Shown piece after piece: positions 1 through 48,730 of a stretch of 48,730 nucleotides of DNA. How positions within the stretch are numbered: position 1 is the stretch's first letter; each line of letters opens with the position of its first letter. Below the pieces are notes generated by a model that worked only from the letters and a program-made list of their open reading frames with translations, did no database searches and was not told where the DNA came from. Origin of the DNA: a virus; IMG/VR virus record IMGVR_UViG_3300013306_000020, positions 1 to 48,730 of that record. The stretch is one strand, 5' to 3'. The translations under genes were made by a program, and so were the position numbers.

Positions 1-99
1 GCCGGCCGCATCCCCCTCCACGAGGACACGGCCAGCATCACAACACTCTCACCAGCAGCGTGGGTTGTTGTGGTGTGCGCGATGTTGCGCACCCGGTGA
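1..99 (+). CDS. C-terminal end of an upstream late gene (partial)
   Basis: Reading from base 1, frame 1 stays open to a TGA at 97-99 and encodes about 32 residues. Codons up to about base 39 end almost only in G or C, as in the neighbouring late genes; the other two frames give unlikely compositions. The start lies outside the window. The peptide is too short to recognise. Its position just before a late promoter suggests the last gene of the preceding head/packaging operon. Confidence 0.4.
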   Translation, partial: AGRIPLHEDTASITTLSPAAWVVVVCAMLRTR

Positions 100-136
100 C
101 TGTAGGGGCGGGGTGGGACAGCCGAGCGTCACGGCG

Positions 137-166
137 CGACGGTAACCGGGCGGGTCAGGTCTGATG
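137..166 (+). promoter_or_regulatory. late-type promoter, copy 1
   Basis: CGACGGTA at 137-144 matches the repeated first box. After 16 bp the second box position holds CTGATG (161-166), a weak match to ACnnTG. GTG 173 lies 29 bp after the first box, the spacing seen at the other late genes without leaders. Confidence 0.55.
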
Positions 167-172
167 CGCCAC

Positions 173-475
173 GTGAGCGACAACACCACCACGAACGTAC
201 GCGCCGACGTTGTCGGCATCCTCGACGAGCTCGAAGAGGCCGCGCCGCTGCCGAAGGGCCCCAAGTGCGGGATCGCGGCCGCGCTGGAACGGATCGCCGC
301 GGAGGACAAGGTGATCGGCGCGAAGGTCGCCGAGCGCGTCGACGACACAAGGGTCGCCGCGTCTGCCCTCGCCGCGATCCTGACGAAGCGCACCGGGCTC
401 ACCATCTCCGGTCAGACCGTGCGTCGTCACCGCAACCGTGGCGACGCCGTGCGTGGCTGCCGGTGCCCGCGATGA
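173..475 (+). CDS. small HTH DNA-binding protein (100 aa)
   Basis: The protein has an N-terminal acidic segment, the phrase LPKGPKC, and a C-terminal helix-turn-helix-like stretch (ISGQTVRRHRNRG) ending in GCRCPR. Small proteins of this type sit just ahead of phage packaging or phosphoesterase genes and are often annotated as HTH or terminase-small-like; I recognise the type, not a specific function. GTG 173 is preferred over ATG 164 because it sits at the leaderless position for the late promoter. The stop overlaps the next start as ATGA. Confidence 0.75.
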   Translation: MSDNTTTNVRADVVGILDELEEAAPLPKGPKCGIAAALERIAAEDKVIGAKVAERVDDTRVAASALAAILTKRTGLTISGQTVRRHRNRGDAVRGCRCPR

Positions 476-1827
476 TCGGCGACGACGTCCTGGCCGACCT
501 CGAGAGCCTCGTGTCGCTCGGTGGCGGCCACGACAGCACCGTCCCGTCTCTCCCGGTCACCGTGAAGCCCGCTGCGGCCCCGAAGGGCTGGGAGGCGGGG
601 TACAAGGTCCTCGACGACGGTTCGATGCTCGTGACGACCGCTGCGACGTCGCTGCGGGTGCAGCACGACGAGGGTGCGTGGCGTGGGCTCGTGGAGTCGC
701 TCGGCATGGACGTCCCGGACGGGTGGTCGGTGCGTCTCGTGGAGGCGAAGCACGATCCTGCCGCGTGGGGGCGTGACGAGCAGTTCGTCGAGTGGCCTGA
801 CGCGGACGCGCGCGCCGAGAAGGGCCAGTCGCGGTGGACGAAGTCGCAGGCGACCCGTCAGCCGGTGTGGCGGTACCGGTTCGCGGTGGAGCCGTCCCGG
901 CAGAAGGTCCACGACGACGACGTCGCCGCGATGATCCGTGACGCGATGCGCCGGCGCCGGAAGCGGCCCGCGCCGGTCGCGGCCGCGCGCCGGTCGCTGA
1001 ACGTGGTCTACGCCGACCCGCAGGCCGGGAAGGTGGCCGTGCTCGGTGGGACGGAGCAGCTGGCCGGCCGGTTCGCCGAGTGCATGGACATGCTCGACGA
1101 CCACATCAGGGACCTGCGGCTCATCGGCCGCGCCCCGACGGAGGCCGCGTGGCTCGACGCCGGAGACTGCGTCGAGGGCTTCAACAACGTGACGTCGCAG
1201 AAGCAGACGAACGACCTGGTGATGACGCAGCAGATCCGCGTGCACCGCCGCTTCACCTACCACGGGCTCGACTACCTCGCCCGGACGTTCCCCGACGTGA
1301 CAGCCGCGAGTTGCGGCTCGAACCACGCCGAGGTGCGCGACGGGAAGGACCCCGCCGCGGGCCCCAACAACGACTGGGGGCTCGAGGTCCTCTCGCAGGT
1401 GCAGGACGGCTACTCCCGCAACCCGGACGCCTACGGGCACGTGAAGTTCGCGTACCCGAAGCCGTGGACCGACACCCTCGCCCTCGACCTCGGCGGGCTC
1501 CCCGTCGGCCTCGCGCACGGGCACCAGTTCCGGCCCGGTCAGGCGACGACGTGGTGGAAGGGCCAGACGTTCGGGAACCAGCCCATCACCGACGCCCGCG
1601 TGCTCGTGGCGGGTCACTACCACCATCTTGAGGCCAAAGAGTGCGGCGACGGGCGCCTCTTCCTCCAGGCTCCGACGATGGACTCAGGTAGCCCTTGGTT
1701 CACCCGTCTCTCGGGCGAGGTGAGCGTGCCCGGGCTCTTGGTGTTCTCCACGACGGAGGACGGGTGGGACGACCTGCGGATCCTCCGGCCGGACGCCCCC
1801 GAGGTGCCGACGCTCAAGGCGCTGTGA
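472..1827 (+). CDS. calcineurin-like metallophosphoesterase (451 aa)
   Basis: The C-terminal half carries the ordered metal-binding motifs of the family: YADPQ (Asp about 182), AGD (Asp about 232), SNHAE (Asn/His about 284-285), AHGHQ (His about 351) and GHYHH (His about 382 and 384). These ligand two metals to hydrolyse phosphomonoesters or diesters. The substrate is unknown; phage members are usually encoded with head or packaging genes. The N-terminal 170 residues are not recognised. ATG 472 is chosen because it gives an ATGA overlap with the preceding gene. The 3' end overlaps the convergent gene at 1814 by 14 bp. Confidence 0.85.
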   Translation: MIGDDVLADLESLVSLGGGHDSTVPSLPVTVKPAAAPKGWEAGYKVLDDGSMLVTTAATSLRVQHDEGAWRGLVESLGMDVPDGWSVRLVEAKHDPAAWGRDEQFVEWPDADARAEKGQSRWTKSQATRQPVWRYRFAVEPSRQKVHDDDVAAMIRDAMRRRRKRPAPVAAARRSLNVVYADPQAGKVAVLGGTEQLAGRFAECMDMLDDHIRDLRLIGRAPTEAAWLDAGDCVEGFNNVTSQKQTNDLVMTQQIRVHRRFTYHGLDYLARTFPDVTAASCGSNHAEVRDGKDPAAGPNNDWGLEVLSQVQDGYSRNPDAYGHVKFAYPKPWTDTLALDLGGLPVGLAHGHQFRPGQATTWWKGQTFGNQPITDARVLVAGHYHHLEAKECGDGRLFLQAPTMDSGSPWFTRLSGEVSVPGLLVFSTTEDGWDDLRILRPDAPEVPTLKAL

Positions 1828-2326
1828 GCCGGTACGTCGTCCCCTCCGGCTCCGGGCGCACGAGGATCACGCCCGTGTCGACGAGGTTCCCCTCGTCGTC
1901 CCACAGCATCGTCTCGTAGTCGCCGACTCCGCTTCCGGCGAGGTGCGCCAGCGCAGACGCCAAGGTGCTGTCGAACATCGAGTCGGGGATCTCGCTGTCG
2001 CGCACGGTGACGTTCATGGCTTCCAGCTCGGGGTTGTCGCCGAGGCGGGCGCCCATCCCCCATCGCTTCGTCTTGTCCAGGGCCTCGTCGAGGTCCTCCT
2101 GCGTCCGGTCGCCCGAGGTGACCCACTCGCGGGCCTGCCACACGTCGGAGACGGCCTGCGGGATCGGTGCGTTGAGCGTCGCGAGCAGCTCGCGGGTCCA
2201 GGCGGTGACGGGGTGCCCGTCGGGCAGGTCGCGGGCCATGCGCTCGAGCGAGTCGATCCCGGCATACCTCGCGACGTCAGCGGGCGTCTCCCGGTGACAC
2301 AGGTAGTTGTAGGAGCCGCCGCTCAT
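1814..2326 (-). CDS. hypothetical protein with MSGGSYNYL start (170 aa)
   Basis: This is the last gene of a three-gene minus-strand operon. It begins MSGGSYNYLCHRE, an N-terminus I associate with scattered phage and bacterial proteins of unknown role. It is soluble, acidic and rich in Glu/Asp with no clear catalytic motif. Its ATG overlaps the TGA of the upstream membrane gene (ATGA), so it is probably translationally coupled. The C-terminus overlaps the convergent metallophosphoesterase gene. Confidence 0.8.
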   Translation of the reverse strand: MSGGSYNYLCHRETPADVARYAGIDSLERMARDLPDGHPVTAWTRELLATLNAPIPQAVSDVWQAREWVTSGDRTQEDLDEALDKTKRWGMGARLGDNPELEAMNVTVRDSEIPDSMFDSTLASALAHLAGSGVGDYETMLWDDEGNLVDTGVILVRPEPEGTTYRLTAP

Positions 2327-2511
2327 GCGAGGACCAGCATCCAGACGGCGACGTCACCGGCCAGCACGGCGGGCAGCAAGGACAGCGCGCCGAGCATGAG
2401 CAGGTCGGCGTCCCTCTTGCGCCGAGCCCGGCGCGAGAGGACGAACAGCCACACCGAGAGGGCGAGTAGCAGGGCCGAGGCCGCCAGCAGGAGGGTCATC
2501 AGGCCGCTCAT
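2323..2511 (-). CDS. small two-helix membrane protein (62 aa)
   Basis: Two hydrophobic segments (about residues 4-25 and 39-62) flank a basic loop with RRARRKRD, giving an inner-membrane hairpin. The protein is not recognised. It is coupled by ATGA overlaps to both neighbours, upstream at 2508-2511 and downstream at 2323-2326. In this cassette it may form a membrane complex with the product of 2508-2732. Confidence 0.75.
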   Translation of the reverse strand: MSGLMTLLLAASALLLALSVWLFVLSRRARRKRDADLLMLGALSLLPAVLAGDVAVWMLVLA

Positions 2512-2732
2512 GCGGAGACCAGGGCATCCAACAGGAACGGCGTCGTCCAAATCGCGAGGTTGCCGACGGTGACGAACCCGAGCGCCAGGAGCATCGCGCG
2601 GCGGTGCTCGCGCCGGGCTTCCGGGGACCCGAGGGGGCTCTCCGGCCAGAGCGCCGTTGCCATGAGGTAGGCGCCGGCGATCAGGAACGTGAGGCACGTT
2701 CCGATGATGCGGACTTTGGTGTAGATGTCCAT
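2508..2732 (-). CDS. small two-helix membrane protein (74 aa)
   Basis: This is the first gene of the minus-strand cassette. It has hydrophobic helices at about residues 7-29 and 48-72 with a charged middle (PEARREHRR), so it is probably a small membrane protein. The ATG has a good GGAG Shine-Dalgarno and a hairpin leader identical in style to the early genes, so it is probably expressed early although it lies among late genes. Exclusion or envelope modification are possible roles, not demonstrated. Confidence 0.8.
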   Translation of the reverse strand: MDIYTKVRIIGTCLTFLIAGAYLMATALWPESPLGSPEARREHRRAMLLALGFVTVGNLAIWTTPFLLDALVSA

Positions 2733-2749
2733 GTCTCTCCTTGTGGTGG

Positions 2750-2800
2750 GCGGGCGCTTCCCGCACTCATCACGTTAGAGGGTTGACGCTTCGTCGTCAA
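2750..2800 (-). promoter_or_regulatory. early-type promoter with 5' hairpin leader (minus strand)
   Basis: On the minus strand: TTGACG (2795-2800), 17 bp, TAACGT (2772-2777). The hairpin GCGGG-AAGCG-CCCGC (2750-2764) follows, then CACCACAAGGAG and the ATG at 2732. A 19-bp block covering the spacer end and -10 is identical to that of the promoter at 46317. TTGACG/CGTCAA also forms an inverted repeat around the -35 (2783-2800), a possible operator. Confidence 0.75.
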
Positions 2801-2810
2801 TGGTAGCGGG

Positions 2811-2840
2811 CGACAGTAGCTCGCGACGCGGTGGACGGTG
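2811..2840 (+). promoter_or_regulatory. late-type promoter, copy 2
   Basis: CGACAGTA (2811-2818), 16 bp, ACGGTG (2835-2840). The start codon GTG 2847 places the boxes at -36..-29 and -12..-7. It lies back-to-back with the minus-strand early promoter. Confidence 0.7.
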
Positions 2841-2846
2841 CGGTCC

Positions 2847-3053
2847 GTGAGCAGAACGAACCTGACCCGCGCCCCGTCGTGCGCGGCATGCCAGACACCG
2901 ACCGACGACCTCGACGAGAACGGCGAATGCTTCGACTGCGCAGACGTCCCCGAGCTCGACCTCGAGACCACCCCCATCTGCTACGAGTGCGGCAACGATA
3001 TCGGCCCGTACGACGGGCTGTGCCTCGACTGCCTGGAAGAGCGGGACGGGTGA
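2847..3053 (+). CDS. zinc-ribbon-like small protein (68 aa)
   Basis: Four CxxC pairs (CAAC, CFDC, CYEC, CLDC) are spread over an acidic 68-residue chain, consistent with two zinc-binding ribbons. Such phage proteins are usually hypothetical. GTG 2847 is chosen over GTG 2838 from its spacing to the late promoter; there is no Shine-Dalgarno, so the mRNA is probably leaderless. The next late promoter starts 6 bp after its stop. Confidence 0.7.
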   Translation: MSRTNLTRAPSCAACQTPTDDLDENGECFDCADVPELDLETTPICYECGNDIGPYDGLCLDCLEERDG

Positions 3054-3058
3054 GGACG

Positions 3059-3088
3059 CGACGGTAGCGCGGCCGCCGGCGCACCGTG
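3059..3088 (+). promoter_or_regulatory. late-type promoter, copy 3
   Basis: CGACGGTA (3059-3066), 16 bp, ACCGTG (3083-3088), then only five bases before ATG 3094. No Shine-Dalgarno is present. Confidence 0.75.
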
Positions 3089-3093
3089 CCGCC

Positions 3094-3744
3094 ATGACGA
3101 CCCCCAACGCTGTCACCGCTCCCCCGTCCACCACAACCCCGTCCCCTACCCGGGGCCCGGTCCTCATCGGGCTCTCCGGCTACGCCAACACCGGCAAGGA
3201 CGCGGCCGCGGCCGCGCTCGTCGAGTCCGGCTGGCTCCTGGGCAAGTTCTCCCAGCCGATGAAGGACGCCGCGTACGCCGCGAACCCGCAGGTCGTCGCC
3301 AACGGCGTCACCTACCGGTACGCGAGCCTCATCGACGCCTACGGCATCGAGCAGGCCAAGGAGCTGTTCCCCGTCGTCCGTGAGTTCCAGCAGGACCTCG
3401 GCAAGGGCATGCGTGACGTGCTCGGCGAGAACGTGTGGGTCGACGCCGCCATGGCGAAGATCCCCGACACCGCCGCCGCGGTGTTCGTCGACTGCCGGTT
3501 CCCCAACGAGGCAGACGCGATCCGCGCCCGCGACGGGCTCGTCATCCGCATCAACCGTCCCGGCGTGGAGGCAGCGCGCCGCCCCGACGGCACGGTGCAC
3601 ATCAGCGAGACCGCCATGGACGACTACGTGTTCGACGTCGTCATCGACAACGACGGCACGCTCGAGGACCTCCGGGAGAAGGTCGGGGCCGTGGTCGGCG
3701 ACTGGATCCTCGGGTGGGTGTTCGAGTCGGAGCGGGCGACGTAA
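3094..3744 (+). CDS. deoxynucleoside monophosphate kinase-like protein (216 aa)
   Basis: After a Thr/Pro-rich tail of about 20 residues comes a P-loop, GLSGYANTGKD (residues about 26-36), the variant Walker A of phage dNMP kinases. Downstream, VFVDCRFPNEAD and VIRINRP fit the core and LID region of the family. It would phosphorylate dNMPs for phage DNA synthesis. Being behind a late promoter among virion genes is unusual but seen in actinophages. The family assignment is good; substrate specificity is not visible. Confidence 0.8.
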   Translation: MTTPNAVTAPPSTTTPSPTRGPVLIGLSGYANTGKDAAAAALVESGWLLGKFSQPMKDAAYAANPQVVANGVTYRYASLIDAYGIEQAKELFPVVREFQQDLGKGMRDVLGENVWVDAAMAKIPDTAAAVFVDCRFPNEADAIRARDGLVIRINRPGVEAARRPDGTVHISETAMDDYVFDVVIDNDGTLEDLREKVGAVVGDWILGWVFESERAT

Positions 3745-3766
3745 GCAGCCCCGGTCCGGCAGCCTC
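3737..3766 (+). promoter_or_regulatory. weak late-type promoter, copy 4
   Basis: CGACGTAA (3737-3744) overlaps the end of the kinase gene. At 16 bp spacing the second box is AGCCTC (3761-3766). It is a weaker match than the other copies. The gene at 3808 has its own Shine-Dalgarno (AAGGAAGG), so a leader would be present. Confidence 0.35.
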
Positions 3767-3807
3767 ACGCGCGGATATCCACTCACACAAGGAAGGCACC
3801 ACCCATC

Positions 3808-4278
3808 ATGGGCATCTTCAAGACAGACGGCACGCGCGTCACCAAGGCCACGTTCCCCGCGACCGCAGTCCCCGCCGGTGACGTCCCGAAGGTTCTCTCC
3901 GAGGACCTCTACGCCACCCGCCGGTTCCACGACGACTACGACGGCAAGCCCGACGGGTCCATCAAGACGATCCTCGCCAAGGCCGGCACGGTCATGAAGC
4001 AGAGCCAGATCGACGCCCTGTTCCCGGACGCGACGATCAGCACCGTCACCCCGGCCACCGGTGGCATCGCTGGCGGCACCGTCGTCACGATCCGCGGCAC
4101 GAACCTCGACGGCGTCTCGTCGGTCACGTTCGGCGGCACCGCCGGCACGGCCCTGAACGTCGTCTCCCCCAAGGAGATCCGCGTCACCACCCCGGCCAAG
4201 ACCGCCGGTGCGGTCAACGTCGCGGTCGTCGACGACTCCGGGACGCAGACCAAGACCAACGGCTTCACGTTCGCGTGA
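3808..4278 (+). CDS. IPT/TIG-domain virion protein (156 aa)
   Basis: The C-terminal half (about residues 74-156) is an IPT/TIG immunoglobulin-like fold: VTPATGGIAGGTVVTIRG, NLDGVSSVTFGGTAG and VNVAVVDDSG. The N-terminal 70 residues are unrecognised. In phages these domains decorate capsid or tail proteins, so a head decoration or similar virion role is likely. The start has AAGGAAGG upstream. A strong hairpin terminator follows directly, suggesting high expression as a single gene. Confidence 0.75.
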   Translation: MGIFKTDGTRVTKATFPATAVPAGDVPKVLSEDLYATRRFHDDYDGKPDGSIKTILAKAGTVMKQSQIDALFPDATISTVTPATGGIAGGTVVTIRGTNLDGVSSVTFGGTAGTALNVVSPKEIRVTTPAKTAGAVNVAVVDDSGTQTKTNGFTFA

Positions 4279-4285
4279 TCGTGAC

Positions 4286-4317
4286 CAGCTCGGGGCGTCA
4301 GGGGGCGCCCCGAGCTG
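4286..4317 (+). terminator. strong hairpin terminator
   Basis: CAGCTCGGGGCG (4286-4297) pairs perfectly with CGCCCCGAGCTG (4306-4317) over an 8-nt loop, just after the IPT gene. There is no long T run, as is usual in high-GC phages. The next late promoter begins 8 bp later. Confidence 0.7.
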
Positions 4318-4324
4318 TAGCGCG

Positions 4325-4354
4325 AGACACAAGCCACGGAAACCCACCACCCTG
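4325..4354 (+). promoter_or_regulatory. late-type promoter, copy 5
   Basis: AGACACAA (4325-4332), 16 bp, ACCCTG (4349-4354). The next gene starts at 4393 with TTGGAGG, so this copy makes an mRNA with a leader of roughly 30 nt. Confidence 0.55.
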
Positions 4355-4392
4355 CACCTGACCAGCCCACTGACTCACCCCTTGGAGGGGAA

Positions 4393-5031
4393 ATGGCAAC
4401 CAGCACGACTCGCAAGACGGCCGCCAAGAAGGCCGCCACCCCCGCCAAGGCCGCCGAGGTCGAGGCCCCCAAGCCCGACGTCGTCGAGACCGTCGAAGAG
4501 CAGGACGCGCCCGCCCCGGTCGACGAGCCCGAGGTCGACGTCGTCGACGAGAGCGGCGACGACGAGAGCGGCGACGAGCAGGACTCCGACGAGTCGGCCG
4601 ACGAGCCCGAGGCCCCCGAGGCTCCCCGCCAGACGCCCGGCACCGCCGCGCTCGAGGCCCCCGAGAACCGCATCCCGCCCGGCAACGGCGTCGAGCCCAC
4701 CAGCATCGTCCGGGACGGCTCCGGCCAGCTCTCCGTCGACATGCTCACGCAGGGCCCGACCGAGGTCCGCTCCGAGCTCTACGACAACGCCACCGGCACT
4801 CCCCCGAACCCCGACGACGTGTTCGACCTGGAGTTCCCCAACGGTCAGGCCGTCATCTGCCAGGTCCGCCTCTGCGAGAACCTCTGGATCACCGGCCAGA
4901 AGGAGCCGATGAGCCGCCTCGTCATGGCACGCGGCCAGCGCACCGACCGCGCCTACGCCGAGCAGATCATCGCCATCCTCAAGCGCCAGCTCGACGCCGA
5001 CGCCGAGCCCGCCGGCCCGCTCGAGGTCTGA
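4393..5031 (+). CDS. acidic low-complexity structural-region protein (212 aa)
   Basis: The first 85 residues are low complexity: a Lys/Ala-rich start, then long Asp/Glu-rich stretches (DESGDDESGDEQDSDES). The remaining 125 residues form a normal globular-looking domain. I do not recognise it. It lies between the IPT protein and the connector gene, so a head protein or scaffold-like role is possible. The Shine-Dalgarno is CTTGGAGGGG just before ATG. Confidence 0.7.
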   Translation: MATSTTRKTAAKKAATPAKAAEVEAPKPDVVETVEEQDAPAPVDEPEVDVVDESGDDESGDEQDSDESADEPEAPEAPRQTPGTAALEAPENRIPPGNGVEPTSIVRDGSGQLSVDMLTQGPTEVRSELYDNATGTPPNPDDVFDLEFPNGQAVICQVRLCENLWITGQKEPMSRLVMARGQRTDRAYAEQIIAILKRQLDADAEPAGPLEV

Positions 5032-5042
5032 TCCACCACACA

Positions 5043-5080
5043 GGGTGGCGCGGCCCTGACCGCTCGGCGCCGCGCCACCC
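5043..5080 (+). terminator. GC-rich hairpin, possible terminator or attenuator
   Basis: GGGTGGCGCGGC (5043-5054) and GCCGCGCCACCC (5069-5080) form a perfect 12-bp stem with a 14-nt loop. No late promoter follows, so it may only partly terminate or may shape the mRNA. Confidence 0.55.
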
Positions 5081-5101
5081 GCAGTCCCGAAGGGAAGCAG
5101 C

Positions 5102-5704
5102 ATGACCGTCGACGTCAACACGCTCGTCGTGCAGCCGACTGAGCTCGCGAGCAAGGTCGGCGTCACCAACCCGTCTCAGGTGCAGCTGGAGGCGATCGCC
5201 GAGGCGATCCTCGACGCGCAGGCCGACGTCGAGGGCTTCCTCAACCGGGACGGGCTCGTCCCCACCGTCGTCACCCTGACCGGGCTCACTCCCCTGCTCG
5301 GCGCCGACCTCGGCTCGTACAAGGCGTGGCGCGAGTCCTACCAGTTCGACGACGACGTCGAGGTCGTCTCCTACACGCCCGTGGCCGGTGAGGTCGACGT
5401 CTACGACGTCGAGTTCAAGGTCGGGTTCGACGGACCGAACAAGCGGCCCGTCGTCCGCTACGTCCGCGCCCACGCGCTCCGTGGGCTCCGGGAGGACGAG
5501 GCGTACGGCTTCCCCCTCCGGCGGATCGTCAACAACATGTCCGCCGACGGCCAGTCCGTCGGGTTCGAGCCGCGCCCGACCGCTGAGGGCGCGCCCGGCG
5601 CGCTGCCGACGCTCAAGAGCCTGCGGCAGTTCAAGCGCATGTCGATCCACGCCGGGAACCGCGCCAACGGCCGCCTGTGGCCCAACTCCGGGATCCGGCT
5701 GTGA
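5102..5704 (+). CDS. head-to-tail connector (200 aa)
   Basis: Size, position and the N-terminal pattern (helical, with VQLEAIAEAILDAQADVEGFLNR) fit the adaptor-type connector that docks under the portal in siphoviruses. Residues 60-130 are beta-rich. The next genes fit the usual stopper, neck, tail terminator and tail tube order. The exact subfamily is not assignable by eye. An AAGGGAAG Shine-Dalgarno precedes ATG 5102. Confidence 0.65.
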   Translation: MTVDVNTLVVQPTELASKVGVTNPSQVQLEAIAEAILDAQADVEGFLNRDGLVPTVVTLTGLTPLLGADLGSYKAWRESYQFDDDVEVVSYTPVAGEVDVYDVEFKVGFDGPNKRPVVRYVRAHALRGLREDEAYGFPLRRIVNNMSADGQSVGFEPRPTAEGAPGALPTLKSLRQFKRMSIHAGNRANGRLWPNSGIRL

Positions 5705-5783
5705 CCGCGCCGGCGCGCTTCGTTGGGCGCGGTCCGTGTGGCGCGCCCGGCGCGGTCCGGCGCGCCCGGGAGGTGGCGCGCCC

Positions 5784-6125
5784 ATGGCGGTGATGATGCC
5801 GAACACGACGCTGACGCTCCGGCGCAAGGAGCACCAGTACGAGGAGGACTCGCACGGCGTCCCTGTCGCCAAGGCCACGTGGGGCGCGCCCGTCGGGCCT
5901 GTCGTCGGCGCGGTCGCCACCCCCGAGGACGGCGACACGTCGGCCGCGCCGCGCCGGTTCCGCGCCGACATGGCGCTCCACCCGATCCGGCCCGACGACG
6001 AGCTCACCGACGCCGAGGGGCGCGTCTACATCGTGCGCACGGCGCGGAAGAACGTCATGCCCGGCTACGACTACCTCGACCACGTCGGCGGCACTGCCGA
6101 GCTCACCCCGCCCTACGTGCCCTGA
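5784..6125 (+). CDS. head-tail stopper-like protein (113 aa)
   Basis: This is a short beta-rich protein with FRADMALHPIRPDDELTDAEGRVYIVRTARKN, resembling stopper proteins that plug the connector. The ATG is preceded by GGGAGG. The leader (5706-5783) consists of GGCGCGCCCGG / GCGGTCC direct repeats. The stop overlaps the next start as TGATG. Confidence 0.6.
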   Translation: MAVMMPNTTLTLRRKEHQYEEDSHGVPVAKATWGAPVGPVVGAVATPEDGDTSAAPRRFRADMALHPIRPDDELTDAEGRVYIVRTARKNVMPGYDYLDHVGGTAELTPPYVP

Positions 6126-6715
6126 TGGGCGAGTTCAAGCCCGTCCCCAACCTCGACCAGCTCATCGCCAAGATGATCGAGGGCGAGGTGGCCCGCGTCG
6201 TGCGCGAGACGGAGGCTGAGGCGAAGCGGCAGGCGCCGCCGACGAAGGAGTGGCGCACGGCGATGGACGCCCACGTGCGTCGCACCCACCGGGCCATGAA
6301 CGGCGAGGTGCTCCCGGAGAACCTGCGCTTCAAGGTGCAGGCCTACGAGTGGGACATCGAGCACCCCGGCGCGATGCCGGTCGAGCGGAACATGGAGGGC
6401 GGCCACCAGTCCCGCGACGCCCCGATCGCGCCCGGCGCGTTCTCCTACATGCGGGAGCCTCGAGACCACTCTGCCGGGCATCTTGTCCAGATCGTGTCGT
6501 GCCGGTGCCAGATCATCCTCGACCCGGAGGGCGTCGCGAAGATGGTCGGGTCGACCGCGGTGACCGTCCGCGGCACGAAGGTGTCCGGGACCGTGTACGC
6601 CGACGGGAAGGACGTCATCGCCGCCGAGTACGGCGACGAATACCCGGGCGGGTTCGTCGCCGAGGGCACCTTCTTCATGCACAAGACGGTCGTCGCGATG
6701 GGCAACCGCGCGTAG
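6125..6715 (+). CDS. neck or minor head protein (196 aa)
   Basis: The protein has an N-terminal charged helix with an IxxMIExEVARVVRETEAEAKR heptad-like pattern, then a middle PVERNMEGGHQSRDAP and a C-terminal VRGTKVSGTVYADGKD. Its position between stopper and tail terminator matches the HK97 gp10-like or minor head protein slot. The family is not certain. The start is coupled (TGATG) to the previous gene, and a late promoter begins 5 bp after its stop. Confidence 0.55.
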   Translation: MGEFKPVPNLDQLIAKMIEGEVARVVRETEAEAKRQAPPTKEWRTAMDAHVRRTHRAMNGEVLPENLRFKVQAYEWDIEHPGAMPVERNMEGGHQSRDAPIAPGAFSYMREPRDHSAGHLVQIVSCRCQIILDPEGVAKMVGSTAVTVRGTKVSGTVYADGKDVIAAEYGDEYPGGFVAEGTFFMHKTVVAMGNRA

Positions 6716-6719
6716 CCCG

Positions 6720-6749
6720 CGACACTAGGCCAGCGCGACCTTCACAGTG
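6720..6749 (+). promoter_or_regulatory. late-type promoter, copy 6
   Basis: CGACACTA (6720-6727), 16 bp, ACAGTG (6744-6749). ATG 6756 puts the boxes at -36..-29 and -12..-7, a textbook arrangement for a leaderless transcript. Confidence 0.8.
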
Positions 6750-6755
6750 CCGGGC

Positions 6756-7049
6756 ATGAGCGCAACGAACCGCACCCAGGACAAGGGCGGCAAGCCCGCC
6801 GGCATCGAGGACAAGGCCCTCGCCCCCGCCGTCGAGGACAAGGCCGCCGAGGTCGAAGCCCCCGCCGTCGAGAGCGACGAGCCGGCCGCGCCGTCGATCG
6901 CCAACCCGACCGACATCACCCTCTCCACCCACTACGAGTACCGGGGCGAGCACTACAACCCCGGCGCGCAGATCGTCGTCGACGGTGAGACCGCCTACGG
7001 CCTCATCGGTGGCGGCTTCGCGACCGCAGGGCACGCCGAGCAGTCGTGA
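6756..7049 (+). CDS. small virion-region protein (97 aa)
   Basis: The first 45 residues are Ala/Glu/Lys/Pro-rich and probably disordered. The rest (ITLSTHYEYRGEHYNPGAQIVVDGETAYGLIGGG) is a compact beta-rich domain. It is not recognised. ATG 6756 is chosen over GTG 6747 from the promoter spacing. It overlaps the tail terminator gene by GTGA, so it belongs to the head-tail joining operon. Confidence 0.65.
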   Translation: MSATNRTQDKGGKPAGIEDKALAPAVEDKAAEVEAPAVESDEPAAPSIANPTDITLSTHYEYRGEHYNPGAQIVVDGETAYGLIGGGFATAGHAEQS

Positions 7050-7477
7050 GCGACGCCGACCTCTCCGCGTCCGACCCGGTCGCTGAGGTCATCTGGCACC
7101 TGAAGAACGACCCCGTCGTCGAGGAAGCCCTCGGCGGGCCCGGTCATGTCTCCGGCACGCCCAGGGACCCGTTCCCTCACGTCGTCGTCAAGATCGGCTC
7201 CACCGGCCAGCTCGAGCAGATGCGGTCCACGATCGGGCACGAGGTGACCGTCGAGTTCTACGGCCCGATGGACGGGTCTCTCGGCCCGGCGGACATGTGG
7301 CGGCTCTTCATGGTGGTGCTGACCTCGATCACGCGCATGGCCGACCGGGACCACCCGGCCGGCCGTCCCGTCGTGCACAACTCCCGCGTGCAGGGCGGCA
7401 CCCCCGACCAGCCCCTCTCGACCGGTCAGCGCCGCTACACCAGCACGGCGTTCATCAAGCTCGGCCTCGTCCAGTAG
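7046..7477 (+). CDS. tail terminator (143 aa)
   Basis: Length, position directly before the major tail protein, and the pattern DPVAEVIWHLKNDP ... ITRMADRDHPAG ... LSTGQRRYTSTAFIKLGL fit siphovirus tail terminator proteins, which cap the tail tube and join it to the head. GTG start, coupled by GTGA to the previous gene. Confidence 0.7.
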   Translation: MSDADLSASDPVAEVIWHLKNDPVVEEALGGPGHVSGTPRDPFPHVVVKIGSTGQLEQMRSTIGHEVTVEFYGPMDGSLGPADMWRLFMVVLTSITRMADRDHPAGRPVVHNSRVQGGTPDQPLSTGQRRYTSTAFIKLGLVQ

Positions 7478-7486
7478 CGCAGCCCG

Positions 7487-7516
7487 CGACACTAACGGGT
7501 CCACTCAGCGACCCTC
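7487..7516 (+). promoter_or_regulatory. late-type promoter, copy 7
   Basis: CGACACTA (7487-7494), 16 bp, ACCCTC (7511-7516). It feeds the major tail protein gene, whose start is 47 bp further and has a purine-rich Shine-Dalgarno (GGAAGAGAG), so this mRNA has a leader. Confidence 0.65.
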
Positions 7517-7562
7517 CCTCCCGACCGGTAACCACCTCGATCGGAAGAGAGAACACCCCAGC

Positions 7563-8141
7563 ATGGCCGGGAACAAGAGCACCGAAATCATGGTCCCCTC
7601 GCGGATCAACGTCTACCTCGGGCCCGTCGGCACAGTCGTCCCCGACGACGCCCGCACCGCGCCGGGCGTGGGTTGGTACAGCGTCGGCTACACGCCCGAC
7701 GACTCGCTGACCTTCGCCACCGAGCCCACCTTCCAGGAGGTGCGTTCCGCGCAGTCCGACTACGCGACGCGCCGCTTCCAGGTGTCCGACGCCGCGTCGA
7801 TCGCCGTCGACCTCCAGCAGTGGAACCTCCAGAATTACAAGGCCGCCATGGGCGGCGGAACCGTCACCGAGGTCACGCCGGCGACGACGCCCAAGACGTA
7901 CAAGTACGTCCCCCCGAAGGTCGGGGAGCGCGGCGAGCTCGCGGCCCTCGTCGACGTCGAGGACGGCGGCAAGCACTACCGCTACGTCTGCGCCCGCGTG
8001 TTCCAGAACGAGGGCGTCCAGTCGCAGCTGCACAAGGGCGCCGAGTCGCGCCTGCCGCTGCGCCTCCAGGTGCTCGGCGCCGACACCGGAGACAGCTTCT
8101 ACCTCCTCACGGATGACCCGGCGTTCGCGTCGGTCCCGTGA
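7563..8141 (+). CDS. major tail protein (192 aa)
   Basis: It is placed between the tail terminator and the tail chaperones. It begins with a typical tube-protein N-terminus (IMVPSRINVYLGPVGT) and contains GWYSVGYTPDDSLTF and ATRRFQVSDAASIAVDLQQWN, a beta-sandwich pattern common in tail tube subunits. It would polymerise into the tail tube around the tape measure. Its own promoter, leader and downstream terminator fit a highly expressed structural protein. Confidence 0.8.
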   Translation: MAGNKSTEIMVPSRINVYLGPVGTVVPDDARTAPGVGWYSVGYTPDDSLTFATEPTFQEVRSAQSDYATRRFQVSDAASIAVDLQQWNLQNYKAAMGGGTVTEVTPATTPKTYKYVPPKVGERGELAALVDVEDGGKHYRYVCARVFQNEGVQSQLHKGAESRLPLRLQVLGADTGDSFYLLTDDPAFASVP

Positions 8142-8165
8142 TCTGACTGAGGTCCACCGGTCGCT

Positions 8166-8199
8166 GACTGGCCCGTCCCCTTCCGGGGGCGGGCCAGTC
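8166..8199 (+). terminator. strong hairpin terminator
   Basis: A 15-bp stem with one G-T pair joins 8166-8180 and 8185-8199 across a 4-nt TTCC loop. It lies between the major tail protein gene and the next late promoter. Confidence 0.75.
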
Positions 8200-8213
8200 G
8201 CATGTCCAGCCCG

Positions 8214-8243
8214 CGACACAAGCACCCCCGAGCAGGCACCGTC
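8214..8243 (+). promoter_or_regulatory. late-type promoter, copy 8
   Basis: CGACACAA (8214-8221), 16 bp, ACCGTC (8238-8243). A small inverted repeat CGAGC/GCTCG (8229-8233, 8245-8249) brackets the second box. It drives the chaperone, tape measure and distal tail genes; TGGAGG precedes ATG 8297. Confidence 0.65.
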
Positions 8244-8296
8244 CGCTCGACCACACACAACGCGGCCCACCCGCACCACTGGAGGAACCAGACACC

Positions 8297-8842
8297 ATGG
8301 ATGAACTGATCTACGACACCTTCGACATGGACGCCGCGAGGCGCGAAGAGGAGTGCCCGGACGGCATCAAGATCGTCTACAAGGGCGAGGAGTTCATCCT
8401 CCCGGCCGAGCTGCCCATCGACATCTTCGACGCGCTCCTGTCGGACGACCTCGACCTGACCGGCATCTTCACCGAGCTGCTCAACAGCGAGGACGAGGAC
8501 GTCATGAAGGCCGTCCTCAAGCTGCTCATCGACCGGCCCACGCTGCCCAAGGCGATGCTCGACGCGATCCACGCCTGCTTCCGGTCGCTCTTCGGCGACG
8601 AGGACTACCCGCGGTTCCGTGGCCTGCGGCCGTCGATCAAGGACGTCGTCCGGCTCGCCCGTGGCCTCTTCGAGAGGTACGGCACCTCCCTGGGGGAAGC
8701 CTTCGCGTCGCCCGACTCGTCCGGGGACGGTGGCGCGACGTCGAGTCAGCCCTCCAGCTCCACCGAGGACTCGACGCTCGGAACATCTGGCGCCGACGCA
8801 CCCGCGACGGTCGACGCGCCCGCGCCGGCTTCCTCGGAGTAA
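8297..8842 (+). CDS. tail assembly chaperone, short form (181 aa)
   Basis: This is the unshifted product of the tail chaperone locus: an acidic helical protein with ILPAELPIDIFDALLSDDLD and VLKLLIDRP, ending in a Ser/Thr/Ala-rich tail. Chaperones of this class bind the tape measure during tail assembly. It lies in the standard position, and a slippery heptamer near codon 132 allows a -1 shift into the long form. Confidence 0.8.
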   Translation: MDELIYDTFDMDAARREEECPDGIKIVYKGEEFILPAELPIDIFDALLSDDLDLTGIFTELLNSEDEDVMKAVLKLLIDRPTLPKAMLDAIHACFRSLFGDEDYPRFRGLRPSIKDVVRLARGLFERYGTSLGEAFASPDSSGDGGATSSQPSSSTEDSTLGTSGADAPATVDAPAPASSE

Positions 8843-9165
8843 GGCGCCTCCGCAACCTGCTCGACGGGCTGCCCGACGACAGCACCCTCAAGCTCGCGCC
8901 CGGTGAACAGCCGTGGCCGATGCAGACAGAACTACTCGCTCAGATCGTGGAGGAACTCTCGGTGATGACCGCGCAGAAGGCTCGTGAAGAGCCGATCCGC
9001 GTCCCGCGCCCGGCATGGCTGGAGCGCGCGATCGAGGCTGCCCGGAAGCGCCGTGAGGCAGAGGCCCGTCAGGGCGACCAGCCGACCGTTGGCGCGGACG
9101 GCTCCGTCAAGGCGTTCGGTCACCGCCAGCTGCTCGAGCACATGAGGGGGCGGGTGGCCCAGTGA
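8297..9165 (+). CDS. tail assembly chaperone, long form by -1 frameshift
   Basis: After GGGGGAA the ribosome can slip back one base into the -1 frame, which stays open to 9165. The downstream part contains RRLRNLLDGLPDDS, typical of the second chaperone, and has no convincing start of its own. The predicted fusion is about 290 residues. It overlaps the tape measure start by GTGA. This arrangement is conserved in siphoviruses. Confidence 0.75.
8692..8698 (+). other. programmed -1 frameshift slippery site
   Basis: The heptamer G GGG GAA is correctly phased with the 0-frame codons GGG (8693) and GAA (8696). On slipping, the GGG codon re-pairs perfectly and GAA becomes GGA. It is the best slippery candidate between the point where the -1 frame becomes plausible and the 0-frame stop. 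Confidence 0.65.
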
Positions 9166-12100
9166 GTGCTGACGCGGTCGTCGCCGGACGGCTAGAGATC
9201 CCCGTCGAGTCGAACACCAAGGGGTTCAAGGAGCGACTCAAGAAGGCGATCGACGCGGAGGCCAAGGACGTCAAGGCCACGGTCGGTGTCGACGTCTCGA
9301 AGAAGGGGCTCCGCAAGAGGCTCCAGGAGTCCGTCGACGAGGCCGCCAAGGGGGTCAACGCCGAGGTCGGCGTGAAGATCAAGACCAAGAACCTCAAGGC
9401 GAAGCTCGCGGCCGCGGTGAAGGCCGCGGGCCCCGTCTCTGTCGACGCCGACCTCAAGAAGTTCGGCGCGACCGTCCGTGAGCACCTCGACCGGCTCTCG
9501 AAGGAGCGGGTCACCGTCTCCGTCGCCGCCGACGAGAAGGGCATGAACACCCTGCTCGCCCGGTGGCGCGCGAAGATGAAGGCCGGTCTCGCTGCGCCCG
9601 TCGGCGCGCCATCCGTTCCGGGGGGCGGCGCCGGCGGCGGCAAGGGCGGGTCCGGGTTCAAGATGCCCGAGTTCGGTGGCGGCATCGGTGCCCGGTCGGC
9701 GTTCATGCCGATCGGCATCCTCGGTCTCGCGTCGGTGATCCAGCCTGCGATCGCCGCCGTCGTCGGCTCCCTCGGTGGGCTCGTCGCCATGGCGGGCGCG
9801 GCCGCGGCCGCCGTCAACACTCTCGGTGGCGCCGGTGGCGCGCTCGGCACCCTCGGTGCCGCGTTCGCCGGCGTCACCATCGCCATGCGCTCCGTGTTCG
9901 AGGGCAAGGCGAAGGACCTACCGAAGGAGCTCCGCGGCATCCGTGAGGAGGTCGACAACCTCGGCGGGTCGTGGGCCGAGATCCGCACGCAGATCGCGGT
10001 CGACTTCTGGACCCCCCTCAAGGGCCAGATCGAGCCGACGGCCAAGGTCCTGTTCCCCCTGCTGAAGGAGGGGCTCGGCGGCGTCAACGAGGAACTCGGC
10101 CAGACCGCAGCGCAGACCGCGAAGTGGATGCAGTCGCCGCTGTTCAAGTCGCGGGTCGGTGACATCTTCCAGGCGATCCGCGTGCAGGCGTCCGGGCTCG
10201 GTGACGCCGTCCTCGGCAGCCTCAAGGGATTCGTCAACCTCACCGACGCGGCCGGTCCGATGCTGCTCAAGTTCTCCGGCGTCCTGACCGACTTCGGGAA
10301 GTGGGCTGCCGGGATCGGTGACACCTCCGCTAAGCAGCGTGAGCTCGGCAAGGCGTTCGAGTACGGGTGGCAGAAGGCTGCCCAGCTGTGGGACATGCTG
10401 AAGAACCTCGGCGGCGCCCTCAAGTCCACCTTCGGCGCCGGGCGCGAGTCCGGTGACCGTCTCCTCGCGTCGCTCCAGTCCGTCATTCGCGAGTGGCGCA
10501 CGTGGGCTGACTCGGCCAAGGGTCAGAACCGGATGAAGGAGTGGTTCGAGGCCGTCGAGCCCATCGCCCGCAACGTCGGCAAGCTCATCGTCGACATCGG
10601 GAAGGCCCTCGGGCGGCTCTCGGAGGACTCCACCACGGCGGGCCTCATCGAGAAGATCCGCACCGAACTGCTCCCCTCGCTCGAGACGTTCCTCAAGAAC
10701 CTCGGCACGACCCTCGGTCCGGCTGTCATCACCTTCGTCACGAACGTGCTCGAGGTCCTCACGCAGATGTCTGCTGCCGGGTCACCGCTCGGCCAAGGGC
10801 TCTCCGTCATCAGCCAGCTCATCGGTGGCCTCGCGGACGTGTTCCAGGCGCACCCGGATCTGGCGAAGAACGTCGGCATCCTGCTCGGTGCGCTGCTCGG
10901 GTTCCGGGCCCTGTCGTTCTTCGGTGGGCTCATCCCCGGCATCGCGCAGCTGTTCAAGTTCGTCCAGGGCGGCGGGAAGGCCGCGTGGCTTGGCGCCGCC
11001 GGTGGCATCGCGCTCTTCTCCGGTGCGCTCTCCGGGCTGCCCGGCCCGGTGCAGGGCGCGGTCGCTGCCCTCTCGACCCTGCTGACCCTCGTGCCGTCGT
11101 TCAAGAACTTCAGCAGCTCGGGCCGCGGGTTCGGTGACTTCGGTGCCCACGTGCAGCTCATGGGTACGGCGTTCACCGAGGCCAAGGACAAGAGCAAGGG
11201 CTTCTCCGGCGCGATGAAGGGTGTCGTCGGTTCCCTCGGGTACGGCGCCGGCGCGATCGGTGGCGGCCTCAAGGGTGCCCTGTCCGGTGCGATGGGTCTG
11301 CTCGGCGGTCCGTGGGGTATCGCGCTCGTCGGCGCGTCGGCTGCGATCGGCGGCTACATGCAGGCGCAGGAGAACGCTCGCGTCGCCGCGGAGGGGTTCT
11401 CGGACACCCTCGACAAGCAGACCGGGAAGCTGACCAAGGCCTCCGGTGACTTCGCGATCAAGAGCATCCAGGACAACATCAGCGGTGAGGACATCGACCG
11501 GCTCGACCGGCTCGGCATCTCCATCGGCGAGGCGGCCAATGCCGTCACCCAAGGTGGCCCGCAGCTCGACGCGTTCCGCAAGAAGGTCACGGACCTGTCG
11601 ACCGCGCAGGGCCCGAACCTGTCCCAGTGGGGCGGGGAAGCGAACGACAACCGTGACGCCCTCGACGGCCTCAACTCCCAACTCGGCCACCTCAACGACG
11701 ACATCGTCCGAGGGAAGAAGATCAACGCCGACTTCGCCCAGGGTCAGCGTGACGCAGCGAACGCGTCGACGACCCTCGGCGACAAGATGCGCGCCCTCAT
11801 CCCCACCGCGACCGAGGTCGCGGACGCCCTCGACCGCATCGCCGGCATCACCCTGTCGGCTCGTGAGGCGAACCGTCGCGCAGCCGAGTCGACCGATGCC
11901 CTCAACGCTGCCCTCAAGGCCAACGGCAAGACCCACGACGACAACACCGAGAAGGGCCGCGCGAACAACGCCGCCCTCGACGCCTACGCGCAGGCTCAGG
12001 TCGGAGCCGCGAAGGCGTCGGCTGAGGCTGGCGCGTCGGCCAGCACCCTCCGGGACAAGCTCGAGACCGCCCGCGCGAAGTTCATCGCGTCGGCCAAGGC

Positions 12101-12857
12101 TGCCGGGTACAGCGAGACCGAGGCTGCCAAGCTCGCGACGCAGATGGGTCTGACTGGTGAGGCCGCGAAGGGTATGGCCGCCAAGGTCGCTGCGATCAAG
12201 GGCAAGACCGTCATCGTCAAGGTCACCGATCAGGCATCCGCGATCGCGGCCGCGGCGCAGCGCGCTATCGACTCCGTGACCGGCAAGACCGTCACCATCC
12301 AGTCGGTGTTCAAGACGTCCGGCTTCCAGGCGTCGCTCCGTGCCGCGCAGGCCGTCAAGAACGCCAGCGTCTACTTCGGTGAGGCCGACGGCGGCATCAT
12401 CAAGGCCTTCCGCGACGGCGGCATCGAGCGCGCGATCGGCCGCAAGATCAAGTCGTTCGCGAACGGTGCCGAGCGGCACATCGCGCAGATCGCCCGCGGC
12501 GGCGAGTACCGCGTGTGGGCTGAGGACGAGACCGGGGGAGAGGCCTACATTCCTCTCGCCCAGTCGAAGCGTGGCCGGTCCATGGAGATCCTGTCGCAGG
12601 TCGCCGACCAGTTCGGCATGGCCCTCACGCCGGCACTGTCCGGCGCCGCGTCCGCTGCCGGTGCGGCATACGCGTCGGCGTCGACGCGCGGTGGTCTGTC
12701 CGACCGTCCCGCGCCCGCGGGTGGCCCTCGGGTCGTCATCGAGCCCGGCGGGGTCATCGTCAACAACCCGGCCCCGGAGCCGGCTAGCCAGTCCGTTGTC
12801 GGCGCGATCCGTGACGTCGGCGCGTTCGGCCTGTTCGGTGGAGAAGGTGAGTTCTGA
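9162..12857 (+). CDS. tape measure protein (1231 aa)
   Basis: This is the longest gene after the tail-tip protein and directly follows the chaperones. The N-terminus has repeated charged helices (LKKAIDAEAKDVKATVGVDV and similar). A strong hydrophobic region is seen around residues 180-245, and the middle and C-terminal parts are Ala/Gly-rich helical with LPGPVQGAVAAL. The tape measure sets tail length; by the usual rule of about 0.15 nm per residue the tail would be near 185 nm. No lytic transglycosylase or peptidase motif was noticed. Confidence 0.9.
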   Translation: MSADAVVAGRLEIPVESNTKGFKERLKKAIDAEAKDVKATVGVDVSKKGLRKRLQESVDEAAKGVNAEVGVKIKTKNLKAKLAAAVKAAGPVSVDADLKKFGATVREHLDRLSKERVTVSVAADEKGMNTLLARWRAKMKAGLAAPVGAPSVPGGGAGGGKGGSGFKMPEFGGGIGARSAFMPIGILGLASVIQPAIAAVVGSLGGLVAMAGAAAAAVNTLGGAGGALGTLGAAFAGVTIAMRSVFEGKAKDLPKELRGIREEVDNLGGSWAEIRTQIAVDFWTPLKGQIEPTAKVLFPLLKEGLGGVNEELGQTAAQTAKWMQSPLFKSRVGDIFQAIRVQASGLGDAVLGSLKGFVNLTDAAGPMLLKFSGVLTDFGKWAAGIGDTSAKQRELGKAFEYGWQKAAQLWDMLKNLGGALKSTFGAGRESGDRLLASLQSVIREWRTWADSAKGQNRMKEWFEAVEPIARNVGKLIVDIGKALGRLSEDSTTAGLIEKIRTELLPSLETFLKNLGTTLGPAVITFVTNVLEVLTQMSAAGSPLGQGLSVISQLIGGLADVFQAHPDLAKNVGILLGALLGFRALSFFGGLIPGIAQLFKFVQGGGKAAWLGAAGGIALFSGALSGLPGPVQGAVAALSTLLTLVPSFKNFSSSGRGFGDFGAHVQLMGTAFTEAKDKSKGFSGAMKGVVGSLGYGAGAIGGGLKGALSGAMGLLGGPWGIALVGASAAIGGYMQAQENARVAAEGFSDTLDKQTGKLTKASGDFAIKSIQDNISGEDIDRLDRLGISIGEAANAVTQGGPQLDAFRKKVTDLSTAQGPNLSQWGGEANDNRDALDGLNSQLGHLNDDIVRGKKINADFAQGQRDAANASTTLGDKMRALIPTATEVADALDRIAGITLSAREANRRAAESTDALNAALKANGKTHDDNTEKGRANNAALDAYAQAQVGAAKASAEAGASASTLRDKLETARAKFIASAKAAGYSETEAAKLATQMGLTGEAAKGMAAKVAAIKGKTVIVKVTDQASAIAAAAQRAIDSVTGKTVTIQSVFKTSGFQASLRAAQAVKNASVYFGEADGGIIKAFRDGGIERAIGRKIKSFANGAERHIAQIARGGEYRVWAEDETGGEAYIPLAQSKRGRSMEILSQVADQFGMALTPALSGAASAAGAAYASASTRGGLSDRPAPAGGPRVVIEPGGVIVNNPAPEPASQSVVGAIRDVGAFGLFGGEGEF

Positions 12858-12859
12858 CC

Positions 12860-13720
12860 ATGCCTACCGCCTGGGATAACTACAGGGCGTTCCAAGAGCT
12901 CAAGGCGCACGAGCAGATCTGGTTCGACGGGTGGGAGCTCACCGAGGGCACCGTCCGCAACTGGGAGGTCCGCGACGGCATCGACGGGGTCGCCGGGATG
13001 CTCGGCGACAACCTCACCGTGGCGAACAGGTCGGGGGAGGTGTGGCGTCCGAAGCTCCTCGGACCCGGGTCGTTCACGATCCAGCTGTGGCTCAAGGGCA
13101 ACACGAAGCGGGAGGCGCAGGACGCGTGGCGCACGCTGCTGCGAGCCGTCTACCGGCCGCACCGGCTCGTGCAGGTCAAGCGGCGCACGGCCGGCGGCGA
13201 GCTCGTGTACGCCAACGCTGAGGTGTCGGGCCGGATCGAGCCGACCCACCTCGGCCAGCTCGCCTATCGGGCGTCGATCACCTTCAACGTGCCCTCGGGG
13301 ATCTGGCAGTCCGTGACGGACTACCGCATGGACACGCCGGCCTCGAGCGCGATGCCCAAGACGCTCTACCTCGACGACTTCGCGCTGTCGACCGCGCCCC
13401 TGGAGAACCTCCAGTTCACGATCTACGGGCGCATCACGAACCCGCGGCTCATCGACAACACCGACGGCGGCATCGGCGACCAGCTGCTCTACACCGGCAC
13501 CATCCCCTCCGGGGCGTGGATCCGCTTCAACGCCGCGACTTGGGGCATCGACGCCTCCGGCACGACCTACAGCCACGCCGCGACCAACCCGACCGGACGC
13601 CGCTTCATGACGATCGGCGCGGCCCGCCCTGGCGACCGGCCGTCGATCCAGCTCACCGGGACGAACACCGACTCCAAGACCCGCCTGGGCGTCTACGGCA
13701 AGCGCGCCTACCTGTGCTGA
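12860..13720 (+). CDS. distal tail (Dit-like) protein (286 aa)
   Basis: It lies immediately after the tape measure. The N-terminal half has FDGWELTEGTVRNWEVRDGIDG and LGPGSFTIQLWLKGNTKREAQDAWRTLLRA, patterns of actinophage distal tail or baseplate hub proteins, and the C-terminal half is beta-rich. It should form the ring joining tube and tip. The ATG lies 2 bp after the preceding stop. Confidence 0.75.
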   Translation: MPTAWDNYRAFQELKAHEQIWFDGWELTEGTVRNWEVRDGIDGVAGMLGDNLTVANRSGEVWRPKLLGPGSFTIQLWLKGNTKREAQDAWRTLLRAVYRPHRLVQVKRRTAGGELVYANAEVSGRIEPTHLGQLAYRASITFNVPSGIWQSVTDYRMDTPASSAMPKTLYLDDFALSTAPLENLQFTIYGRITNPRLIDNTDGGIGDQLLYTGTIPSGAWIRFNAATWGIDASGTTYSHAATNPTGRRFMTIGAARPGDRPSIQLTGTNTDSKTRLGVYGKRAYLC

Positions 13721-13728
13721 TGAGCGGG

Positions 13729-13758
13729 CGACACTAGGACTCCCCGGAAGGCACCGTC
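13729..13758 (+). promoter_or_regulatory. late-type promoter, copy 9
   Basis: CGACACTA (13729-13736), 16 bp, ACCGTC (13753-13758), start ATG 13766. CCCGG (13743-13747) and CCGGG (13758-13762) form an inverted repeat around the second box. Confidence 0.75.
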
Positions 13759-13765
13759 CGGGCCC

Positions 13766-16700
13766 ATGGGTGTCTTTCTTCGTGCGTACGACCGGAACGG
13801 TGCGGCTCTCGGGCTGATGCCCGACTTCACCGACCTGAACGTGCAGACGGTCGACAATGAGCCGGGCACGATGACCTTCCGCTACCAGAAGGACGGGCTG
13901 CTCGCGTCGCTGCTCGACCGCGATGAACTGTTCCTGTCGGTCAACGAGGACGGCGTCGTCTCCTCGGACCTGTTCGTGCTCGAGGACGACACCGACGACC
14001 CGGTGCAGACGCTCACGCAGACGAAGCGCCGGTGGGTCACCTGCTCGGCGCGCGGCTACATGTCGGTGCTCGAGCAGGCCGTCGTCTTCCCGAAGGGCGC
14101 GAACGCTGCCGGTACGAACCTCTACGGCCTCAAGCCCGAATACAAGTTCGACGACAAGAGCCCCGGCAACATCATGCTCGTCCTCATCAACGAGGCGAAG
14201 GCCCGCGGCGCGCTCACCGAGCTCCAGACCGACTTCGTCACCGCGACGGACTCGGCCGGCCGGGCGTGGCCCAAGACGTACGACATCACCTACCAGCCGG
14301 GCGCCAACCTGCTCTCCGTCCTCACGGACATGATCAATGACGGCTGGGTCGACGCGCGCATGGAGGGTCGGAAGCTGCGGCTCTTCGTGCCCGACACGTA
14401 CTTCGGCACCAAGACCGACATGCTCCGCTACGGCCAGAACGTCACCAGCGCCCCCCGGAAGCGGTCCCGTCGCAACATCCTGTCTCACGTCCTGGCCGCC
14501 GGCGACGCCGAGAAGAAGGCCACCGTGCAGGTCGCGAACGCGACGACCGCGGCCCGGTTCGGCCGCCGCGAGGGCTTCGCGTCCGACGGGCGCCTCACCA
14601 AGACCGCCGCCCTCACGTCCCTCGCGAACCGTGAGCTGTCGACGCACCAGATGTTCAAGGAAGCGTTCACGCTCGAGATGGTGATGAACCCGCCCGGGCC
14701 GGGGGAGGGTTGGCCTCGCCCTGGCATCGACTTCTTCGTCGGCGACCGGATCTACTACGACCGGGCGCGGATCAACTCCACGGAGTACCAGCCGCTGCTC
14801 GTCCGGTCGATCACGAAGGCGTGGGGCGACACGAACCGTGCCGCGACGTGCTCGATCGAGCTCGCTGACCTGTTCGTGAAGCAGACCGCGCGCACCGCGG
14901 CGCAGGTCGCGGCGATCGTCAACGGATCCACCGGTGTCCGCATGCCGGCGCCGCGCGCGCCGCAGCGTGACGCGTTCCCGCCCGTCGGGCCCTCGACCGT
15001 CACCGTCACCGGTGCCACCGACCTGTTTGACGAGGGTGTGCGCAAGACGTACCGGTCGACGGCGACGATCACGTGGCCGGCTGTCGATCAGGACTCCGAC
15101 GGGACACCGCTGGATGACCTCGACGGCTACGAGGTGCAGGTCGCTGTCAACGGCGGCCCGTGGTCGGCGTCGAAGGTGTCGAAGGACACGCAGGAGCTCG
15201 TCACCGGTCTCAAGCCGCTGGACCTCGTCCGGGCGCGGGTGCTCGCGAAGGACACCTCCGGGAACCGGTCGGACTGGACGCTGTCGGTCGCGGTGCAGAT
15301 GCCGATGGACCTGACGGCGCCGCTCGTGCCGACCGTGCCGGTGCTGACGCAGAAGCTCGGCGTCGTCACCTGCCGCTGGGACGGCCAGGGCACGCCCGGC
15401 CCGGCGGCGATGCCGCCGGACTTCCACCACGTCGAGGTGCAGCGGTGCCTCTCCAACGCCTTCACGACGGGCGTGATCGTCGTCGACTCCCTCATGGAGC
15501 CGGACGCTGCGACGCTCGTGTCGGGCCTGCCCTATGGGGAGGCGTGGTGGTTCCGGTTCGTCGCCGTCGACGTGCAGGGCAACCGGTCGGTGCCGGGCCC
15601 GGCCGCGTCGATCGCAGTCGCGCCGCTCGTCAACGGCGACCTGCCCGCACAGGTCATCCTCGACATCGAGAACGCCAAGGGCACCCTCAACGGCTGGACC
15701 TTCACCGGCAAGACCACCATCAACGGCGGCAAGATCGAAGCCGACTCGCTGACCATCGCCGCGATCAAGGCCGGCACCATCGGCGTCTCCAAGCTCGCGG
15801 TGGCCGACACCGCCAACATGGTCGACGTCAACGAGACGAACCCCGGCATCGTGCAGCAGGTCACCGGCACCACGCTCGTCACCGGCGGATACTCGGCGCG
15901 CACCGACGAGACCGTGTCGACGTTCCGCCTGGGCCAGAAGAAGGGCCCCATCCCGTTCAAGCAGGGGGAGCGTCTCCGCTTCACGACCCGCGCCTACGTC
16001 ACCTCGGGCGCGGTCACCGCGACCGTGCGGCTGTGGGTGTTCAAGTCCGACGACACGGTGTTCCCCTATCAGGACCTCGGCACCATCGCCCTGACGACCG
16101 CGCCGACGAACTTCACGGTCGAGGCCGACATCACCCTCGACCTCACCGACCGCGCCACCTACTACCTCGAGCTCGCGGGCGTCACCAACCAGCCGGTCCG
16201 GGTCCAGACGACCCGCTGCTACCGGATGGGCGCCGGCGAGCTGCTCGTCGACGGGTCGATCCAGGCCAAGCACATGAGCGCGAACTCCGTGAAGGCCGAC
16301 TCGATCGAGGCCGGCGCGATCGACGTCGACAAGATCACTCAGGGCGTGCTCCGGTCGAACCTCATGCCCGACCCGGGGTTCGAGTCGACGTCGGCGCTGA
16401 CCAGCTTCGCCAGCGCCGGGCAGGGACTCTCCTTCCAGTGGCGCCACGACAGGTCCGGCACGGGCGCCCAGGCGTACCGGGCCACGGGGAAGGCTCGCGG
16501 CGGCGCGCGGCGCATGGTCATCGGCGTCGACGGCACCGGCAGCACAGCGACCGTCGGGCGCGTCTACTCGCCCTCGTTCAAGGTCGAGGCGGCCAAGACG
16601 TACCGCGTCAACTGGTACGCCCTCGCCAACGGTGCGGGCGCCACCGGTGTCAACGTGCCGAAGCTGACGGTCGAGGCCGTGTTCGGTCCGGCGGCCAACA

Positions 16701-18268
16701 CCCTCAACGCGGCCGCCCCCGTCGCGGTCTCCGACGGGCCCGTCACGAACCCGCCCTACACGGCGTACTCCGCGATCACGTTCGAGTCCTACGAGCAGGA
16801 CGGCGGCGACCTCATCATCGGCGCCGGCGCGACCGACCTGTTCTGCTCGCTGCGCTTCACGGCGACGAACAACGCCGCGGACTGCCTCATCTACCTCGAC
16901 GACGTGTCCGTCGTCGAGGTCGGCGCCGGTGGCGCGTCCGAGCTCACATCGGCCGGGCTGCGCCTGTTCGACGACAACGGCGACGAGCAGTCCGCTTTCG
17001 TGTCGAACCGCCCGAACACGTGGCAGATCCAGAAGGCCGGGGAGGTCGTCGCGTCCGGCACGAAGGACGGCGACGTCTTCGGTCAGAACCTCGTCGTCAA
17101 CAAGGACGTCATGTTCGACGGGGCGCCGCTCCTCGGCCGCTACAAGGACATCTTCCTCAACAAGGGCTCCTACGACACCGGTTACGACGCAGGCCGCGAC
17201 TTCGAGAGCGAGCCCGTCGGGGTCGCAGAGTCCCTCGCCGGCGGCATCGCCGCCCGCGGGTTCTTCGGCGGCAGCACCTTCTCCAACCCGACGATCGCGC
17301 CCGCCAACGGCTTCCAGAAGCTCTTTCAGATCAACGCCGACCTCGACATCGGCCGTTGGTACACGTTCATGATGTCGCCGCTCATGGTGAACATCACGGG
17401 CACTACGACGGCGGCGCTGCTCGTCAAGGCCAACTTCGACGGCTCGAACCCCAACACGGCCAGCACCCTGATCGCGCGCTGCTACGTGACCGGGACCGGC
17501 TTCCAGTCCCTAACCATCCCGGCGCGTGGCATCGCGGGTGCAGCGAACCAGCGCGACGCCCGGTTCCTCGTCTACCTCCAGAACACCGGCGCGTCCGGCG
17601 CGGGCAGTTTCACGCTCGTCAACCAGGACAACCTGACGTGCGAGATCGTCGACCTCGGCTACGCCCCGGAGAACAACGCGATCACTGTCATCAACACCTA
17701 CACCGCGCCGGCGGCAGGGGAGACCGCGACGGCGGGCGTGAAGAAGACGTACGTCACGACGTGGACGGCCAGCGCGAGCGACTCCTACGGCGCGTTCGGG
17801 GCCCGCTCGGAGAACAACCTGTTCCAGGGCTACTACTCGACCAACCAGGGCCACCAGTGGGCGTCGATCGTATTCGGCGGGTCGACGTCGACAGGCGGCC
17901 AGAACACACCTCTCGCGACGGCCATGGGTGGCGGAGCGATCGTGAAGAAGGTCGAGCTCTACGTCAAGAACGACCAGTGGTACAACAACTCGGGCGGCAC
18001 GGCCGTCGTCCGCGCGCAGACGTCGACGGGCCTCATCACGTCGACGCCGGGCGGCACGGCCAAGAACTTCGCCATGGACTCCGGTGAGGGCCGCTGGCTC
18101 GACATCACGTCGATCGCCGCTGGCCTGACCGGGGGCGCGGCCGCGATCCGCGGGGTGACGCTCGGCAAGGCCCCGTCGACGTCACGCGCCTACTACGGCC
18201 AGTTCCGCAACCACACAGACCCGTCGACGACGTACCGGCCCAAGCTGCGCGTCACATATTCGAAGTGA
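13766..18268 (+). CDS. tail-tip / minor tail protein with FN3-like and C-terminal binding domains (1500 aa)
   Basis: Residues 1-390 (LRAYDRNGAALGLMPDF ...) look like the hub or tail-tip domain found after distal tail proteins. Around 415-620 there are fibronectin-III-like repeats (TWPAVDQDSDGTPLDDLDGYEVQV, VRARVLAKDTSGNRSDW, YGEAWWFRFVAVDVQGNRS). The region 640-1100 is beta-rich with carbohydrate-binding-module-like segments. The last 200 residues end in TTYRPKLRVTYSK, a signature of DNRLRE-type beta domains on secreted and phage proteins. It is probably the receptor-binding component. A late promoter precedes it and no Shine-Dalgarno is present. Confidence 0.8.
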   Translation: MGVFLRAYDRNGAALGLMPDFTDLNVQTVDNEPGTMTFRYQKDGLLASLLDRDELFLSVNEDGVVSSDLFVLEDDTDDPVQTLTQTKRRWVTCSARGYMSVLEQAVVFPKGANAAGTNLYGLKPEYKFDDKSPGNIMLVLINEAKARGALTELQTDFVTATDSAGRAWPKTYDITYQPGANLLSVLTDMINDGWVDARMEGRKLRLFVPDTYFGTKTDMLRYGQNVTSAPRKRSRRNILSHVLAAGDAEKKATVQVANATTAARFGRREGFASDGRLTKTAALTSLANRELSTHQMFKEAFTLEMVMNPPGPGEGWPRPGIDFFVGDRIYYDRARINSTEYQPLLVRSITKAWGDTNRAATCSIELADLFVKQTARTAAQVAAIVNGSTGVRMPAPRAPQRDAFPPVGPSTVTVTGATDLFDEGVRKTYRSTATITWPAVDQDSDGTPLDDLDGYEVQVAVNGGPWSASKVSKDTQELVTGLKPLDLVRARVLAKDTSGNRSDWTLSVAVQMPMDLTAPLVPTVPVLTQKLGVVTCRWDGQGTPGPAAMPPDFHHVEVQRCLSNAFTTGVIVVDSLMEPDAATLVSGLPYGEAWWFRFVAVDVQGNRSVPGPAASIAVAPLVNGDLPAQVILDIENAKGTLNGWTFTGKTTINGGKIEADSLTIAAIKAGTIGVSKLAVADTANMVDVNETNPGIVQQVTGTTLVTGGYSARTDETVSTFRLGQKKGPIPFKQGERLRFTTRAYVTSGAVTATVRLWVFKSDDTVFPYQDLGTIALTTAPTNFTVEADITLDLTDRATYYLELAGVTNQPVRVQTTRCYRMGAGELLVDGSIQAKHMSANSVKADSIEAGAIDVDKITQGVLRSNLMPDPGFESTSALTSFASAGQGLSFQWRHDRSGTGAQAYRATGKARGGARRMVIGVDGTGSTATVGRVYSPSFKVEAAKTYRVNWYALANGAGATGVNVPKLTVEAVFGPAANTLNAAAPVAVSDGPVTNPPYTAYSAITFESYEQDGGDLIIGAGATDLFCSLRFTATNNAADCLIYLDDVSVVEVGAGGASELTSAGLRLFDDNGDEQSAFVSNRPNTWQIQKAGEVVASGTKDGDVFGQNLVVNKDVMFDGAPLLGRYKDIFLNKGSYDTGYDAGRDFESEPVGVAESLAGGIAARGFFGGSTFSNPTIAPANGFQKLFQINADLDIGRWYTFMMSPLMVNITGTTTAALLVKANFDGSNPNTASTLIARCYVTGTGFQSLTIPARGIAGAANQRDARFLVYLQNTGASGAGSFTLVNQDNLTCEIVDLGYAPENNAITVINTYTAPAAGETATAGVKKTYVTTWTASASDSYGAFGARSENNLFQGYYSTNQGHQWASIVFGGSTSTGGQNTPLATAMGGGAIVKKVELYVKNDQWYNNSGGTAVVRAQTSTGLITSTPGGTAKNFAMDSGEGRWLDITSIAAGLTGGAAAIRGVTLGKAPSTSRAYYGQFRNHTDPSTTYRPKLRVTYSK

Positions 18269-18273
18269 GCCCG

Positions 18274-18303
18274 CGACAGTAACCATCCCCGTCGGGGATG
18301 GTG
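18274..18303 (+). promoter_or_regulatory. late-type promoter, copy 10, with overlapping hairpin
   Basis: CGACAGTA (18274-18281), 16 bp, ATGGTG (18298-18303). A 9-bp inverted repeat ACCATCCCC/GGGGATGGT (18282-18290, 18294-18302) fills the spacer and second box. The next confident start is 18398, so a leader of about 85 nt is expected. Confidence 0.5.
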
Positions 18304-18397
18304 CCTCTCGCGGTGGGGTTCGCGGAGGACCCCCGGAGAGCCACTGGCCCCGGGGGTCCGACCCCGCCAGCCACCACCATCCGAGACGAGACCTGTT

Positions 18398-18892
18398 GTG
18401 ACCGAGCTGCCCACGTGGCTGACCATCGCTGGTGCGATCGCCGCCGCTGTCGGTGGCGTCGGCGGCCTCACCGGGATCGCGCTCGTCCTCAAGGCTCGCG
18501 CGGAACGGGCGAAGCTCGCCGCGGAGGCTGAGAAGCTGGCCGCCGAGTCGGAGAAGGTCGAGGCTGACGCCGCGTCGCAGCTGACCGACGTCGCCCTCAA
18601 GCTCGTCACCCCACTGAGCAACGAACTCACGGCGCTGCGGGCCGCACACTCCACCACGCAGGCCCGCGTAGGCCAGCTGGAGTCCGACCAGCGCACGCAG
18701 CACATGCTCCTCGTCGAGCACTCCGTGTGGGATCACCTCGTCCTCGCGCGGATGAAGGACTCCGGTGTCGAACTGCCGCCCATCCCGCCCCTGTTCCCGC
18801 CGACCGCGCCCGCCCAGCCTGCGCCGGCGGCCGCGCCGTCGACCGAGGTCACCGTGGCCGTGACGACCACCCCGGCCGAGCCCGCGACGTAA
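18398..18892 (+). CDS. holin-like membrane protein with coiled coil (164 aa)
   Basis: An N-terminal membrane segment (about residues 8-32, AGAIAAAVGGVGGLTGIALVL) is followed by an Ala/Glu/Lys heptad coiled coil (33-105) and a Pro/Ala/Thr-rich tail. This one-helix layout after the tail genes fits a lysis-cassette membrane protein, either holin or accessory. GTG 18398 has GAGACGAG upstream. The stretch 18304-18397 holds no convincing gene. Confidence 0.65.
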   Translation: MTELPTWLTIAGAIAAAVGGVGGLTGIALVLKARAERAKLAAEAEKLAAESEKVEADAASQLTDVALKLVTPLSNELTALRAAHSTTQARVGQLESDQRTQHMLLVEHSVWDHLVLARMKDSGVELPPIPPLFPPTAPAQPAPAAAPSTEVTVAVTTTPAEPAT

Positions 18893-18950
18893 ACCCCCGG
18901 CGAGGAGCATCCTCCGGGCGCATCACACCTCTTCATCCCTGGAGCAGCCC

Positions 18951-19322
18951 ATGAACGACCTCGTCCAGAACCTTCTCGTCCTTCTCGCGCTGCTGCGCGA
19001 GAACCCCGCGACGCTCGGCATCGTCCTCGGGTTCGTCACGCCGCTCGCCGTCTCCGTCCTCCAGCAGCCGAACCTCGCCAAGTGGCAGCGCACCGCCGTC
19101 GGGGTCGGGGCCGCCGTCCTCATCGGTGGGCTCACGGCATACGGCACGGGCCTGTTCGACGACGCGAAGAACGCGCTCGAGCTCATCGTCGTGCTCTACC
19201 TCGCGTCCGAGGCCGCCTATCAGCGGCTCTGGAGCCAGATCGGGCTGACGCAGCAGATCGAGGCCAAGACCACTCTGCGGTCCGCTCTCGTCAAGGGTGA
19301 GGTCGTCAACGAAGGGGAGTGA
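18951..19322 (+). CDS. probable holin (123 aa)
   Basis: Two to three hydrophobic helices (about residues 18-37, 45-66 and 72-90) are followed by a charged C-terminus with KTTLRSALVKGEVVNEGE. This fits a small phage holin that permeabilises the membrane at lysis. It is the last late gene, and a terminator follows. No endolysin gene is recognisable beside it. Confidence 0.7.
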   Translation: MNDLVQNLLVLLALLRENPATLGIVLGFVTPLAVSVLQQPNLAKWQRTAVGVGAAVLIGGLTAYGTGLFDDAKNALELIVVLYLASEAAYQRLWSQIGLTQQIEAKTTLRSALVKGEVVNEGE

Positions 19323-19337
19323 TCCGCTATCTCGTAT

Positions 19338-19367
19338 AGGCCCTCGGGGGAATGGCCCCGGGGGCTT
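19338..19367 (+). terminator. terminator of the late operon
   Basis: A 10-bp stem with one G-T pair (19340-19349 with 19356-19365), flanked by A/T pairs and ending in CTTAT, lies 18 bp after the holin stop. Confidence 0.65.
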
Positions 19368-19739
19368 ATGCGTGTCCAGAGTTGGGTCAGGGTTCGCCCT
19401 AGATCTTGTCGCGATCTTGTGCAAGGGTGACTCGCCGATCGGGGCGCAATTCAGGGGTTAGTGGGTACACTCAATCTCGAAGGTGGCCGCTTGGCCGCTG
19501 GAGGTGATCGTTATAGGTGCCTGCACGCTGGGTATCCCGGTCTCCCTGTGGTGGGGTAGATGCGGGTGGGTGTGCAGGTGCGCGAGTCCAACCGGCCTAT
19601 GGTGGGCCGGGGTCGGGGCCACATTTGTGGGACCACTCTCTTTGGACGGTGGTTACGGCTTCGCTTCGCTTACGATCCGGCACACGAGCACCTCCAGCGC
19701 CCAAGCGGCCACCTTCTGAGGATCACCGAAGCAGCCGCG
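19368..19739 (+). other. late/early boundary gap without confident gene
   Basis: It contains direct repeats GATCTTGT at 19402-19409 and 19413-19420 (11 bp apart, one helical turn), a good -10 box TACACT at 19466-19471 and several hairpins from 19520 onward. Base composition is less GC-biased than the genes. A weak 78-codon ORF (GTG 19483 to 19719) has rare codons such as ATA and GTA and a poor start, so I do not call it a gene. Confidence 0.5.
19466..19643 (+). ncRNA. candidate structured RNA
   Basis: From the -10 box TACACT (19466-19471) transcription would begin near 19478. Three hairpins follow: CCTGCAC/GTGCAGG (19520-19526, 19572-19578), CCGGCC/GGCCGG (19592-19597, 19605-19610), and GGTC..CCAC/GTGG-GACC (19611-19634), the last followed by CTCTCTTT, as a terminator might be. 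No good -35 is visible. The evidence is structural only. Confidence 0.3.
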
Positions 19740-19754
19740 GCGGGTAGCGCCCGC
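19740..19754 (+). promoter_or_regulatory. 5' leader hairpin of the early type
   Basis: GCGGG-TAGCG-CCCGC is followed by GACACCATCAGGAGG and the GTG start at 19780, the same leader plan as other early genes. A -10-like TACGAT at 19671-19676 is the nearest candidate box, but I see no -35 at proper distance. Confidence 0.5.
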
Positions 19755-19779
19755 GGACACCATCAGGAGGACACCCCTC

Positions 19780-20355
19780 GTGCCCGACGCCCCGTTTGAC
19801 CGCGACGAACTCGCGGCGACTATCGCCTACCTCAACACGCGCACCGACGAGGACTTCGCCGAGGCCCTGGCTGACTGCATCATCGACCCCATCCCGGTCG
19901 AGGTCGCCGCGTTCCGCTCTTCGGAGCTGGCCTACCGGTCACTCGTCGCCGCTCGGTTCCTCATCAAGCACGCGAACACGACCATCGAGCTCAAGAAGAT
20001 GGGCGAGGACCCGAACCAGTCGAAGAAGGCCCGGATCAAGGGCACGGCCCGGTTCCGTGACCGGGTCGGCATGGAGCGGCAGCTGCTCGAGCAGATCGTG
20101 GCCGGCGACAACGCCCGCAACGGTCGGGTGTCGTCGGCGCCGTCCGCGCAGTCGCGTGCACTGGCCCGCCTCAAGCAGCGGCACCTCGCGGAGTTCCAAG
20201 ACCTCAAGCGCGAGGAGCAGGCGAAGATCGACGCGGAGGCCGCCGAGCGGCGCCGGATCAGGAAGGCCGAGCGGGACGCCGAACGTCGGGGCGGCGCGGG
20301 CCGGCCGAACGTGCCGAACCCGAACCGCGACTCGTACGTCGCGTTCCAGAGGTAA
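19780..20355 (+). CDS. hypothetical early protein (191 aa)
   Basis: This is a mostly helical, charged protein. The C-terminal third is a long basic/acidic helix (LARLKQRHLAEFQDLKREEQAKIDAEAAERRRIRKAERDAERR) with coiled-coil or nucleic-acid-binding character. No family is recognised. It is the first gene of the early half, with a strong AGGAGG Shine-Dalgarno before GTG and a perfect 13-bp terminator after it, so it is a monocistronic unit. Confidence 0.75.
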   Translation: MPDAPFDRDELAATIAYLNTRTDEDFAEALADCIIDPIPVEVAAFRSSELAYRSLVAARFLIKHANTTIELKKMGEDPNQSKKARIKGTARFRDRVGMERQLLEQIVAGDNARNGRVSSAPSAQSRALARLKQRHLAEFQDLKREEQAKIDAEAAERRRIRKAERDAERRGGAGRPNVPNPNRDSYVAFQR

Positions 20356-20381
20356 ACCGGAACCGTCTACCCGCTATCTGT

Positions 20382-20411
20382 GAAGGGGCGCGCCAACCGG
20401 CGCGCCCCTTC
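20382..20411 (+). terminator. strong terminator
   Basis: GAAGGGGCGCGCC (20382-20394) and GGCGCGCCCCTTC (20399-20411) form a perfect 13-bp stem with a 4-nt AACC loop, followed by CGTTTG. Confidence 0.8.
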
Positions 20412-20623
20412 CGTTTGCCTGGGCCCTGTGGCGGGGGAGTGGCGGGTCGGCGCGACGTTGGACAAATGGTCATCTATCCTCGCGCGCGCGTGCGCGCAGC
20501 CGCGGCCGCGCACGGGCGCGTTGAGGCCCCTGGGGTGGGTGGGGCGGGTGTTGGTCAGCTTGGTCACTGTCCTTTCTGACCATCAGCCCTCGCCACTGTC
20601 GGTGCGGGGTGAAAGGCTGACCC
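20412..20623 (+). other. noncoding regulatory gap before erf
   Basis: No gene is visible. It holds alternating CG runs (around 20481-20518) and an inverted repeat TGGTCAG / CTGACCA near 20554-20584 that could be an operator. The promoter of the ERF gene begins at its right edge. Confidence 0.4.
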
Positions 20624-20679
20624 TTGACGACGCCGAGCAACGGCGTTACTGTCAACCCACTAACCCGGATGCGACCGGG
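20624..20679 (+). promoter_or_regulatory. early-type promoter with hairpin leader (erf)
   Basis: TTGACG (20624-20629), 17 bp, TACTGT (20647-20652), then hairpin CCCGG-ATGCGA-CCGGG (20664-20679), CACCACCACAGGAGG and GTG 20701. TTGAC and GTCAA also form an inverted repeat across the spacer. Confidence 0.75.
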
Positions 20680-20700
20680 CCCACCACCACAGGAGGAAAC

Positions 20701-22062
20701 GTGCCACCTCGCACGCGCAGCACCAGCACCGCCAAGGCCGCCGCTGAGAAGCCGGCCAAGACCACCGACCAGCCCGAGGCCGCCGAGACCCCCGCCGACG
20801 CGGTGGACACCGAGGCGCTCAACGCCCGCATCGCCGAGCTCGAGTCCGACCTCGCCGCCCGCGACGAGAAGCCGAAGAACGTCGTCGAGGCGATCGTCGC
20901 CGTCATGCGCGACGTCCGCGCCGTCGGCAAGGACGGCTTCAACGAGTCGCAGCGATTCAACTTCCGAGGCATCGACGGCACGGTCAACGCCCTCGGCCCG
21001 GTCATGCGAAAGCACGGCCTCGTCGTCATGCCGTTCCAGCAGTCGATCCGGCACGAGCAGGTCACCGCCCGCGGCGGGTCGACCATGAACTCGGTGCTCG
21101 TCGAGGTGGAGTACCACTTCTACGGACCGGGCGGCATCAACGACAAGATCGTCGCGCGCACCGCCGGTGAGGCGTTCGACTCCGGCGACAAGGGCACCGC
21201 CAAGGCCATGTCCGTCGCGTTCCGTACCGCGCTGCTCCAGGGCTTCGCGCTGCCGACGCAGGAGCGCGACCCCGACGAGGACTCGCACGAGCTGGCGACG
21301 CCGCCGACGACGGCCGAGTTCAAGGACGAGGTCGCCGCTGCGGTCGAGGCCGAGGGTGACGACGCCGACGCGATCGTGGCCGCGCTCGTCGCGATCGGTC
21401 AGGCGCACGGCGAGCCGCTGCTCAATCAGGTCGCGATCCCGCGCACCGAGAAGAACCGCGCCATGAATGGCACCGACTGGCTCAAGGGGATCATCAAGCA
21501 CTACGAGGGTCTCGCCGCGGTGCGCCGCGCCGAGCGCGCCGCTGCCGAGCGCGCCACGGCCGACGCGGACCTCGCGTCACAGCCGGGCGCGGCCACCGAG
21601 GGCGCGCCGGGCGCGGACCAGCAGAGCGCGCCGGGCGCGGAGACGGTGACCGCTCCGGGCGCGGAGCGGAGCGCGCCGGTCGAGAGCGCCCAGCACCGCG
21701 CCGCGTCGGAGCAAACCCGCGCCGACGTCGCCGCCAGCGAGGCCACGCCCACCGGGTTCATGGGCGCGCTCACGTCGGAGATTGCCGGGCACGCGGACAT
21801 CGTCGGTGTGCACCCGCGCGTCTACGTGGAGACGCTCCTCGCGATGAAGCAGGGCGCGTCGTCGGTGACCGAGCTGCCCATCGGGCTCGTCCGCACCTGG
21901 GTCATCGACCAGCGCGGCCCGATCATCGGCACGCTGCGCCAGTCGGGGCGCGCCAGCCTCGCGAACGCTCTCGAGGCGCTGGGCGCGGACGTCCAGCCGT
22001 GGGAGCACACCCTCGCGGCGGCCGAGCAGCACGCGGGAGCGGAGGCTCCCGCACACGTCTGA
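20701..22062 (+). CDS. erf: ERF-family single-strand annealing recombinase (453 aa)
   Basis: The domain at about residues 58-205 has the ERF features: FNFRGIDGTVNALGPVMRKHGLVVMP, then EAFDSGDKGTAKAMSVAFRTALLQGFALPT. ERF proteins bind ssDNA ends and anneal complementary strands in phage recombination. The N-terminal 55 residues are Ala/Lys/Pro-rich; residues 280-340 are repeats of Ala/Pro/Gly/Glu with GAPGAD-like units, and a folded C-terminal part follows. GTG 20701 is chosen for its AGGAGG and the leader hairpin; longer upstream readings cross the promoter. Confidence 0.9.
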   Translation: MPPRTRSTSTAKAAAEKPAKTTDQPEAAETPADAVDTEALNARIAELESDLAARDEKPKNVVEAIVAVMRDVRAVGKDGFNESQRFNFRGIDGTVNALGPVMRKHGLVVMPFQQSIRHEQVTARGGSTMNSVLVEVEYHFYGPGGINDKIVARTAGEAFDSGDKGTAKAMSVAFRTALLQGFALPTQERDPDEDSHELATPPTTAEFKDEVAAAVEAEGDDADAIVAALVAIGQAHGEPLLNQVAIPRTEKNRAMNGTDWLKGIIKHYEGLAAVRRAERAAAERATADADLASQPGAATEGAPGADQQSAPGAETVTAPGAERSAPVESAQHRAASEQTRADVAASEATPTGFMGALTSEIAGHADIVGVHPRVYVETLLAMKQGASSVTELPIGLVRTWVIDQRGPIIGTLRQSGRASLANALEALGADVQPWEHTLAAAEQHAGAEAPAHV

Positions 22063-22084
22063 CCCTGTGGTGGGGTAGCAAGAA

Positions 22085-22121
22085 ACGAGAGGGCGCGTCC
22101 GTGGTGGGCGCGCCCTCTCGT
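22085..22121 (+). terminator. bidirectional terminator
   Basis: ACGAGAGGGCGCG (22085-22097) pairs perfectly with CGCGCCCTCTCGT (22109-22121). It lies between erf and the convergent HTH gene and can stop transcription from both sides. Confidence 0.75.
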
Positions 22122-22126
22122 CATGC

Positions 22127-22232
22127 CCTGACGCGCGCCGGGCGCGCCACTGGCGCCGCGCCGGGAGCGCGCCGGGGGAGCGGTCCGGTCCGCGCCGTGC
22201 ACCGCGCCGTGGAGCGCGCCGGGCGCGTCAGG
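22127..22232. repeat. GCGCGCC-rich repeat patch bounded by an inverted repeat
   Basis: The segment is built from variants of GCGCGCCGGG. Its ends, CCTGACGCGC (22127-22136) and GCGCGTCAGG (22223-22232), are exact inverted repeats. The right arm overlaps the stop codon of the minus-strand gene. Similar words recur at 5706-5783, in the erf linker and in other Ala/Pro linkers. Confidence 0.5.
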
Positions 22233-22554
22233 AGTTGGGGCGCTCCACGGCCAGTTCGGCGCGCCACGCGTCAAGGGTTTCCTCGTAGCGTCGGCGCGTC
22301 TCACCCTCGGGGAGACCGAGGCCGGCGGCGACGTCCGACCAGGGCGCGCCACCGAGGAGCTCGGCCAGGACGGTCCGGTCGAGGACGGTCAGGTCAAGGA
22401 CCCGGAGCCGGCGCACGGAGCGGATCCGCTCGACGGTGCCCATCGGTGCGTCCGCGTCACGGGAAAGGTCAGCGGCCCGGTCGGCGACCTCGAGCAGCGC
22501 GGTCTGCACTTCGAGGACGGCTCGGGCGTGCAGCGGGTCCCGCGGCGAGGTCAT
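22228..22554 (-). CDS. small HTH regulator candidate (108 aa)
   Basis: It is a helical protein with a C-terminal helix-turn-helix resembling sigma region 4 (WSDVAAGLGLPEGETRRRYEETL, residues about 72-94). Codon use is clearly coding on this strand. It is convergent with erf and divergent from the gene at 22664, so its start region faces the early promoter at 22580. That layout suits a regulator of the adjacent early operon, but no target is shown. No good Shine-Dalgarno precedes ATG 22554; TACCAT lies six bases upstream, so the mRNA may be leaderless. Confidence 0.7.
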   Translation of the reverse strand: MTSPRDPLHARAVLEVQTALLEVADRAADLSRDADAPMGTVERIRSVRRLRVLDLTVLDRTVLAELLGGAPWSDVAAGLGLPEGETRRRYEETLDAWRAELAVERPNS

Positions 22555-22579
22555 GCGCCCATGGTAGATGCACGAACCC

Positions 22580-22639
22580 TTGCCACGAGGTGAGTGGGTA
22601 TGCAAAACTCCATCCTGTTGGGACGAAGCGATCCAACAG
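22580..22639 (+). promoter_or_regulatory. early-type promoter with hairpin leader
   Basis: TTGCCA (22580-22585), 18 bp, AAAACT (22604-22609). The 7-bp hairpin CTGTTGG/CCAACAG (22615-22621, 22633-22639) has an 11-nt loop containing AAGCG. Then CCACCACCACAAGGAG and ATG 22664. The stem sequence differs completely from the other leaders while the loop core is kept. Confidence 0.7.
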
Positions 22640-22663
22640 CCACCACCACAAGGAGTGACCACC

Positions 22664-23353
22664 ATGGGCGACACCGCCAACCTCCCCCAGGAGAACAACT
22701 ACACCCTCCCGCAGCGCCTCTCGGTCCTCGCGATCCTCGAGACCCGCTCCAAGGTCGAGGTCGCCGGCCTCAAGTCGGCGCGGCCCGGGCTGCTCGCCGA
22801 GATGGTCGCCGACTTCAAGGAGACCGGCTCCAAGACCCGCGTCCTCAAGGCCGACGGGAAGCGCCTCGGCACCGCCACCCTCAACGAGGTCGGCGACAAG
22901 GCCTCCGTCAGCAACAAGGACGCCTACCGCGACTGGGTCGAAGAGCACTACCCGACCGAGGTCGAGTACGTCGCCGTCGTCAAGGAGGCGTTCGCGAAGA
23001 AGCACGTCGACCCGAAGCGCCTCGAGCGCGTCGAGGACCCGGACAACCCCGGCGAGTTCCTCGTGTTCGACAAGATCCTCGGCATCCCCGTCGACGGCGT
23101 CACGATCAGCCCCGGCGCCGACAAGGACCCTGAGTCCTTCACGATCCGCATGACGGCCGAGGAGAAGGAGCTGGCCCTCGCGATCGCCAACGGCGTCGAC
23201 CTCGCCGCCCTGGCCGCGCCGAAGCAGATCACCGCCGACACGGTCGTCGAGGGAGACCTGACGTTCGTGGCCGACACCACCGGCAACGTCCAGGCGCCCG
23301 GCACGGCCGAGGACATCGTCGACGCCGAGGTCGTCGACGACGCGGCCGCATGA
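22664..23353 (+). CDS. hypothetical recombination/replication-region protein (229 aa)
   Basis: This is an acidic two-domain protein: N-terminal helical part (YTLPQRLSVLAILETRSKVEVAGLKSARPGLLAEMVADFKETGSK), then a beta-rich part (KADGKRLGTATLNEVGDKASVSNK) and an Asp/Glu-rich C-terminus. No family is recognised. Its position after erf and before whiB suggests an early DNA-metabolism accessory. AAGGAG precedes ATG, and the stop overlaps the WhiB gene start (ATGA). Confidence 0.75.
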   Translation: MGDTANLPQENNYTLPQRLSVLAILETRSKVEVAGLKSARPGLLAEMVADFKETGSKTRVLKADGKRLGTATLNEVGDKASVSNKDAYRDWVEEHYPTEVEYVAVVKEAFAKKHVDPKRLERVEDPDNPGEFLVFDKILGIPVDGVTISPGADKDPESFTIRMTAEEKELALAIANGVDLAALAAPKQITADTVVEGDLTFVADTTGNVQAPGTAEDIVDAEVVDDAAA

Positions 23354-23673
23354 GCACCCCGCTGATCGTCCAGCTCGCCCACGCCGGCGGGCTGGACGCC
23401 CGGCAGGAGGACCGGCCGTGCGCGGCCGACCCGGACTCCATGTTCATCGACTGGTACGCCACCCGCGGCAACGCCCGACTGCTCGCGGAAGCGAAGGACG
23501 ACCTCGACTACCTCAAGCGGCGCGTGTGCGGGCCGTGCCCGCTGCGGTTCGCCTGCTACTCGGCCGCGGTCGAGCGCGGCGAGACCACCGGCGTGTGGGG
23601 CGGCGTCGACTTCCAGAGGGAGCGGTACGCTCTCCCACGCACCACCAACATGCCGTCGAAGCGAGCGGCGTGA
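23350..23673 (+). CDS. WhiB-family iron-sulfur transcription regulator (107 aa)
   Basis: It has the four WhiB cysteines at about residues 24, 60, 63 and 69 (RPCAADPD, CGPC, FAC), which bind a [4Fe-4S] cluster, and the GVWGG turn at 81-85 followed by basic residues. WhiB proteins act with the host primary sigma factor and are restricted to Actinobacteria and their phages. Phage copies can alter host transcription or exclude other phages. The start is coupled to the previous gene. Confidence 0.92.
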   Translation: MSTPLIVQLAHAGGLDARQEDRPCAADPDSMFIDWYATRGNARLLAEAKDDLDYLKRRVCGPCPLRFACYSAAVERGETTGVWGGVDFQRERYALPRTTNMPSKRAA

Positions 23674-23810
23674 CCACCACAGCAGTCGCACCCGTCCCAC
23701 TGGGTGCACGAAGGGCCCACCATGAGCAGTCCCCTCACCGCACGGCGCGCCTCCCGCGTCGGCTGCCGCCTGCGCTCTAGCGTCGGCCGCAAGAACTCCA
23801 CAGACAAGAC

Positions 23811-23871
23811 GACGGCGGCCTCTCCGCTCACCGGCTGGAACCCGGTGTGTCTGAGCAGAAGCGCCGCCGTC
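23811..23871 (+). ncRNA. nested stem-loop in the gap after whiB
   Basis: GACGGCGGC (23811-23819) pairs with GCCGCCGTC (23863-23871). After a symmetric 6x6 internal loop, GCTCA (23826-23830) pairs with TGAGC (23852-23856), and CCGG pairs inside. It lies in the 237-bp space between whiB and the next gene, so it may be a leader element or small RNA. Confidence 0.4.
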
Positions 23872-23910
23872 AACCCCATCGAAGTCTCTAACCACCTGAT
23901 GAGGATGAGC

Positions 23911-24267
23911 ATGACTCTACCCGCGAGGGTGGCGCCGGACTACCACTCCGGCGCCGACACGCAGCTTCCGATCGACTGCCCCCCGGCACCTGACGCAGCG
24001 GGCATGCTCCGTTCCGCGCTGGCCGCCGACGTCTCCCCGAAGGCGTACCGCCTGTACGCGCTGATGGTCCTCACGGGCCTCGGCGCCGACCGCTGGCTGA
24101 CCGGTGAGCAGATCGCCGACCGGGCCGCGATGACGCCCCACCAGTGCCGTGCCCTGGTCGCGGAACTCACCCGCGCCCGGCTCGTCGTCCGCACCAAGGT
24201 CGTCGTCACTCGTGACGGCGTCGCGTCGGCCCGCTACCGCTACTCCCTCGCGGGGGTGACGGCGTGA
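23911..24267 (+). CDS. winged-helix DNA-binding protein (118 aa)
   Basis: Residues about 30-118 fit a winged helix: AAGMLRSALAADVSPKAYRLYALMVLTGL, GEQIADRAAMTPHQCRALVAELTRARLVV, and a wing RTKVVVTRDGVASARYRYSL. ATG 23911 is chosen because GAGG stands six bases upstream; longer readings start at 23722 but pass through the stem-loop and are Ser/Arg-rich. The stop overlaps the initiator gene (GTGA). It is probably a replication or transcription partner of that gene. Confidence 0.7.
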   Translation: MTLPARVAPDYHSGADTQLPIDCPPAPDAAGMLRSALAADVSPKAYRLYALMVLTGLGADRWLTGEQIADRAAMTPHQCRALVAELTRARLVVRTKVVVTRDGVASARYRYSLAGVTA

Positions 24268-25268
24268 GCAGCCGCGCGACAGGCTGGGCGCTCCAGCAGC
24301 CGCTCAAGGCGGTCACGAAGGTCATCCTGTGGGCCTACGCCGAGCACGCCCACACCGACGGCCGGAACGCCTACATCAGCGTCATCACGGCCGCCGAGTA
24401 CGCAGGCGTCGACAAGGGCACCGCGGTCCGGCACATTCAGATGCTCGTCGAGAACGGCTACCTGCGCTTCGGGGACCAGTCGAACATCAGCAGCGACATT
24501 CCCAAGAACCGCCGGCCGGTGCTCTACGACCTCGCCATGGACGACGAGACAGTAGCTCGATGGGCGGAAGAGTATGACCCCTCCACCGACCCGCGCCTCA
24601 TCAACAAGGTCGGTGGCTCTCGCGGCGGCAAGGCGTCCGCTGCTCGGCGCCTCGTGGGGTTGGATTCTGCAACCCCACCATCCCGTGCTACCCCGGCGGC
24701 TCAGGTGGGGTTGGATTCTGCAACCCCAGTGGGGTTGGATTCTGCAACCCCAGCGTCGGAGGCTCAGGGGTTGCAAAATCAGGGCTCAGGGGTTGCAAAA
24801 ACGGGTGTTCAGGGGTTGCACCAGCGCAACCCAAATAAAGAACTAAACCAAGAACCAAACACAAACACCCAGCCCTCGCTCCGCTCAGGCGACATCGAGA
24901 CCCCGGAGCTCGCCCTCGTCCTGGCTGATGCCAGCCCGGCAACCAAGGTGCCGACCTTCGAGGACTTCTACGCCGTCTACCCGAGGCGCAAGGAGCCCGT
25001 CGCCGCGAGGAAGGCGTGGGACAAGGCCGTCAAGCTCGTCGGTGCGGAGCGCGTCATGGCCGGTGCCGAGCGGTACGCGAACGACCCGAACCTCCCCGAA
25101 AAGCAGTTCATCCCCTACCCGGCCTCGTGGCTCAACAACGGGTGCTGGGACGACGAACCCGAGCCCGTACGGGTCTCGGCCAACCGCGGCTCAGAGCGTG
25201 AGCCGTCCACCACCGCCCAGGCCACCGACGCAATGTGGGGCCGGGCAGCCAGAAGGAAGCAGGCGTAA
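24264..25268 (+). CDS. lambda-O-like replication initiator (334 aa)
   Basis: The N-terminal part (1-125) is a winged helix with VITAAEYAGVDKGTAVRHIQMLVENGYLRFGD. The middle (about 131-190) is a low-complexity linker with VGLDSATP repeats encoded by iterons. The C-terminal part (about 225-300) is a DnaT/primosome-like domain (FEDFYAVYPRRKEPVAARKAWDKAVKL ... YPASWLNNGCWDD). It precedes a DnaB helicase gene. The layout mirrors phage lambda O: the initiator binds an origin inside its own gene and recruits helicase. Confidence 0.85.
   Translation: MSSRATGWALQQPLKAVTKVILWAYAEHAHTDGRNAYISVITAAEYAGVDKGTAVRHIQMLVENGYLRFGDQSNISSDIPKNRRPVLYDLAMDDETVARWAEEYDPSTDPRLINKVGGSRGGKASAARRLVGLDSATPPSRATPAAQVGLDSATPVGLDSATPASEAQGLQNQGSGVAKTGVQGLHQRNPNKELNQEPNTNTQPSLRSGDIETPELALVLADASPATKVPTFEDFYAVYPRRKEPVAARKAWDKAVKLVGAERVMAGAERYANDPNLPEKQFIPYPASWLNNGCWDDEPEPVRVSANRGSEREPSTTAQATDAMWGRAARRKQA
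24654..24870 (+). repeat. iteron cluster and AT-rich segment: probable replication origin
   Basis: Three 24-bp copies (24654-24677, 24705-24728, 24729-24752) each contain the palindrome GGGGTTG-n7-CAACCCC. Further GGGGTTGCA units start at 24767, 24789 and 24812; two lie in a 17-bp direct repeat (24762-24778, 24784-24800). Immediately downstream 24833-24870 is A-rich (for example AAATAAAGAACTAAACC), in sharp contrast to the surrounding GC-rich DNA and suitable as an unwinding element. Confidence 0.8.
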
Positions 25269-25274
25269 CCACCG

Positions 25275-26648
25275 ATGACCACCACCGTCCCTCCAGACAC
25301 CCACTCCGCGTTCTCCGACGACGGAGACGACCACTCCGGCAACACCTTCTTCCGCACCCCGCCGAACGACGTCGACGCCGAACGGGCCGTCATCGGCTCC
25401 ATGCTCATCGCGAAGTACGCGATCGACGAGTGCGCCGACATCGTCACCAGCGGCGAGTTCTACCACCCGCGGCACGGCACGATCTTCGACGCGATCGTGC
25501 ACCTGCACTGGAACCAGCAGCCGGCCGACGCGATCACCGTCGCGGACCACCTCGAGCGGCGTGGCGAGCTCTCCCGCATCGGTGGGCAGGCGTACCTGCA
25601 CCAGTGCGTCGCGGCGATCCCGACAGCCGCGAACGGCTCGTACTACGCCACGATCGTCGCCGACAAGGCCGTCCTGCGTCGGCTCACCGAGGCGGGCACG
25701 CGCATCGTGCAGATGGGCTACACCGAGGGCGGCGGCTCCGTCGACGACCTCGTCGGAGCCGCCCAGTCCGAGATCGACGGCGTCGCACGCGGGCAGATCC
25801 TCGACATCGAGGCCGTCGGCTCCTACGTCGACGACGTCGTCGAGGAGACCTACCTCGACCGACAGTTCGTCACGACACCGTGGCCGTCGGTCAACAAGAT
25901 CATCGACGGCTTCGAGCCCTCCCGCGTCTACACGACCGCGGCCCGCCCCGGTGGCGGCAAGTCGATCTGGATGCTCCAAGCCTGCCTGTGGATGGCTCAG
26001 AAGCACGGCCGCCCGGCTGCGATTAGCAGCATGGAGATGCCCCGTGGAGAGGTGGTGCTCCGTGCCCTGGCACTCATGTCCGGCGTCGACTACCGGAAGA
26101 TCAAGGACGGCAAGAGCCTCACCGACTTCCAGCGTCAGCAGGTCACCGAGGCGCAGGCCACACTCCGGCGGCTGCCGCTCTTCATCGACGACCGCGCCGA
26201 CCAAACCGTCGAGATGATGCGATCGTTCGCGCGTCAGGTGAAGAACCGCTCCGGGCTCGGCATCCTCGGCATCGACTACGTGCAGCTGTTCAACCCCTCC
26301 CCGGGTCGGAAGTTCGGCACCCGGCAGGAAGAGGTGTCGCACATGTCGCGGCAGGTCAAGATGACCGCGAAAGCTCTCGAAATCCCGGTCATCATGCTGG
26401 CCCAGCTCAATCGAGTGGAGGGCAAGCCGAAGCTGACGAACCTGCGCGAGTCCGGCTCGCTGGAGCAGGACAGCGACGTCGTGGTGCTCCTGCACCGTGA
26501 GGACGACGCCGACACCGGCGAGCCGCTGGACGACCTGTGGGGGCTCGTCGCGAAGAACCGCTCCGGTCCCCGCGATGCGTTCAGCCTCTACTTCGACGGG
26601 CCGCGCATGCGGTTCACCGAGCACCCCGAGCCCATCGAGGGCATGTGA
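25275..26648 (+). CDS. DnaB-like replicative helicase (457 aa)
   Basis: The N-terminal domain is DnaB-like (DAERAVIGSMLI, GGQAYLHQCVAAIPTAAN). The C-terminal RecA-like domain has Walker A ARPGGGKS (about 222-229), SSMEMPRGEVVLR, ILGIDYVQLF (Walker B region), and LAQLNR with LRESGSLEQDSDVVVLLHRE, all hallmarks of DnaB. It unwinds DNA at the fork and would be loaded by the adjacent initiator. Start ATG 25275 lies 6 bp after the initiator stop. Confidence 0.93.
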   Translation: MTTTVPPDTHSAFSDDGDDHSGNTFFRTPPNDVDAERAVIGSMLIAKYAIDECADIVTSGEFYHPRHGTIFDAIVHLHWNQQPADAITVADHLERRGELSRIGGQAYLHQCVAAIPTAANGSYYATIVADKAVLRRLTEAGTRIVQMGYTEGGGSVDDLVGAAQSEIDGVARGQILDIEAVGSYVDDVVEETYLDRQFVTTPWPSVNKIIDGFEPSRVYTTAARPGGGKSIWMLQACLWMAQKHGRPAAISSMEMPRGEVVLRALALMSGVDYRKIKDGKSLTDFQRQQVTEAQATLRRLPLFIDDRADQTVEMMRSFARQVKNRSGLGILGIDYVQLFNPSPGRKFGTRQEEVSHMSRQVKMTAKALEIPVIMLAQLNRVEGKPKLTNLRESGSLEQDSDVVVLLHREDDADTGEPLDDLWGLVAKNRSGPRDAFSLYFDGPRMRFTEHPEPIEGM

Positions 26649-26666
26649 CGGTCGCCTGCGTGTCCC

Positions 26667-26696
26667 CCGACAAAACGTCACCCCACTCACTACCCT
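26667..26696 (+). promoter_or_regulatory. sigma70-like promoter upstream of the DUF2637 gene
   Basis: CCGACA (26667-26672), 18 bp, TACCCT (26691-26696), followed by AGGAAGG and ATG 26732. It lacks the leader hairpin of the other early promoters. Confidence 0.45.
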
Positions 26697-26731
26697 TGGA
26701 CGAGACAGACCCGACCAGGAAGGCCCCGATC

Positions 26732-27664
26732 ATGGCTCGCATCAAGGCGCCGACGTCGCGGAAGAAGACCCGCGGCGACCAGCGCACCCTGCGCATCGAG
26801 TCCTCGTCCCTGCCCCTCGTGGTCGGGGTCGCGGTCATCGCGGCGATCATCTCGTTCGTCGCGCTCAAGTGGGTCGGCGACTACATGGGCATGGTCATCG
26901 ACGCGCCCTGGGGCACGCGCATGTCCTACGCGCCGCTCCTGCCCATCGCGATCGACGGGTTCGGCATCATCTGCGCGCTCGGCATCGTCCGCTCCCGATC
27001 CGTCGGCGAGCCGGTCGCGAAGCGCGCCTCGGAGTGGGCCGGCCTGTTCATCTCCCTCGGGCTGTCGATCGCCGGGAACATCGTCCACACCATGCATTTC
27101 GTGAACGGCACCGTCCCGCCGATCTGGCTCATCGTCGCCTACTCGGCCGCCGTGCCCGCGATCGTCGCCTACGGCCTGCACCTGCTCGGCCGGATCGCGC
27201 ACGACAGCCTCTCGTCGCGGATCTACGTCGACGACCCCGATCACGTGCAGCTCGACGTGCCCGGTGTCCCGAACCCGATGTCGGCCGCACCGGGGCGCGC
27301 CGCCGAACCCGCGCCGGCGCGGACCGCGCCCGCCGCGGCCGCAGTCAGTGAGGCGCGTTCCACCGCGCCGCGCCGCACCGCGCCTCCGGGTGGCGAACCG
27401 ATCATCGACCGGCGCACGCTCAGGGACGCCAAGGATCGCTACTTCGAGATCGTGCGCGACGTCGTAGCGCGCGGCGGTGAGGTCCGCGCCGCTGACGTCC
27501 GCCGTCAGGTCGAGGGCGAGGGCTACGAGGTGCCGACCGAGGGCGCGGGCCGAAAGTGGGTCACCGCGATCGTCGCCGAGTTGGACGCGGTCGCGCCCCC
27601 GACTGACCGCGGCGCGGCCGACCTGGACGCGGCGCGCTCCATCCCGGAGCGCGCCTCGGCCTGA
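26732..27664 (+). CDS. DUF2637-like four-helix membrane protein with C-terminal domain (310 aa)
   Basis: Four transmembrane helices lie at about 27-48, 66-86, 100-119 and 130-152, with LPIAIDGFGIICALG and LSIAGNIVHTMHF matching the DUF2637 pattern of actinobacterial plasmids and mobile elements. An Ala/Pro/Arg-rich linker (about 185-225) leads to a cytoplasmic helical domain (RDAKDRYFEIVRDVVARGGEVRAADVRRQVEGEGYEVPTEGAGRKWV) like a winged-helix DNA-binding unit. It may tether DNA to the membrane. ATG 26732 is chosen for AGGAAGG upstream. Confidence 0.75.
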   Translation: MARIKAPTSRKKTRGDQRTLRIESSSLPLVVGVAVIAAIISFVALKWVGDYMGMVIDAPWGTRMSYAPLLPIAIDGFGIICALGIVRSRSVGEPVAKRASEWAGLFISLGLSIAGNIVHTMHFVNGTVPPIWLIVAYSAAVPAIVAYGLHLLGRIAHDSLSSRIYVDDPDHVQLDVPGVPNPMSAAPGRAAEPAPARTAPAAAAVSEARSTAPRRTAPPGGEPIIDRRTLRDAKDRYFEIVRDVVARGGEVRAADVRRQVEGEGYEVPTEGAGRKWVTAIVAELDAVAPPTDRGAADLDAARSIPERASA

Positions 27665-27681
27665 CCCCCGGCGAAACTCGA

Positions 27682-27747
27682 CATACCCCCTCCCTCGACA
27701 AGAGGTGAGGGGGTATGCGATTATCTGAGGGCCGGTGAGCGACCGGC
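27682..27747 (+). promoter_or_regulatory. early-type promoter with operator-like repeat and hairpin leader
   Basis: An 11-bp inverted repeat CATACCCCCTC/GAGGGGGTATG (27682-27692, 27707-27717) lies across the promoter: TCGACA (27695-27700), 18 bp, GATTAT (27719-27724). The leader hairpin GCCGG-TGAGCGA-CCGGC (27731-27747) follows, then CACCACCACGAAGGG. The large repeat could be an operator or the terminator of the upstream gene. Confidence 0.65.
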
Positions 27748-27774
27748 ACCACCACGAAGGGAAGTGACCCCGCC

Positions 27775-28407
27775 ATGAGTGCACAGACACTCGAGCCCGT
27801 CGACGAGGATGCGATCCGCGCCCGGGCCCGCGGCCAGATCGACGACGTCCGTCTCCACTCCGAGCACGCGAAGCGCGTCCTCGACGAGCTGCGCCTCGCC
27901 GCCGAGAACCTGCTCGGCATCCACCAGCGCGCCATGAGCACCCTGGACACGGTGCCCGACTTCAACGTGAAGGATCCCGAGGCCGCCGAAGGCCACTGGG
28001 CCGACCCGCAGAACGACGTCCGGCTCTCCTCGACGGTCCTGCACCTGCTCGGCTCGTTCGGGTCCTCGCGCGTCGACGACCTCATCGCCGGCATCGACGC
28101 CACCCAGGCCGCGCTCGGCCGGTACGCCGACGTCGCTGAGGCGGCATACGACCGCGAGTTCGGGAAGGGCTGGACGGACACCACGGGCCAGCCGGCGATC
28201 CCGTATCCGTACAGCCTCGGCCTGCTCGACGACCGCTGCGCCGTCAAGGACTGCGACGAGAAGGGCGACCATGCACTCCTCGCCATGGACCTGAGCGCGG
28301 AAGGTGCGACGCTCGTACACCGGGACGTGACCACGGCTCCGTCGGACAGCGGTCGTCCGGGCGCCGAGTGGGACCCGAACGAGGTCGTCACGGGCGTGGA
28401 CCTGTGA
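27775..28407 (+). CDS. hypothetical early protein (210 aa)
   Basis: The N-terminal 130 residues are helical (IDDVRLHSEHAKRVLDELRLAAENLLGIHQRAMSTLDTV). The C-terminal part has a Cys/His patch (DDRCAVKDCDEKGDHALLAM) that may bind metal. No family is recognised. It is the first gene of a coupled operon running to 31529 with DUF4326, Gp37/68-like and methyltransferase genes, so a DNA-modification or nucleotide role is possible. Confidence 0.75.
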   Translation: MSAQTLEPVDEDAIRARARGQIDDVRLHSEHAKRVLDELRLAAENLLGIHQRAMSTLDTVPDFNVKDPEAAEGHWADPQNDVRLSSTVLHLLGSFGSSRVDDLIAGIDATQAALGRYADVAEAAYDREFGKGWTDTTGQPAIPYPYSLGLLDDRCAVKDCDEKGDHALLAMDLSAEGATLVHRDVTTAPSDSGRPGAEWDPNEVVTGVDL

Positions 28408-29192
28408 GCCGCGAGTGGGTCGACGACCTCGTCAAGCCGCCCAGGCGCGGCCCGGACAACCGCGACAAGCGGTGGGTCATGCGCTGCGACTGCTTCCACG
28501 CCGCGCACGGCCTCGACGGCAAGAGGCGCCTCCTGCGCTGCCCCACCGAGGGGAAGCCGTCCGTCACGCAGCCGGTCCTCGACGACTACGCGAAGGACGG
28601 GTGGAAGATCGCGCTCGTCCACGGCGACCTGTGCCCCGACTGCATCGGCGGTCACCCCGCCCCGACCCCCGAGGTTCTGGCCGGTCCGGGCCGCATCCAG
28701 CGCCGCCGCGTCAAGGGTTGGCGCATGCCGGAAGGTGCTGTTTACGTCGGCCGCGGGTCGAAGTGGGGCAACCCCTTCCAGTACCGCACCCCCTACGGCC
28801 TCGTCCGGCACCTGCCGAACGACGCCGCGACGTACGAGTACGAGGGTCGGATCAGCGCCGACGGCATGAGCCACCCCTACTACCACCCCGACGGGCACGT
28901 CACCGACTACCGCGTCAGGTACGCCACCCGCGAGGAGATCGTCGAGCTCTACCGCCGCACCATCCTCGAGCCCGACCGGGGGATGCTCGGCGCGTACCCG
29001 TCGAACAAGGGCCACCTCGCGACGTTCTGGACCGGCAAGCGGTGGGAGAGCGAGCACCTGACCGTCACGCCCGAGATGATCCGCGCCGAGCTGGCAGGGA
29101 AGGTCCTGGCGTGCTGGTGCAAGGACTCCGACCCGTGCCACGCCGACGTGCTGTTGGCGATCGCCAACAGCGAGGAGGTGCCCCGTGGGTGA
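28404..29192 (+). CDS. DUF4326-domain protein with zinc-binding N-terminus (262 aa)
   Basis: From about residue 100 it matches DUF4326: RRRVKGWRMPEGAVYVGRGSKWGNPF, a central EEIVELYRRTIL, and the end LAGKVLACWCKDSDPCHADVLL. DUF4326 proteins are common in phages and of unknown function. The N-terminal part has CDCFHAAH and CPDC clusters, suggesting bound zinc. GTG 28404 gives a GTGA overlap with the previous gene. Confidence 0.8.
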   Translation: MSREWVDDLVKPPRRGPDNRDKRWVMRCDCFHAAHGLDGKRRLLRCPTEGKPSVTQPVLDDYAKDGWKIALVHGDLCPDCIGGHPAPTPEVLAGPGRIQRRRVKGWRMPEGAVYVGRGSKWGNPFQYRTPYGLVRHLPNDAATYEYEGRISADGMSHPYYHPDGHVTDYRVRYATREEIVELYRRTILEPDRGMLGAYPSNKGHLATFWTGKRWESEHLTVTPEMIRAELAGKVLACWCKDSDPCHADVLLAIANSEEVPRG

Positions 29193-30105
29193 CAAGACCG
29201 GCATCGAGTGGACCGAGGCTACGTGGAACCCGACCACCGGGTGCGACCGCGTCTCGCCGGGCTGTGACCACTGCTACGCCCTCACCCTCGCGGGCCGCCT
29301 CAAGGCCATGGGCGCCAGCGCCTACCAGGAGGACGGCGACCCGAGGACCTCCGGCCCGGGGTTCAAGCTCACGGTGCACCCTGACCGGCTGGACGTGCCG
29401 CTCCGCTGGACGCGCCCGCGGTTCATCTTCGTCAACAGCATGTCGGACCTGTTCCACAAGGACGTCCCGGACGAGTTCATCGCCAAGGTGTTCGCCGTCA
29501 TGGCCCTCGCCCCCCGGCACACGTTCCAGGTCCTCACGAAGCGCCACGGCCGGATGCGTTCGCTGCTGTCGTCCGGCCGATTCGCGGACCTCGTTGTGGC
29601 CGCACTGTCGACGGTCGTGGACGAGACGTCCGGCCGGCTTCCCGCCAAGGACTTCGACGCCGCTTATGCGCACGTCACGGACAGGGTGCACGTGGACGAG
29701 CCGATGCCGCCGCTGCCGAACGTGTGGCTCGGCGTGTCCGTCGAGGATCAGAAGCGCGCCGACCTCCGCATCCCCGCGCTGCTCGCGACGCCGGCCGCGG
29801 TCCGGTTCCTCTCGTGCGAGCCGATCCTCGGACCCGTCAGCTTCCGATGGGCCAAGTGGGCGCCGCTCATCAACGCAGGCCACCTCGACGGCCTGCGCGG
29901 CATCGACTGGGTGATCGTCGGCGGCGAGTCCGGCCCGGGCCACCGCCCCATCGACCCTGAGTGGGTGCGCTCCCTCCGGGACCAGTGCTCCGACGCCGGA
30001 GTCGCGTTCCTCTTCAAGCAGTGGGGCGGCGCCACCCCGAAGGCCGGCGGCCGCGAGCTCGACGGTGTCACCCACGACGGCTACCCGGGAGCCGTCAGTG
30101 CGTGA
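29185..30105 (+). CDS. phage Gp37/Gp68 (DUF5131) family protein (306 aa)
   Basis: The protein begins TGIEWTEATWNPTTGCDRVSPGCDHCYA, the characteristic start of the Gp37/Gp68 family with a Cys cluster (Cx6CxxC) reminiscent of radical-SAM enzymes, and continues with FVNSMSDLFH, TFQVLTKR, NVWLGVSVEDQ, IDWVIVGGESGPGHRP and FLFKQWGG. The biochemical role is unsettled; a metal-dependent modification is plausible. GTG 29185, GAGGAGG upstream, overlaps the previous gene by 8 bp. Confidence 0.85.
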   Translation: MGDKTGIEWTEATWNPTTGCDRVSPGCDHCYALTLAGRLKAMGASAYQEDGDPRTSGPGFKLTVHPDRLDVPLRWTRPRFIFVNSMSDLFHKDVPDEFIAKVFAVMALAPRHTFQVLTKRHGRMRSLLSSGRFADLVVAALSTVVDETSGRLPAKDFDAAYAHVTDRVHVDEPMPPLPNVWLGVSVEDQKRADLRIPALLATPAAVRFLSCEPILGPVSFRWAKWAPLINAGHLDGLRGIDWVIVGGESGPGHRPIDPEWVRSLRDQCSDAGVAFLFKQWGGATPKAGGRELDGVTHDGYPGAVSA

Positions 30106-31132
30106 GCCCTACTTCCGCGACGAGCACGTCGAGCTGCACCACGGCGCCGCGCTCGACGTGCTCCGTGACCTGCCCGACGCGTCGGTCGGGTGCATCTTCA
30201 CGTCCCCGCCCTACTACGGCCTCCGCGCCTACGGCCACGACGAGCGCGAGCAGGGCACCGAGGAGACCGTCGCGGAGTTCGTCGGCGGTCTGCTCGAGGT
30301 GTTCCGTGAGGCCCGCCGGGTCCTCGCCGACGACGGCACCCTGTGGGTCAACCTCGGCGACACCTACTCGTCGAAGGCGAACGCCCGCAACACCGACGCC
30401 GGCAGGCTCGGGAAGGGCCACGCCCGCGTCCCCCAGCACGTGCAGGGGCAGCGGAACACCACCGCCGTCGCGCCGTACAAGAGCCTGCTCATGATCCCCG
30501 AGCGGTTCGCCCTGGCGATGACCGACGACGGGTGGCTGCTGCGGAACCGGGTGACGTGGGTCAAGACCAACGGCACCCCGGAGCCCGTGACCGACCGGTT
30601 CACCGCGAAGTCGGAGGCGATGTGGCTCTTCACCCCGGGCCCCCGCTACTGGTTCGACATCGACGCTGTCCGTGAGCCGCACACCTCGCGGCCGCAGCGG
30701 CGCCTCGCGAAGAAGGTCGACAAGGTGGGAAGGCCGGACGGCCAGTCGCCGCAGACGTGGGCGGCCATGACCGACCGGCCCGAACCTGCGCACGACGGCC
30801 ACCCCCTCGGCCGCAACCCCGGAGACTCGTGGGTCGTCGACGACGAGGACCCGGCACAGTTCATGGACGAGGTGTGGCGCATCCCCAACCGCCCCTTCCC
30901 CGGCGCGCACTTCGCTGTCATGAACCCCGACGTCGCCCGCCGCGCGATCAAGGCCGGGTGCAAGCCTGGAGCGGCCGTCCTCGACCCGTACTCCGGGTCC
31001 GGCACCACCGGCATGGTCGCGGCCGAGCTCGGCCACCCCTACGTCGGGATCGAGCTCTACGAGAAGTACCTCGACCTGTCGCTGCGCACCCGCCTCGCAC
31101 AGTCGTCCCTGCTGCTGGGGGAGGGCGCGTGA
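30098..31132 (+). CDS. DNA N4/N6-type methyltransferase (344 aa)
   Basis: Catalytic motif TSPPYYGLR (about 35-43) lies before the SAM-binding motif LDPYSGSGTTGMVA (about 294-307), the order of beta-class amino-methyltransferases acting on adenine N6 or cytosine N4. VWRIPNRPFPGAHFAVMN is also typical. No restriction enzyme is adjacent, so it is probably a solitary phage enzyme protecting DNA. GTG 30098 overlaps the Gp37/68-like gene by 8 bp. Confidence 0.9.
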   Translation: MREPYFRDEHVELHHGAALDVLRDLPDASVGCIFTSPPYYGLRAYGHDEREQGTEETVAEFVGGLLEVFREARRVLADDGTLWVNLGDTYSSKANARNTDAGRLGKGHARVPQHVQGQRNTTAVAPYKSLLMIPERFALAMTDDGWLLRNRVTWVKTNGTPEPVTDRFTAKSEAMWLFTPGPRYWFDIDAVREPHTSRPQRRLAKKVDKVGRPDGQSPQTWAAMTDRPEPAHDGHPLGRNPGDSWVVDDEDPAQFMDEVWRIPNRPFPGAHFAVMNPDVARRAIKAGCKPGAAVLDPYSGSGTTGMVAAELGHPYVGIELYEKYLDLSLRTRLAQSSLLLGEGA

Positions 31133-31365
31133 CCCCGATCATGGCGCTGCTCTACGCCTACCTCGCCCTGGCGCTCTTCATCGCGGCATGCTGCGCCGGC
31201 GCGATGCGGCACTTCCGGTCCTGTCCTGATCCGCGTCACCGCGAGCACATCGAAATGCTCGACACGGTCGCGGACTATCTCAGGCTCGAGGACGACAACG
31301 CGGTGGCCGTGTTCCTCGGCCTCGCGTGGCCGATCCTGCTCGTCCGCAGCCGCGGGCAGCGGTGA
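31129..31365 (+). CDS. small membrane protein (78 aa)
   Basis: An N-terminal hydrophobic helix (ALLYAYLALALFIAACCAGAM, residues 5-25) and a C-terminal hydrophobic stretch (AVAVFLGLAWPILLV) flank a charged middle. It is not recognised. GTG start, GTGA overlap with the methyltransferase gene; the stop also overlaps the next start. Confidence 0.65.
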   Translation: MTPIMALLYAYLALALFIAACCAGAMRHFRSCPDPRHREHIEMLDTVADYLRLEDDNAVAVFLGLAWPILLVRSRGQR

Positions 31366-31529
31366 AGCCGTGCCCCGACTGCTGGGTGGAGGCGCAGCGT
31401 CGCGAGCTCGCGACGGGGGAGGACCCCGACACGGCATACCGCGAGGTGCTCCCGATGTGCCCGCTCTTCCACGACGCGACACAGACGCCACCGATCCGAA
31501 AGGGTGCCCGTCGTTGGGCCCGCAGCTGA
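31362..31529 (+). CDS. small Cys-containing protein (55 aa)
   Basis: It has a CPDC pair at residues 4-7 and a further Cys near residue 34 (PMCPLFHD), perhaps a zinc-binding knuckle. GTG with GTGA overlap ends the operon. Its last five codons form part of the left arm of a long RNA stem. The function is unknown. Confidence 0.55.
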   Translation: MKPCPDCWVEAQRRELATGEDPDTAYREVLPMCPLFHDATQTPPIRKGARRWARS

Positions 31530-31610
31530 CGGCCGAAGTGGCATGCCCCGTTCCGCGACGGGGTGTCCCGGTGTAACTCCGGGAGGTCGCGGACGGCTGC
31601 GGGCCCGACG
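31512..31610 (+). ncRNA. structured RNA element
   Basis: A 15-bp stem (31512-31526 with 31596-31610, one G-T pair) encloses 69 nt containing an 8-bp stem TCCGCGAC/GTCGCGGA (31552-31559, 31586-31593) and a 6-bp stem TCCCGG/CCGGGA (31566-31571, 31579-31584) with a 7-nt loop. It spans the end of one operon and lies just upstream of the next promoter. There is no T run, and it does not fit a tRNA. Confidence 0.5.
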
Positions 31611-31625
31611 TAGATCCTGAAACCT

Positions 31626-31706
31626 TTGACGGGCAACCAAGCCCGCCCGCACGATCAGCACAACACACCACCCCCCATCGGGGGCCACCGGGACAAGCGA
31701 CCCGGT
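31626..31706 (+). promoter_or_regulatory. early-type promoter with hairpin leader (esterase)
   Basis: TTGACG (31626-31631), 18 bp, CACGAT (31650-31655, weak). Hairpin ACCGGG-ACAAGCGA-CCCGGT (31687-31706) is followed by ACACCACC and AGAGAAAG before ATG 31731. Confidence 0.55.
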
Positions 31707-31730
31707 ACACCACCTCAGAGAAAGATCAAC

Positions 31731-32762
31731 ATGACCCTCATGTCCCGTACGCGGACGCGTCTCGCCCTCATCGGCGCCGTCGTCCTCGCGCTCCTCGCAA
31801 CCATGCTCGTCTCCGTCGCCCAGGCACCCGCCGGCGCGGCCGGCACCATCGGCTCCCCGACCGCGATCCGCACCGTGAAGGCCCTCGCCAACGGGCAGAC
31901 CGTCGCGACGTACCGCTACCACACCGCCTCAGCCGACAACGTCGCCGACGTCTACTACGACGCCGACTGGGTGAGCTCGGGCACGCCGCGCGCCGCGATC
32001 ATCACCGTGCACGGCGGCTGGTGGCACAACGCCAACCGCGGCAACAGCTCGACGTCCGCGCAGAAGTGGCTCGACGCCGGGTTCGTCGTCATGAACATCG
32101 ACTACCGCGTCGCCGCCGACCACCCCGCGTATGCCGGGTCCGGCTACGAGGGCATGACCATCCTCGGTGCCCGCTGGCCCGCGCAGCGTATCGACGTCGC
32201 CCTCGCCTACGACTGGCTCAAGGCCAACGCCGCCCAGTTCAACGTCGACCCCAACCGTGTCGGCCTCTACGGCTTCTCCGCTGGCGGGCACATCGTCAAC
32301 ACCGCCGCCGGCTACTACGGCACCACCCGGTTCAAGGCGTCCGCGTCCATCAGCGGCATTCAGCAGCCGCACCGCACCGCCGACATCGTCATGGGCTACA
32401 ACACGCTGGACCCGTCGAACCCGACGCTCGTCAAGTCCTTCGGCTACATGACGTCCGCGCTCGGCTGCTCCTACGAGCCGACGTGGCAGGACTGCGGCAG
32501 CAAGTGGACGGGCTTCAAGCCTGAGACGTACTTCGGCGCCGACAAGCCCGCCCTCTACGCGATCAAGGGCACCGCCGACCCGGTCGAGCCGATCACGTCG
32601 CTCACCGCGACCGAGTATTGGCTCGACAAGGCCGGCCAGGACCACCTGACCGTCTCCGTCTCGGGCCGCGGCCACGACGAGGCGATGGTCACCGGCACAG
32701 CCCCCGACGACGTCGCCCGCTGGAACCAGCTCGTCTCGTGGATGCGGTCCAAGACGCCGTGA
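31731..32762 (+). CDS. secreted alpha/beta-hydrolase (esterase/lipase-like, 343 aa)
   Basis: A signal peptide occupies the first 37 or so residues (basic start, LALIGAVVLALLATMLVSVAQA, AGAA cleavage region). The fold has the oxyanion motif HGGWW (His about 94), nucleophile GFSAGG (Ser about 183), acid Asp in GTADPVEP (about 283) and His in GRGHDE (about 315): a complete triad of the HSL/BD-FAE type. It would act outside the cell on an ester, perhaps a host envelope component. It is not a LysB-type cutinase by motif. ATG 31731 is chosen; ATG 31740 is an alternative. Confidence 0.85.
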   Translation: MTLMSRTRTRLALIGAVVLALLATMLVSVAQAPAGAAGTIGSPTAIRTVKALANGQTVATYRYHTASADNVADVYYDADWVSSGTPRAAIITVHGGWWHNANRGNSSTSAQKWLDAGFVVMNIDYRVAADHPAYAGSGYEGMTILGARWPAQRIDVALAYDWLKANAAQFNVDPNRVGLYGFSAGGHIVNTAAGYYGTTRFKASASISGIQQPHRTADIVMGYNTLDPSNPTLVKSFGYMTSALGCSYEPTWQDCGSKWTGFKPETYFGADKPALYAIKGTADPVEPITSLTATEYWLDKAGQDHLTVSVSGRGHDEAMVTGTAPDDVARWNQLVSWMRSKTP

Positions 32763-32773
32763 TGTGGAAACCC

Positions 32774-32833
32774 TTGCCACGGTGAGGGACTCGTTCGTAC
32801 GGTGTGGTCACCCGGGAAAGCGCCCGGGTGACC
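32774..32833 (+). promoter_or_regulatory. early-type promoter with 11-bp hairpin
   Basis: TTGCCA (32774-32779), 18 bp, TACGGT (32798-32803). The hairpin GGTCACCCGGG-AAAGCG-CCCGGGTGACC (32806-32833) starts 3 bp later, so its left arm spans the expected transcription start. ACCACC and GGAG precede ATG 32859. Confidence 0.75.
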
Positions 32834-32858
32834 ACCACCGTTGGACGGAGAAGAACCC

Positions 32859-33092
32859 ATGGACGTCACCCCCGAGAGCGTGTGCATCGGCAAGGCACCG
32901 CACGACACGAAGGAATCCGCGGCCACCTCGGCTCGAGCGCAGCGCGCGAAGCACGGCGGCCGCTGGCACTCCTACCGGTGCCCCTTCTGCGAGAAGCACC
33001 ACGTCGGGCACCTCGCCCGCGTGAAGGGCCACGGCATCGGCGGCAAGTCGGCCCGGAAGTCGAACCGCCGCGACGACCTCACCTACGCGTAG
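32859..33092 (+). CDS. small zinc-finger-like protein (77 aa)
   Basis: The segment YRCPFCEKHHVGH has CxxC followed by His residues, a compact zinc-binding motif; the rest is Lys/Arg-rich (ARAQRAKHGGR, RVKGHGIGGKSARKSNRR), suggesting nucleic-acid binding. ATG 32859 with GGAG is chosen. It is a single early gene, since a late promoter for parB-terS begins 5 bp after its stop. Confidence 0.7.
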   Translation: MDVTPESVCIGKAPHDTKESAATSARAQRAKHGGRWHSYRCPFCEKHHVGHLARVKGHGIGGKSARKSNRRDDLTYA

Positions 33093-33096
33093 CCCG

Positions 33097-33126
33097 CGAC
33101 ACTAGGGGCGCCGGTCATCCACATTT
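33097..33126 (+). promoter_or_regulatory. late-type promoter, copy 11, with large inverted repeat
   Basis: CGACACTA (33097-33104), 16 bp, ACATTT (33121-33126). GTG 33132 is 28 bp after the first box. An 11-bp inverted repeat GGCGCCGGTCA/TGACCGGCGCC (33105-33115, 33131-33141) with inner CCACA/TGTGG covers the spacer, second box and first codons. It drives packaging genes in the early half of the map. Confidence 0.65.
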
Positions 33127-33131
33127 CTGTG

Positions 33132-33782
33132 GTGACCGGCGCCTCTCGCATTCCCACCGCACCTCGACGCATCGAGTACGTGCGGCTCTGCGACATCGTC
33201 CCCGCGATCAGGAATCCGAAGAGCCACGACCTGCCCGCCCTCATCCACTCGGTGAAGTCCCACGGGTACGCCGACGCCGCGATCCTCGACGAACGCACCC
33301 ACCGGCTCGTCGCCGGCCACGGCCGCACTGCCGCCCTGGTCGCGATGAAGTCCTACGGCGACAACGTCCCCGACGGGATCATGCTCGACGAGGACGGCGA
33401 GTGGCTCGTCCCCGTGCAGCGCGGGTGGGCGTCGATCGACGACGCGCACGCCGAGGCCTTCATCATCGAGCACAACCACGTCTCCGAGTCCGGCGGCTGG
33501 CTCGAGGGGATGCTCGTCGACATGCTCCACGACGTGCACGTCGTCGAGCCCGAGCTGTTCGCCGACATGTCGTTCGGCGCCGACGAGCTCGACGACCTGT
33601 TCCGCCGCAACGACCCCGCCCGGCTCGACAAGGACCCCGACGATCCCGACGAGCCGTTCGTCGACCCGGGCCAGGACGACACCGACGACACGTCCCTCGA
33701 CGACGTCTCCACGCCGCGCGAGAAGCGCATCGTCACCTGCCCCTGCTGCTTCCACGAGTTCGTTCCCGGAGAGGACCTCTGA
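33132..33782 (+). CDS. ParB-like nuclease-domain protein (216 aa)
   Basis: The N-terminal domain fits the ParB/sulfiredoxin fold: VRLCDIVPAIRNPKSHDLPALIHSVKSHGYADAAILDERTHRLVAGHGRTAAL, with GHGR at about 62-65. Then comes an acidic Asp-rich stretch and a C-terminal CPCC zinc-like motif (IVTCPCCFHEF). In actinophages such proteins sit beside terminase genes, as here. GTG 33132 or GTG 33129 may be used; the former fits the promoter spacing. Confidence 0.8.
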   Translation: MTGASRIPTAPRRIEYVRLCDIVPAIRNPKSHDLPALIHSVKSHGYADAAILDERTHRLVAGHGRTAALVAMKSYGDNVPDGIMLDEDGEWLVPVQRGWASIDDAHAEAFIIEHNHVSESGGWLEGMLVDMLHDVHVVEPELFADMSFGADELDDLFRRNDPARLDKDPDDPDEPFVDPGQDDTDDTSLDDVSTPREKRIVTCPCCFHEFVPGEDL

Positions 33783-33784
33783 CC

Positions 33785-34405
33785 ATGCCCCGACGCCGTT
33801 CACGCCGCGAACCCGGCCGCCCGACCCTGCTCGACAAGGACGTCGAGAAGAAGCTCATCGAGGCCACGAAGATCGGCGCCCCCATGAACGCCGCGGCCGC
33901 GTACTGCGGCATCAGCGTCCGCGCCTTCGAGGACTGGATGCGCCGCGGTCACACCGAGCAGGGCAGCATCGACGACGGCGCCGAGCCGGATCCCGTCGAG
34001 GCGAAGTACCTCGCGCTCTACAAGGCGATCGTCGAGGCCCGCGCGCACGCCTCAGTCGCGTCGGTCGGCCTGATCCGCAAGGCTGCCGTCGGCGGGCAGG
34101 TCACCGAGACCACGACCCGCCGCTACCGCGACGCCGCCGGCGACCTCGTCGAGGAGACCACGGAGAAGCGCACGAGCGGCGACTGGAAGGCTGCTGCGTG
34201 GTGGCTCGAGCGGCAGAACCGCTCCGACTTTGGCAAGGAGACCACCGTCAACCAGAACGTCTCCGGTCAGGTCACGGCCGTCGTCAATGCCGACGAGGTC
34301 GCCGCCCGCATCAGCGCCAACACCGCCCGGGCTCTCGAGCTCGCCGCGATCGAGGCGGGCCCCGCAGGCGACGGCGACCCCGTCGACGCCGAAGTCGTCG
34401 AGTGA
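33785..34405 (+). CDS. terminase small subunit-like protein (206 aa)
   Basis: After a basic start (RRRSRREPGRPTLLDKDVEKKLIEATKIG) there is a helix-turn-helix (MNAAAAYCGISVRAFEDWMRRG) as in small terminases, then conserved SGDWKAAAWWLERQNRSDFGK, a phrase I associate with phage small terminase or packaging HTH proteins. It would recognise phage DNA for packaging. It lies 2 bp after the ParB-like gene under the same late promoter. The large subunit is not beside it. Confidence 0.75.
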   Translation: MPRRRSRREPGRPTLLDKDVEKKLIEATKIGAPMNAAAAYCGISVRAFEDWMRRGHTEQGSIDDGAEPDPVEAKYLALYKAIVEARAHASVASVGLIRKAAVGGQVTETTTRRYRDAAGDLVEETTEKRTSGDWKAAAWWLERQNRSDFGKETTVNQNVSGQVTAVVNADEVAARISANTARALELAAIEAGPAGDGDPVDAEVVE

Positions 34406-34455
34406 CGGTGTCTGCGAGGCCGTGACACCCGGCCGCCCGGGGTCGTTGGACTAAC

Positions 34456-34767
34456 ATGACCCCTCAGACAGCGGACAGCGATTCGGGGCATGAGCGCGCC
34501 CCAACACCGGACCCCAAGGGGATGAGAAGTCTGAACCGTGAAGAACGCCATGCATTGCTCGTGCTAGTCCTGGCGCACGTCGCGCCATGGGCCTGCTGCG
34601 CAGGCTCTGTCGGGTTCCTCGGATGGTGGATCGTGTCCCTCACCCGACCCCAGTCGGACGACGCGGCCCTCGCCATGTTCGTCACGTTCACCCTGTTCGC
34701 CGGCTACGCGTGGGCCGTCCGTGTCGCACTCCTCGGCCCGAACCGTGGGGGAGACCCGAAACCCTAG
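34456..34767 (+). CDS. small two-helix membrane protein (103 aa)
   Basis: The first 30 residues are polar; then two hydrophobic helices (about 33-60 and 72-93; ALLVLVLAHVAPWACCAGSVGFLGWW and AMFVTFTLFAGYAWAVRVALL). The function is unknown. The start is uncertain: ATG 34456 is the longest, ATG 34522 lies directly after AAGGGG. It may be read from the parB-terS transcript. The SSB promoter -35 begins at its end. Confidence 0.6.
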   Translation: MTPQTADSDSGHERAPTPDPKGMRSLNREERHALLVLVLAHVAPWACCAGSVGFLGWWIVSLTRPQSDDAALAMFVTFTLFAGYAWAVRVALLGPNRGGDPKP

Positions 34768-34818
34768 CCACTGTCGGTTAGGACGTATACGCTTCACCTG
34801 CCGGTCAAAGCGCGCCGG
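34765..34818 (+). promoter_or_regulatory. early-type promoter with hairpin leader (ssb)
   Basis: TAGCCA (34765-34770), 17 bp, TACGCT (34788-34793); CCGG-n10-CCGG (34801-34818) with AAAGCG in the loop; then GAAAGAGACC and ATG 34855. The stem is the shortest of the family. Confidence 0.6.
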
Positions 34819-34854
34819 ACACATCACACCCCGAACGAAAGAGACCACATCACC

Positions 34855-35433
34855 ATGGCTGGCGACACCGTCATCACCATCATCGGCAACCTGACTGCCG
34901 ACCCCGAACTTCGCTTCACCCCGTCCGGCGCGGCCGTCGCGAACTTCACCATCGCGTCGACGCCCCGCCAGTTCGACCGCCAGAGCAACGAGTGGAAGGA
35001 CGGCGAGACGCTCTTCATGCGCTGCTCCGTGTGGCGCGACGCCGCCGAGAACGTCGCCGAGTCGTGCCAGCGCGGCATGCGCGTCATCGTCTCCGGCCGC
35101 CTCAAGTCCCGCTCGTACGAGACCAAGGAGGGCGAGAAGCGCACCGTCATCGAGATGGACGTCGACGAGATCGGCCCGTCCCTCAAGAGCGCGACGGCCA
35201 AGGTCACCAAGGCGCAGCGCCAGGGCAACGGCCAGTCCGGCTTCGGCGGCGGCGCCGGCGGCGACGGCTCCGACCCGTGGACCACCGGTGGCGGCGCTCA
35301 GGGCGGCCAGCAGGGCAACGGCGGAGGCTGGGGCGGACAGGCGCAGAGCCAGCCGCAGAGCCAGCCGCAGGGCGGCCAGCAGGGCGGCGGATGGGGCGGC
35401 GCGCAGCCGTCCTACGACGAGCCCCCGTTCTGA
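34855..35433 (+). CDS. ssb: single-stranded DNA-binding protein (192 aa)
   Basis: An N-terminal OB fold (1-110) has [29 protein letters not shown] and [51 protein letters not shown], the classic bacterial SSB pattern. A Gly/Gln-rich flexible linker (about 120-185) leads to the acidic tip DEPPF, which docks partner enzymes. It coats ssDNA in replication and ERF-mediated recombination. It has its own promoter and terminator. Confidence 0.95.
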
Positions 35434-35452
35434 CCCGCACCTCGAGAACGAC

Positions 35453-35484
35453 GAAGGCCCCCTCACCTCGGTGGGGGGGCCTTC
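35453..35484 (+). terminator. bidirectional terminator between ssb and the sigma operon
   Basis: GAAGGCCCCC (35453-35462) pairs with GGGGGCCTTC (35475-35484). It separates the convergent ssb and the minus-strand membrane gene ending at 35494. Confidence 0.75.
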
Positions 35485-35493
35485 CGTATGCCG

Positions 35494-36741
35494 TCAGAGA
35501 CCGATGAAGATGCCCGGCAGGCTGATCGTCACCGACACCTTCGCCCCGGTCTGCATGGGCTCCTCGGACGGTGTCGGCTCCGGCTCGGGCGCCGGTGCCG
35601 GGGTGCCCGTATCGGCAGCGGGCGCCTGCGTCTGTGTCGGTGCAGGGTCAGGGTCGGGGGAGGGCGCTGGCCTCCCGGCCTCGTCAGGAGCCGCAGGAGC
35701 CTCCGTGGCGGGCTGGGACGGCTCCTCGGGCACCGGCGCGCCCGGACCGGCCTGTGACGGCTCCACGGTCCGTGTGGGCCCCTCGCCCGTCGGCCACGGC
35801 ACGAGCGACGTCGGCATCTTCGTCGGCCACTCCTCGAACGGGTTGCGGCCAGGGGTTGCAGGCTTGCCCGTCGGGAACGTCCTGACGCCGTCGAGCACCG
35901 AGTCATCGACCGCGCCAGCGAGGTCGGCCATGACGTCCGGGTCCGTCGCGCCAACGAGCACCCGGTCACGCGACGACATCACCGGGTAGAGCCGCTGATA
36001 GCCGGCGAGCTGCGGGAACGCCTTGCGCTCCTCCGCGGAGTCGAAGATCCACACCACGGCCATCTCCGACCCGTGGGAGAACCGGAACGACGTCGGGTCC
36101 TCGTCGACGCCCTCGTATGCCGTCACCTTCCAGATCGTGCCCTCGGCCACGTTGCGGCACTCGGCCGACGTCTCCGACTGCACCGTGCACTGGAAGTTCG
36201 CGGCCCGCGCGAGCTCGGTGAACTCAGGACTGTCGAACGGCGACGAGTTCAGCGACGACAGAAGCGAATACACGCCCAGCGAGAGCGCCGCGACCCCTGT
36301 CACGACCGCACCCGCGAGGATGCGGACGCGGCGCTTGCTCATCGGGACGGTGTCGGCTTCCACCGCGCCACGCACCCAGTCGGGGGAGGAGCCGTGGAGT
36401 TCTCGAGACAGGTTCTCCAGCGACGGCGCGTTCGGCATCGCGGCCCGCACCACGCGGATGATGTCGTCGGGGTGCTCCGACGGGAACAGCTTGGACAGCT
36501 GCTCGACCGCGTTCTCGTGCGACTGGCCGGCGCGCAGGATGATGAGGTGCCCGACCCGGACGGCGTCGACGGTCTCCTCGGGGGCGACGATCGCGTCGAA
36601 CTCAGGGTGCGGGGTGCGCAGCGGCGAGTCAGGGTCGTGCGGGCCGCAGGTGAAGCAGGCGCAACCGAACGGGTGGTCGACGATGACCTCGAACTCGTCG
36701 AGGATCGACCTTCTGCCTGGGGCAGTGGGCGGCGCCGTCAC
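35494..36741 (-). CDS. single-pass membrane protein, possible anti-sigma factor (415 aa)
   Basis: The N-terminal 139 residues are cytoplasmic-type and carry a Cys/His cluster, HPFGCACFTCGPH (His 23, Cys 27, 29, 32, His 35), like a variant zinc anti-sigma motif. One transmembrane helix lies at about 140-164. The outer part has about 120 residues of globular sequence (CTVQSETSAECRN, VWIFDSAEERKAFPQ), then a long Pro/Glu/Thr-rich linker and a short hydrophobic end. Topology, operon order after a sigma gene and GTGA coupling all suggest a membrane anti-sigma or sensor. Direct homology is not recognised. Confidence 0.7.
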   Translation of the reverse strand: MTAPPTAPGRRSILDEFEVIVDHPFGCACFTCGPHDPDSPLRTPHPEFDAIVAPEETVDAVRVGHLIILRAGQSHENAVEQLSKLFPSEHPDDIIRVVRAAMPNAPSLENLSRELHGSSPDWVRGAVEADTVPMSKRRVRILAGAVVTGVAALSLGVYSLLSSLNSSPFDSPEFTELARAANFQCTVQSETSAECRNVAEGTIWKVTAYEGVDEDPTSFRFSHGSEMAVVWIFDSAEERKAFPQLAGYQRLYPVMSSRDRVLVGATDPDVMADLAGAVDDSVLDGVRTFPTGKPATPGRNPFEEWPTKMPTSLVPWPTGEGPTRTVEPSQAGPGAPVPEEPSQPATEAPAAPDEAGRPAPSPDPDPAPTQTQAPAADTGTPAPAPEPEPTPSEEPMQTGAKVSVTISLPGIFIGL

Positions 36742-37127
36742 TGCTTTCGCTCGGCTGCGTGCGCGGCGGCAAGGGTCGCGTACCGGGCCGCGACTCGAGC
36801 AGCCTTCGCCGGGTCGATCGCGTCGATGTCGGCCAGCTGCACCGGGACGTCGTTGAGGACCATCACCAGGGGAGCGTGCTCGGGCAGCTCGGCGGTGCCC
36901 TCGTCGTCGTTGTTGCGGACGGCGAGGTCTGTGCCGCGAGCGAACTCGCGCAGCGCGACGTCCAGAACGCGACGACGGTGCGGCTCGCTCTGCGTGGTCG
37001 AAGCGTCAGGGGTGAGAGCAAGGGCCGCGGTGCGCAGCCGGTGACCGGAGCGCGTGGCCGGGCCAGTCAGGTTGTCGAGGACCTCAGCGGCTTGCTCGTT
37101 CGTGAGACGTTGACGTCGTCCGAACAT
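36738..37127 (-). CDS. small protein coupled to the sigma factor (129 aa)
   Basis: It is helical and basic at the N-terminus (MFGRRQRLTNEQAAEVLDNLTG), with a hydrophobic middle (PLVMVLNDVPVQLADIDAIDP) and an Ala-rich helix at the end. No family is recognised. ATG 37127 with AAAGG upstream is chosen; a GTG at 37136 is possible. It overlaps the sigma gene by 44 bp and the next gene by GTGA, so the three are expressed together. It may help control the sigma factor. Confidence 0.7.
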   Translation of the reverse strand: MFGRRQRLTNEQAAEVLDNLTGPATRSGHRLRTAALALTPDASTTQSEPHRRRVLDVALREFARGTDLAVRNNDDEGTAELPEHAPLVMVLNDVPVQLADIDAIDPAKAARVAARYATLAAAHAAERKQ

Positions 37128-37740
37128 TCGAAGCACCTTTCTCAGTGACGCCGACCATGCTCACGCGGGCGTGAGAGGCGGGGATCGCCTTCTCGAGGAC
37201 TCGCATGGCGCGGTGCTGGATGACCTTGACGTTGGATTCAGACAGCCCCGTGGTGGCGGCAGTCTCTAGAACAGAGAACCGATGGAAGAACCGAAGGGTT
37301 ACGACTTCCGCGTCTCGTTTTGACAGCTTGCCCAGCGCGGCGGCGACGACACGCCGGGTTTCCTCGGCCAGGGCGTCATCCTCCGGTCCCGCCATACCCG
37401 TTGGGGCGTCGAGGGAGAGCATCGACTCGGTGGGGATCTCGCGGATGGGCGCCCGGTACGCCGACCGGATGGTGTTGGCGGCGATCGTCACGAGCCACTT
37501 GATGAAGCCGTGGCCGGTCGATTGGTAGGTGTGGATCGACCTCGCGACCTTCGCCCACACCTCGCCGGTGATGTCCTCGGCAGCGTGGTGTGTCCCCACC
37601 CGGACGTAGACCCAGCGGTAGATGTCGTCGGCGTATCGCTCGTAGAGGGCGCCGAACGCGTCGCGGTCACCAGCAGCAGCGGCGACTGCGACGGCTTCGA
37701 AATCCGAAGCAGGGTCCTGCGTGGCGCGTGCAAGCGTCAT
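37084..37740 (-). CDS. ECF-type RNA polymerase sigma factor (218 aa)
   Basis: Region 2 spans about 25-97 (AFGALYERYADDIYRWVYVRVGTHHAAEDITGEVWAKV ... FIKWLVTIAANTIRSAYR) and region 4 about 127-185 (LGKLSKRDAEVVTLRFFHRFSVLETAATTGLSESNVKVIQHRAMRVL), with no region 3: an extracytoplasmic-function-like sigma70 protein. It would redirect host RNA polymerase. ATG 37740 is preferred (AGGAG 12 nt upstream); in-frame upstream starts up to 37839 exist. A weak minus-strand -10 TACGTC is at 37795-37800. A sigma factor with its own operon in a phage is uncommon. Confidence 0.9.
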   Translation of the reverse strand: MTLARATQDPASDFEAVAVAAAAGDRDAFGALYERYADDIYRWVYVRVGTHHAAEDITGEVWAKVARSIHTYQSTGHGFIKWLVTIAANTIRSAYRAPIREIPTESMLSLDAPTGMAGPEDDALAEETRRVVAAALGKLSKRDAEVVTLRFFHRFSVLETAATTGLSESNVKVIQHRAMRVLEKAIPASHARVSMVGVTEKGASNVRTTSTSHERASR

Positions 37741-37878
37741 GTGCTGCTCGTACTCCTGGGACGGAAGCGGGTGGTGGGACCGCGCACTCAGGGGGACGTA
37801 TGCACTTTGGTTGGACACCGAACCCCCGACAGCGCCCATGCTACATGGGTGGAACTCGGGTCAAGCGACACGAAACTG

Positions 37879-37958
37879 TTGCGTTAGCAGGGCCACAGTT
37901 ATACGGTCTGTGTGCGGCTTCCGTAGCCGCGAGACACCCACCCCGGGAAGCGCCTGGG
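37879..37958 (+). promoter_or_regulatory. early-type promoter with hairpin leader
   Basis: TTGCGT (37879-37884), 17 bp, TACGGT (37902-37907); hairpin CCCGGG-AAGCG-CCTGGG (37942-37958, one G-T pair), then ACCACCACCGAAGGG and ATG 37986. It is divergent from the sigma operon. Confidence 0.7.
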
Positions 37959-37985
37959 ACCACCACCGAAGGGATGCCCTCCACC

Positions 37986-39251
37986 ATGATCGTTACGGCC
38001 CCACCGAACGCCCGCGTCACCTACGACGTCAACGACCCGGCGTTCCCCCACGGCCAGCCCGTCGGCTACTCACGCGGCTGCAACCGCGAGTGCTGCATGG
38101 CGGCCGAGCGTCGCCGCGACAAGGAGCGAGAGCTCGAACGCCTCCGTGGCATCGCCGCCCCAAACCGCACCGTCCCCGCCCGCATGGCCCTGGCTGCGAA
38201 GCGGCACATCGACGACCTCATCGAGAACCACCACGCCAGCGCCAACGCGATCGCCCGCCACCTCGGGATCGGCTCGGGCGCGATCCTTCGGACGCAGAGC
38301 GGGAAGTCCCCGACCCGGACCGTCTACGACGCGATCATGTCTGTGAAGCCGGGTCAGGTGCAGCGCGCCGACCGGGTCGATGCCGCAACCACGGTGCTGC
38401 TCTCCGGCCAGATGCAAGCCCTCGGCTACCCGATGTCGTGGCAGGGCGAGCAGTGCGGCGTCGGCGGCAAGACCCTCATCGTGATCCTCGGCAAGGTCCG
38501 ACGCGGGCAGCAGAAGTGGGTGGAGCCGCGGACCGCGGACGCGATCGCCGACCTTGCAACTCGCGTCGCAGGCCGCGTCGCCAACCCCCTCCGCGACGGC
38601 ATCGAGCCCCGCGACGTCAACCGCGCCAAGAGCGTCGCGAAGCGCAACGGCTACTACCCGCCGGCGGCCTACAACGAGGACGGCACCCTCGACTGGCGCG
38701 CGATCCCCGACCACCCGTGGACCGTCATCAACGAGGCCTGCCACGAGCACATCGAGCGCCTCGAGGTCGCGATCAGGAACGAAGAGCTCGGCGCCCGCGG
38801 GCTCACCACACTCACCCTCGACTACAACGAGGACGCGTTCCCCCCGGGCAGCCCCGAGCACACCGAGTTCGTCCGTATCGAAATGGCCTACCGCCGGCTC
38901 CTCGAAGGCCTCGGCATCCGCGCGATCGACGGCGGCGCCGAGAAGCGCGCCGAGCTGCACGAGGCGCTGTGGCGGTTCATGCGCCGCGGCGAGGGCGACC
39001 CGGTGTCGTTCTGCATCGACCTCGGCATCGTGTCCGCGGACTCCACGAAGATCCCCTCGGACCACCCCGCCGTCGCTGAGGCTCGCGCGGCATCCAAGGA
39101 GGCCAACCTCGAACGCCGCCGAGCAGCCCGGAAGCAGGAGCGTCGGAGGAAGAAGAAGCCGATGACCCCGGCGCAGCGCGAGGCCCACAACAAGCGCAAG
39201 CGCGACGCCCGCAGCCGCGCCCGTGCCGAGCAGCAGGACGTGGCAGCATGA
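37986..39251 (+). CDS. HTH DNA-binding protein with basic tail (421 aa)
   Basis: The N-terminus has a small Cys motif (SRGCNRECCMAAERRR). Two helix-turn-helix-like units follow: HASANAIARHLGIGSGAILRTQSGKSPTRTVYDAI (about 80-115) and the region around QGEQCGVGGKTLIVILGKVRRGQQKWV. The last 60 residues are strongly basic (RRRAARKQERRRKKKPMTPAQREAHNKRKRDARSR). Similar multi-HTH proteins are common in actinophages; the exact role is unknown. ATG 37986 is chosen over ATG 37974, which is too close to GAAGGG. Confidence 0.75.
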   Translation: MIVTAPPNARVTYDVNDPAFPHGQPVGYSRGCNRECCMAAERRRDKERELERLRGIAAPNRTVPARMALAAKRHIDDLIENHHASANAIARHLGIGSGAILRTQSGKSPTRTVYDAIMSVKPGQVQRADRVDAATTVLLSGQMQALGYPMSWQGEQCGVGGKTLIVILGKVRRGQQKWVEPRTADAIADLATRVAGRVANPLRDGIEPRDVNRAKSVAKRNGYYPPAAYNEDGTLDWRAIPDHPWTVINEACHEHIERLEVAIRNEELGARGLTTLTLDYNEDAFPPGSPEHTEFVRIEMAYRRLLEGLGIRAIDGGAEKRAELHEALWRFMRRGEGDPVSFCIDLGIVSADSTKIPSDHPAVAEARAASKEANLERRRAARKQERRRKKKPMTPAQREAHNKRKRDARSRARAEQQDVAA

Positions 39252-39505
39252 CCCAGCCGCGCCGCGTCCCGGCGCACGCCCTGGACCTGCTCCGGCTCAT
39301 CCCTCCCGACGGGTGGATCAGCGCGGCCGCTCTCGCCCTGCACGACGGGGTCGAGGTCGTCGACGGCCGCATCACCGGACTGCGCGCGCTCCGGTCCTCC
39401 AGCGCCATCACGATCCGCCGCCACACGGACGGGCACCTGCTCTACGCCCGCACCCCGACCGGCGAGAGCATCCTGGCCGAGCACCCGACACGCCACGTCG
39501 CCTGA
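39248..39505 (+). CDS. small winged-helix-like protein (85 aa)
   Basis: HALDLLRLIPPDGWISAAALALHDGVEVVDGRITGLRALRSSSAITIRRHTDGHLLYARTP reads as helix, helix, recognition helix and wing. It could be a DNA-binding partner of the upstream HTH protein, to which it is coupled by an ATGA overlap. The family is not assigned. Confidence 0.6.
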   Translation: MTQPRRVPAHALDLLRLIPPDGWISAAALALHDGVEVVDGRITGLRALRSSSAITIRRHTDGHLLYARTPTGESILAEHPTRHVA

Positions 39506-39508
39506 CCC

Positions 39509-39569
39509 TTGCCACCCCGCCGGCCGTCGGCATACGGTCGAGACACAGCCCGCCGGGGAAGCGCCCGGC
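39509..39569 (+). promoter_or_regulatory. early-type promoter with hairpin leader
   Basis: TTGCCA (39509-39514), 18 bp, TACGGT (39533-39538); hairpin GCCGGG-GAAGCG-CCCGGC (39552-39569); AACCACACGGAGAG; ATG 39589. One of the cleanest copies. Confidence 0.8.
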
Positions 39570-39588
39570 CAACCACACGGAGAGCCCT

Positions 39589-39840
39589 ATGACCATCGCC
39601 ATTCCAGCGCACACCACCGAGACGCGGCTCATGTCCGCGGCCGAGCTCGTGTCCCGCTTCAACATCACCGCCGAGCAGGTGCTCGTCACCGACAACGGCA
39701 TCACCTTGCGCGGCGTGTCCATCGAGACCATCGCCGACATCGCCCCAGCACTCGCCCTCACCCCGTCGGACTTCCTCGACCGTGGGTATGAGGGCGTCAC
39801 GTTCGACGGCATCCCTGTGACCGTCGAACAGAGCCGCTAG
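39589..39840 (+). CDS. hypothetical small protein (83 aa)
   Basis: It is an acidic mixed alpha/beta protein (SAAELVSRFNITAEQVLVTDNGITLRGVSIETIADIAPAL). No family is recognised. It is a single-gene unit between its own early promoter and a strong terminator, so it is probably made at high level early in infection. Confidence 0.7.
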   Translation: MTIAIPAHTTETRLMSAAELVSRFNITAEQVLVTDNGITLRGVSIETIADIAPALALTPSDFLDRGYEGVTFDGIPVTVEQSR

Positions 39841-39897
39841 GTCGGCTCACGGCCGCCCGTCGAGGCTTCCCCCTGTCCCCGACGGTCGGCCGACCAA

Positions 39898-39936
39898 TGA
39901 GGCCGCGCACCCCCGACCCCTGGGTGCGCGGCCTCA
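39898..39936 (+). terminator. strong terminator
   Basis: A perfect 15-bp stem joins 39898-39912 (TGAGGCCGCGCACCC) and 39922-39936 (GGGTGCGCGGCCTCA) across a 9-nt loop. It insulates the following late-type promoter. Confidence 0.8.
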
Positions 39937-39953
39937 CCCATGCCCGCAGCGGG

Positions 39954-39984
39954 CGACGGTAGCCCGACCGCGGCGTACACAGTC
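39954..39984 (+). promoter_or_regulatory. late-type promoter, copy 12
   Basis: CGACGGTA (39954-39961), 17 bp, ACAGTC (39979-39984), start ATG 39988. First box and start distance (27 bp) match the family; the spacing to box 2 is one base longer. Confidence 0.6.
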
Positions 39985-39987
39985 GGC

Positions 39988-40407
39988 ATGAAGAAGCTCT
40001 CCTCGCTCCTCACCGCGTTCGCCGCGGTGGCCGGCTGGGTCGTCGCCTGCTACTGGCGGGAGCGGTCCGACTGGGCGTCGTCCGCCGACGTCACCCAGCT
40101 GCTCGTCGACGTCACGATGGACGCCTTCAACGAGCCCGAGCCCGAGGCCGTCGAGGGTGCCGACTTCGACCCGAAGGCGGCATACGGCTACGCCTCCGTG
40201 CAGATCGTCCGCGCGATCACCCCGCCCGTCGCCGCGTTCCCCTGGTATGCCGCCATGGCCTCCACCGACTTCGGCGTCGAGGAGGTGACGGGCCTGCGCA
40301 TCGTCGAGACCCACGACGGATGGTTCCCGTCGAAGCAGGCCGCGCACGAGGGCATCGTCGGCTGGTCACTGCCCTCGCCGCGCATCGACGGCGAAGTCGA
40401 GTTCTGA
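39988..40407 (+). CDS. membrane-anchored or secreted protein under a late promoter (139 aa)
   Basis: The N-terminus MKKLSSLLTAFAAVAGWVVACYW is a signal anchor or signal peptide; the remaining 115 residues are soluble and acidic. The ATG is placed by the late promoter; longer upstream readings cross it. A late-timed envelope protein outside the lysis cassette might help lysis or exit, but nothing in the sequence proves this. Confidence 0.65.
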   Translation: MKKLSSLLTAFAAVAGWVVACYWRERSDWASSADVTQLLVDVTMDAFNEPEPEAVEGADFDPKAAYGYASVQIVRAITPPVAAFPWYAAMASTDFGVEEVTGLRIVETHDGWFPSKQAAHEGIVGWSLPSPRIDGEVEF

Positions 40408-40413
40408 CAACCC

Positions 40414-40473
40414 TTCCACCCGGAAGTGTCTATCTGTTAACGTGGCTTTTGCACCCCCGGTCTAGCGCCCGGG
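40414..40473 (+). promoter_or_regulatory. early-type promoter with hairpin leader
   Basis: TTCCAC (40414-40419; the usual CCCTTGCCAC with the G missing), 18 bp, TAACGT (40438-40443); CCCGG-n8-CCGGG (40456-40473) with TAGCG in the loop; ACACCACACCGAAGGA; ATG 40497. It drives a run of about eleven coupled genes to 45090. Confidence 0.65.
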
Positions 40474-40496
40474 ACACCACACCGAAGGACAGAGCC

Positions 40497-40790
40497 ATGT
40501 TCTCGCGACTCACCACAGACCACCTCGTCTCCAACGCGATCCGCGCCGTGTCAGACCCGGCCCTCTCGCCCTACAGCGCCCGCACCTCGGCCGCACTCAA
40601 GCACACGCTCGACACCCTCGCCGAGACGAAGCGCCGCCACGGCCCGCCGCCCGGCTTCGACACCCTCCGCGAGCTGTCGCTCTCGATCCTCGTCGACTTC
40701 GACGCCGCCGAGTCCCTGCGCGAGCAGACCCGCTCCGACGCGGCCGCCGACGCCCGCCGCAAGGCGTTCGCCCAGGCAGGTGTCCGATGA
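40497..40790 (+). CDS. hypothetical helical protein (97 aa)
   Basis: It is an all-helical small protein (HLVSNAIRAVSDPALSPYSARTSAALKHTLDTLAETKRRHG) with no recognised family. It is the first gene of the accessory operon. ATG 40497 follows the leader hairpin and GAAGGA; its stop overlaps the next gene (ATGA). Confidence 0.7.
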   Translation: MFSRLTTDHLVSNAIRAVSDPALSPYSARTSAALKHTLDTLAETKRRHGPPPGFDTLRELSLSILVDFDAAESLREQTRSDAAADARRKAFAQAGVR

Positions 40791-41113
40791 GCCAGCGCAC
40801 CGTCCCCGGCATCCCGCGCGTCGGTGACCGAGTCGCCTTCCCGCACACCCGCATCGACGTCACCGTCAAGAACGGCAAGACCATCGAGGCCGTCCGCGCC
40901 TGCGACTGCGCGATCCCCGTCACCGCGGTCGCGGAGAAGGGTGGCCTGACCCACGTGTGGGGCTACTGCACGAACCCGGGCCCGCGCGTCGCGATGCCGA
41001 TGTTCACGCGGCTCCTGCCGTCCGGTGCGCGCTTCAACGCTCGCATGGGGTCCACGCCCGTCGTCCGGTACGTCCTGCTCGCCGAGCAGCCGCAGACGGC
41101 GGCCGCCGCATGA
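40787..41113 (+). CDS. hypothetical protein (108 aa)
   Basis: It is beta-rich with RVGDRVAFPHTRIDVTVKNGKTIEAVRACDCAIPVTAVAEKGG and a few Cys residues (CDC, YC). It is not recognised. Coupled by ATGA overlaps on both sides, it belongs to the accessory operon. Confidence 0.7.
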   Translation: MSQRTVPGIPRVGDRVAFPHTRIDVTVKNGKTIEAVRACDCAIPVTAVAEKGGLTHVWGYCTNPGPRVAMPMFTRLLPSGARFNARMGSTPVVRYVLLAEQPQTAAAA

Positions 41114-41358
41114 GCGCCCACGTCACTTGGGACGTCACCGAGCAGAAGGCCGCCCTCGACCGCGCCCGCGACGAGCTCGTCGCCGCCCTGGAATCCGCAG
41201 CGTGGGAGGCGAAGGCCGGAGCGCGCCGCGCGAAGAGCGGCAGGGGAGAAGTCGACCTGTCCGCGTACATCGGCGCGTCCCGCCGCGTCGAGCGCGCCGA
41301 GCAGGCATTCGACATCGCATCCACCGACTACGCAACAGCATCAGGAGCAGGCGCATGA
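41110..41358 (+). CDS. hypothetical coiled-coil-like protein (82 aa)
   Basis: A single long Ala/Glu/Arg helix (EQKAALDRARDELVAALESAAWEAKAGARRAK ... RRVERAEQAFDIASTDYATA) suggests a coiled coil or helical bundle. The function is unknown; coupled by ATGA to both neighbours. Confidence 0.65.
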   Translation: MSAHVTWDVTEQKAALDRARDELVAALESAAWEAKAGARRAKSGRGEVDLSAYIGASRRVERAEQAFDIASTDYATASGAGA

Positions 41359-41669
41359 GCACCCCCATCCTCGAGAAGCCGGCCGTGGGCCTCGGCGACG
41401 AGACCACCGTCTACGAGCAGACGAGCAACGAGGCGGGGAAGAGCACGCACATCGTCCTCATCCCGAACCACCTGCGCGGCAAGACGACCCCCCAGGCGTA
41501 CGTGCTGGAGGCCCGCGTCATGGGCACCGAAATCGAGGCCCTGTGCGGCCACCGGTGGATCCCGTCGCAGAACCCCATGTCCCTGCCGCTTTGCTCGAAG
41601 TGCAAGGCGATCTACGAGCAGCCCGGCGACAACCAGGACGAGCGCCTGAACGAGATCCCGGAGGCATGA
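41355..41669 (+). CDS. DUF3039-like zinc-binding protein (104 aa)
   Basis: EALCGHRWIPSQNPMSLPLCSKCKAIYEQ matches the DUF3039 pattern of Actinobacteria (LCGxxWxP ... PxCxxCKxIYE), with three Cys likely to bind zinc. The N-terminal half has YEQTSNEAGKSTHIVLIPNHL. The role of the family is unknown. ATGA coupling. Confidence 0.75.
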   Translation: MSTPILEKPAVGLGDETTVYEQTSNEAGKSTHIVLIPNHLRGKTTPQAYVLEARVMGTEIEALCGHRWIPSQNPMSLPLCSKCKAIYEQPGDNQDERLNEIPEA

Positions 41670-42031
41670 CCATGACCGTCCACCCCGGCCCGCAGAAGCT
41701 CGTGACCGACTGGGTGCGCACGCAGCGCACCCCGCTCGAACAGACCGCGCTCGACGCGATCCAGCAGCGCCCCGACATGTCCGTCCACGACGCCCTCGTC
41801 ATGGCCGGGTTCCGCACTGCCGAGGACCAGCTCGCGATGGTCGTGCGTCTCCTCCTCGGCGGCGACCTGAACCTCTACGTCTCCGGCCAGGGGGAGCGGC
41901 CCTACGTCCCGACCCCGGGCCGCGTCGCGTGCCCGCACCCCGGGTGCGTCCAGACCGAGCACCCCGCCCACCCGGACTGCCACGTGATCCAAGGCGCGTG
42001 GGCCGCCGACCGACACGAGGACCTCGGATGA
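41666..42031 (+). CDS. hypothetical protein with CCHH-like C-terminus (121 aa)
   Basis: The helical N-terminus (KLVTDWVRTQRTPLEQTALDAIQQRPDMSVHDALVMAGF) resembles a small helix-turn-helix. The C-terminus ACPHPGCVQTEHPAHPDCH has a Cys/His cluster consistent with a zinc site. The function is unknown; coupled to its neighbours. Confidence 0.65.
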   Translation: MTMTVHPGPQKLVTDWVRTQRTPLEQTALDAIQQRPDMSVHDALVMAGFRTAEDQLAMVVRLLLGGDLNLYVSGQGERPYVPTPGRVACPHPGCVQTEHPAHPDCHVIQGAWAADRHEDLG

Positions 42032-42657
42032 GCGACGAGACCCGCGTCCTCATCAAGGGCGCCGACCGTGACGGCATACCGCTCGACGTGTTCGGGTCGA
42101 TCACCGGCGCGATCGGAGTGCTCTACCCGAACGCGAAGATGGGGCCGGGGGAGTACGGCAACGGCGTGACGCTCGTCGTCAGCCCCGAGGACCGCCGCAA
42201 CACCGTGAAGGGCCGCAAGCGCGCGATCGCCGCCAAGCGTCAGGCGATCGACCCTGACGAGCCGCAGGCCGGGGTGCTCGGCTGGGACGGCGAGAGCCTC
42301 CGCACCGTCACGCCTCCCGAGGCCGCCGAGGTGCTGCTCCGCTACGGCCTCGCGTTCATCGAGGGCACGGAGGGCGCCGTCAACAACGTCACCCAGCGCG
42401 CCATGCTCCCCGACGGCCGCGGGCTGCTCCTGACCGTTCAGTGGCTCCACGGGAAGAGCCCAGCCGAGCAGCGTGACGAGGCGCGTGCTCGCGTGACGGC
42501 CGCGCTCGACACGATGGTGGAGGCGTTCGGCCGGGACTTCGACGGCGACGACCTGCGTTCCCTCGCGGGCGTCAGCGACGCTCAGGGCCACGCACTGTCG
42601 GCGGCCGCGCTCCGGGCCCTCGCCACCCTCGCCGACGGCGAGGCGCCCCGTGAGTGA
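42028..42657 (+). CDS. hypothetical protein (209 aa)
   Basis: It has mixed alpha/beta sequence with TRVLIKGADRDGIPLDVFGSITGAIGVLYPNA, PEDRRNTVKGRKRAIAAKRQ and a C-terminal Ala-rich helical segment. I recognise no family. It overlaps the preceding gene by ATGA and the next by 8 bp. Confidence 0.7.
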   Translation: MSDETRVLIKGADRDGIPLDVFGSITGAIGVLYPNAKMGPGEYGNGVTLVVSPEDRRNTVKGRKRAIAAKRQAIDPDEPQAGVLGWDGESLRTVTPPEAAEVLLRYGLAFIEGTEGAVNNVTQRAMLPDGRGLLLTVQWLHGKSPAEQRDEARARVTAALDTMVEAFGRDFDGDDLRSLAGVSDAQGHALSAAALRALATLADGEAPRE

Positions 42658-42889
42658 CGCGCTGGCCCTCGCCACGGTGGCGCAGTCCGAGGCCGACCTG
42701 CGCGACCGTGGCGTCGTCGACCCGGCACGCCGGAGCGTCTACTGCGGCGACTGCGACGTCTCGGTGCCCGTCGTCGACGAGTTCGACGATCAGGTGGGCT
42801 ACGAGGAGCAGGCGCGTCCCGTGCGCGTCGTCGTCCTCGACTGCGACCACGACATCGTGACCGAGCTGCGGACGTGGCCCGGTGCCTGA
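42650..42889 (+). CDS. hypothetical small protein (79 aa)
   Basis: It is acidic, with a CGDC pair (YCGDCDVSVPVVDEF) and later DCDHD that may bind a metal. GTG start, overlapping the previous gene by 8 bp and the next by 8 bp. It is not recognised. Confidence 0.6.
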   Translation: MSDALALATVAQSEADLRDRGVVDPARRSVYCGDCDVSVPVVDEFDDQVGYEEQARPVRVVVLDCDHDIVTELRTWPGA

Positions 42890-43214
42890 GTTCGTCGCGC
42901 ACTGGATGGAAGAGGGCGGCATCGTCGTGCGCGGCACGGACGACCCCGCCAAGGCCCGCACCACCGCGCTCCGCGGCCTCATGGCCCACTGGCTGCTCGA
43001 CCTCTACCCGACCTACCCGAAGGAGCACCCGGACGACTACCTGGAGACGGCGCTCTACTACGCCCGCAGGCTCCGCGACCGCGCCCCCGATGGGGACCGG
43101 CTGTTCCGGTGGATGCCGTGCCCGAAGGATTGCGGCGAGCACAAGGGGCACCTGATCCCGGCGTCCGAGCGCGGCTCTGGCGTGTGGCCCGGCGTCTACT
43201 GGTGGGAGGTCTGA
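42882..43214 (+). CDS. hypothetical protein (110 aa)
   Basis: It is a helical protein (ARTTALRGLMAHWLLDLYPTYPKEHPDDYLETALYYARRLRDRAP) with CPKDCGEHKGH near the C-terminus, a possible small zinc knuckle. GTG start; the stop overlaps the next start as TGATG. The function is unknown. Confidence 0.65.
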   Translation: MPEFVAHWMEEGGIVVRGTDDPAKARTTALRGLMAHWLLDLYPTYPKEHPDDYLETALYYARRLRDRAPDGDRLFRWMPCPKDCGEHKGHLIPASERGSGVWPGVYWWEV

Positions 43215-43960
43215 TGGGTGAGCACCAGGGCAAGAGCCTGATCCAGCGCGCCAAGGCGTTCGACCAGATCGAGCGACTGTGGGCCGACGAGCGGTTCGTC
43301 GCCATGAACGGCCGCGAGGCCGACGACCTGCGCGAGTTCATCACCGTGTTCCTGCTCCAGCAGGCCCGCGCCGGAAAGATCACGTGGCGCACCCTCTACG
43401 AGCAGGCCACCGCCGGCCGGTATCGGGCGCAGATCGGCTACTGGCAGCGCAGCATCATCCGTGCCGACCTGCCCCGGTACGCCCCGCCAGAACCGCGCGG
43501 ATATGGCCGCCCCTGCCCGGTCCCCAAGACCCGCGGCAAGAACGCCGGCCAGCCGTGCGGCCGCCACTACGTCGTCGCGCACCGCGTCACCGACCCTGAG
43601 ACGGGGGAGTGGCAGCTCACGGGATGGTGCCGCACCCACGAGGCGTACTCGCGTGCCGCGATCGCCCGCGAGAAGTCCCTCACGAACGTCCCTGAGCCGC
43701 TCCCGAACACTGGCGGGCTGCTCCCGTCATACCTGCCCAACTACGACTGGCGGCTCATGTACGAGCGCGCCGACGAGCGTTGGAAGGAGCCCTACGTCGG
43801 GATCGTCGCCGACCAGTGGCCCGTGCTCGCCAAGACGCAAACCGCGCCGGTCGGCAAGCCTGCGCTCACGTCCCTCGATGGAGGCGGCGACGACAAGGGC
43901 CCAGTCGGGCCGCCACCCGCATTGAGGTTGGTCACGACCGACCGGGAAGGCTCACGATGA
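43214..43960 (+). CDS. hypothetical protein with Cys/His region (248 aa)
   Basis: The N-terminal 90 residues are helical (ADDLREFITVFLLQQARAGKITWRTLYEQATAG). The middle has GYGRPCPVPKTRGKNAGQPCGRHYVVAHR ... WCRTHEAYSR, with Cys and His spaced as in a zinc-binding domain. The C-terminus is Gly/Pro-rich. It is not recognised. Confidence 0.65.
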   Translation: MGEHQGKSLIQRAKAFDQIERLWADERFVAMNGREADDLREFITVFLLQQARAGKITWRTLYEQATAGRYRAQIGYWQRSIIRADLPRYAPPEPRGYGRPCPVPKTRGKNAGQPCGRHYVVAHRVTDPETGEWQLTGWCRTHEAYSRAAIAREKSLTNVPEPLPNTGGLLPSYLPNYDWRLMYERADERWKEPYVGIVADQWPVLAKTQTAPVGKPALTSLDGGGDDKGPVGPPPALRLVTTDREGSR

Positions 43961-44286
43961 CCACGCAGCTCAACGACTTCTGGACCGACGGCGACACCGG
44001 CGTCGCGCTCCTGCCCGAGCCTCACCCCTGCGGCCACACCGCCCGCGAGCAGGGCTGCGGCGGCTGCGATCCCGGCGCCGGGTTCGTCATCGACGCCGCC
44101 GGCGTCGTGCAGCTCGCGCCCGGCGAGACGGACGCGATGATCCTCGACGACCCCGTCGGCGACCTCATCGGCCGCCTCCGCATCGACGAGTGGACGAACG
44201 CCCCGAGCAGCACCCTCGCCGTCGGTGTCGACGCGATCAACCAGGGCCGCCGTCACGTCATGCCGCGGACGCTGACCCTTGGGTGA
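43957..44286 (+). CDS. hypothetical protein (109 aa)
   Basis: It is acidic with PCGHTAREQGCGGCDPG, a Cys/His cluster, near residue 25. The rest is mixed alpha/beta (MILDDPVGDLIGRLRIDEW). ATGA overlap with the previous gene. The function is unknown. Confidence 0.6.
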   Translation: MTTQLNDFWTDGDTGVALLPEPHPCGHTAREQGCGGCDPGAGFVIDAAGVVQLAPGETDAMILDDPVGDLIGRLRIDEWTNAPSSTLAVGVDAINQGRRHVMPRTLTLG

Positions 44287-44506
44287 CCTCGAGCCCGGCC
44301 TGTACGTGCACCGCGTCCACGACGACGGCACGGCCACGACGCTGCGCCTCGACGAGCCGGGGATGCAGGTCGTCCTCCGTGGCGCGGTCGTCTCCGGGTC
44401 ACTCCGCAACCGTGCCGTCGGTGTCTCCTACGGGCGCGCCGGGCACATCACGCAGAGCGTCATGAAGGCGCTCCGCTCCGTCACCGAGAAGGAGCCGCCG
44501 GGGTGA
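44279..44506 (+). CDS. hypothetical small protein, TTG start (75 aa)
   Basis: It is a beta-rich small protein (LYVHRVHDDGTATTLRLDEPGMQVVLRGAVVSGSLRNRAVGVSYG). The only start that keeps the conserved operon overlap is TTG 44279, unusual here. The stop overlaps the HNH gene as GTGA. The family is unknown. Confidence 0.55.
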   Translation: MGDLEPGLYVHRVHDDGTATTLRLDEPGMQVVLRGAVVSGSLRNRAVGVSYGRAGHITQSVMKALRSVTEKEPPG

Positions 44507-45090
44507 AAAGCAAGGGCATCAGCCGCGGCTCGAAGCCTCTCAAACGCAAGGCCCCCATGAGCGACGGGGGATCACCACTCCAGAGGTCGAAGCCACTCCA
44601 GGCGCGCCGCGCCACCGCGCCGAAGAGCGCGCCGGACCGCGCGCCACGCACCGCGCCGGCGCGCACCCCACGACCGCGCCCGACACCGCGCCGGACCGGC
44701 CCGACACCGGAGACCCGCGCCCTCGTGCACGCCCGCGACGGCGGCCGCTGCGTCCGCTGCGGCAAGCCCGCCTCCGACCTCGACCACAGGCGCGGCCGCG
44801 GTGCGGGTGGCACCAAGGGTGAGGCGTCCGACACGATCAACGGCGCGGCATGGCTGCTCACGTTGTGCGGCGCGGGGAACGCCGGTCAAGGATGCCACCG
44901 AGACAAGGACCTCGACCGGGAGACGTTCGAGCGCGAGGGGTACGCGATCCGCCGCAACGGTCTGTTCGTCGACGCCGAGCTCGTGCCCGTGCGTACCCGC
45001 TCCGGGTGGTTCCTGTACCGCAACGACGGCACCCGGATCCGCGTCCTGGCGCCCCCGAACGAGGACGCCCGCGAGGCTCGCGCGGCGTAG
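44503..45090 (+). CDS. HNH endonuclease-like protein (195 aa)
   Basis: The domain at about 72-140 has CVRCGKPASDLDHRRGRGAGG, INGAAWLLTLCG and GQGCHRD: two zinc Cys pairs (83/86, 122/131), the DH of the first H (about 94-95) and a central Asn (113). The N-terminal 70 residues are a basic Ala/Pro/Arg-rich region encoded by GCGCGCC-type repeats. HNH proteins near phage ends often nick DNA for packaging; here it sits in an accessory operon, so modification- or defence-related cleavage is equally possible. Confidence 0.8.
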   Translation: MKSKGISRGSKPLKRKAPMSDGGSPLQRSKPLQARRATAPKSAPDRAPRTAPARTPRPRPTPRRTGPTPETRALVHARDGGRCVRCGKPASDLDHRRGRGAGGTKGEASDTINGAAWLLTLCGAGNAGQGCHRDKDLDRETFEREGYAIRRNGLFVDAELVPVRTRSGWFLYRNDGTRIRVLAPPNEDAREARAA

Positions 45091-45127
45091 GTCACGACGC
45101 CTTAGCTGAACCGTAGCTTCGGAACCC

Positions 45128-45184
45128 TTGACCCCAACAAGTGCATACCAGCTAACTGGGTAGTGCGCGGCAGAAGCGGCCGCG
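45128..45184 (+). promoter_or_regulatory. early-type promoter with hairpin leader
   Basis: TTGACC (45128-45133), 19 bp, TAACTG (45153-45158), a loose match. Hairpin CGCGGC-AGAAGCG-GCCGCG (45166-45184) has a stem unlike the other copies but keeps the AAGCG loop. GGAAG and ATG 45214 follow. Confidence 0.6.
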
Positions 45185-45213
45185 AACCGCCACTCAGGAA
45201 GCGACCCGCCACC

Positions 45214-46212
45214 ATGAGCACCTATGCACTCGACGCCACGTTCGCGTCCCTCTTCTCCGGCATCGCCGGACTCGACTGGGGCCTGCACCGCCGGATGCGC
45301 TGCACCGCCATGGTCGAGAAGAACGAGCACGCACGCACCATCCTGAGCCGGCACTTCCCCGACACCCCGCTCTTGGAGGACGTGCAGCATGTCAACGGAT
45401 CAGACCTCGGCAACCCAACTGTCCTTGCTGGAGGGTTTCCCTGCAAGCAGACCAGCAAGGGAGCCACGACCCGAACCGGGCTCCACGGCAAGGACTCTGG
45501 CCTCTTCTACGAGCAGATCAGGCTCATCGACGAGGCCCGACCCGAGTGGGTCGTCATCGAGAATCCCGACGGGGTTCTCACCAGTAACGGCGGCCGCGAT
45601 TGGTGGCACGCGCAAAATTCGGTGGGGGACCTCGGGTATGGGTACGCGTGGCGCCTGCTGGACGGGGGACACCTTGACACCCTCCAGGAACGGCCGCGCC
45701 TCATCTTGGTCGGACATTCTTCAGGAGACCCCGCCCGAGCACTCGAAGTGCTGGATGACTCCTTCGCTGGCCCGGAAGTTCCTGCCACGGTTGCTCTCCC
45801 CGGGTCCCGAGAGGGTCGATCCCGAGCTGCTCGCGATCACGGAGACGGTGGCCGCGAGGCCCTGACGGTCTGGCGCAAGAGCGCGAACGCCCGCGCCGCG
45901 ATCGAGGCAGGCGGCTGGGAGACGTGGGTGCGGTCCGAGACGGCCAACACCCTCGCCGGGTTCGACCAGGGCGGCCCGCTCCGTCAGAAGCACCTGCTCC
46001 CCGACAACGGCGGCCTCCGCACCCTGACCCTCACCGAGTGGGAGCGGCTCTGCGGCTTCCCCGACGACTGGACGGCCGGCATCCCTGACGGGCAGCGGTT
46101 CCTCGCGCTTGGCAACTGCGTGCACACGACGCTGGGGGAGTGGATCGGCTCCCGCCTCGCGTCGGTCATCGCCCGCGACCACGGCATGGTCCGGGTGGCT
46201 GTCCCCGCCTGA
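45214..46212 (+). CDS. dcm: DNA cytosine-C5 methyltransferase (332 aa)
   Basis: Motif I ATFASLFSGIAGLDWGL (SAM binding), motif IV GGFPCKQTS with catalytic Cys at about 77, motif VI VVIENP (about 114-118), motif VIII-like ERPRLILVGH, and C-terminal LCGFPDDWT and ALGNCV. The order is normal for C5 methyltransferases. The target recognition part (about 190-270) is short. It probably methylates phage DNA to escape host restriction. An overlapping ORF lies in another frame from 45389. Confidence 0.9.
   Translation: MSTYALDATFASLFSGIAGLDWGLHRRMRCTAMVEKNEHARTILSRHFPDTPLLEDVQHVNGSDLGNPTVLAGGFPCKQTSKGATTRTGLHGKDSGLFYEQIRLIDEARPEWVVIENPDGVLTSNGGRDWWHAQNSVGDLGYGYAWRLLDGGHLDTLQERPRLILVGHSSGDPARALEVLDDSFAGPEVPATVALPGSREGRSRAARDHGDGGREALTVWRKSANARAAIEAGGWETWVRSETANTLAGFDQGGPLRQKHLLPDNGGLRTLTLTEWERLCGFPDDWTAGIPDGQRFLALGNCVHTTLGEWIGSRLASVIARDHGMVRVAVPA
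45389..45865 (+). CDS. ORF overlapping the C5 methyltransferase gene (158 aa, other frame)
   Basis: It starts MSTDQTSATQLSLLEGFPASRP and contains WGTSGMGTRGACW and SSWSDILQETPP. These phrases resemble predicted phage proteins I recall lying in the alternative frame of C5 methyltransferase genes. GGAGG stands 8 bp before ATG 45389. It may be a true overlapping gene or a shadow ORF; the evidence is the strong start signal plus remembered similarity. Confidence 0.35.
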   Translation: MSTDQTSATQLSLLEGFPASRPAREPRPEPGSTARTLASSTSRSGSSTRPDPSGSSSRIPTGFSPVTAAAIGGTRKIRWGTSGMGTRGACWTGDTLTPSRNGRASSWSDILQETPPEHSKCWMTPSLARKFLPRLLSPGPERVDPELLAITETVAARP

Positions 46213-46260
46213 CCGTAGACTCTCCTCCAGACGGGAAGTCCTTGGAGGGGCGGACGTCGG

Positions 46261-46294
46261 AAGAACCCCCCGAGAGGGCTCCCGGGGGGTTCTT
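46261..46294 (+). terminator. strong terminator after the C5 methyltransferase
   Basis: AAGAACCCCCCG (46261-46272) pairs perfectly with CGGGGGGTTCTT (46283-46294), followed by TC. A smaller hairpin CCTCCA/TGGAGG (46224-46229, 46243-46248) precedes it. It works in both directions. Confidence 0.85.
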
Positions 46295-46316
46295 TCACGT
46301 CCAGATGCGGATACCC

Positions 46317-46374
46317 TTGCCACGGATGCGTCAACCCTCTAACGTGGTGTCCACCACCGGGAAGAAGCGCCCGG
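46317..46374 (+). promoter_or_regulatory. early-type promoter with hairpin leader
   Basis: TTGCCA (46317-46322), 17 bp, TAACGT (46340-46345); hairpin CCGGG-AAGAAGCG-CCCGG (46357-46374); CCACCACAAGGAGAG; ATG 46399. GCGTCAACCCTCTAACGTG (46328-46346) is identical to the minus-strand promoter at 2772-2800. Confidence 0.8.
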
Positions 46375-46398
46375 CGCGCCACCACAAGGAGAGCCCCA

Positions 46399-46626
46399 AT
46401 GACCCTCGATGAAGCCCGCAAGATCGCGGCCCGCCCACACAAGCAGCCGACCGCCACGCTGGAGAAGGTCGTCGACGTGCTGTCGACGATCGGCAACGAC
46501 GAGAGCGACCAGCACCTCACCGACGACGTGCAGGACGAGCTCGACCGCCGCGACGACGTCGAGCCGCACGACGACACCCCGTCCCTCCAAGACCGCGGCA
46601 TCGACCTCCCCACCTACGGAGCCTGA
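46399..46626 (+). CDS. hypothetical acidic protein (75 aa)
   Basis: It is a small, strongly acidic protein (DDVQDELDRRDDVEPHDDTPSLQDRGIDL) with an N-terminal helix (LDEARKIAARPHKQPTATLEKVVDVLSTI). Its acidity could suit DNA mimicry, but this is speculation. AAGGAGAG precedes ATG; the next gene starts 3 bp after its stop. Confidence 0.65.
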   Translation: MTLDEARKIAARPHKQPTATLEKVVDVLSTIGNDESDQHLTDDVQDELDRRDDVEPHDDTPSLQDRGIDLPTYGA

Positions 46627-46629
46627 GCC

Positions 46630-47388
46630 ATGACGACGCGACTCCGCTGGAAGCGCCTGCCCAACGGCCACCACATGTGCACGACGCTCCCGATCGTCCT
46701 CGAACGGTCCGGCCGCGCCGCGCCGATCCTCGTCAAGACGCCGCTCGAACCCGAGCACAGCTCCCGCGACGGCTGGGCATGGCGCGCCGTCGTCGACACC
46801 GACGCCTCCGGTCGCGTCGAGTTCTGGAACCTGCCCGACGCGAAGGCGTGGGTCGCCGACAACCTCGACATGATCGCCGGCCAGACCGACCCCGCGCACG
46901 GGCCCGACATGGCGCTGTACGAGGCGTGGGCCGTCGAGGACGCCGCACTCACCGAGCGGATCCGCGAGAACTACCGCGCCCCGTCCACCCCGAGAGAGGG
47001 CCTGGAGCGGCTCGACGCGAGCAAGCGGAGCATGATCCGCACCGCCGAGCACGTCATCGCGTCCTCTCGCCGACAGGTGGCCGACGACGCGCTCCCGCAG
47101 GGCGACGAGCTCGTGGCAGTCTTGCGGGTCCGGCTCGCCAACCGGATCGCCGAGCGCAAGCGCATCCAGGCCGACATCGACGACATCGAGAAGCAGCTCA
47201 TCGACCTCGGCGCCCGCTACGCCGCCGTCAAGGACGAGCGGTGGGGCTGGATCGTCCGCGACACCATCAAGGGCGGGCACCTCGGGACCGCCCACGACCC
47301 CCAGGGCAAGCAGGTCTGCGTCCCCGGTGGCATCACCGAGGCCGAGGCCCGCGCCTACGCCGACCGACTCAACGGAAAGAAGGGCTGA
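46630..47388 (+). CDS. hypothetical protein with helical coiled region (252 aa)
   Basis: The first 75 residues are beta-rich (RWKRLPNGHHMCTTLPIVLERSGRAAPILVKT). Residues about 95-200 are long charged helices (DASKRSMIRTAEHVIASSRRQ, LRVRLANRIAERKRIQADIDDIEKQLIDLGARYAAVKDERWG). No family is recognised. It shares a transcript with its neighbours. Confidence 0.7.
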   Translation: MTTRLRWKRLPNGHHMCTTLPIVLERSGRAAPILVKTPLEPEHSSRDGWAWRAVVDTDASGRVEFWNLPDAKAWVADNLDMIAGQTDPAHGPDMALYEAWAVEDAALTERIRENYRAPSTPREGLERLDASKRSMIRTAEHVIASSRRQVADDALPQGDELVAVLRVRLANRIAERKRIQADIDDIEKQLIDLGARYAAVKDERWGWIVRDTIKGGHLGTAHDPQGKQVCVPGGITEAEARAYADRLNGKKG

Positions 47389-47391
47389 CCC

Positions 47392-47586
47392 ATGGCCGCC
47401 AGCAGCGACCCCCAACTGGGCTGCCTCGTCGCGATCATGGTCCCGTTCATGATCGTCGCGGGCATCATCATGCTCGGCACCGACCAGTGGTTCATGGGGG
47501 CGATCCTCGCGGGTGGCGGCATCTACCTTCCCGTCAAGTTCCTCCGAGACACGTTCGCGTCCCCGCCCGACAATGACGGGGACTGA
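47392..47586 (+). CDS. small two-helix membrane protein (64 aa)
   Basis: Two hydrophobic segments (about 10-29 LGCLVAIMVPFMIVAGIIML and 33-50 FMGAILAGGGIYLPVKF) make a membrane hairpin. It lies 3 bp after the previous stop and 96 bp before a lipoprotein gene, so a membrane or exclusion-related cassette is possible. Confidence 0.65.
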   Translation: MAASSDPQLGCLVAIMVPFMIVAGIIMLGTDQWFMGAILAGGGIYLPVKFLRDTFASPPDNDGD

Positions 47587-47682
47587 TCCACCGCATTTCA
47601 GCCAAACCCGCCGGTATCAAGCGACACCGGTTCCACACTGACCTCTGCCCCACCTCTATCCAAGACAGGGAAACCAACCACC

Positions 47683-48315
47683 ATGAAGATCACCAAGGCT
47701 GCCGCAGCCCTCGCCCTCGCCGCCCTCGCCCTCACCGCGTGCGGGAAGAACACCGAGCTGACGGGGGTGCAGCCCGCAGCGCCGGCGCCCGCCTCGTCGT
47801 CGAGCACGCCCGCGCCGGCGCCCACGTCGGATGACAACTTCCCGACGCCCGAGCCGGCCGACCTCGAAACCACCAGCGAGGAGCCCGACACGACCGTCAC
47901 CGAGGGCAACTTCGGCGACACCGGCACCTTCACCCAGGAAGACGTCACGTTCGAGGTGACCGTCAAGCGGGGCGTCAAGGCCAAGTGCAACATTCCCGGC
48001 TACTGCGACAAGGCCGAGACCGGTGACCGGTTCATCAACGTGCCCATCACGATCAAGAACACCGGCAAGTCCGGCGCGCTAGAGGTGTCCGAGTCGATGT
48101 TCGTCATCGAGTTCGCTGACGGCACCCGCTTGGAGTCGAGTGACGGCAAGACCTACCAGTACGGCCCGGACAACACACTGTCCTACGGTCAGAAGGTCCG
48201 CCCTGGCGGCACCCTCAAGACGTCGCTGACGTTCGAGGCCCCGAAGGGCAACGACTACAGCATCGTGATGCTGACGAGCGCATTCGGTGGCGAGGACCTC
48301 TTCATCTGGAAGTGA
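47683..48315 (+). CDS. surface lipoprotein with DUF4352-like domain (210 aa)
   Basis: A lipoprotein signal peptide ends in the lipobox LTAC with Cys 20. A Pro/Ser/Thr-rich linker (21-75) leads to a beta-sandwich domain (about 80-210) with VTFEVTVKRGVK, GDRFINVPITIKNTGKSG and FAPKG-like end strands, resembling DUF4352. Phage lipoproteins of this design can block superinfecting phage at the cell surface; here that is inferred only from architecture. Confidence 0.8.
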   Translation: MKITKAAAALALAALALTACGKNTELTGVQPAAPAPASSSSTPAPAPTSDDNFPTPEPADLETTSEEPDTTVTEGNFGDTGTFTQEDVTFEVTVKRGVKAKCNIPGYCDKAETGDRFINVPITIKNTGKSGALEVSESMFVIEFADGTRLESSDGKTYQYGPDNTLSYGQKVRPGGTLKTSLTFEAPKGNDYSIVMLTSAFGGEDLFIWK

Positions 48316-48331
48316 CCCCGCCCCACTGACC

Positions 48332-48366
48332 GACGAAGGCCCCCGTTAGGCGCGGGGGCCTTCGTC
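48332..48366 (+). terminator. strong terminator
   Basis: GACGAAGGCCCCCG (48332-48345) pairs perfectly with CGGGGGCCTTCGTC (48353-48366) over a 7-nt loop, just after the lipoprotein gene. It shares the GAAGGCCCCC arm with the terminator at 35453. Confidence 0.8.
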
Positions 48367-48378
48367 ATGCCCGGACCC

Positions 48379-48437
48379 TTGACTCGAGCGGAATGCTCGA
48401 GAGACGGTCAGGGCACACCCCCGGGAAAGCGCCCGGG
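48379..48437 (+). promoter_or_regulatory. early-type promoter with hairpin leader
   Basis: TTGACT (48379-48384), 18 bp, GACGGT (48403-48408). Two CTCGAG palindromes (48383-48388, 48396-48401) stand in the spacer as possible operator sites. Hairpin CCCGGG-AAAGCG-CCCGGG (48420-48437), ACACCACACCGGGAG, ATG 48458. Confidence 0.7.
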
Positions 48438-48457
48438 ACACCACACCGGGAGACCCG

Positions 48458-48730
48458 ATGAACACCGTCACCGCCCTGCCCATCCCAGGCCTCGAAGAGC
48501 CGACCGTCCGGCCCGCGGCCGCGGCCGCACCGATCATCGCCTACGAGTCGAACCTCGTCACCGTCTACCAGGGCAAGGCCGAGCTGCTGCTCCCGGTCAT
48601 GCGGACAGAGTCCGTCGACCTCATCGTCACCGACCCGCCGTATGCCGCCGACTGGCAGAGCGGCCGCCGCACCGAGAAGTTCGAGAAGATCGCCAACGAC
48701 ACCGCCGCCGACCGCGACCTCGTGAAGAGC
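48458..48730 (+). CDS. DNA amino-methyltransferase, N-terminal part (runs off the window)
   Basis: The visible 91 residues include VDLIVTDPPYAADWQ, the DPPY catalytic motif of N6-adenine/N4-cytosine methyltransferases, preceded by VTVYQGKAELLLPVM as in solitary phage enzymes. The gene continues beyond the window edge, so the SAM motif and class cannot be seen. It is the third methyltransferase of the window. Confidence 0.8.
   Translation, partial: MNTVTALPIPGLEEPTVRPAAAAAPIIAYESNLVTVYQGKAELLLPVMRTESVDLIVTDPPYAADWQSGRRTEKFEKIANDTAADRDLVKS

Follow-up and report, generated by a model that had tools for sequence, protein, structure and literature searches.

The promoter-like element in the window

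The 48,730-nucleotide stretch analysed here (IMG/VR virus record IMGVR_UViG_3300013306_000020; hereafter the window) carries a series of two-part elements on its plus strand, mostly at gene boundaries, and an operon on its minus strand that begins with a gene for an ECF sigma factor. The features are listed below, where promoter, leaderless and leadered are predicted classes and box 1 is the upstream part of the element.

131..167, plus: late promoter, box 1 at 137; leaderless GTG at 173
2805..2841, plus: late promoter, box 1 at 2811; leaderless GTG at 2847
3053..3089, plus: late promoter, box 1 at 3059; before the gene of a deoxynucleoside monophosphate kinase-like protein, whose leaderless start is the ATG at 3094
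3731..3767, plus: late promoter, box 1 at 3737; leadered ATG at 3808 with the Shine-Dalgarno sequence AAGGAAGG
4319..4355, plus: late promoter, box 1 at 4325, reading AGACACAA; leadered ATG at 4393 with GGAGGGG
6714..6750, plus: late promoter, box 1 at 6720; leaderless ATG at 6756
7481..7517, plus: late promoter, box 1 at 7487; before the major tail protein gene, whose leadered start is the ATG at 7563
8208..8244, plus: late promoter, box 1 at 8214; before the tail assembly chaperone gene, whose leadered start is the ATG at 8297
13723..13759, plus: late promoter, box 1 at 13729; before the gene of a 1500-aa tail protein, whose leaderless start is the ATG at 13766
18268..18304, plus: late promoter, box 1 at 18274; precedes a membrane protein gene (18398)
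18879..18915, plus: late promoter, box 1 at 18885; leadered ATG at 18951
31471..31507, plus: weak candidate late promoter, box 1 at 31477; intergenic
33091..33127, plus: late promoter, box 1 at 33097; before the gene of a ParB-like protein, whose leaderless start is the GTG at 33132
39948..39985, plus: late promoter, box 1 at 39954; leaderless ATG at 39988, the N-terminal part of the product resembling a signal peptide
43827..43863, plus: doubtful promoter-like site, box 1 at 43833; inside the gene 43214-43960
37084..37839, minus: gene for the ECF sigma factor proposed to read the promoters; its true start is probably the ATG at 37740
37838..37864, minus: host-type promoter TTGACC-N15-TAGCAT, before the sigma gene
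36738..37136, minus: small protein of ~130 aa, overlapping the end of the sigma gene; conserved operon partner
35494..36741, minus: protein with a single membrane segment preceded by basic residues; an anti-sigma candidate on layout only

A preliminary description of this DNA had proposed a twelve-copy family of late promoters, each consisting of CGACnnTA and a short second box. All 12 sites were found where described, on the plus strand at gene boundaries, and the site at 39954 does have one extra spacer base. The count of twelve proved too low: the element at 18885 (25 bits) had been missed, and 31477 (16 bits) and 43833 (19 bits) are weak additions, giving 15 places. The two-part form likewise stood, but the boxes had been drawn too short; the full element is AGSSCG-CGACRYWARC-N14-AnnnTsC, with a conserved AGSSCG upstream of box 1 and a conserved RC downstream of it. 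Box 1 in this longer form is 16 bp, exceeding the usual length of a -35 element, and box 2 reads nAnnnT, with its key bases A and T at offsets 24 and 28 (all offsets are counted from the first base of box 1).

As a stand-alone signal, CGACnnTA did not hold up: the 8-mer has 12 matches on both strands of the window (9 plus, 3 minus) against 12.5 expected by shuffling, and the longer element was therefore used for the enrichment test. AGCSSGCGACNNWA occurs 10 times on the plus strand and 0 times on the minus strand, and its reversed-pattern control gave 0 on each. Scored with a matrix of 466 sites from outside the window, a test that is not wholly independent because window sites had seeded the matrix used to collect those 466, the 15 places reach at least 13 bits, all on the plus strand; one further plus-strand place (24547, inside a gene) scores 9.5 bits, and nothing on the minus strand reaches 8 bits. 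Across 200 order-2 Markov windows the mean was 0.02 places of at least 13 bits (maximum 1), a single random place reaching 23 bits. A seed-free motif search of the window's gaps alone, with copy number fixed at 8, returned the promoter element as its top motif, all 8 copies on the plus strand.

The search of relatives suggested in the preliminary description was run on 59 sequences: the window, phage Gilgamesh, and 57 relatives obtained by alignment searches, which gave 43 and 14 loci. Single-protein searches of viral contigs (tail protein, major tail protein, the product of 4393-5031, sigma) had instead yielded one relative or none each. The element is carried by 58 of the 59 sequences. Minus-strand frequency, a check set beforehand, was low, with 470 plus-strand and 2 minus-strand sites of at least 15 bits and 2 in reversed sequence; near-identical records were kept, so that these counts are not independent (L034 and L071, for instance, are 126,324-base records with identical sigma coordinates), and L022, the same record as G001, was dropped beforehand. 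This matrix too was seeded with window sites, the seed-free window search serving as the check on this. In Gilgamesh, the promoters lie before matching genes, and the leaderless or leadered class agrees where both phages have a site: the gene at 6756 is a partial match to gp62, predicted to be likewise leaderless, the chaperone start at 8297 lies at offset 83 in both, and the start at 13766 lies at offset 37, as does that of gp71. G001, in late-gene orientation, has a site before sequence (21904) that resembles the sequence at the 31477 candidate. Motif searches in G001 and G066 ranked other repeats ahead of the promoter, unlike in the window.

Start codons behind the element

From the nAnnnT reading of box 2, the transcription start is predicted at offset 35; starts in S. 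lividans are described as lying 4-9 nt (mean 6.3) past the -10 hexamer (PMC8079986). The seven start codons that had been placed at a fixed distance (173, 2847, 3094, 6756, 13766, 33132, and 39988) are indeed at offsets 36, 36, 35, 36, 37, 35, and 34, and at sites of this class the predicted transcription start and the start codon coincide. Start codons behind the family sites peak at offsets 35-37 (84 ATG, 16 GTG); offsets 38-46 hold only 6 ATG and 4 GTG, and starts are scarce through 38-51. After 4 of the 481 sites were dropped for lying near a sequence end, 104 of the remaining 477 look leaderless, compared with 4-29 when the anchor is shifted, and 361 have a leader with a Shine-Dalgarno sequence, a match that was required for this class and whose count is thus circular. 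A Shine-Dalgarno-like match of at least 4 bases precedes just 5 of the 104 leaderless starts, in line with the lack of such sequences noted earlier, and the leaders ascribed to other genes were seen at 3808 and 4393. The strand bias, the Gilgamesh matches, the start-codon peak, and the scarcity of Shine-Dalgarno-like matches before those starts together support the reading of these sites as a late-promoter family with predicted leaderless and leadered messages. About half of the genes behind the window's promoters appear, judging from sequence, to be translated from messages that begin at the start codon; for Streptomyces, 17% leaderless transcripts and a commonest leader length class of 26-40 nt are given (PMC8079986). 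A reading in which the -10 is an ECF-like CGTC was rejected, as the predicted start would fall downstream of the leaderless start codons.

The sigma factor and its operon

The sigma gene product matches Pfam Sigma70_r2 (4e-13) and r4 (8e-11) and has regions 2 and 4 only, joined by a short linker, as ECF (group 4) sigma factors do. BldN (6dxo, 4.7e-25) is both its best solved relative and its top fold match. The sigma is present in 28 of 43 IMG/VR relatives, including 14 of the 14 whose contig extends past the major tail gene by more than 32.4 kb; the 15 without it reach 30.4 kb or less. It always lies on the opposite strand, 24.5-32.4 kb downstream of the major tail gene, two relatives having it at the wrapped equivalent of this position. 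Among Streptomyces relatives long enough to show the sigma, the element is confined to sigma-bearing genomes; a Thermobispora plasmid, described below, has a variant of it with no sigma detected. In seven whole Streptomyces genomes, 54 of 61 strict box-1 matches fall on the contig that holds the best sigma match (one of these sigma copies has an inner stop codon); this concentration was found in all seven, and box 1 is therefore not a host promoter class. The second-best match in each of the seven is a chromosomal sigma (~1e-42); one of these was tested and proved to be BldN, and a further two cluster with it.

A tree was built for 55 sigmas; in it, 15 phage sigmas lacking a nearby motif group with BldN (support 0.98), apart from 37 motif-bearing sigmas. 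A sigma-first search alone had supplied 33 records, and the tree includes 7 of these with the motif and 15 without it; the other 11 were left out as low-GC, short, or distant, among them L194 with a single 14-bit site. Six full records of the motif-less group hold 1 site of at least 13 bits in 321 kb, and motif searches of six sister phages (8 sites fixed, 500 seeds) gave no clear late motif of their own, only palindromes or nothing convincing. The motif hardly varies while the sigmas diverge to about 30% identity.

The host-type promoter before the sigma gene is one of three strict matches in the window. A strict host-type promoter occurs in 7 of 22 sigma upstream regions against about 0.2 expected, six of the 7 being close relatives of one kind, and is lacking in the other 15. 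The three-gene operon (sigma, small protein, membrane protein) was found in all 22 sequences read, with a membrane segment above the hydropathy cut-off in 14; behind the sigma of motif-bearing L163, no membrane protein gene was seen. The operon is laid out like one with an anti-sigma factor, for which the membrane protein is the candidate. Neither the membrane protein nor the small protein gave a significant profile or fold match to anti-sigma factors, RsbN, or PDB entries. A zinc-binding (ZAS-like) cysteine pattern in the window's membrane protein was set aside, as it is not conserved in relatives.

What reads the element, and known systems

We consider it likely, at roughly 80%, that these are late promoters of a Streptomyces phage and phage-plasmid family, read by a phage ECF sigma that is itself transcribed first by a host sigma. 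Host RNA polymerase with the housekeeping sigma would transcribe the sigma gene (37084-37839, minus strand), and the phage sigma would then direct host polymerase to AGSSCG-CGACRYWARC (about -41 to -26) and cAnnnT (-12 to -7) upstream of the late genes, those for virion and lysis functions included. The RNA would start about 7 nt past the last T, at offset 35. At about one-fifth of family sites (7 of the 12 first described here), the start codon would lie at or within 2 nt of the RNA start, giving leaderless messages, and the remaining sites would give a leader, mostly of 25-50 nt, with a Shine-Dalgarno sequence. The phage sigma is supported as the reader because it is kept in all 14 long-enough relatives and is linked to the motif in Streptomyces genomes. 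Against it count the near-constant motif despite such divergent sigmas, the 15 of 22 upstream regions without a host-type promoter, L163, the length of box 1, the failure of profile and fold searches to mark either operon partner as an anti-sigma factor, and the other repeats found first in G001 and G066. Box 2 (A-n3-T) is also closer to the housekeeping -10 TAnnnT than to most ECF -10 elements.

A Thermobispora bispora plasmid with the same virion module (identity: TerL 49%, portal 42%, capsid 46%, tail 37%) counts against the phage sigma as well. It carries 28 variant boxes (22 counting a duplicated stretch once; reversed control, 2), with the A and T one base closer and AGSSCG absent, and neither a sigma of the phage family nor a Sigma70_r2 domain was detected on it. 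Its sigma may have been lost, may have diverged, or may lie on the chromosome; alternatively, the element is read by a different factor. Such a plasmid would suit HrdB promoters that depend on a phage activator, box 2 being a weak -10 (nAnnnT) and the 16-bp box 1, long and including AGSSCG, an activator site over the -35; A-n3-T represents the two strongest bases of TAnnnT, and GAC is that of nTGACn (PMC8079986). However, the first T of TAnnnT is mostly missing (offset 23 is T in 72 of 481 sites and C in 328) and box 1 has CGAC rather than TGAC, so the element departs from the housekeeping pattern at both boxes; six motif-less sister records, which are without the motif-linked sigma clade, also argue against an activator, and we judge this explanation unlikely.

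The Thermobispora case could also be explained by BldN or another host ECF sigma reading the promoters while the phage sigma serves something else, and each of the seven Streptomyces genomes has the chromosomal sigma for it; the BldN consensus, CGTAAC-16-CGTTGA, is somewhat like CGACGTAAGC. With strict box-1 matches lying mostly on the prophage contig in these genomes and the phage sigma so consistently kept, this seems very improbable. Phage repeats are often operators, and further repeats were found in G001 and sister phages, but that the element is an operator, a packaging or partition site, or an RNA processing signal rather than a promoter is barely credible: it occurs on a single strand, its two boxes keep a constant spacing, and start codons stand at offsets 35-37 behind it. 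Operators are as a rule palindromes with no strand preference.

Building on the phage sigma as reader, we tentatively suggest, as a possibility that we hold to be somewhat doubtful, that the phage-plasmids keep their late genes silent by tethering the BldN-like sigma to a membrane anti-sigma factor from the same operon. An envelope or developmental signal might free the sigma, its C-terminal extension might read the extra upstream half of the -35, and 10-25 promoters might then fire together, about one-fifth of them leaderless. More broadly, the findings point to a late-gene switch in little-studied Streptomyces phages and phage-plasmids, testable in a named phage (Gilgamesh on S. lividans), and suggest new start codons for several annotated genes that now start inside the -10 box or upstream of the promoter. 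For an ECF sigma of high-GC bacteria, they also offer hundreds of natural sequences as candidate promoters, and they suggest that a virus took over a host developmental-type sigma, perhaps with a membrane restraint of its own.

The element shares the A and T of the -10 and the GAC of the -35 with Streptomyces housekeeping promoters, as these are described, but their -10, TAnnnT, begins with T and they have no AGSSCG or WARC (PMC8079986). Streptomyces BldN is the closest to the phage sigma by sequence and predicted fold (6dxo). BldN is a host developmental sigma without the C-terminal extension of the phage sigma, and the host chromosomes searched contain few strict box-1 matches. In the host, too, a membrane protein gene follows the BldN-type sigma gene, as in the phage operon; we take its product to be RsbN, the anti-sigma factor of BldN (PMC4125116), and it has no detectable likeness to the phage membrane protein. 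Among phages, the late genes of phiEco32 are also driven by a phage-encoded sigma, gp36, which serves middle and late promoters (a related sigma, of Privateer, has been called ECF); unlike the promoters described here, these have a single element, tAATGTAtA, and no -35, attributed to a missing region 4 (PMC8948821, PMC7881722). Salmonella phage 7-11 is an unrelated lytic podophage of an enterobacterium with different boxes, and the relevant passages and Discussion of its account make no mention of leaderless messages or a membrane partner (PMC8948821). Its sigma factor gp47, phage-encoded as here, reads a bipartite element, GTAAtg-(16)-aCTA, at 8 sites before late genes, with starts 6-9 bp from the element and early genes transcribed via host sigma70 (PMC8948821). 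A phage-encoded sigma with its own late promoters is of a kind already known from phage 7-11.

The promoter element in the window and its relatives

All twelve plus-strand copies of CGACnnTA followed 16 bp later by ACnnT(G/C), which a preliminary description had read as bipartite late promoters (seven of them with predicted leaderless messages), are present in the window sequence as claimed. The sites hold up, but box 1 as written is too weak a signature, because the 8-base box alone gives 12 matches on both strands of the window together, equal to the chance expectation; what the sites have in common is a longer element. AGCSSGCGACNNWA occurs 10 times on the plus strand and 0 times on the minus strand (reversed-pattern control, 0 and 0); its matches include a site at 18885 that had been overlooked, and the copies at 137, 3059, and 4325 are looser forms of the longer element. 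A seed-free motif search confined to the stretches that separate predicted genes in the window returned this promoter element as its best motif, with all eight copies (a number fixed beforehand) on the plus strand; seed-free searches on two relative records, G001 and G066, returned other repeats. A matrix derived from 466 sites that lie elsewhere than in the window found 15 window sites of at least 13 bits, all on the plus strand, and no place on the minus strand reaching 8 bits; 200 random windows gave a mean of 0.02 sites, one random place nevertheless scoring 23 bits.

The window is an IMG/VR virus record of 48,730 bases, and no megablast match to its bases 1-24000 was found in the phage collection. 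Searching with the 1500-aa tail protein identified a single relative, G001 (60 kb), and searching with the tape measure protein identified Streptomyces phage Gilgamesh (129 kb). Alignment of the major tail protein then yielded 43 IMG/VR loci, G001 included, and alignment of the protein encoded at 472-1827 with its Gilgamesh homologue yielded 14 genome loci (13 Streptomyces and one Nakamurella). A motif search was performed on 59 sequences with a matrix seeded with window sites and then re-estimated, and it gave 470 plus-strand sites of at least 15 bits versus 2 on the minus strand (both in Gilgamesh), with 2 in reversed sequence. The motif was present in 58 of the 59 sequences, the Nakamurella locus being the exception, with the consensus AGS(S/R)CG, CGACRYWARC, 14 bases, A, three free bases, T, S, C. 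Strict box 1 matches in seven whole Streptomyces genomes numbered 61, of which 54 lay on a single prophage-holding contig per genome (reversed-pattern control, 10 in all). In 41 of 42 loci a promoter site precedes the major tail match by 30-140 bp, and in 27 of 42 one follows closely after the major tail gene.

G001 (L016-L019) carries a second repeat, approximately GTGTCG then GGGACGCTT, which is possibly an operator or early promoter.

Second repeat in G001 (eight copies chosen by motif search)
21086, 26775, 32939, 38298, 40054, 44018, 49055, 53744; minus strand in late-gene orientation

Start codons and predicted leaderless messages

Counting offsets from the first base of box 1, the A at 24 and T at 28 fit positions -11 and -7 in a -10 element, which puts the expected +1 at offset 35. 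Among open frames of at least 60 codons, start codons fall at offsets 35 (44), 36 (40), 37 (16), and 38 (1), with 0 to 5 at each offset from 39 to 51. A further 220 open frames begin inside the promoter, at offsets 15-27; offset 27 alone, at which the box frequently reads GTG, accounts for 111. Another 55, mostly GTG, begin at offsets 52-54 and are probably not true starts. Once coding filters were applied, the 477 sites divided into 104 classed as leaderless, 361 with a Shine-Dalgarno start at a greater distance, and 12 with neither; moving the anchor by -300 to +500 bases gave 4 to 29 leaderless sites, versus 104 at the true anchor. A Shine-Dalgarno-like match of at least 4 bases was seen at 5 of the 104 leaderless starts, a figure whose comparison with the leadered class is limited by that class being defined by possession of a Shine-Dalgarno. 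A study of S. lividans places transcription starts 4-9 nt past the -10 hexamer and gives 17% of transcripts as leaderless (PMC8079986); both values fit the predicted geometry.

The class is the same in matching genes of the window and Gilgamesh where each has a site: gp62 and gp71 (protein matches partial) are predicted to be leaderless in both, and gp57, gp58, the major tail protein, and the chaperone leadered, the chaperone starting at offset 83 in both. The annotated starts of Gilgamesh gp45 and gp48 fall within the predicted -10 box, and gp50 is annotated to begin upstream of the promoter; each has an in-frame leaderless start downstream, and from sequence translation probably begins 12 to 42 nt further on than annotated. 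Gilgamesh gp48 (31978-45852), behind a predicted leaderless late promoter, is a very large gene of about 4,600 codons.

Gilgamesh genes with promoter and annotated start in conflict (loci L015, L020)
28782, gp45
31978, gp48
46193, gp50

A phage sigma factor as the candidate reader

Proposed reader in the window
37084-37839, minus strand, ECF sigma factor gene; BldN is nearest among solved structures and by predicted fold

The window and Gilgamesh share a gene order of SSB and then, on the minus strand, a long protein, a small protein, and gp92, annotated in Gilgamesh as a sigma factor. The sigma was detected in 28 of the 43 IMG/VR relatives (2 of the 28 positions fit only with the record wrapped as a circle); where a record extends more than 32.4 kb past the major tail gene, the sigma is present every time (14 of 14), and it invariably lies on the opposite strand to the late genes. 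The 15 relatives without it have at most 30.4 kb there. In each of the seven Streptomyces genomes the best sigma match fell on the motif-bearing contig; the second-best was always a chromosomal sigma and, in the single case tested, BldN. On an S. mashuensis contig, a prophage sigma copy (G047:C2:346496-347197) has one inner TAG stop, and the surrounding promoter sites are kept.

A sigma-first search returned 59 loci; for 33 of these the record was new to the analysis, and 7 of the 33 have the motif nearby. Sister-group sigmas, 26-37% identical, do not, and the six sister records examined in full, 321 kb together, yielded a single site at 13 bits. A tree of 55 sigmas places BldN in one group with 15 phage sigmas that lack the motif (support, 0.98), separate from the 37 motif-bearing ones. 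Those motif-bearing sigmas for which the ends were read carry about 28-45 additional C-terminal residues that are missing in BldN and the sister sigmas; this extension, disordered in the predicted model, may account for the extra upstream AGSSCG. The sub-groups differ slightly in their sites: offset 0 is a free base for one sigma sub-group but C for others, which fits co-change of sigma and motif and also common descent.

Sister group with BldN-like sigmas (phage records of 49-56 kb)
L156, L162, L165, L168, L170, L172, L178-L182, L185, L190

Upstream of the window sigma gene stands TTGACC-N15-TAGCAT; the whole window contains three strict matches of this kind, this one included. Host-type promoters of this form occur in 7 of 22 sigma upstream regions versus about 0.2 expected (six of the seven are close relatives; 15 lack one), and no motif-bearing locus has a late site within 9 kb of the sigma on its own strand; together these suggest a cascade in which host sigma would drive phage sigma, which would in turn drive the late genes.

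The sigma gene is followed by one for a small protein (about 130 aa) and then one for a longer protein, both in the window and in Gilgamesh as well as in all 20 relatives that were read. The longer protein has a membrane segment over the hydropathy cut-off in 14 of 22 and a similar but weaker segment behind basic residues in the others. By gene layout we would guess it to be a candidate anti-sigma factor, and only a guess, since neither operon protein has a sequence or fold match to anti-sigma factors and L163, a motif-bearing record, has no such membrane protein gene behind its sigma. The window membrane protein (35494-36741, minus strand) has an extra HPFGCACFTC, resembling a zinc-binding motif, that is missing in aligned relatives.

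Phage-plasmids and comparison with known systems

Major tail relatives also lie on seven Streptomyces plasmids (125-133 kb) and one Thermobispora plasmid (145 kb), and both plasmid records examined further are circular, so the virus group includes phage-plasmids. The Streptomyces plasmids (L220 and others), deposited as ordinary plasmids, are relatives of the window virus and look like phage-plasmids; a 48-kb stretch of one holds 12 plus-strand sites and 1 minus-strand site of at least 12 bits, plus a sigma.

The Thermobispora bispora plasmid (NZ_CP039125), a phage-plasmid from another actinobacterial order, retains the virion module and carries 28 GACRYWARC boxes versus 2 in reversed sequence (22 with a duplicated stretch counted once). 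These have A at offset 23 in 18 of 22 and T at 27 in 15 of 22, one base closer than in Streptomyces phages, and AGSSCG is not present. These variant promoters count against the phage sigma as reader: the plasmid has no detectable sigma of that family and no Sigma70_r2 domain, by a profile that does find the Streptomyces plasmid sigma; weak region-4-like stretches fall below the cut-off. The replicon also carries transposases and a large duplication, and it is therefore possible that the plasmid lost its sigma, but a different factor may read the element.

Phage Privateer is described as having an ECF sigma and no clear anti-sigma candidate (PMC7881722). A literature search, mostly outside subscription papers, returned among the matches listed no paper about Streptomyces phages with late promoters that depend on a sigma factor or with leaderless late mRNAs. 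There is older work on promoters of Streptomyces phage phiC31.

Follow-up and report, generated by a model that had tools for sequence, protein, structure and literature searches.

A virus record of 48,730 bases, analysed over its whole length and called the window below, encodes an ECF sigma factor followed by a small protein and a membrane protein. This arrangement raises two questions: which of the two partners would keep the sigma factor inactive, and to which signal and which genes such a circuit would be tied. Prophages are usually thought to sense their host by cytoplasmic cues such as DNA damage, peptides or repressor proteolysis. A conserved three-gene set of this kind, carried by some temperate phages of Streptomyces-like bacteria, suggests a virus whose gene expression is tied to the condition of the cell envelope.

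Layout of the operon and its relatives

The three genes form an operon on the minus strand, in which the ECF sigma gene is followed by the genes of a 132-residue protein and of a 415-residue single-pass membrane protein, each overlapping the next. The features of the locus are the following.

37084..37740, minus strand: ECF sigma factor, 218 aa, BldN-like, with regions 2 and 4 (Pfam, TIGR02952, PDB profile match)
36738..37136, minus strand: middle protein of 132 aa, probably a free-standing anti-sigma factor of the RsbN type (ASDIII) (profile match to DUF5667/RsbN N-terminal domains)
35494..36741, minus strand: 415-aa single-pass membrane protein, probable sensor or tether partner (Gilgamesh gp90 homolog; model)
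36637..36675, minus strand: HPFGCACFTCGPH, residues 23-35 of the membrane protein, window only
36397..36561, minus strand: conserved cytoplasmic domain of the family, a hairpin with three helices (residues 61-115)
36253..36318, minus strand: transmembrane helix, residues 142-163
35881..36243, minus strand: ectodomain, residues 167-287, mostly pLDDT 93-95, invariant Cys185/Cys195
35494..35868, minus strand: residues 292-415, a tail rich in Pro with a hydrophobic peptide at the C terminus
34855..35433, plus strand: single-strand DNA-binding protein (ssb), convergent neighbour conserved in the family (Pfam SSB 9e-32)

The initial annotation had described a complete sigma protein with regions 2 and 4, coupled overlaps between the three genes and a single-pass membrane protein with a Cys/His motif on its cytoplasmic end, and these descriptions are in agreement with our results. 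Both sigma regions were recovered with Pfam (Sigma70_r2, 3e-13; Sigma70_r4, 7e-11). The middle gene starts at GTG 37136 or at ATG 37127, giving an overlap with the sigma gene of 53 nt or 44 nt, respectively, and its stop codon shares a 4-nt overlap (GTGA) with the GTG start of the membrane-protein gene. A single hydrophobic helix is present in the membrane protein, and HPFGCACFTCGPH occupies its residues 23-35.

The 129-kb Streptomyces phage Gilgamesh is a relative of the window, whose exonuclease (265-1827) has Gilgamesh gp55 as its best match (51% identical). The order sigma-132aa-415aa-ssb is that of gp92-gp91-gp90-gp89, with alignment identities of 32% for the sigma factor, 26% for the middle protein and 31% for the membrane protein; all three pairs are significant in two-sequence BLAST. 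From the exonuclease match, the shared order and these alignments, the window therefore seems to represent a portion of a larger phage resembling Gilgamesh, and its gene content and local synteny place it among the Gilgamesh-type phages and phage-plasmids. The ssb gene occupies the equivalent position in Gilgamesh and many relatives. No DNA-level relative of the window was found in the phage collection and single-protein pattern scans with the window proteins returned nothing, the family being reached through Gilgamesh-type alignments.

A search with the aligned membrane proteins of four Streptomyces records recovered 16 GTDB contigs and 25 IMG/VR contigs, and in every locus long enough the sigma and middle genes lie upstream of the membrane gene in unchanged order. 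The sigma and middle genes overlap by 17-26 nt in 47/47 tabulated loci, as is typical of coupled sigma/anti-sigma pairs, and the middle and membrane genes often by 4 nt. The cassette is no one-off and recurs with the same order in Gilgamesh, in Streptomyces phage-plasmids, in chromosomal prophages and in IMG/VR contigs. The circular record CP108533 (129.7 kb) carries the three genes and is a phage-plasmid, since portal, major capsid and ParA genes accompany them; the cassette is also found in six further plasmid records of Streptomyces, 125-133 kb in length. Homologs of all three genes, in constant order, are thus present in every locus that reaches far enough, and the operon is beyond chance. 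A clear copy was found in nine of the 393 sampled Streptomyces genomes (one each; two weak matches were left out), and a class-wide sample of 395 genomes yielded one other credible relative, a membrane protein with neither a sigma nor a middle gene in the 15 kb read. For G169 (locus L112, 6914-8875), a distant relative of the membrane protein with neither partner gene over 15 kb, an HTH-like ORF is present just upstream; the membrane protein may act together with regulators of another kind.

The sigma factor and the middle protein

The sigma factor (37740-37084) scored 90.9 bits against the sigma70-ECF model TIGR02937 (cut-off 42.9), with both Pfam regions above their gathering scores, and 120.6 bits against the BldN family TIGR02952, below the curated cut-off of 206 bits. 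The top solved structure for the sigma-family profile was BldN in the RsbN-BldN crystal structure (6dxo_A, 3e-38). In the sigma tree, the phage proteins group together, the window branch is long and the placement among host families is without resolution; the phage sigma factors are not placed with BldN itself. Judged from these comparisons, the protein is a relative of BldN and not BldN proper.

The host BldN gene is followed by that of RsbN, a DUF5667 protein. More generally, actinobacterial DUF5667 proteins, RsbN included, are mostly encoded downstream of BldN-type sigma factors and have N-terminal domains of like design. The middle-protein family (48 distinct sequences) displays an N-terminal helical pattern, ERLERALdGGPxPHDxxTRrxLAAAGALxPG..RspaRV..t.eAMLreF.R, and its profile was compared with that of the RsbN/DUF5667 N-terminal domain by hhalign. 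The score was 36.8 (P 6e-6), against 8.2 for the reversed profile, at most 12.6 for 60 column shuffles, which preserve composition, and at most 16.0 for 69 decoy families taken from the same GC-rich loci. The homology rests on this profile-profile comparison because the middle-protein profile gives chance hits of about 20 bits genome-wide. The sole clear match in the genome-wide search (G001) was the phage copy itself; four weaker matches, an ABC transporter and spurious frames, were rejected as chance.

For both the middle and the membrane proteins, Pfam, PHROGs and NCBIfam returned no credible family and the PDB sequence profiles no credible match. The low-confidence model of the middle protein contains helices at 13-21, 29-40 and 51-74, followed by a hairpin and a long helix; a fold search with it returned no RsbN among its rows, at a pLDDT too low for the result to be weighed.

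Compared with the ASDIII class, the 132-aa protein has, by profile, an RsbN-homologous N-terminal helical domain, and its gene lies directly 3' of a BldN-type sigma gene in all loci extending far enough. A membrane helix and DUF5667 on the same polypeptide were not found, the protein being soluble. On this sequence evidence the middle protein, rather than the zinc-like motif of the membrane protein, is the likely sigma blocker, and the gene product passed over in the initial annotation as a small protein would be the key component of the module. The middle protein could instead be an adaptor, a chaperone or an anti-anti-sigma factor, its likeness to RsbN being a convergence of short helices rich in Arg, Ala and Leu. 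The shortness of the helical region, the low-confidence model and the 20-bit chance hits agree with such a role, but the composition-keeping shuffles and the GC-rich decoys stayed far under the observed score and the slot directly after a BldN-type sigma gene is that of RsbN, so that we consider it unlikely.

We favour, with a probability of about 0.6, a split BldN-RsbN-type switch of three components, namely a sigma factor, a soluble anti-sigma factor and a separate membrane protein. The sigma factor, whose BldN-like ECF family is established by sequence, would direct host RNA polymerase to its promoters. The 132-aa protein, produced in step with it through the overlapping genes, would keep it inactive by means of the RsbN-type three-helix domain; the homology comes from profiles and binding is predicted from it. 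Region 4 of the sigma factor would be contacted by helices 1 and 2 and region 2 by helix 3, following the published mode of ASDIII domains as given in a passage that exchanges the names BldN and RsbN (PMC7406223). The membrane protein probably binds the anti-sigma factor, perhaps at the C-terminal hairpin and helix of the latter, and upon an envelope signal it may release or tighten the grip on the sigma factor. A temperate phage or phage-plasmid could in this way couple its lysogeny or lysis genes, or genes of its host, to the envelope or developmental state.

As in BldN-RsbN, the gene after a BldN-like sigma gene encodes an N-terminal helical domain of the RsbN type; in the phages, however, the anti-sigma domain is a stand-alone soluble protein, and the membrane protein is separately encoded, lacks a DUF5667 match and is unrelated in its cytoplasmic part. 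According to a review, soluble anti-sigma factors originated through separation from membrane-anchored ones (PMC8103513), which fits the split reading. The actinobacterial SigD-RsdA pair is similar in that a plasmid-borne sigma gene matched by tblastn has an RsdA gene directly after it, but it consists of two genes without a separate middle protein. Gilgamesh gp92-gp91-gp90 and phage-plasmids such as CP108533 share with the window the three homologous genes, their order, the overlaps and the ssb neighbour; they differ from it by identities of only about 26-32%, by the lack of a zinc-like motif and by a mostly different C-terminal peptide of the membrane protein. If the split reading is true, the ASDIII domain exists as a free-standing protein and the module offers a natural case for studying the separation of a sigma-binding domain from its membrane control part.

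The membrane protein and its Cys/His motif

The hydrophobic helix of the membrane protein spans residues about 142-163, and the N terminus should be inside because the basic stretch KRRVR just precedes it. The cytoplasmic domain was modelled as a hairpin and three helices, with a block pLDDT of about 90 over residues 71-100. The ectodomain (167-287) was modelled with high confidence, contains an invariant cysteine pair and is followed by the long Pro-rich tail. Fold comparison of the ectodomain gave weak likenesses that are no proof of family, to the START/Bet v1-like STK_08120 (Z 7.6) and to the ectodomain of M. tuberculosis PknH (Z 5.6); Foldseek returned no match for it at E 0.001. A search of the viral structure library gave no convincing match. 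The C-terminal end of most intact Streptomyces membrane proteins (L016-L056) is a conserved hydrophobic peptide with Trp, LLILDSAWTVAA, LLALPQAWIAPAA or SLEVLPTQWAAA; that of the window protein (35494-35550) is VTISLPGIFIGL.

In the model of the initial annotation, the membrane protein is itself the anti-sigma factor: its cytoplasmic end would bind the sigma factor with the help of a zinc cluster resembling that of the zinc anti-sigma (ZAS) proteins, the middle protein being an accessory. Membrane-anchored anti-sigma factors beside ECF sigma factors are the commonest arrangement (PMC8103513), and both the motif and the N-in topology are real. Like ZAS (class I, ASDI) proteins, the partner is encoded next to an ECF sigma factor and, in the window, carries a cytoplasmic Cys/His cluster. 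However, HPFGCACFTCGPH is restricted to the window protein, and the other members have 0-2 cysteines in their cytoplasmic parts; its spacing is H-x3-C-x-C-x2-C against H-x3-C-x2-C in ZAS; and it lies outside the helical domain, in a modelled loop (23-58) of pLDDT <50, after a short strand that perhaps matches the first strand of the homologs. The alignment is ambiguous at this point, with two candidates for the strand, EFEVIV and EFDAIV.

Since the motif is confined to the window, off the ZAS spacing and in a low-confidence loop, it is not an anti-sigma element, and its reading as a zinc anti-sigma cluster is abandoned. The motif may bind metal; it is not what makes the membrane-protein family work. 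Moreover, the cytoplasmic part scored 9.7 against the RsbN-type domain, within noise, and a better candidate, the middle protein, sits between the sigma and membrane genes. A membrane protein acting as the anti-sigma factor is accordingly improbable. The sigma/anti-sigma interpretation itself stands as regards the coupled operon with an ECF sigma factor and a likely pair; what falls is the zinc-like motif of the membrane protein as the blocking element.

Genomic setting and possible targets

The initial annotation had also tied the operon to late transcription. In the prophage L021, the cassette lies between a tyrosine integrase and ssb, endolysin, TerS and ParB genes, with a fatty acid desaturase, probably a host gene, beyond the integrase. 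In Gilgamesh, it is surrounded by HTH genes, a metalloprotease and ParA/ParB. The region is a lysogeny/partition region and not a late operon. ECF promoters (GGAAC/GTAAC with CGTC/CGTT) showed no clear enrichment when the window, Gilgamesh and a phage-plasmid were searched for them, and de novo paired words upstream of Gilgamesh genes showed a C-rich bias only. Because of this location and because no ECF promoter set was found, control of late transcription is unsupported. In the window, 33129-33782 encodes a ParB-like protein (PHROGs) and 33785-34405 is likely a TerS gene, read by analogy to L021; the two are partition/packaging neighbours as in Gilgamesh.

Upstream of the sigma gene, Gilgamesh and its close relatives share a conserved pair resembling -35 and -10 elements, gtgact-17-TATGCT, followed by the dyad GGAnGAnnnTCnTCC. 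Read by eye, this region resembles a promoter of the housekeeping type that has a control site of its own, and not a case of ECF autoregulation. The dyad occurs once in Gilgamesh and once in CP108533, and was rejected as a general repressor operator on the basis of these single copies in the two genomes scanned. In L002 and relatives (Gilgamesh about 86,809-86,850), the TATGCT -10-like element is followed by a dyad, GCGCCAnnGCGGAAGACGATCCTCC, with one copy per genome in the two scanned, a possible private operator or leader RNA element.

What the switch would control can be proposed more tentatively than its architecture. One possibility, which we hold to be less likely than not, is that temperate actinophages and phage-plasmids use the split sigma switch to read the envelope or developmental state of the host and so set lysogeny, induction or host BldN-type expression. 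Also less likely than not is that the main targets of the sigma factor are developmental or envelope promoters of the host rather than phage genes, and that the prophage therefore alters sporulation or the cell surface, for example blocking superinfection. This lysogenic reprogramming is compatible with the split BldN-RsbN mechanism, and the BldN-like sigma factor, the lysogeny region and the failure to find a promoter set in the three genomes scanned speak for it, as does the precedent of phage sigma factors that alter dormancy in Bacillus (PMC9429907). On the other hand, the tree does not put the phage proteins with BldN itself, the host of the window need not sporulate, and promoter scans are weak tests. 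The Bacillus proteins are likewise phage-encoded alternative sigma factors with a possible effect on host development, but they are of sporulation type and, the text of that paper names anti-sigma nowhere but in the title of a reference and mentions no membrane partner.

In the open-licence papers searched, these Bacillus dormancy factors were found, and neither a description of the three-gene module nor a membrane-gated sigma circuit in a phage was. If the split BldN-RsbN reading is true, the conserved module would link the cell surface directly to transcription of the phage or the host, and Gilgamesh, with S. lividans as host, makes it testable in a standard laboratory system.

Two further observations were made. 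The window encodes two distinct DNA methyltransferases, at 30065-31132 (phrog_67) and 45163-46212 (phrog_116). On Micromonosporaceae plasmids, Lsr2-like and GGDEF-annotated genes come after related sigma genes (L004, 6408-8435; L006, 6492-8492); this is another kind of sigma-linked cassette carried by mobile elements.
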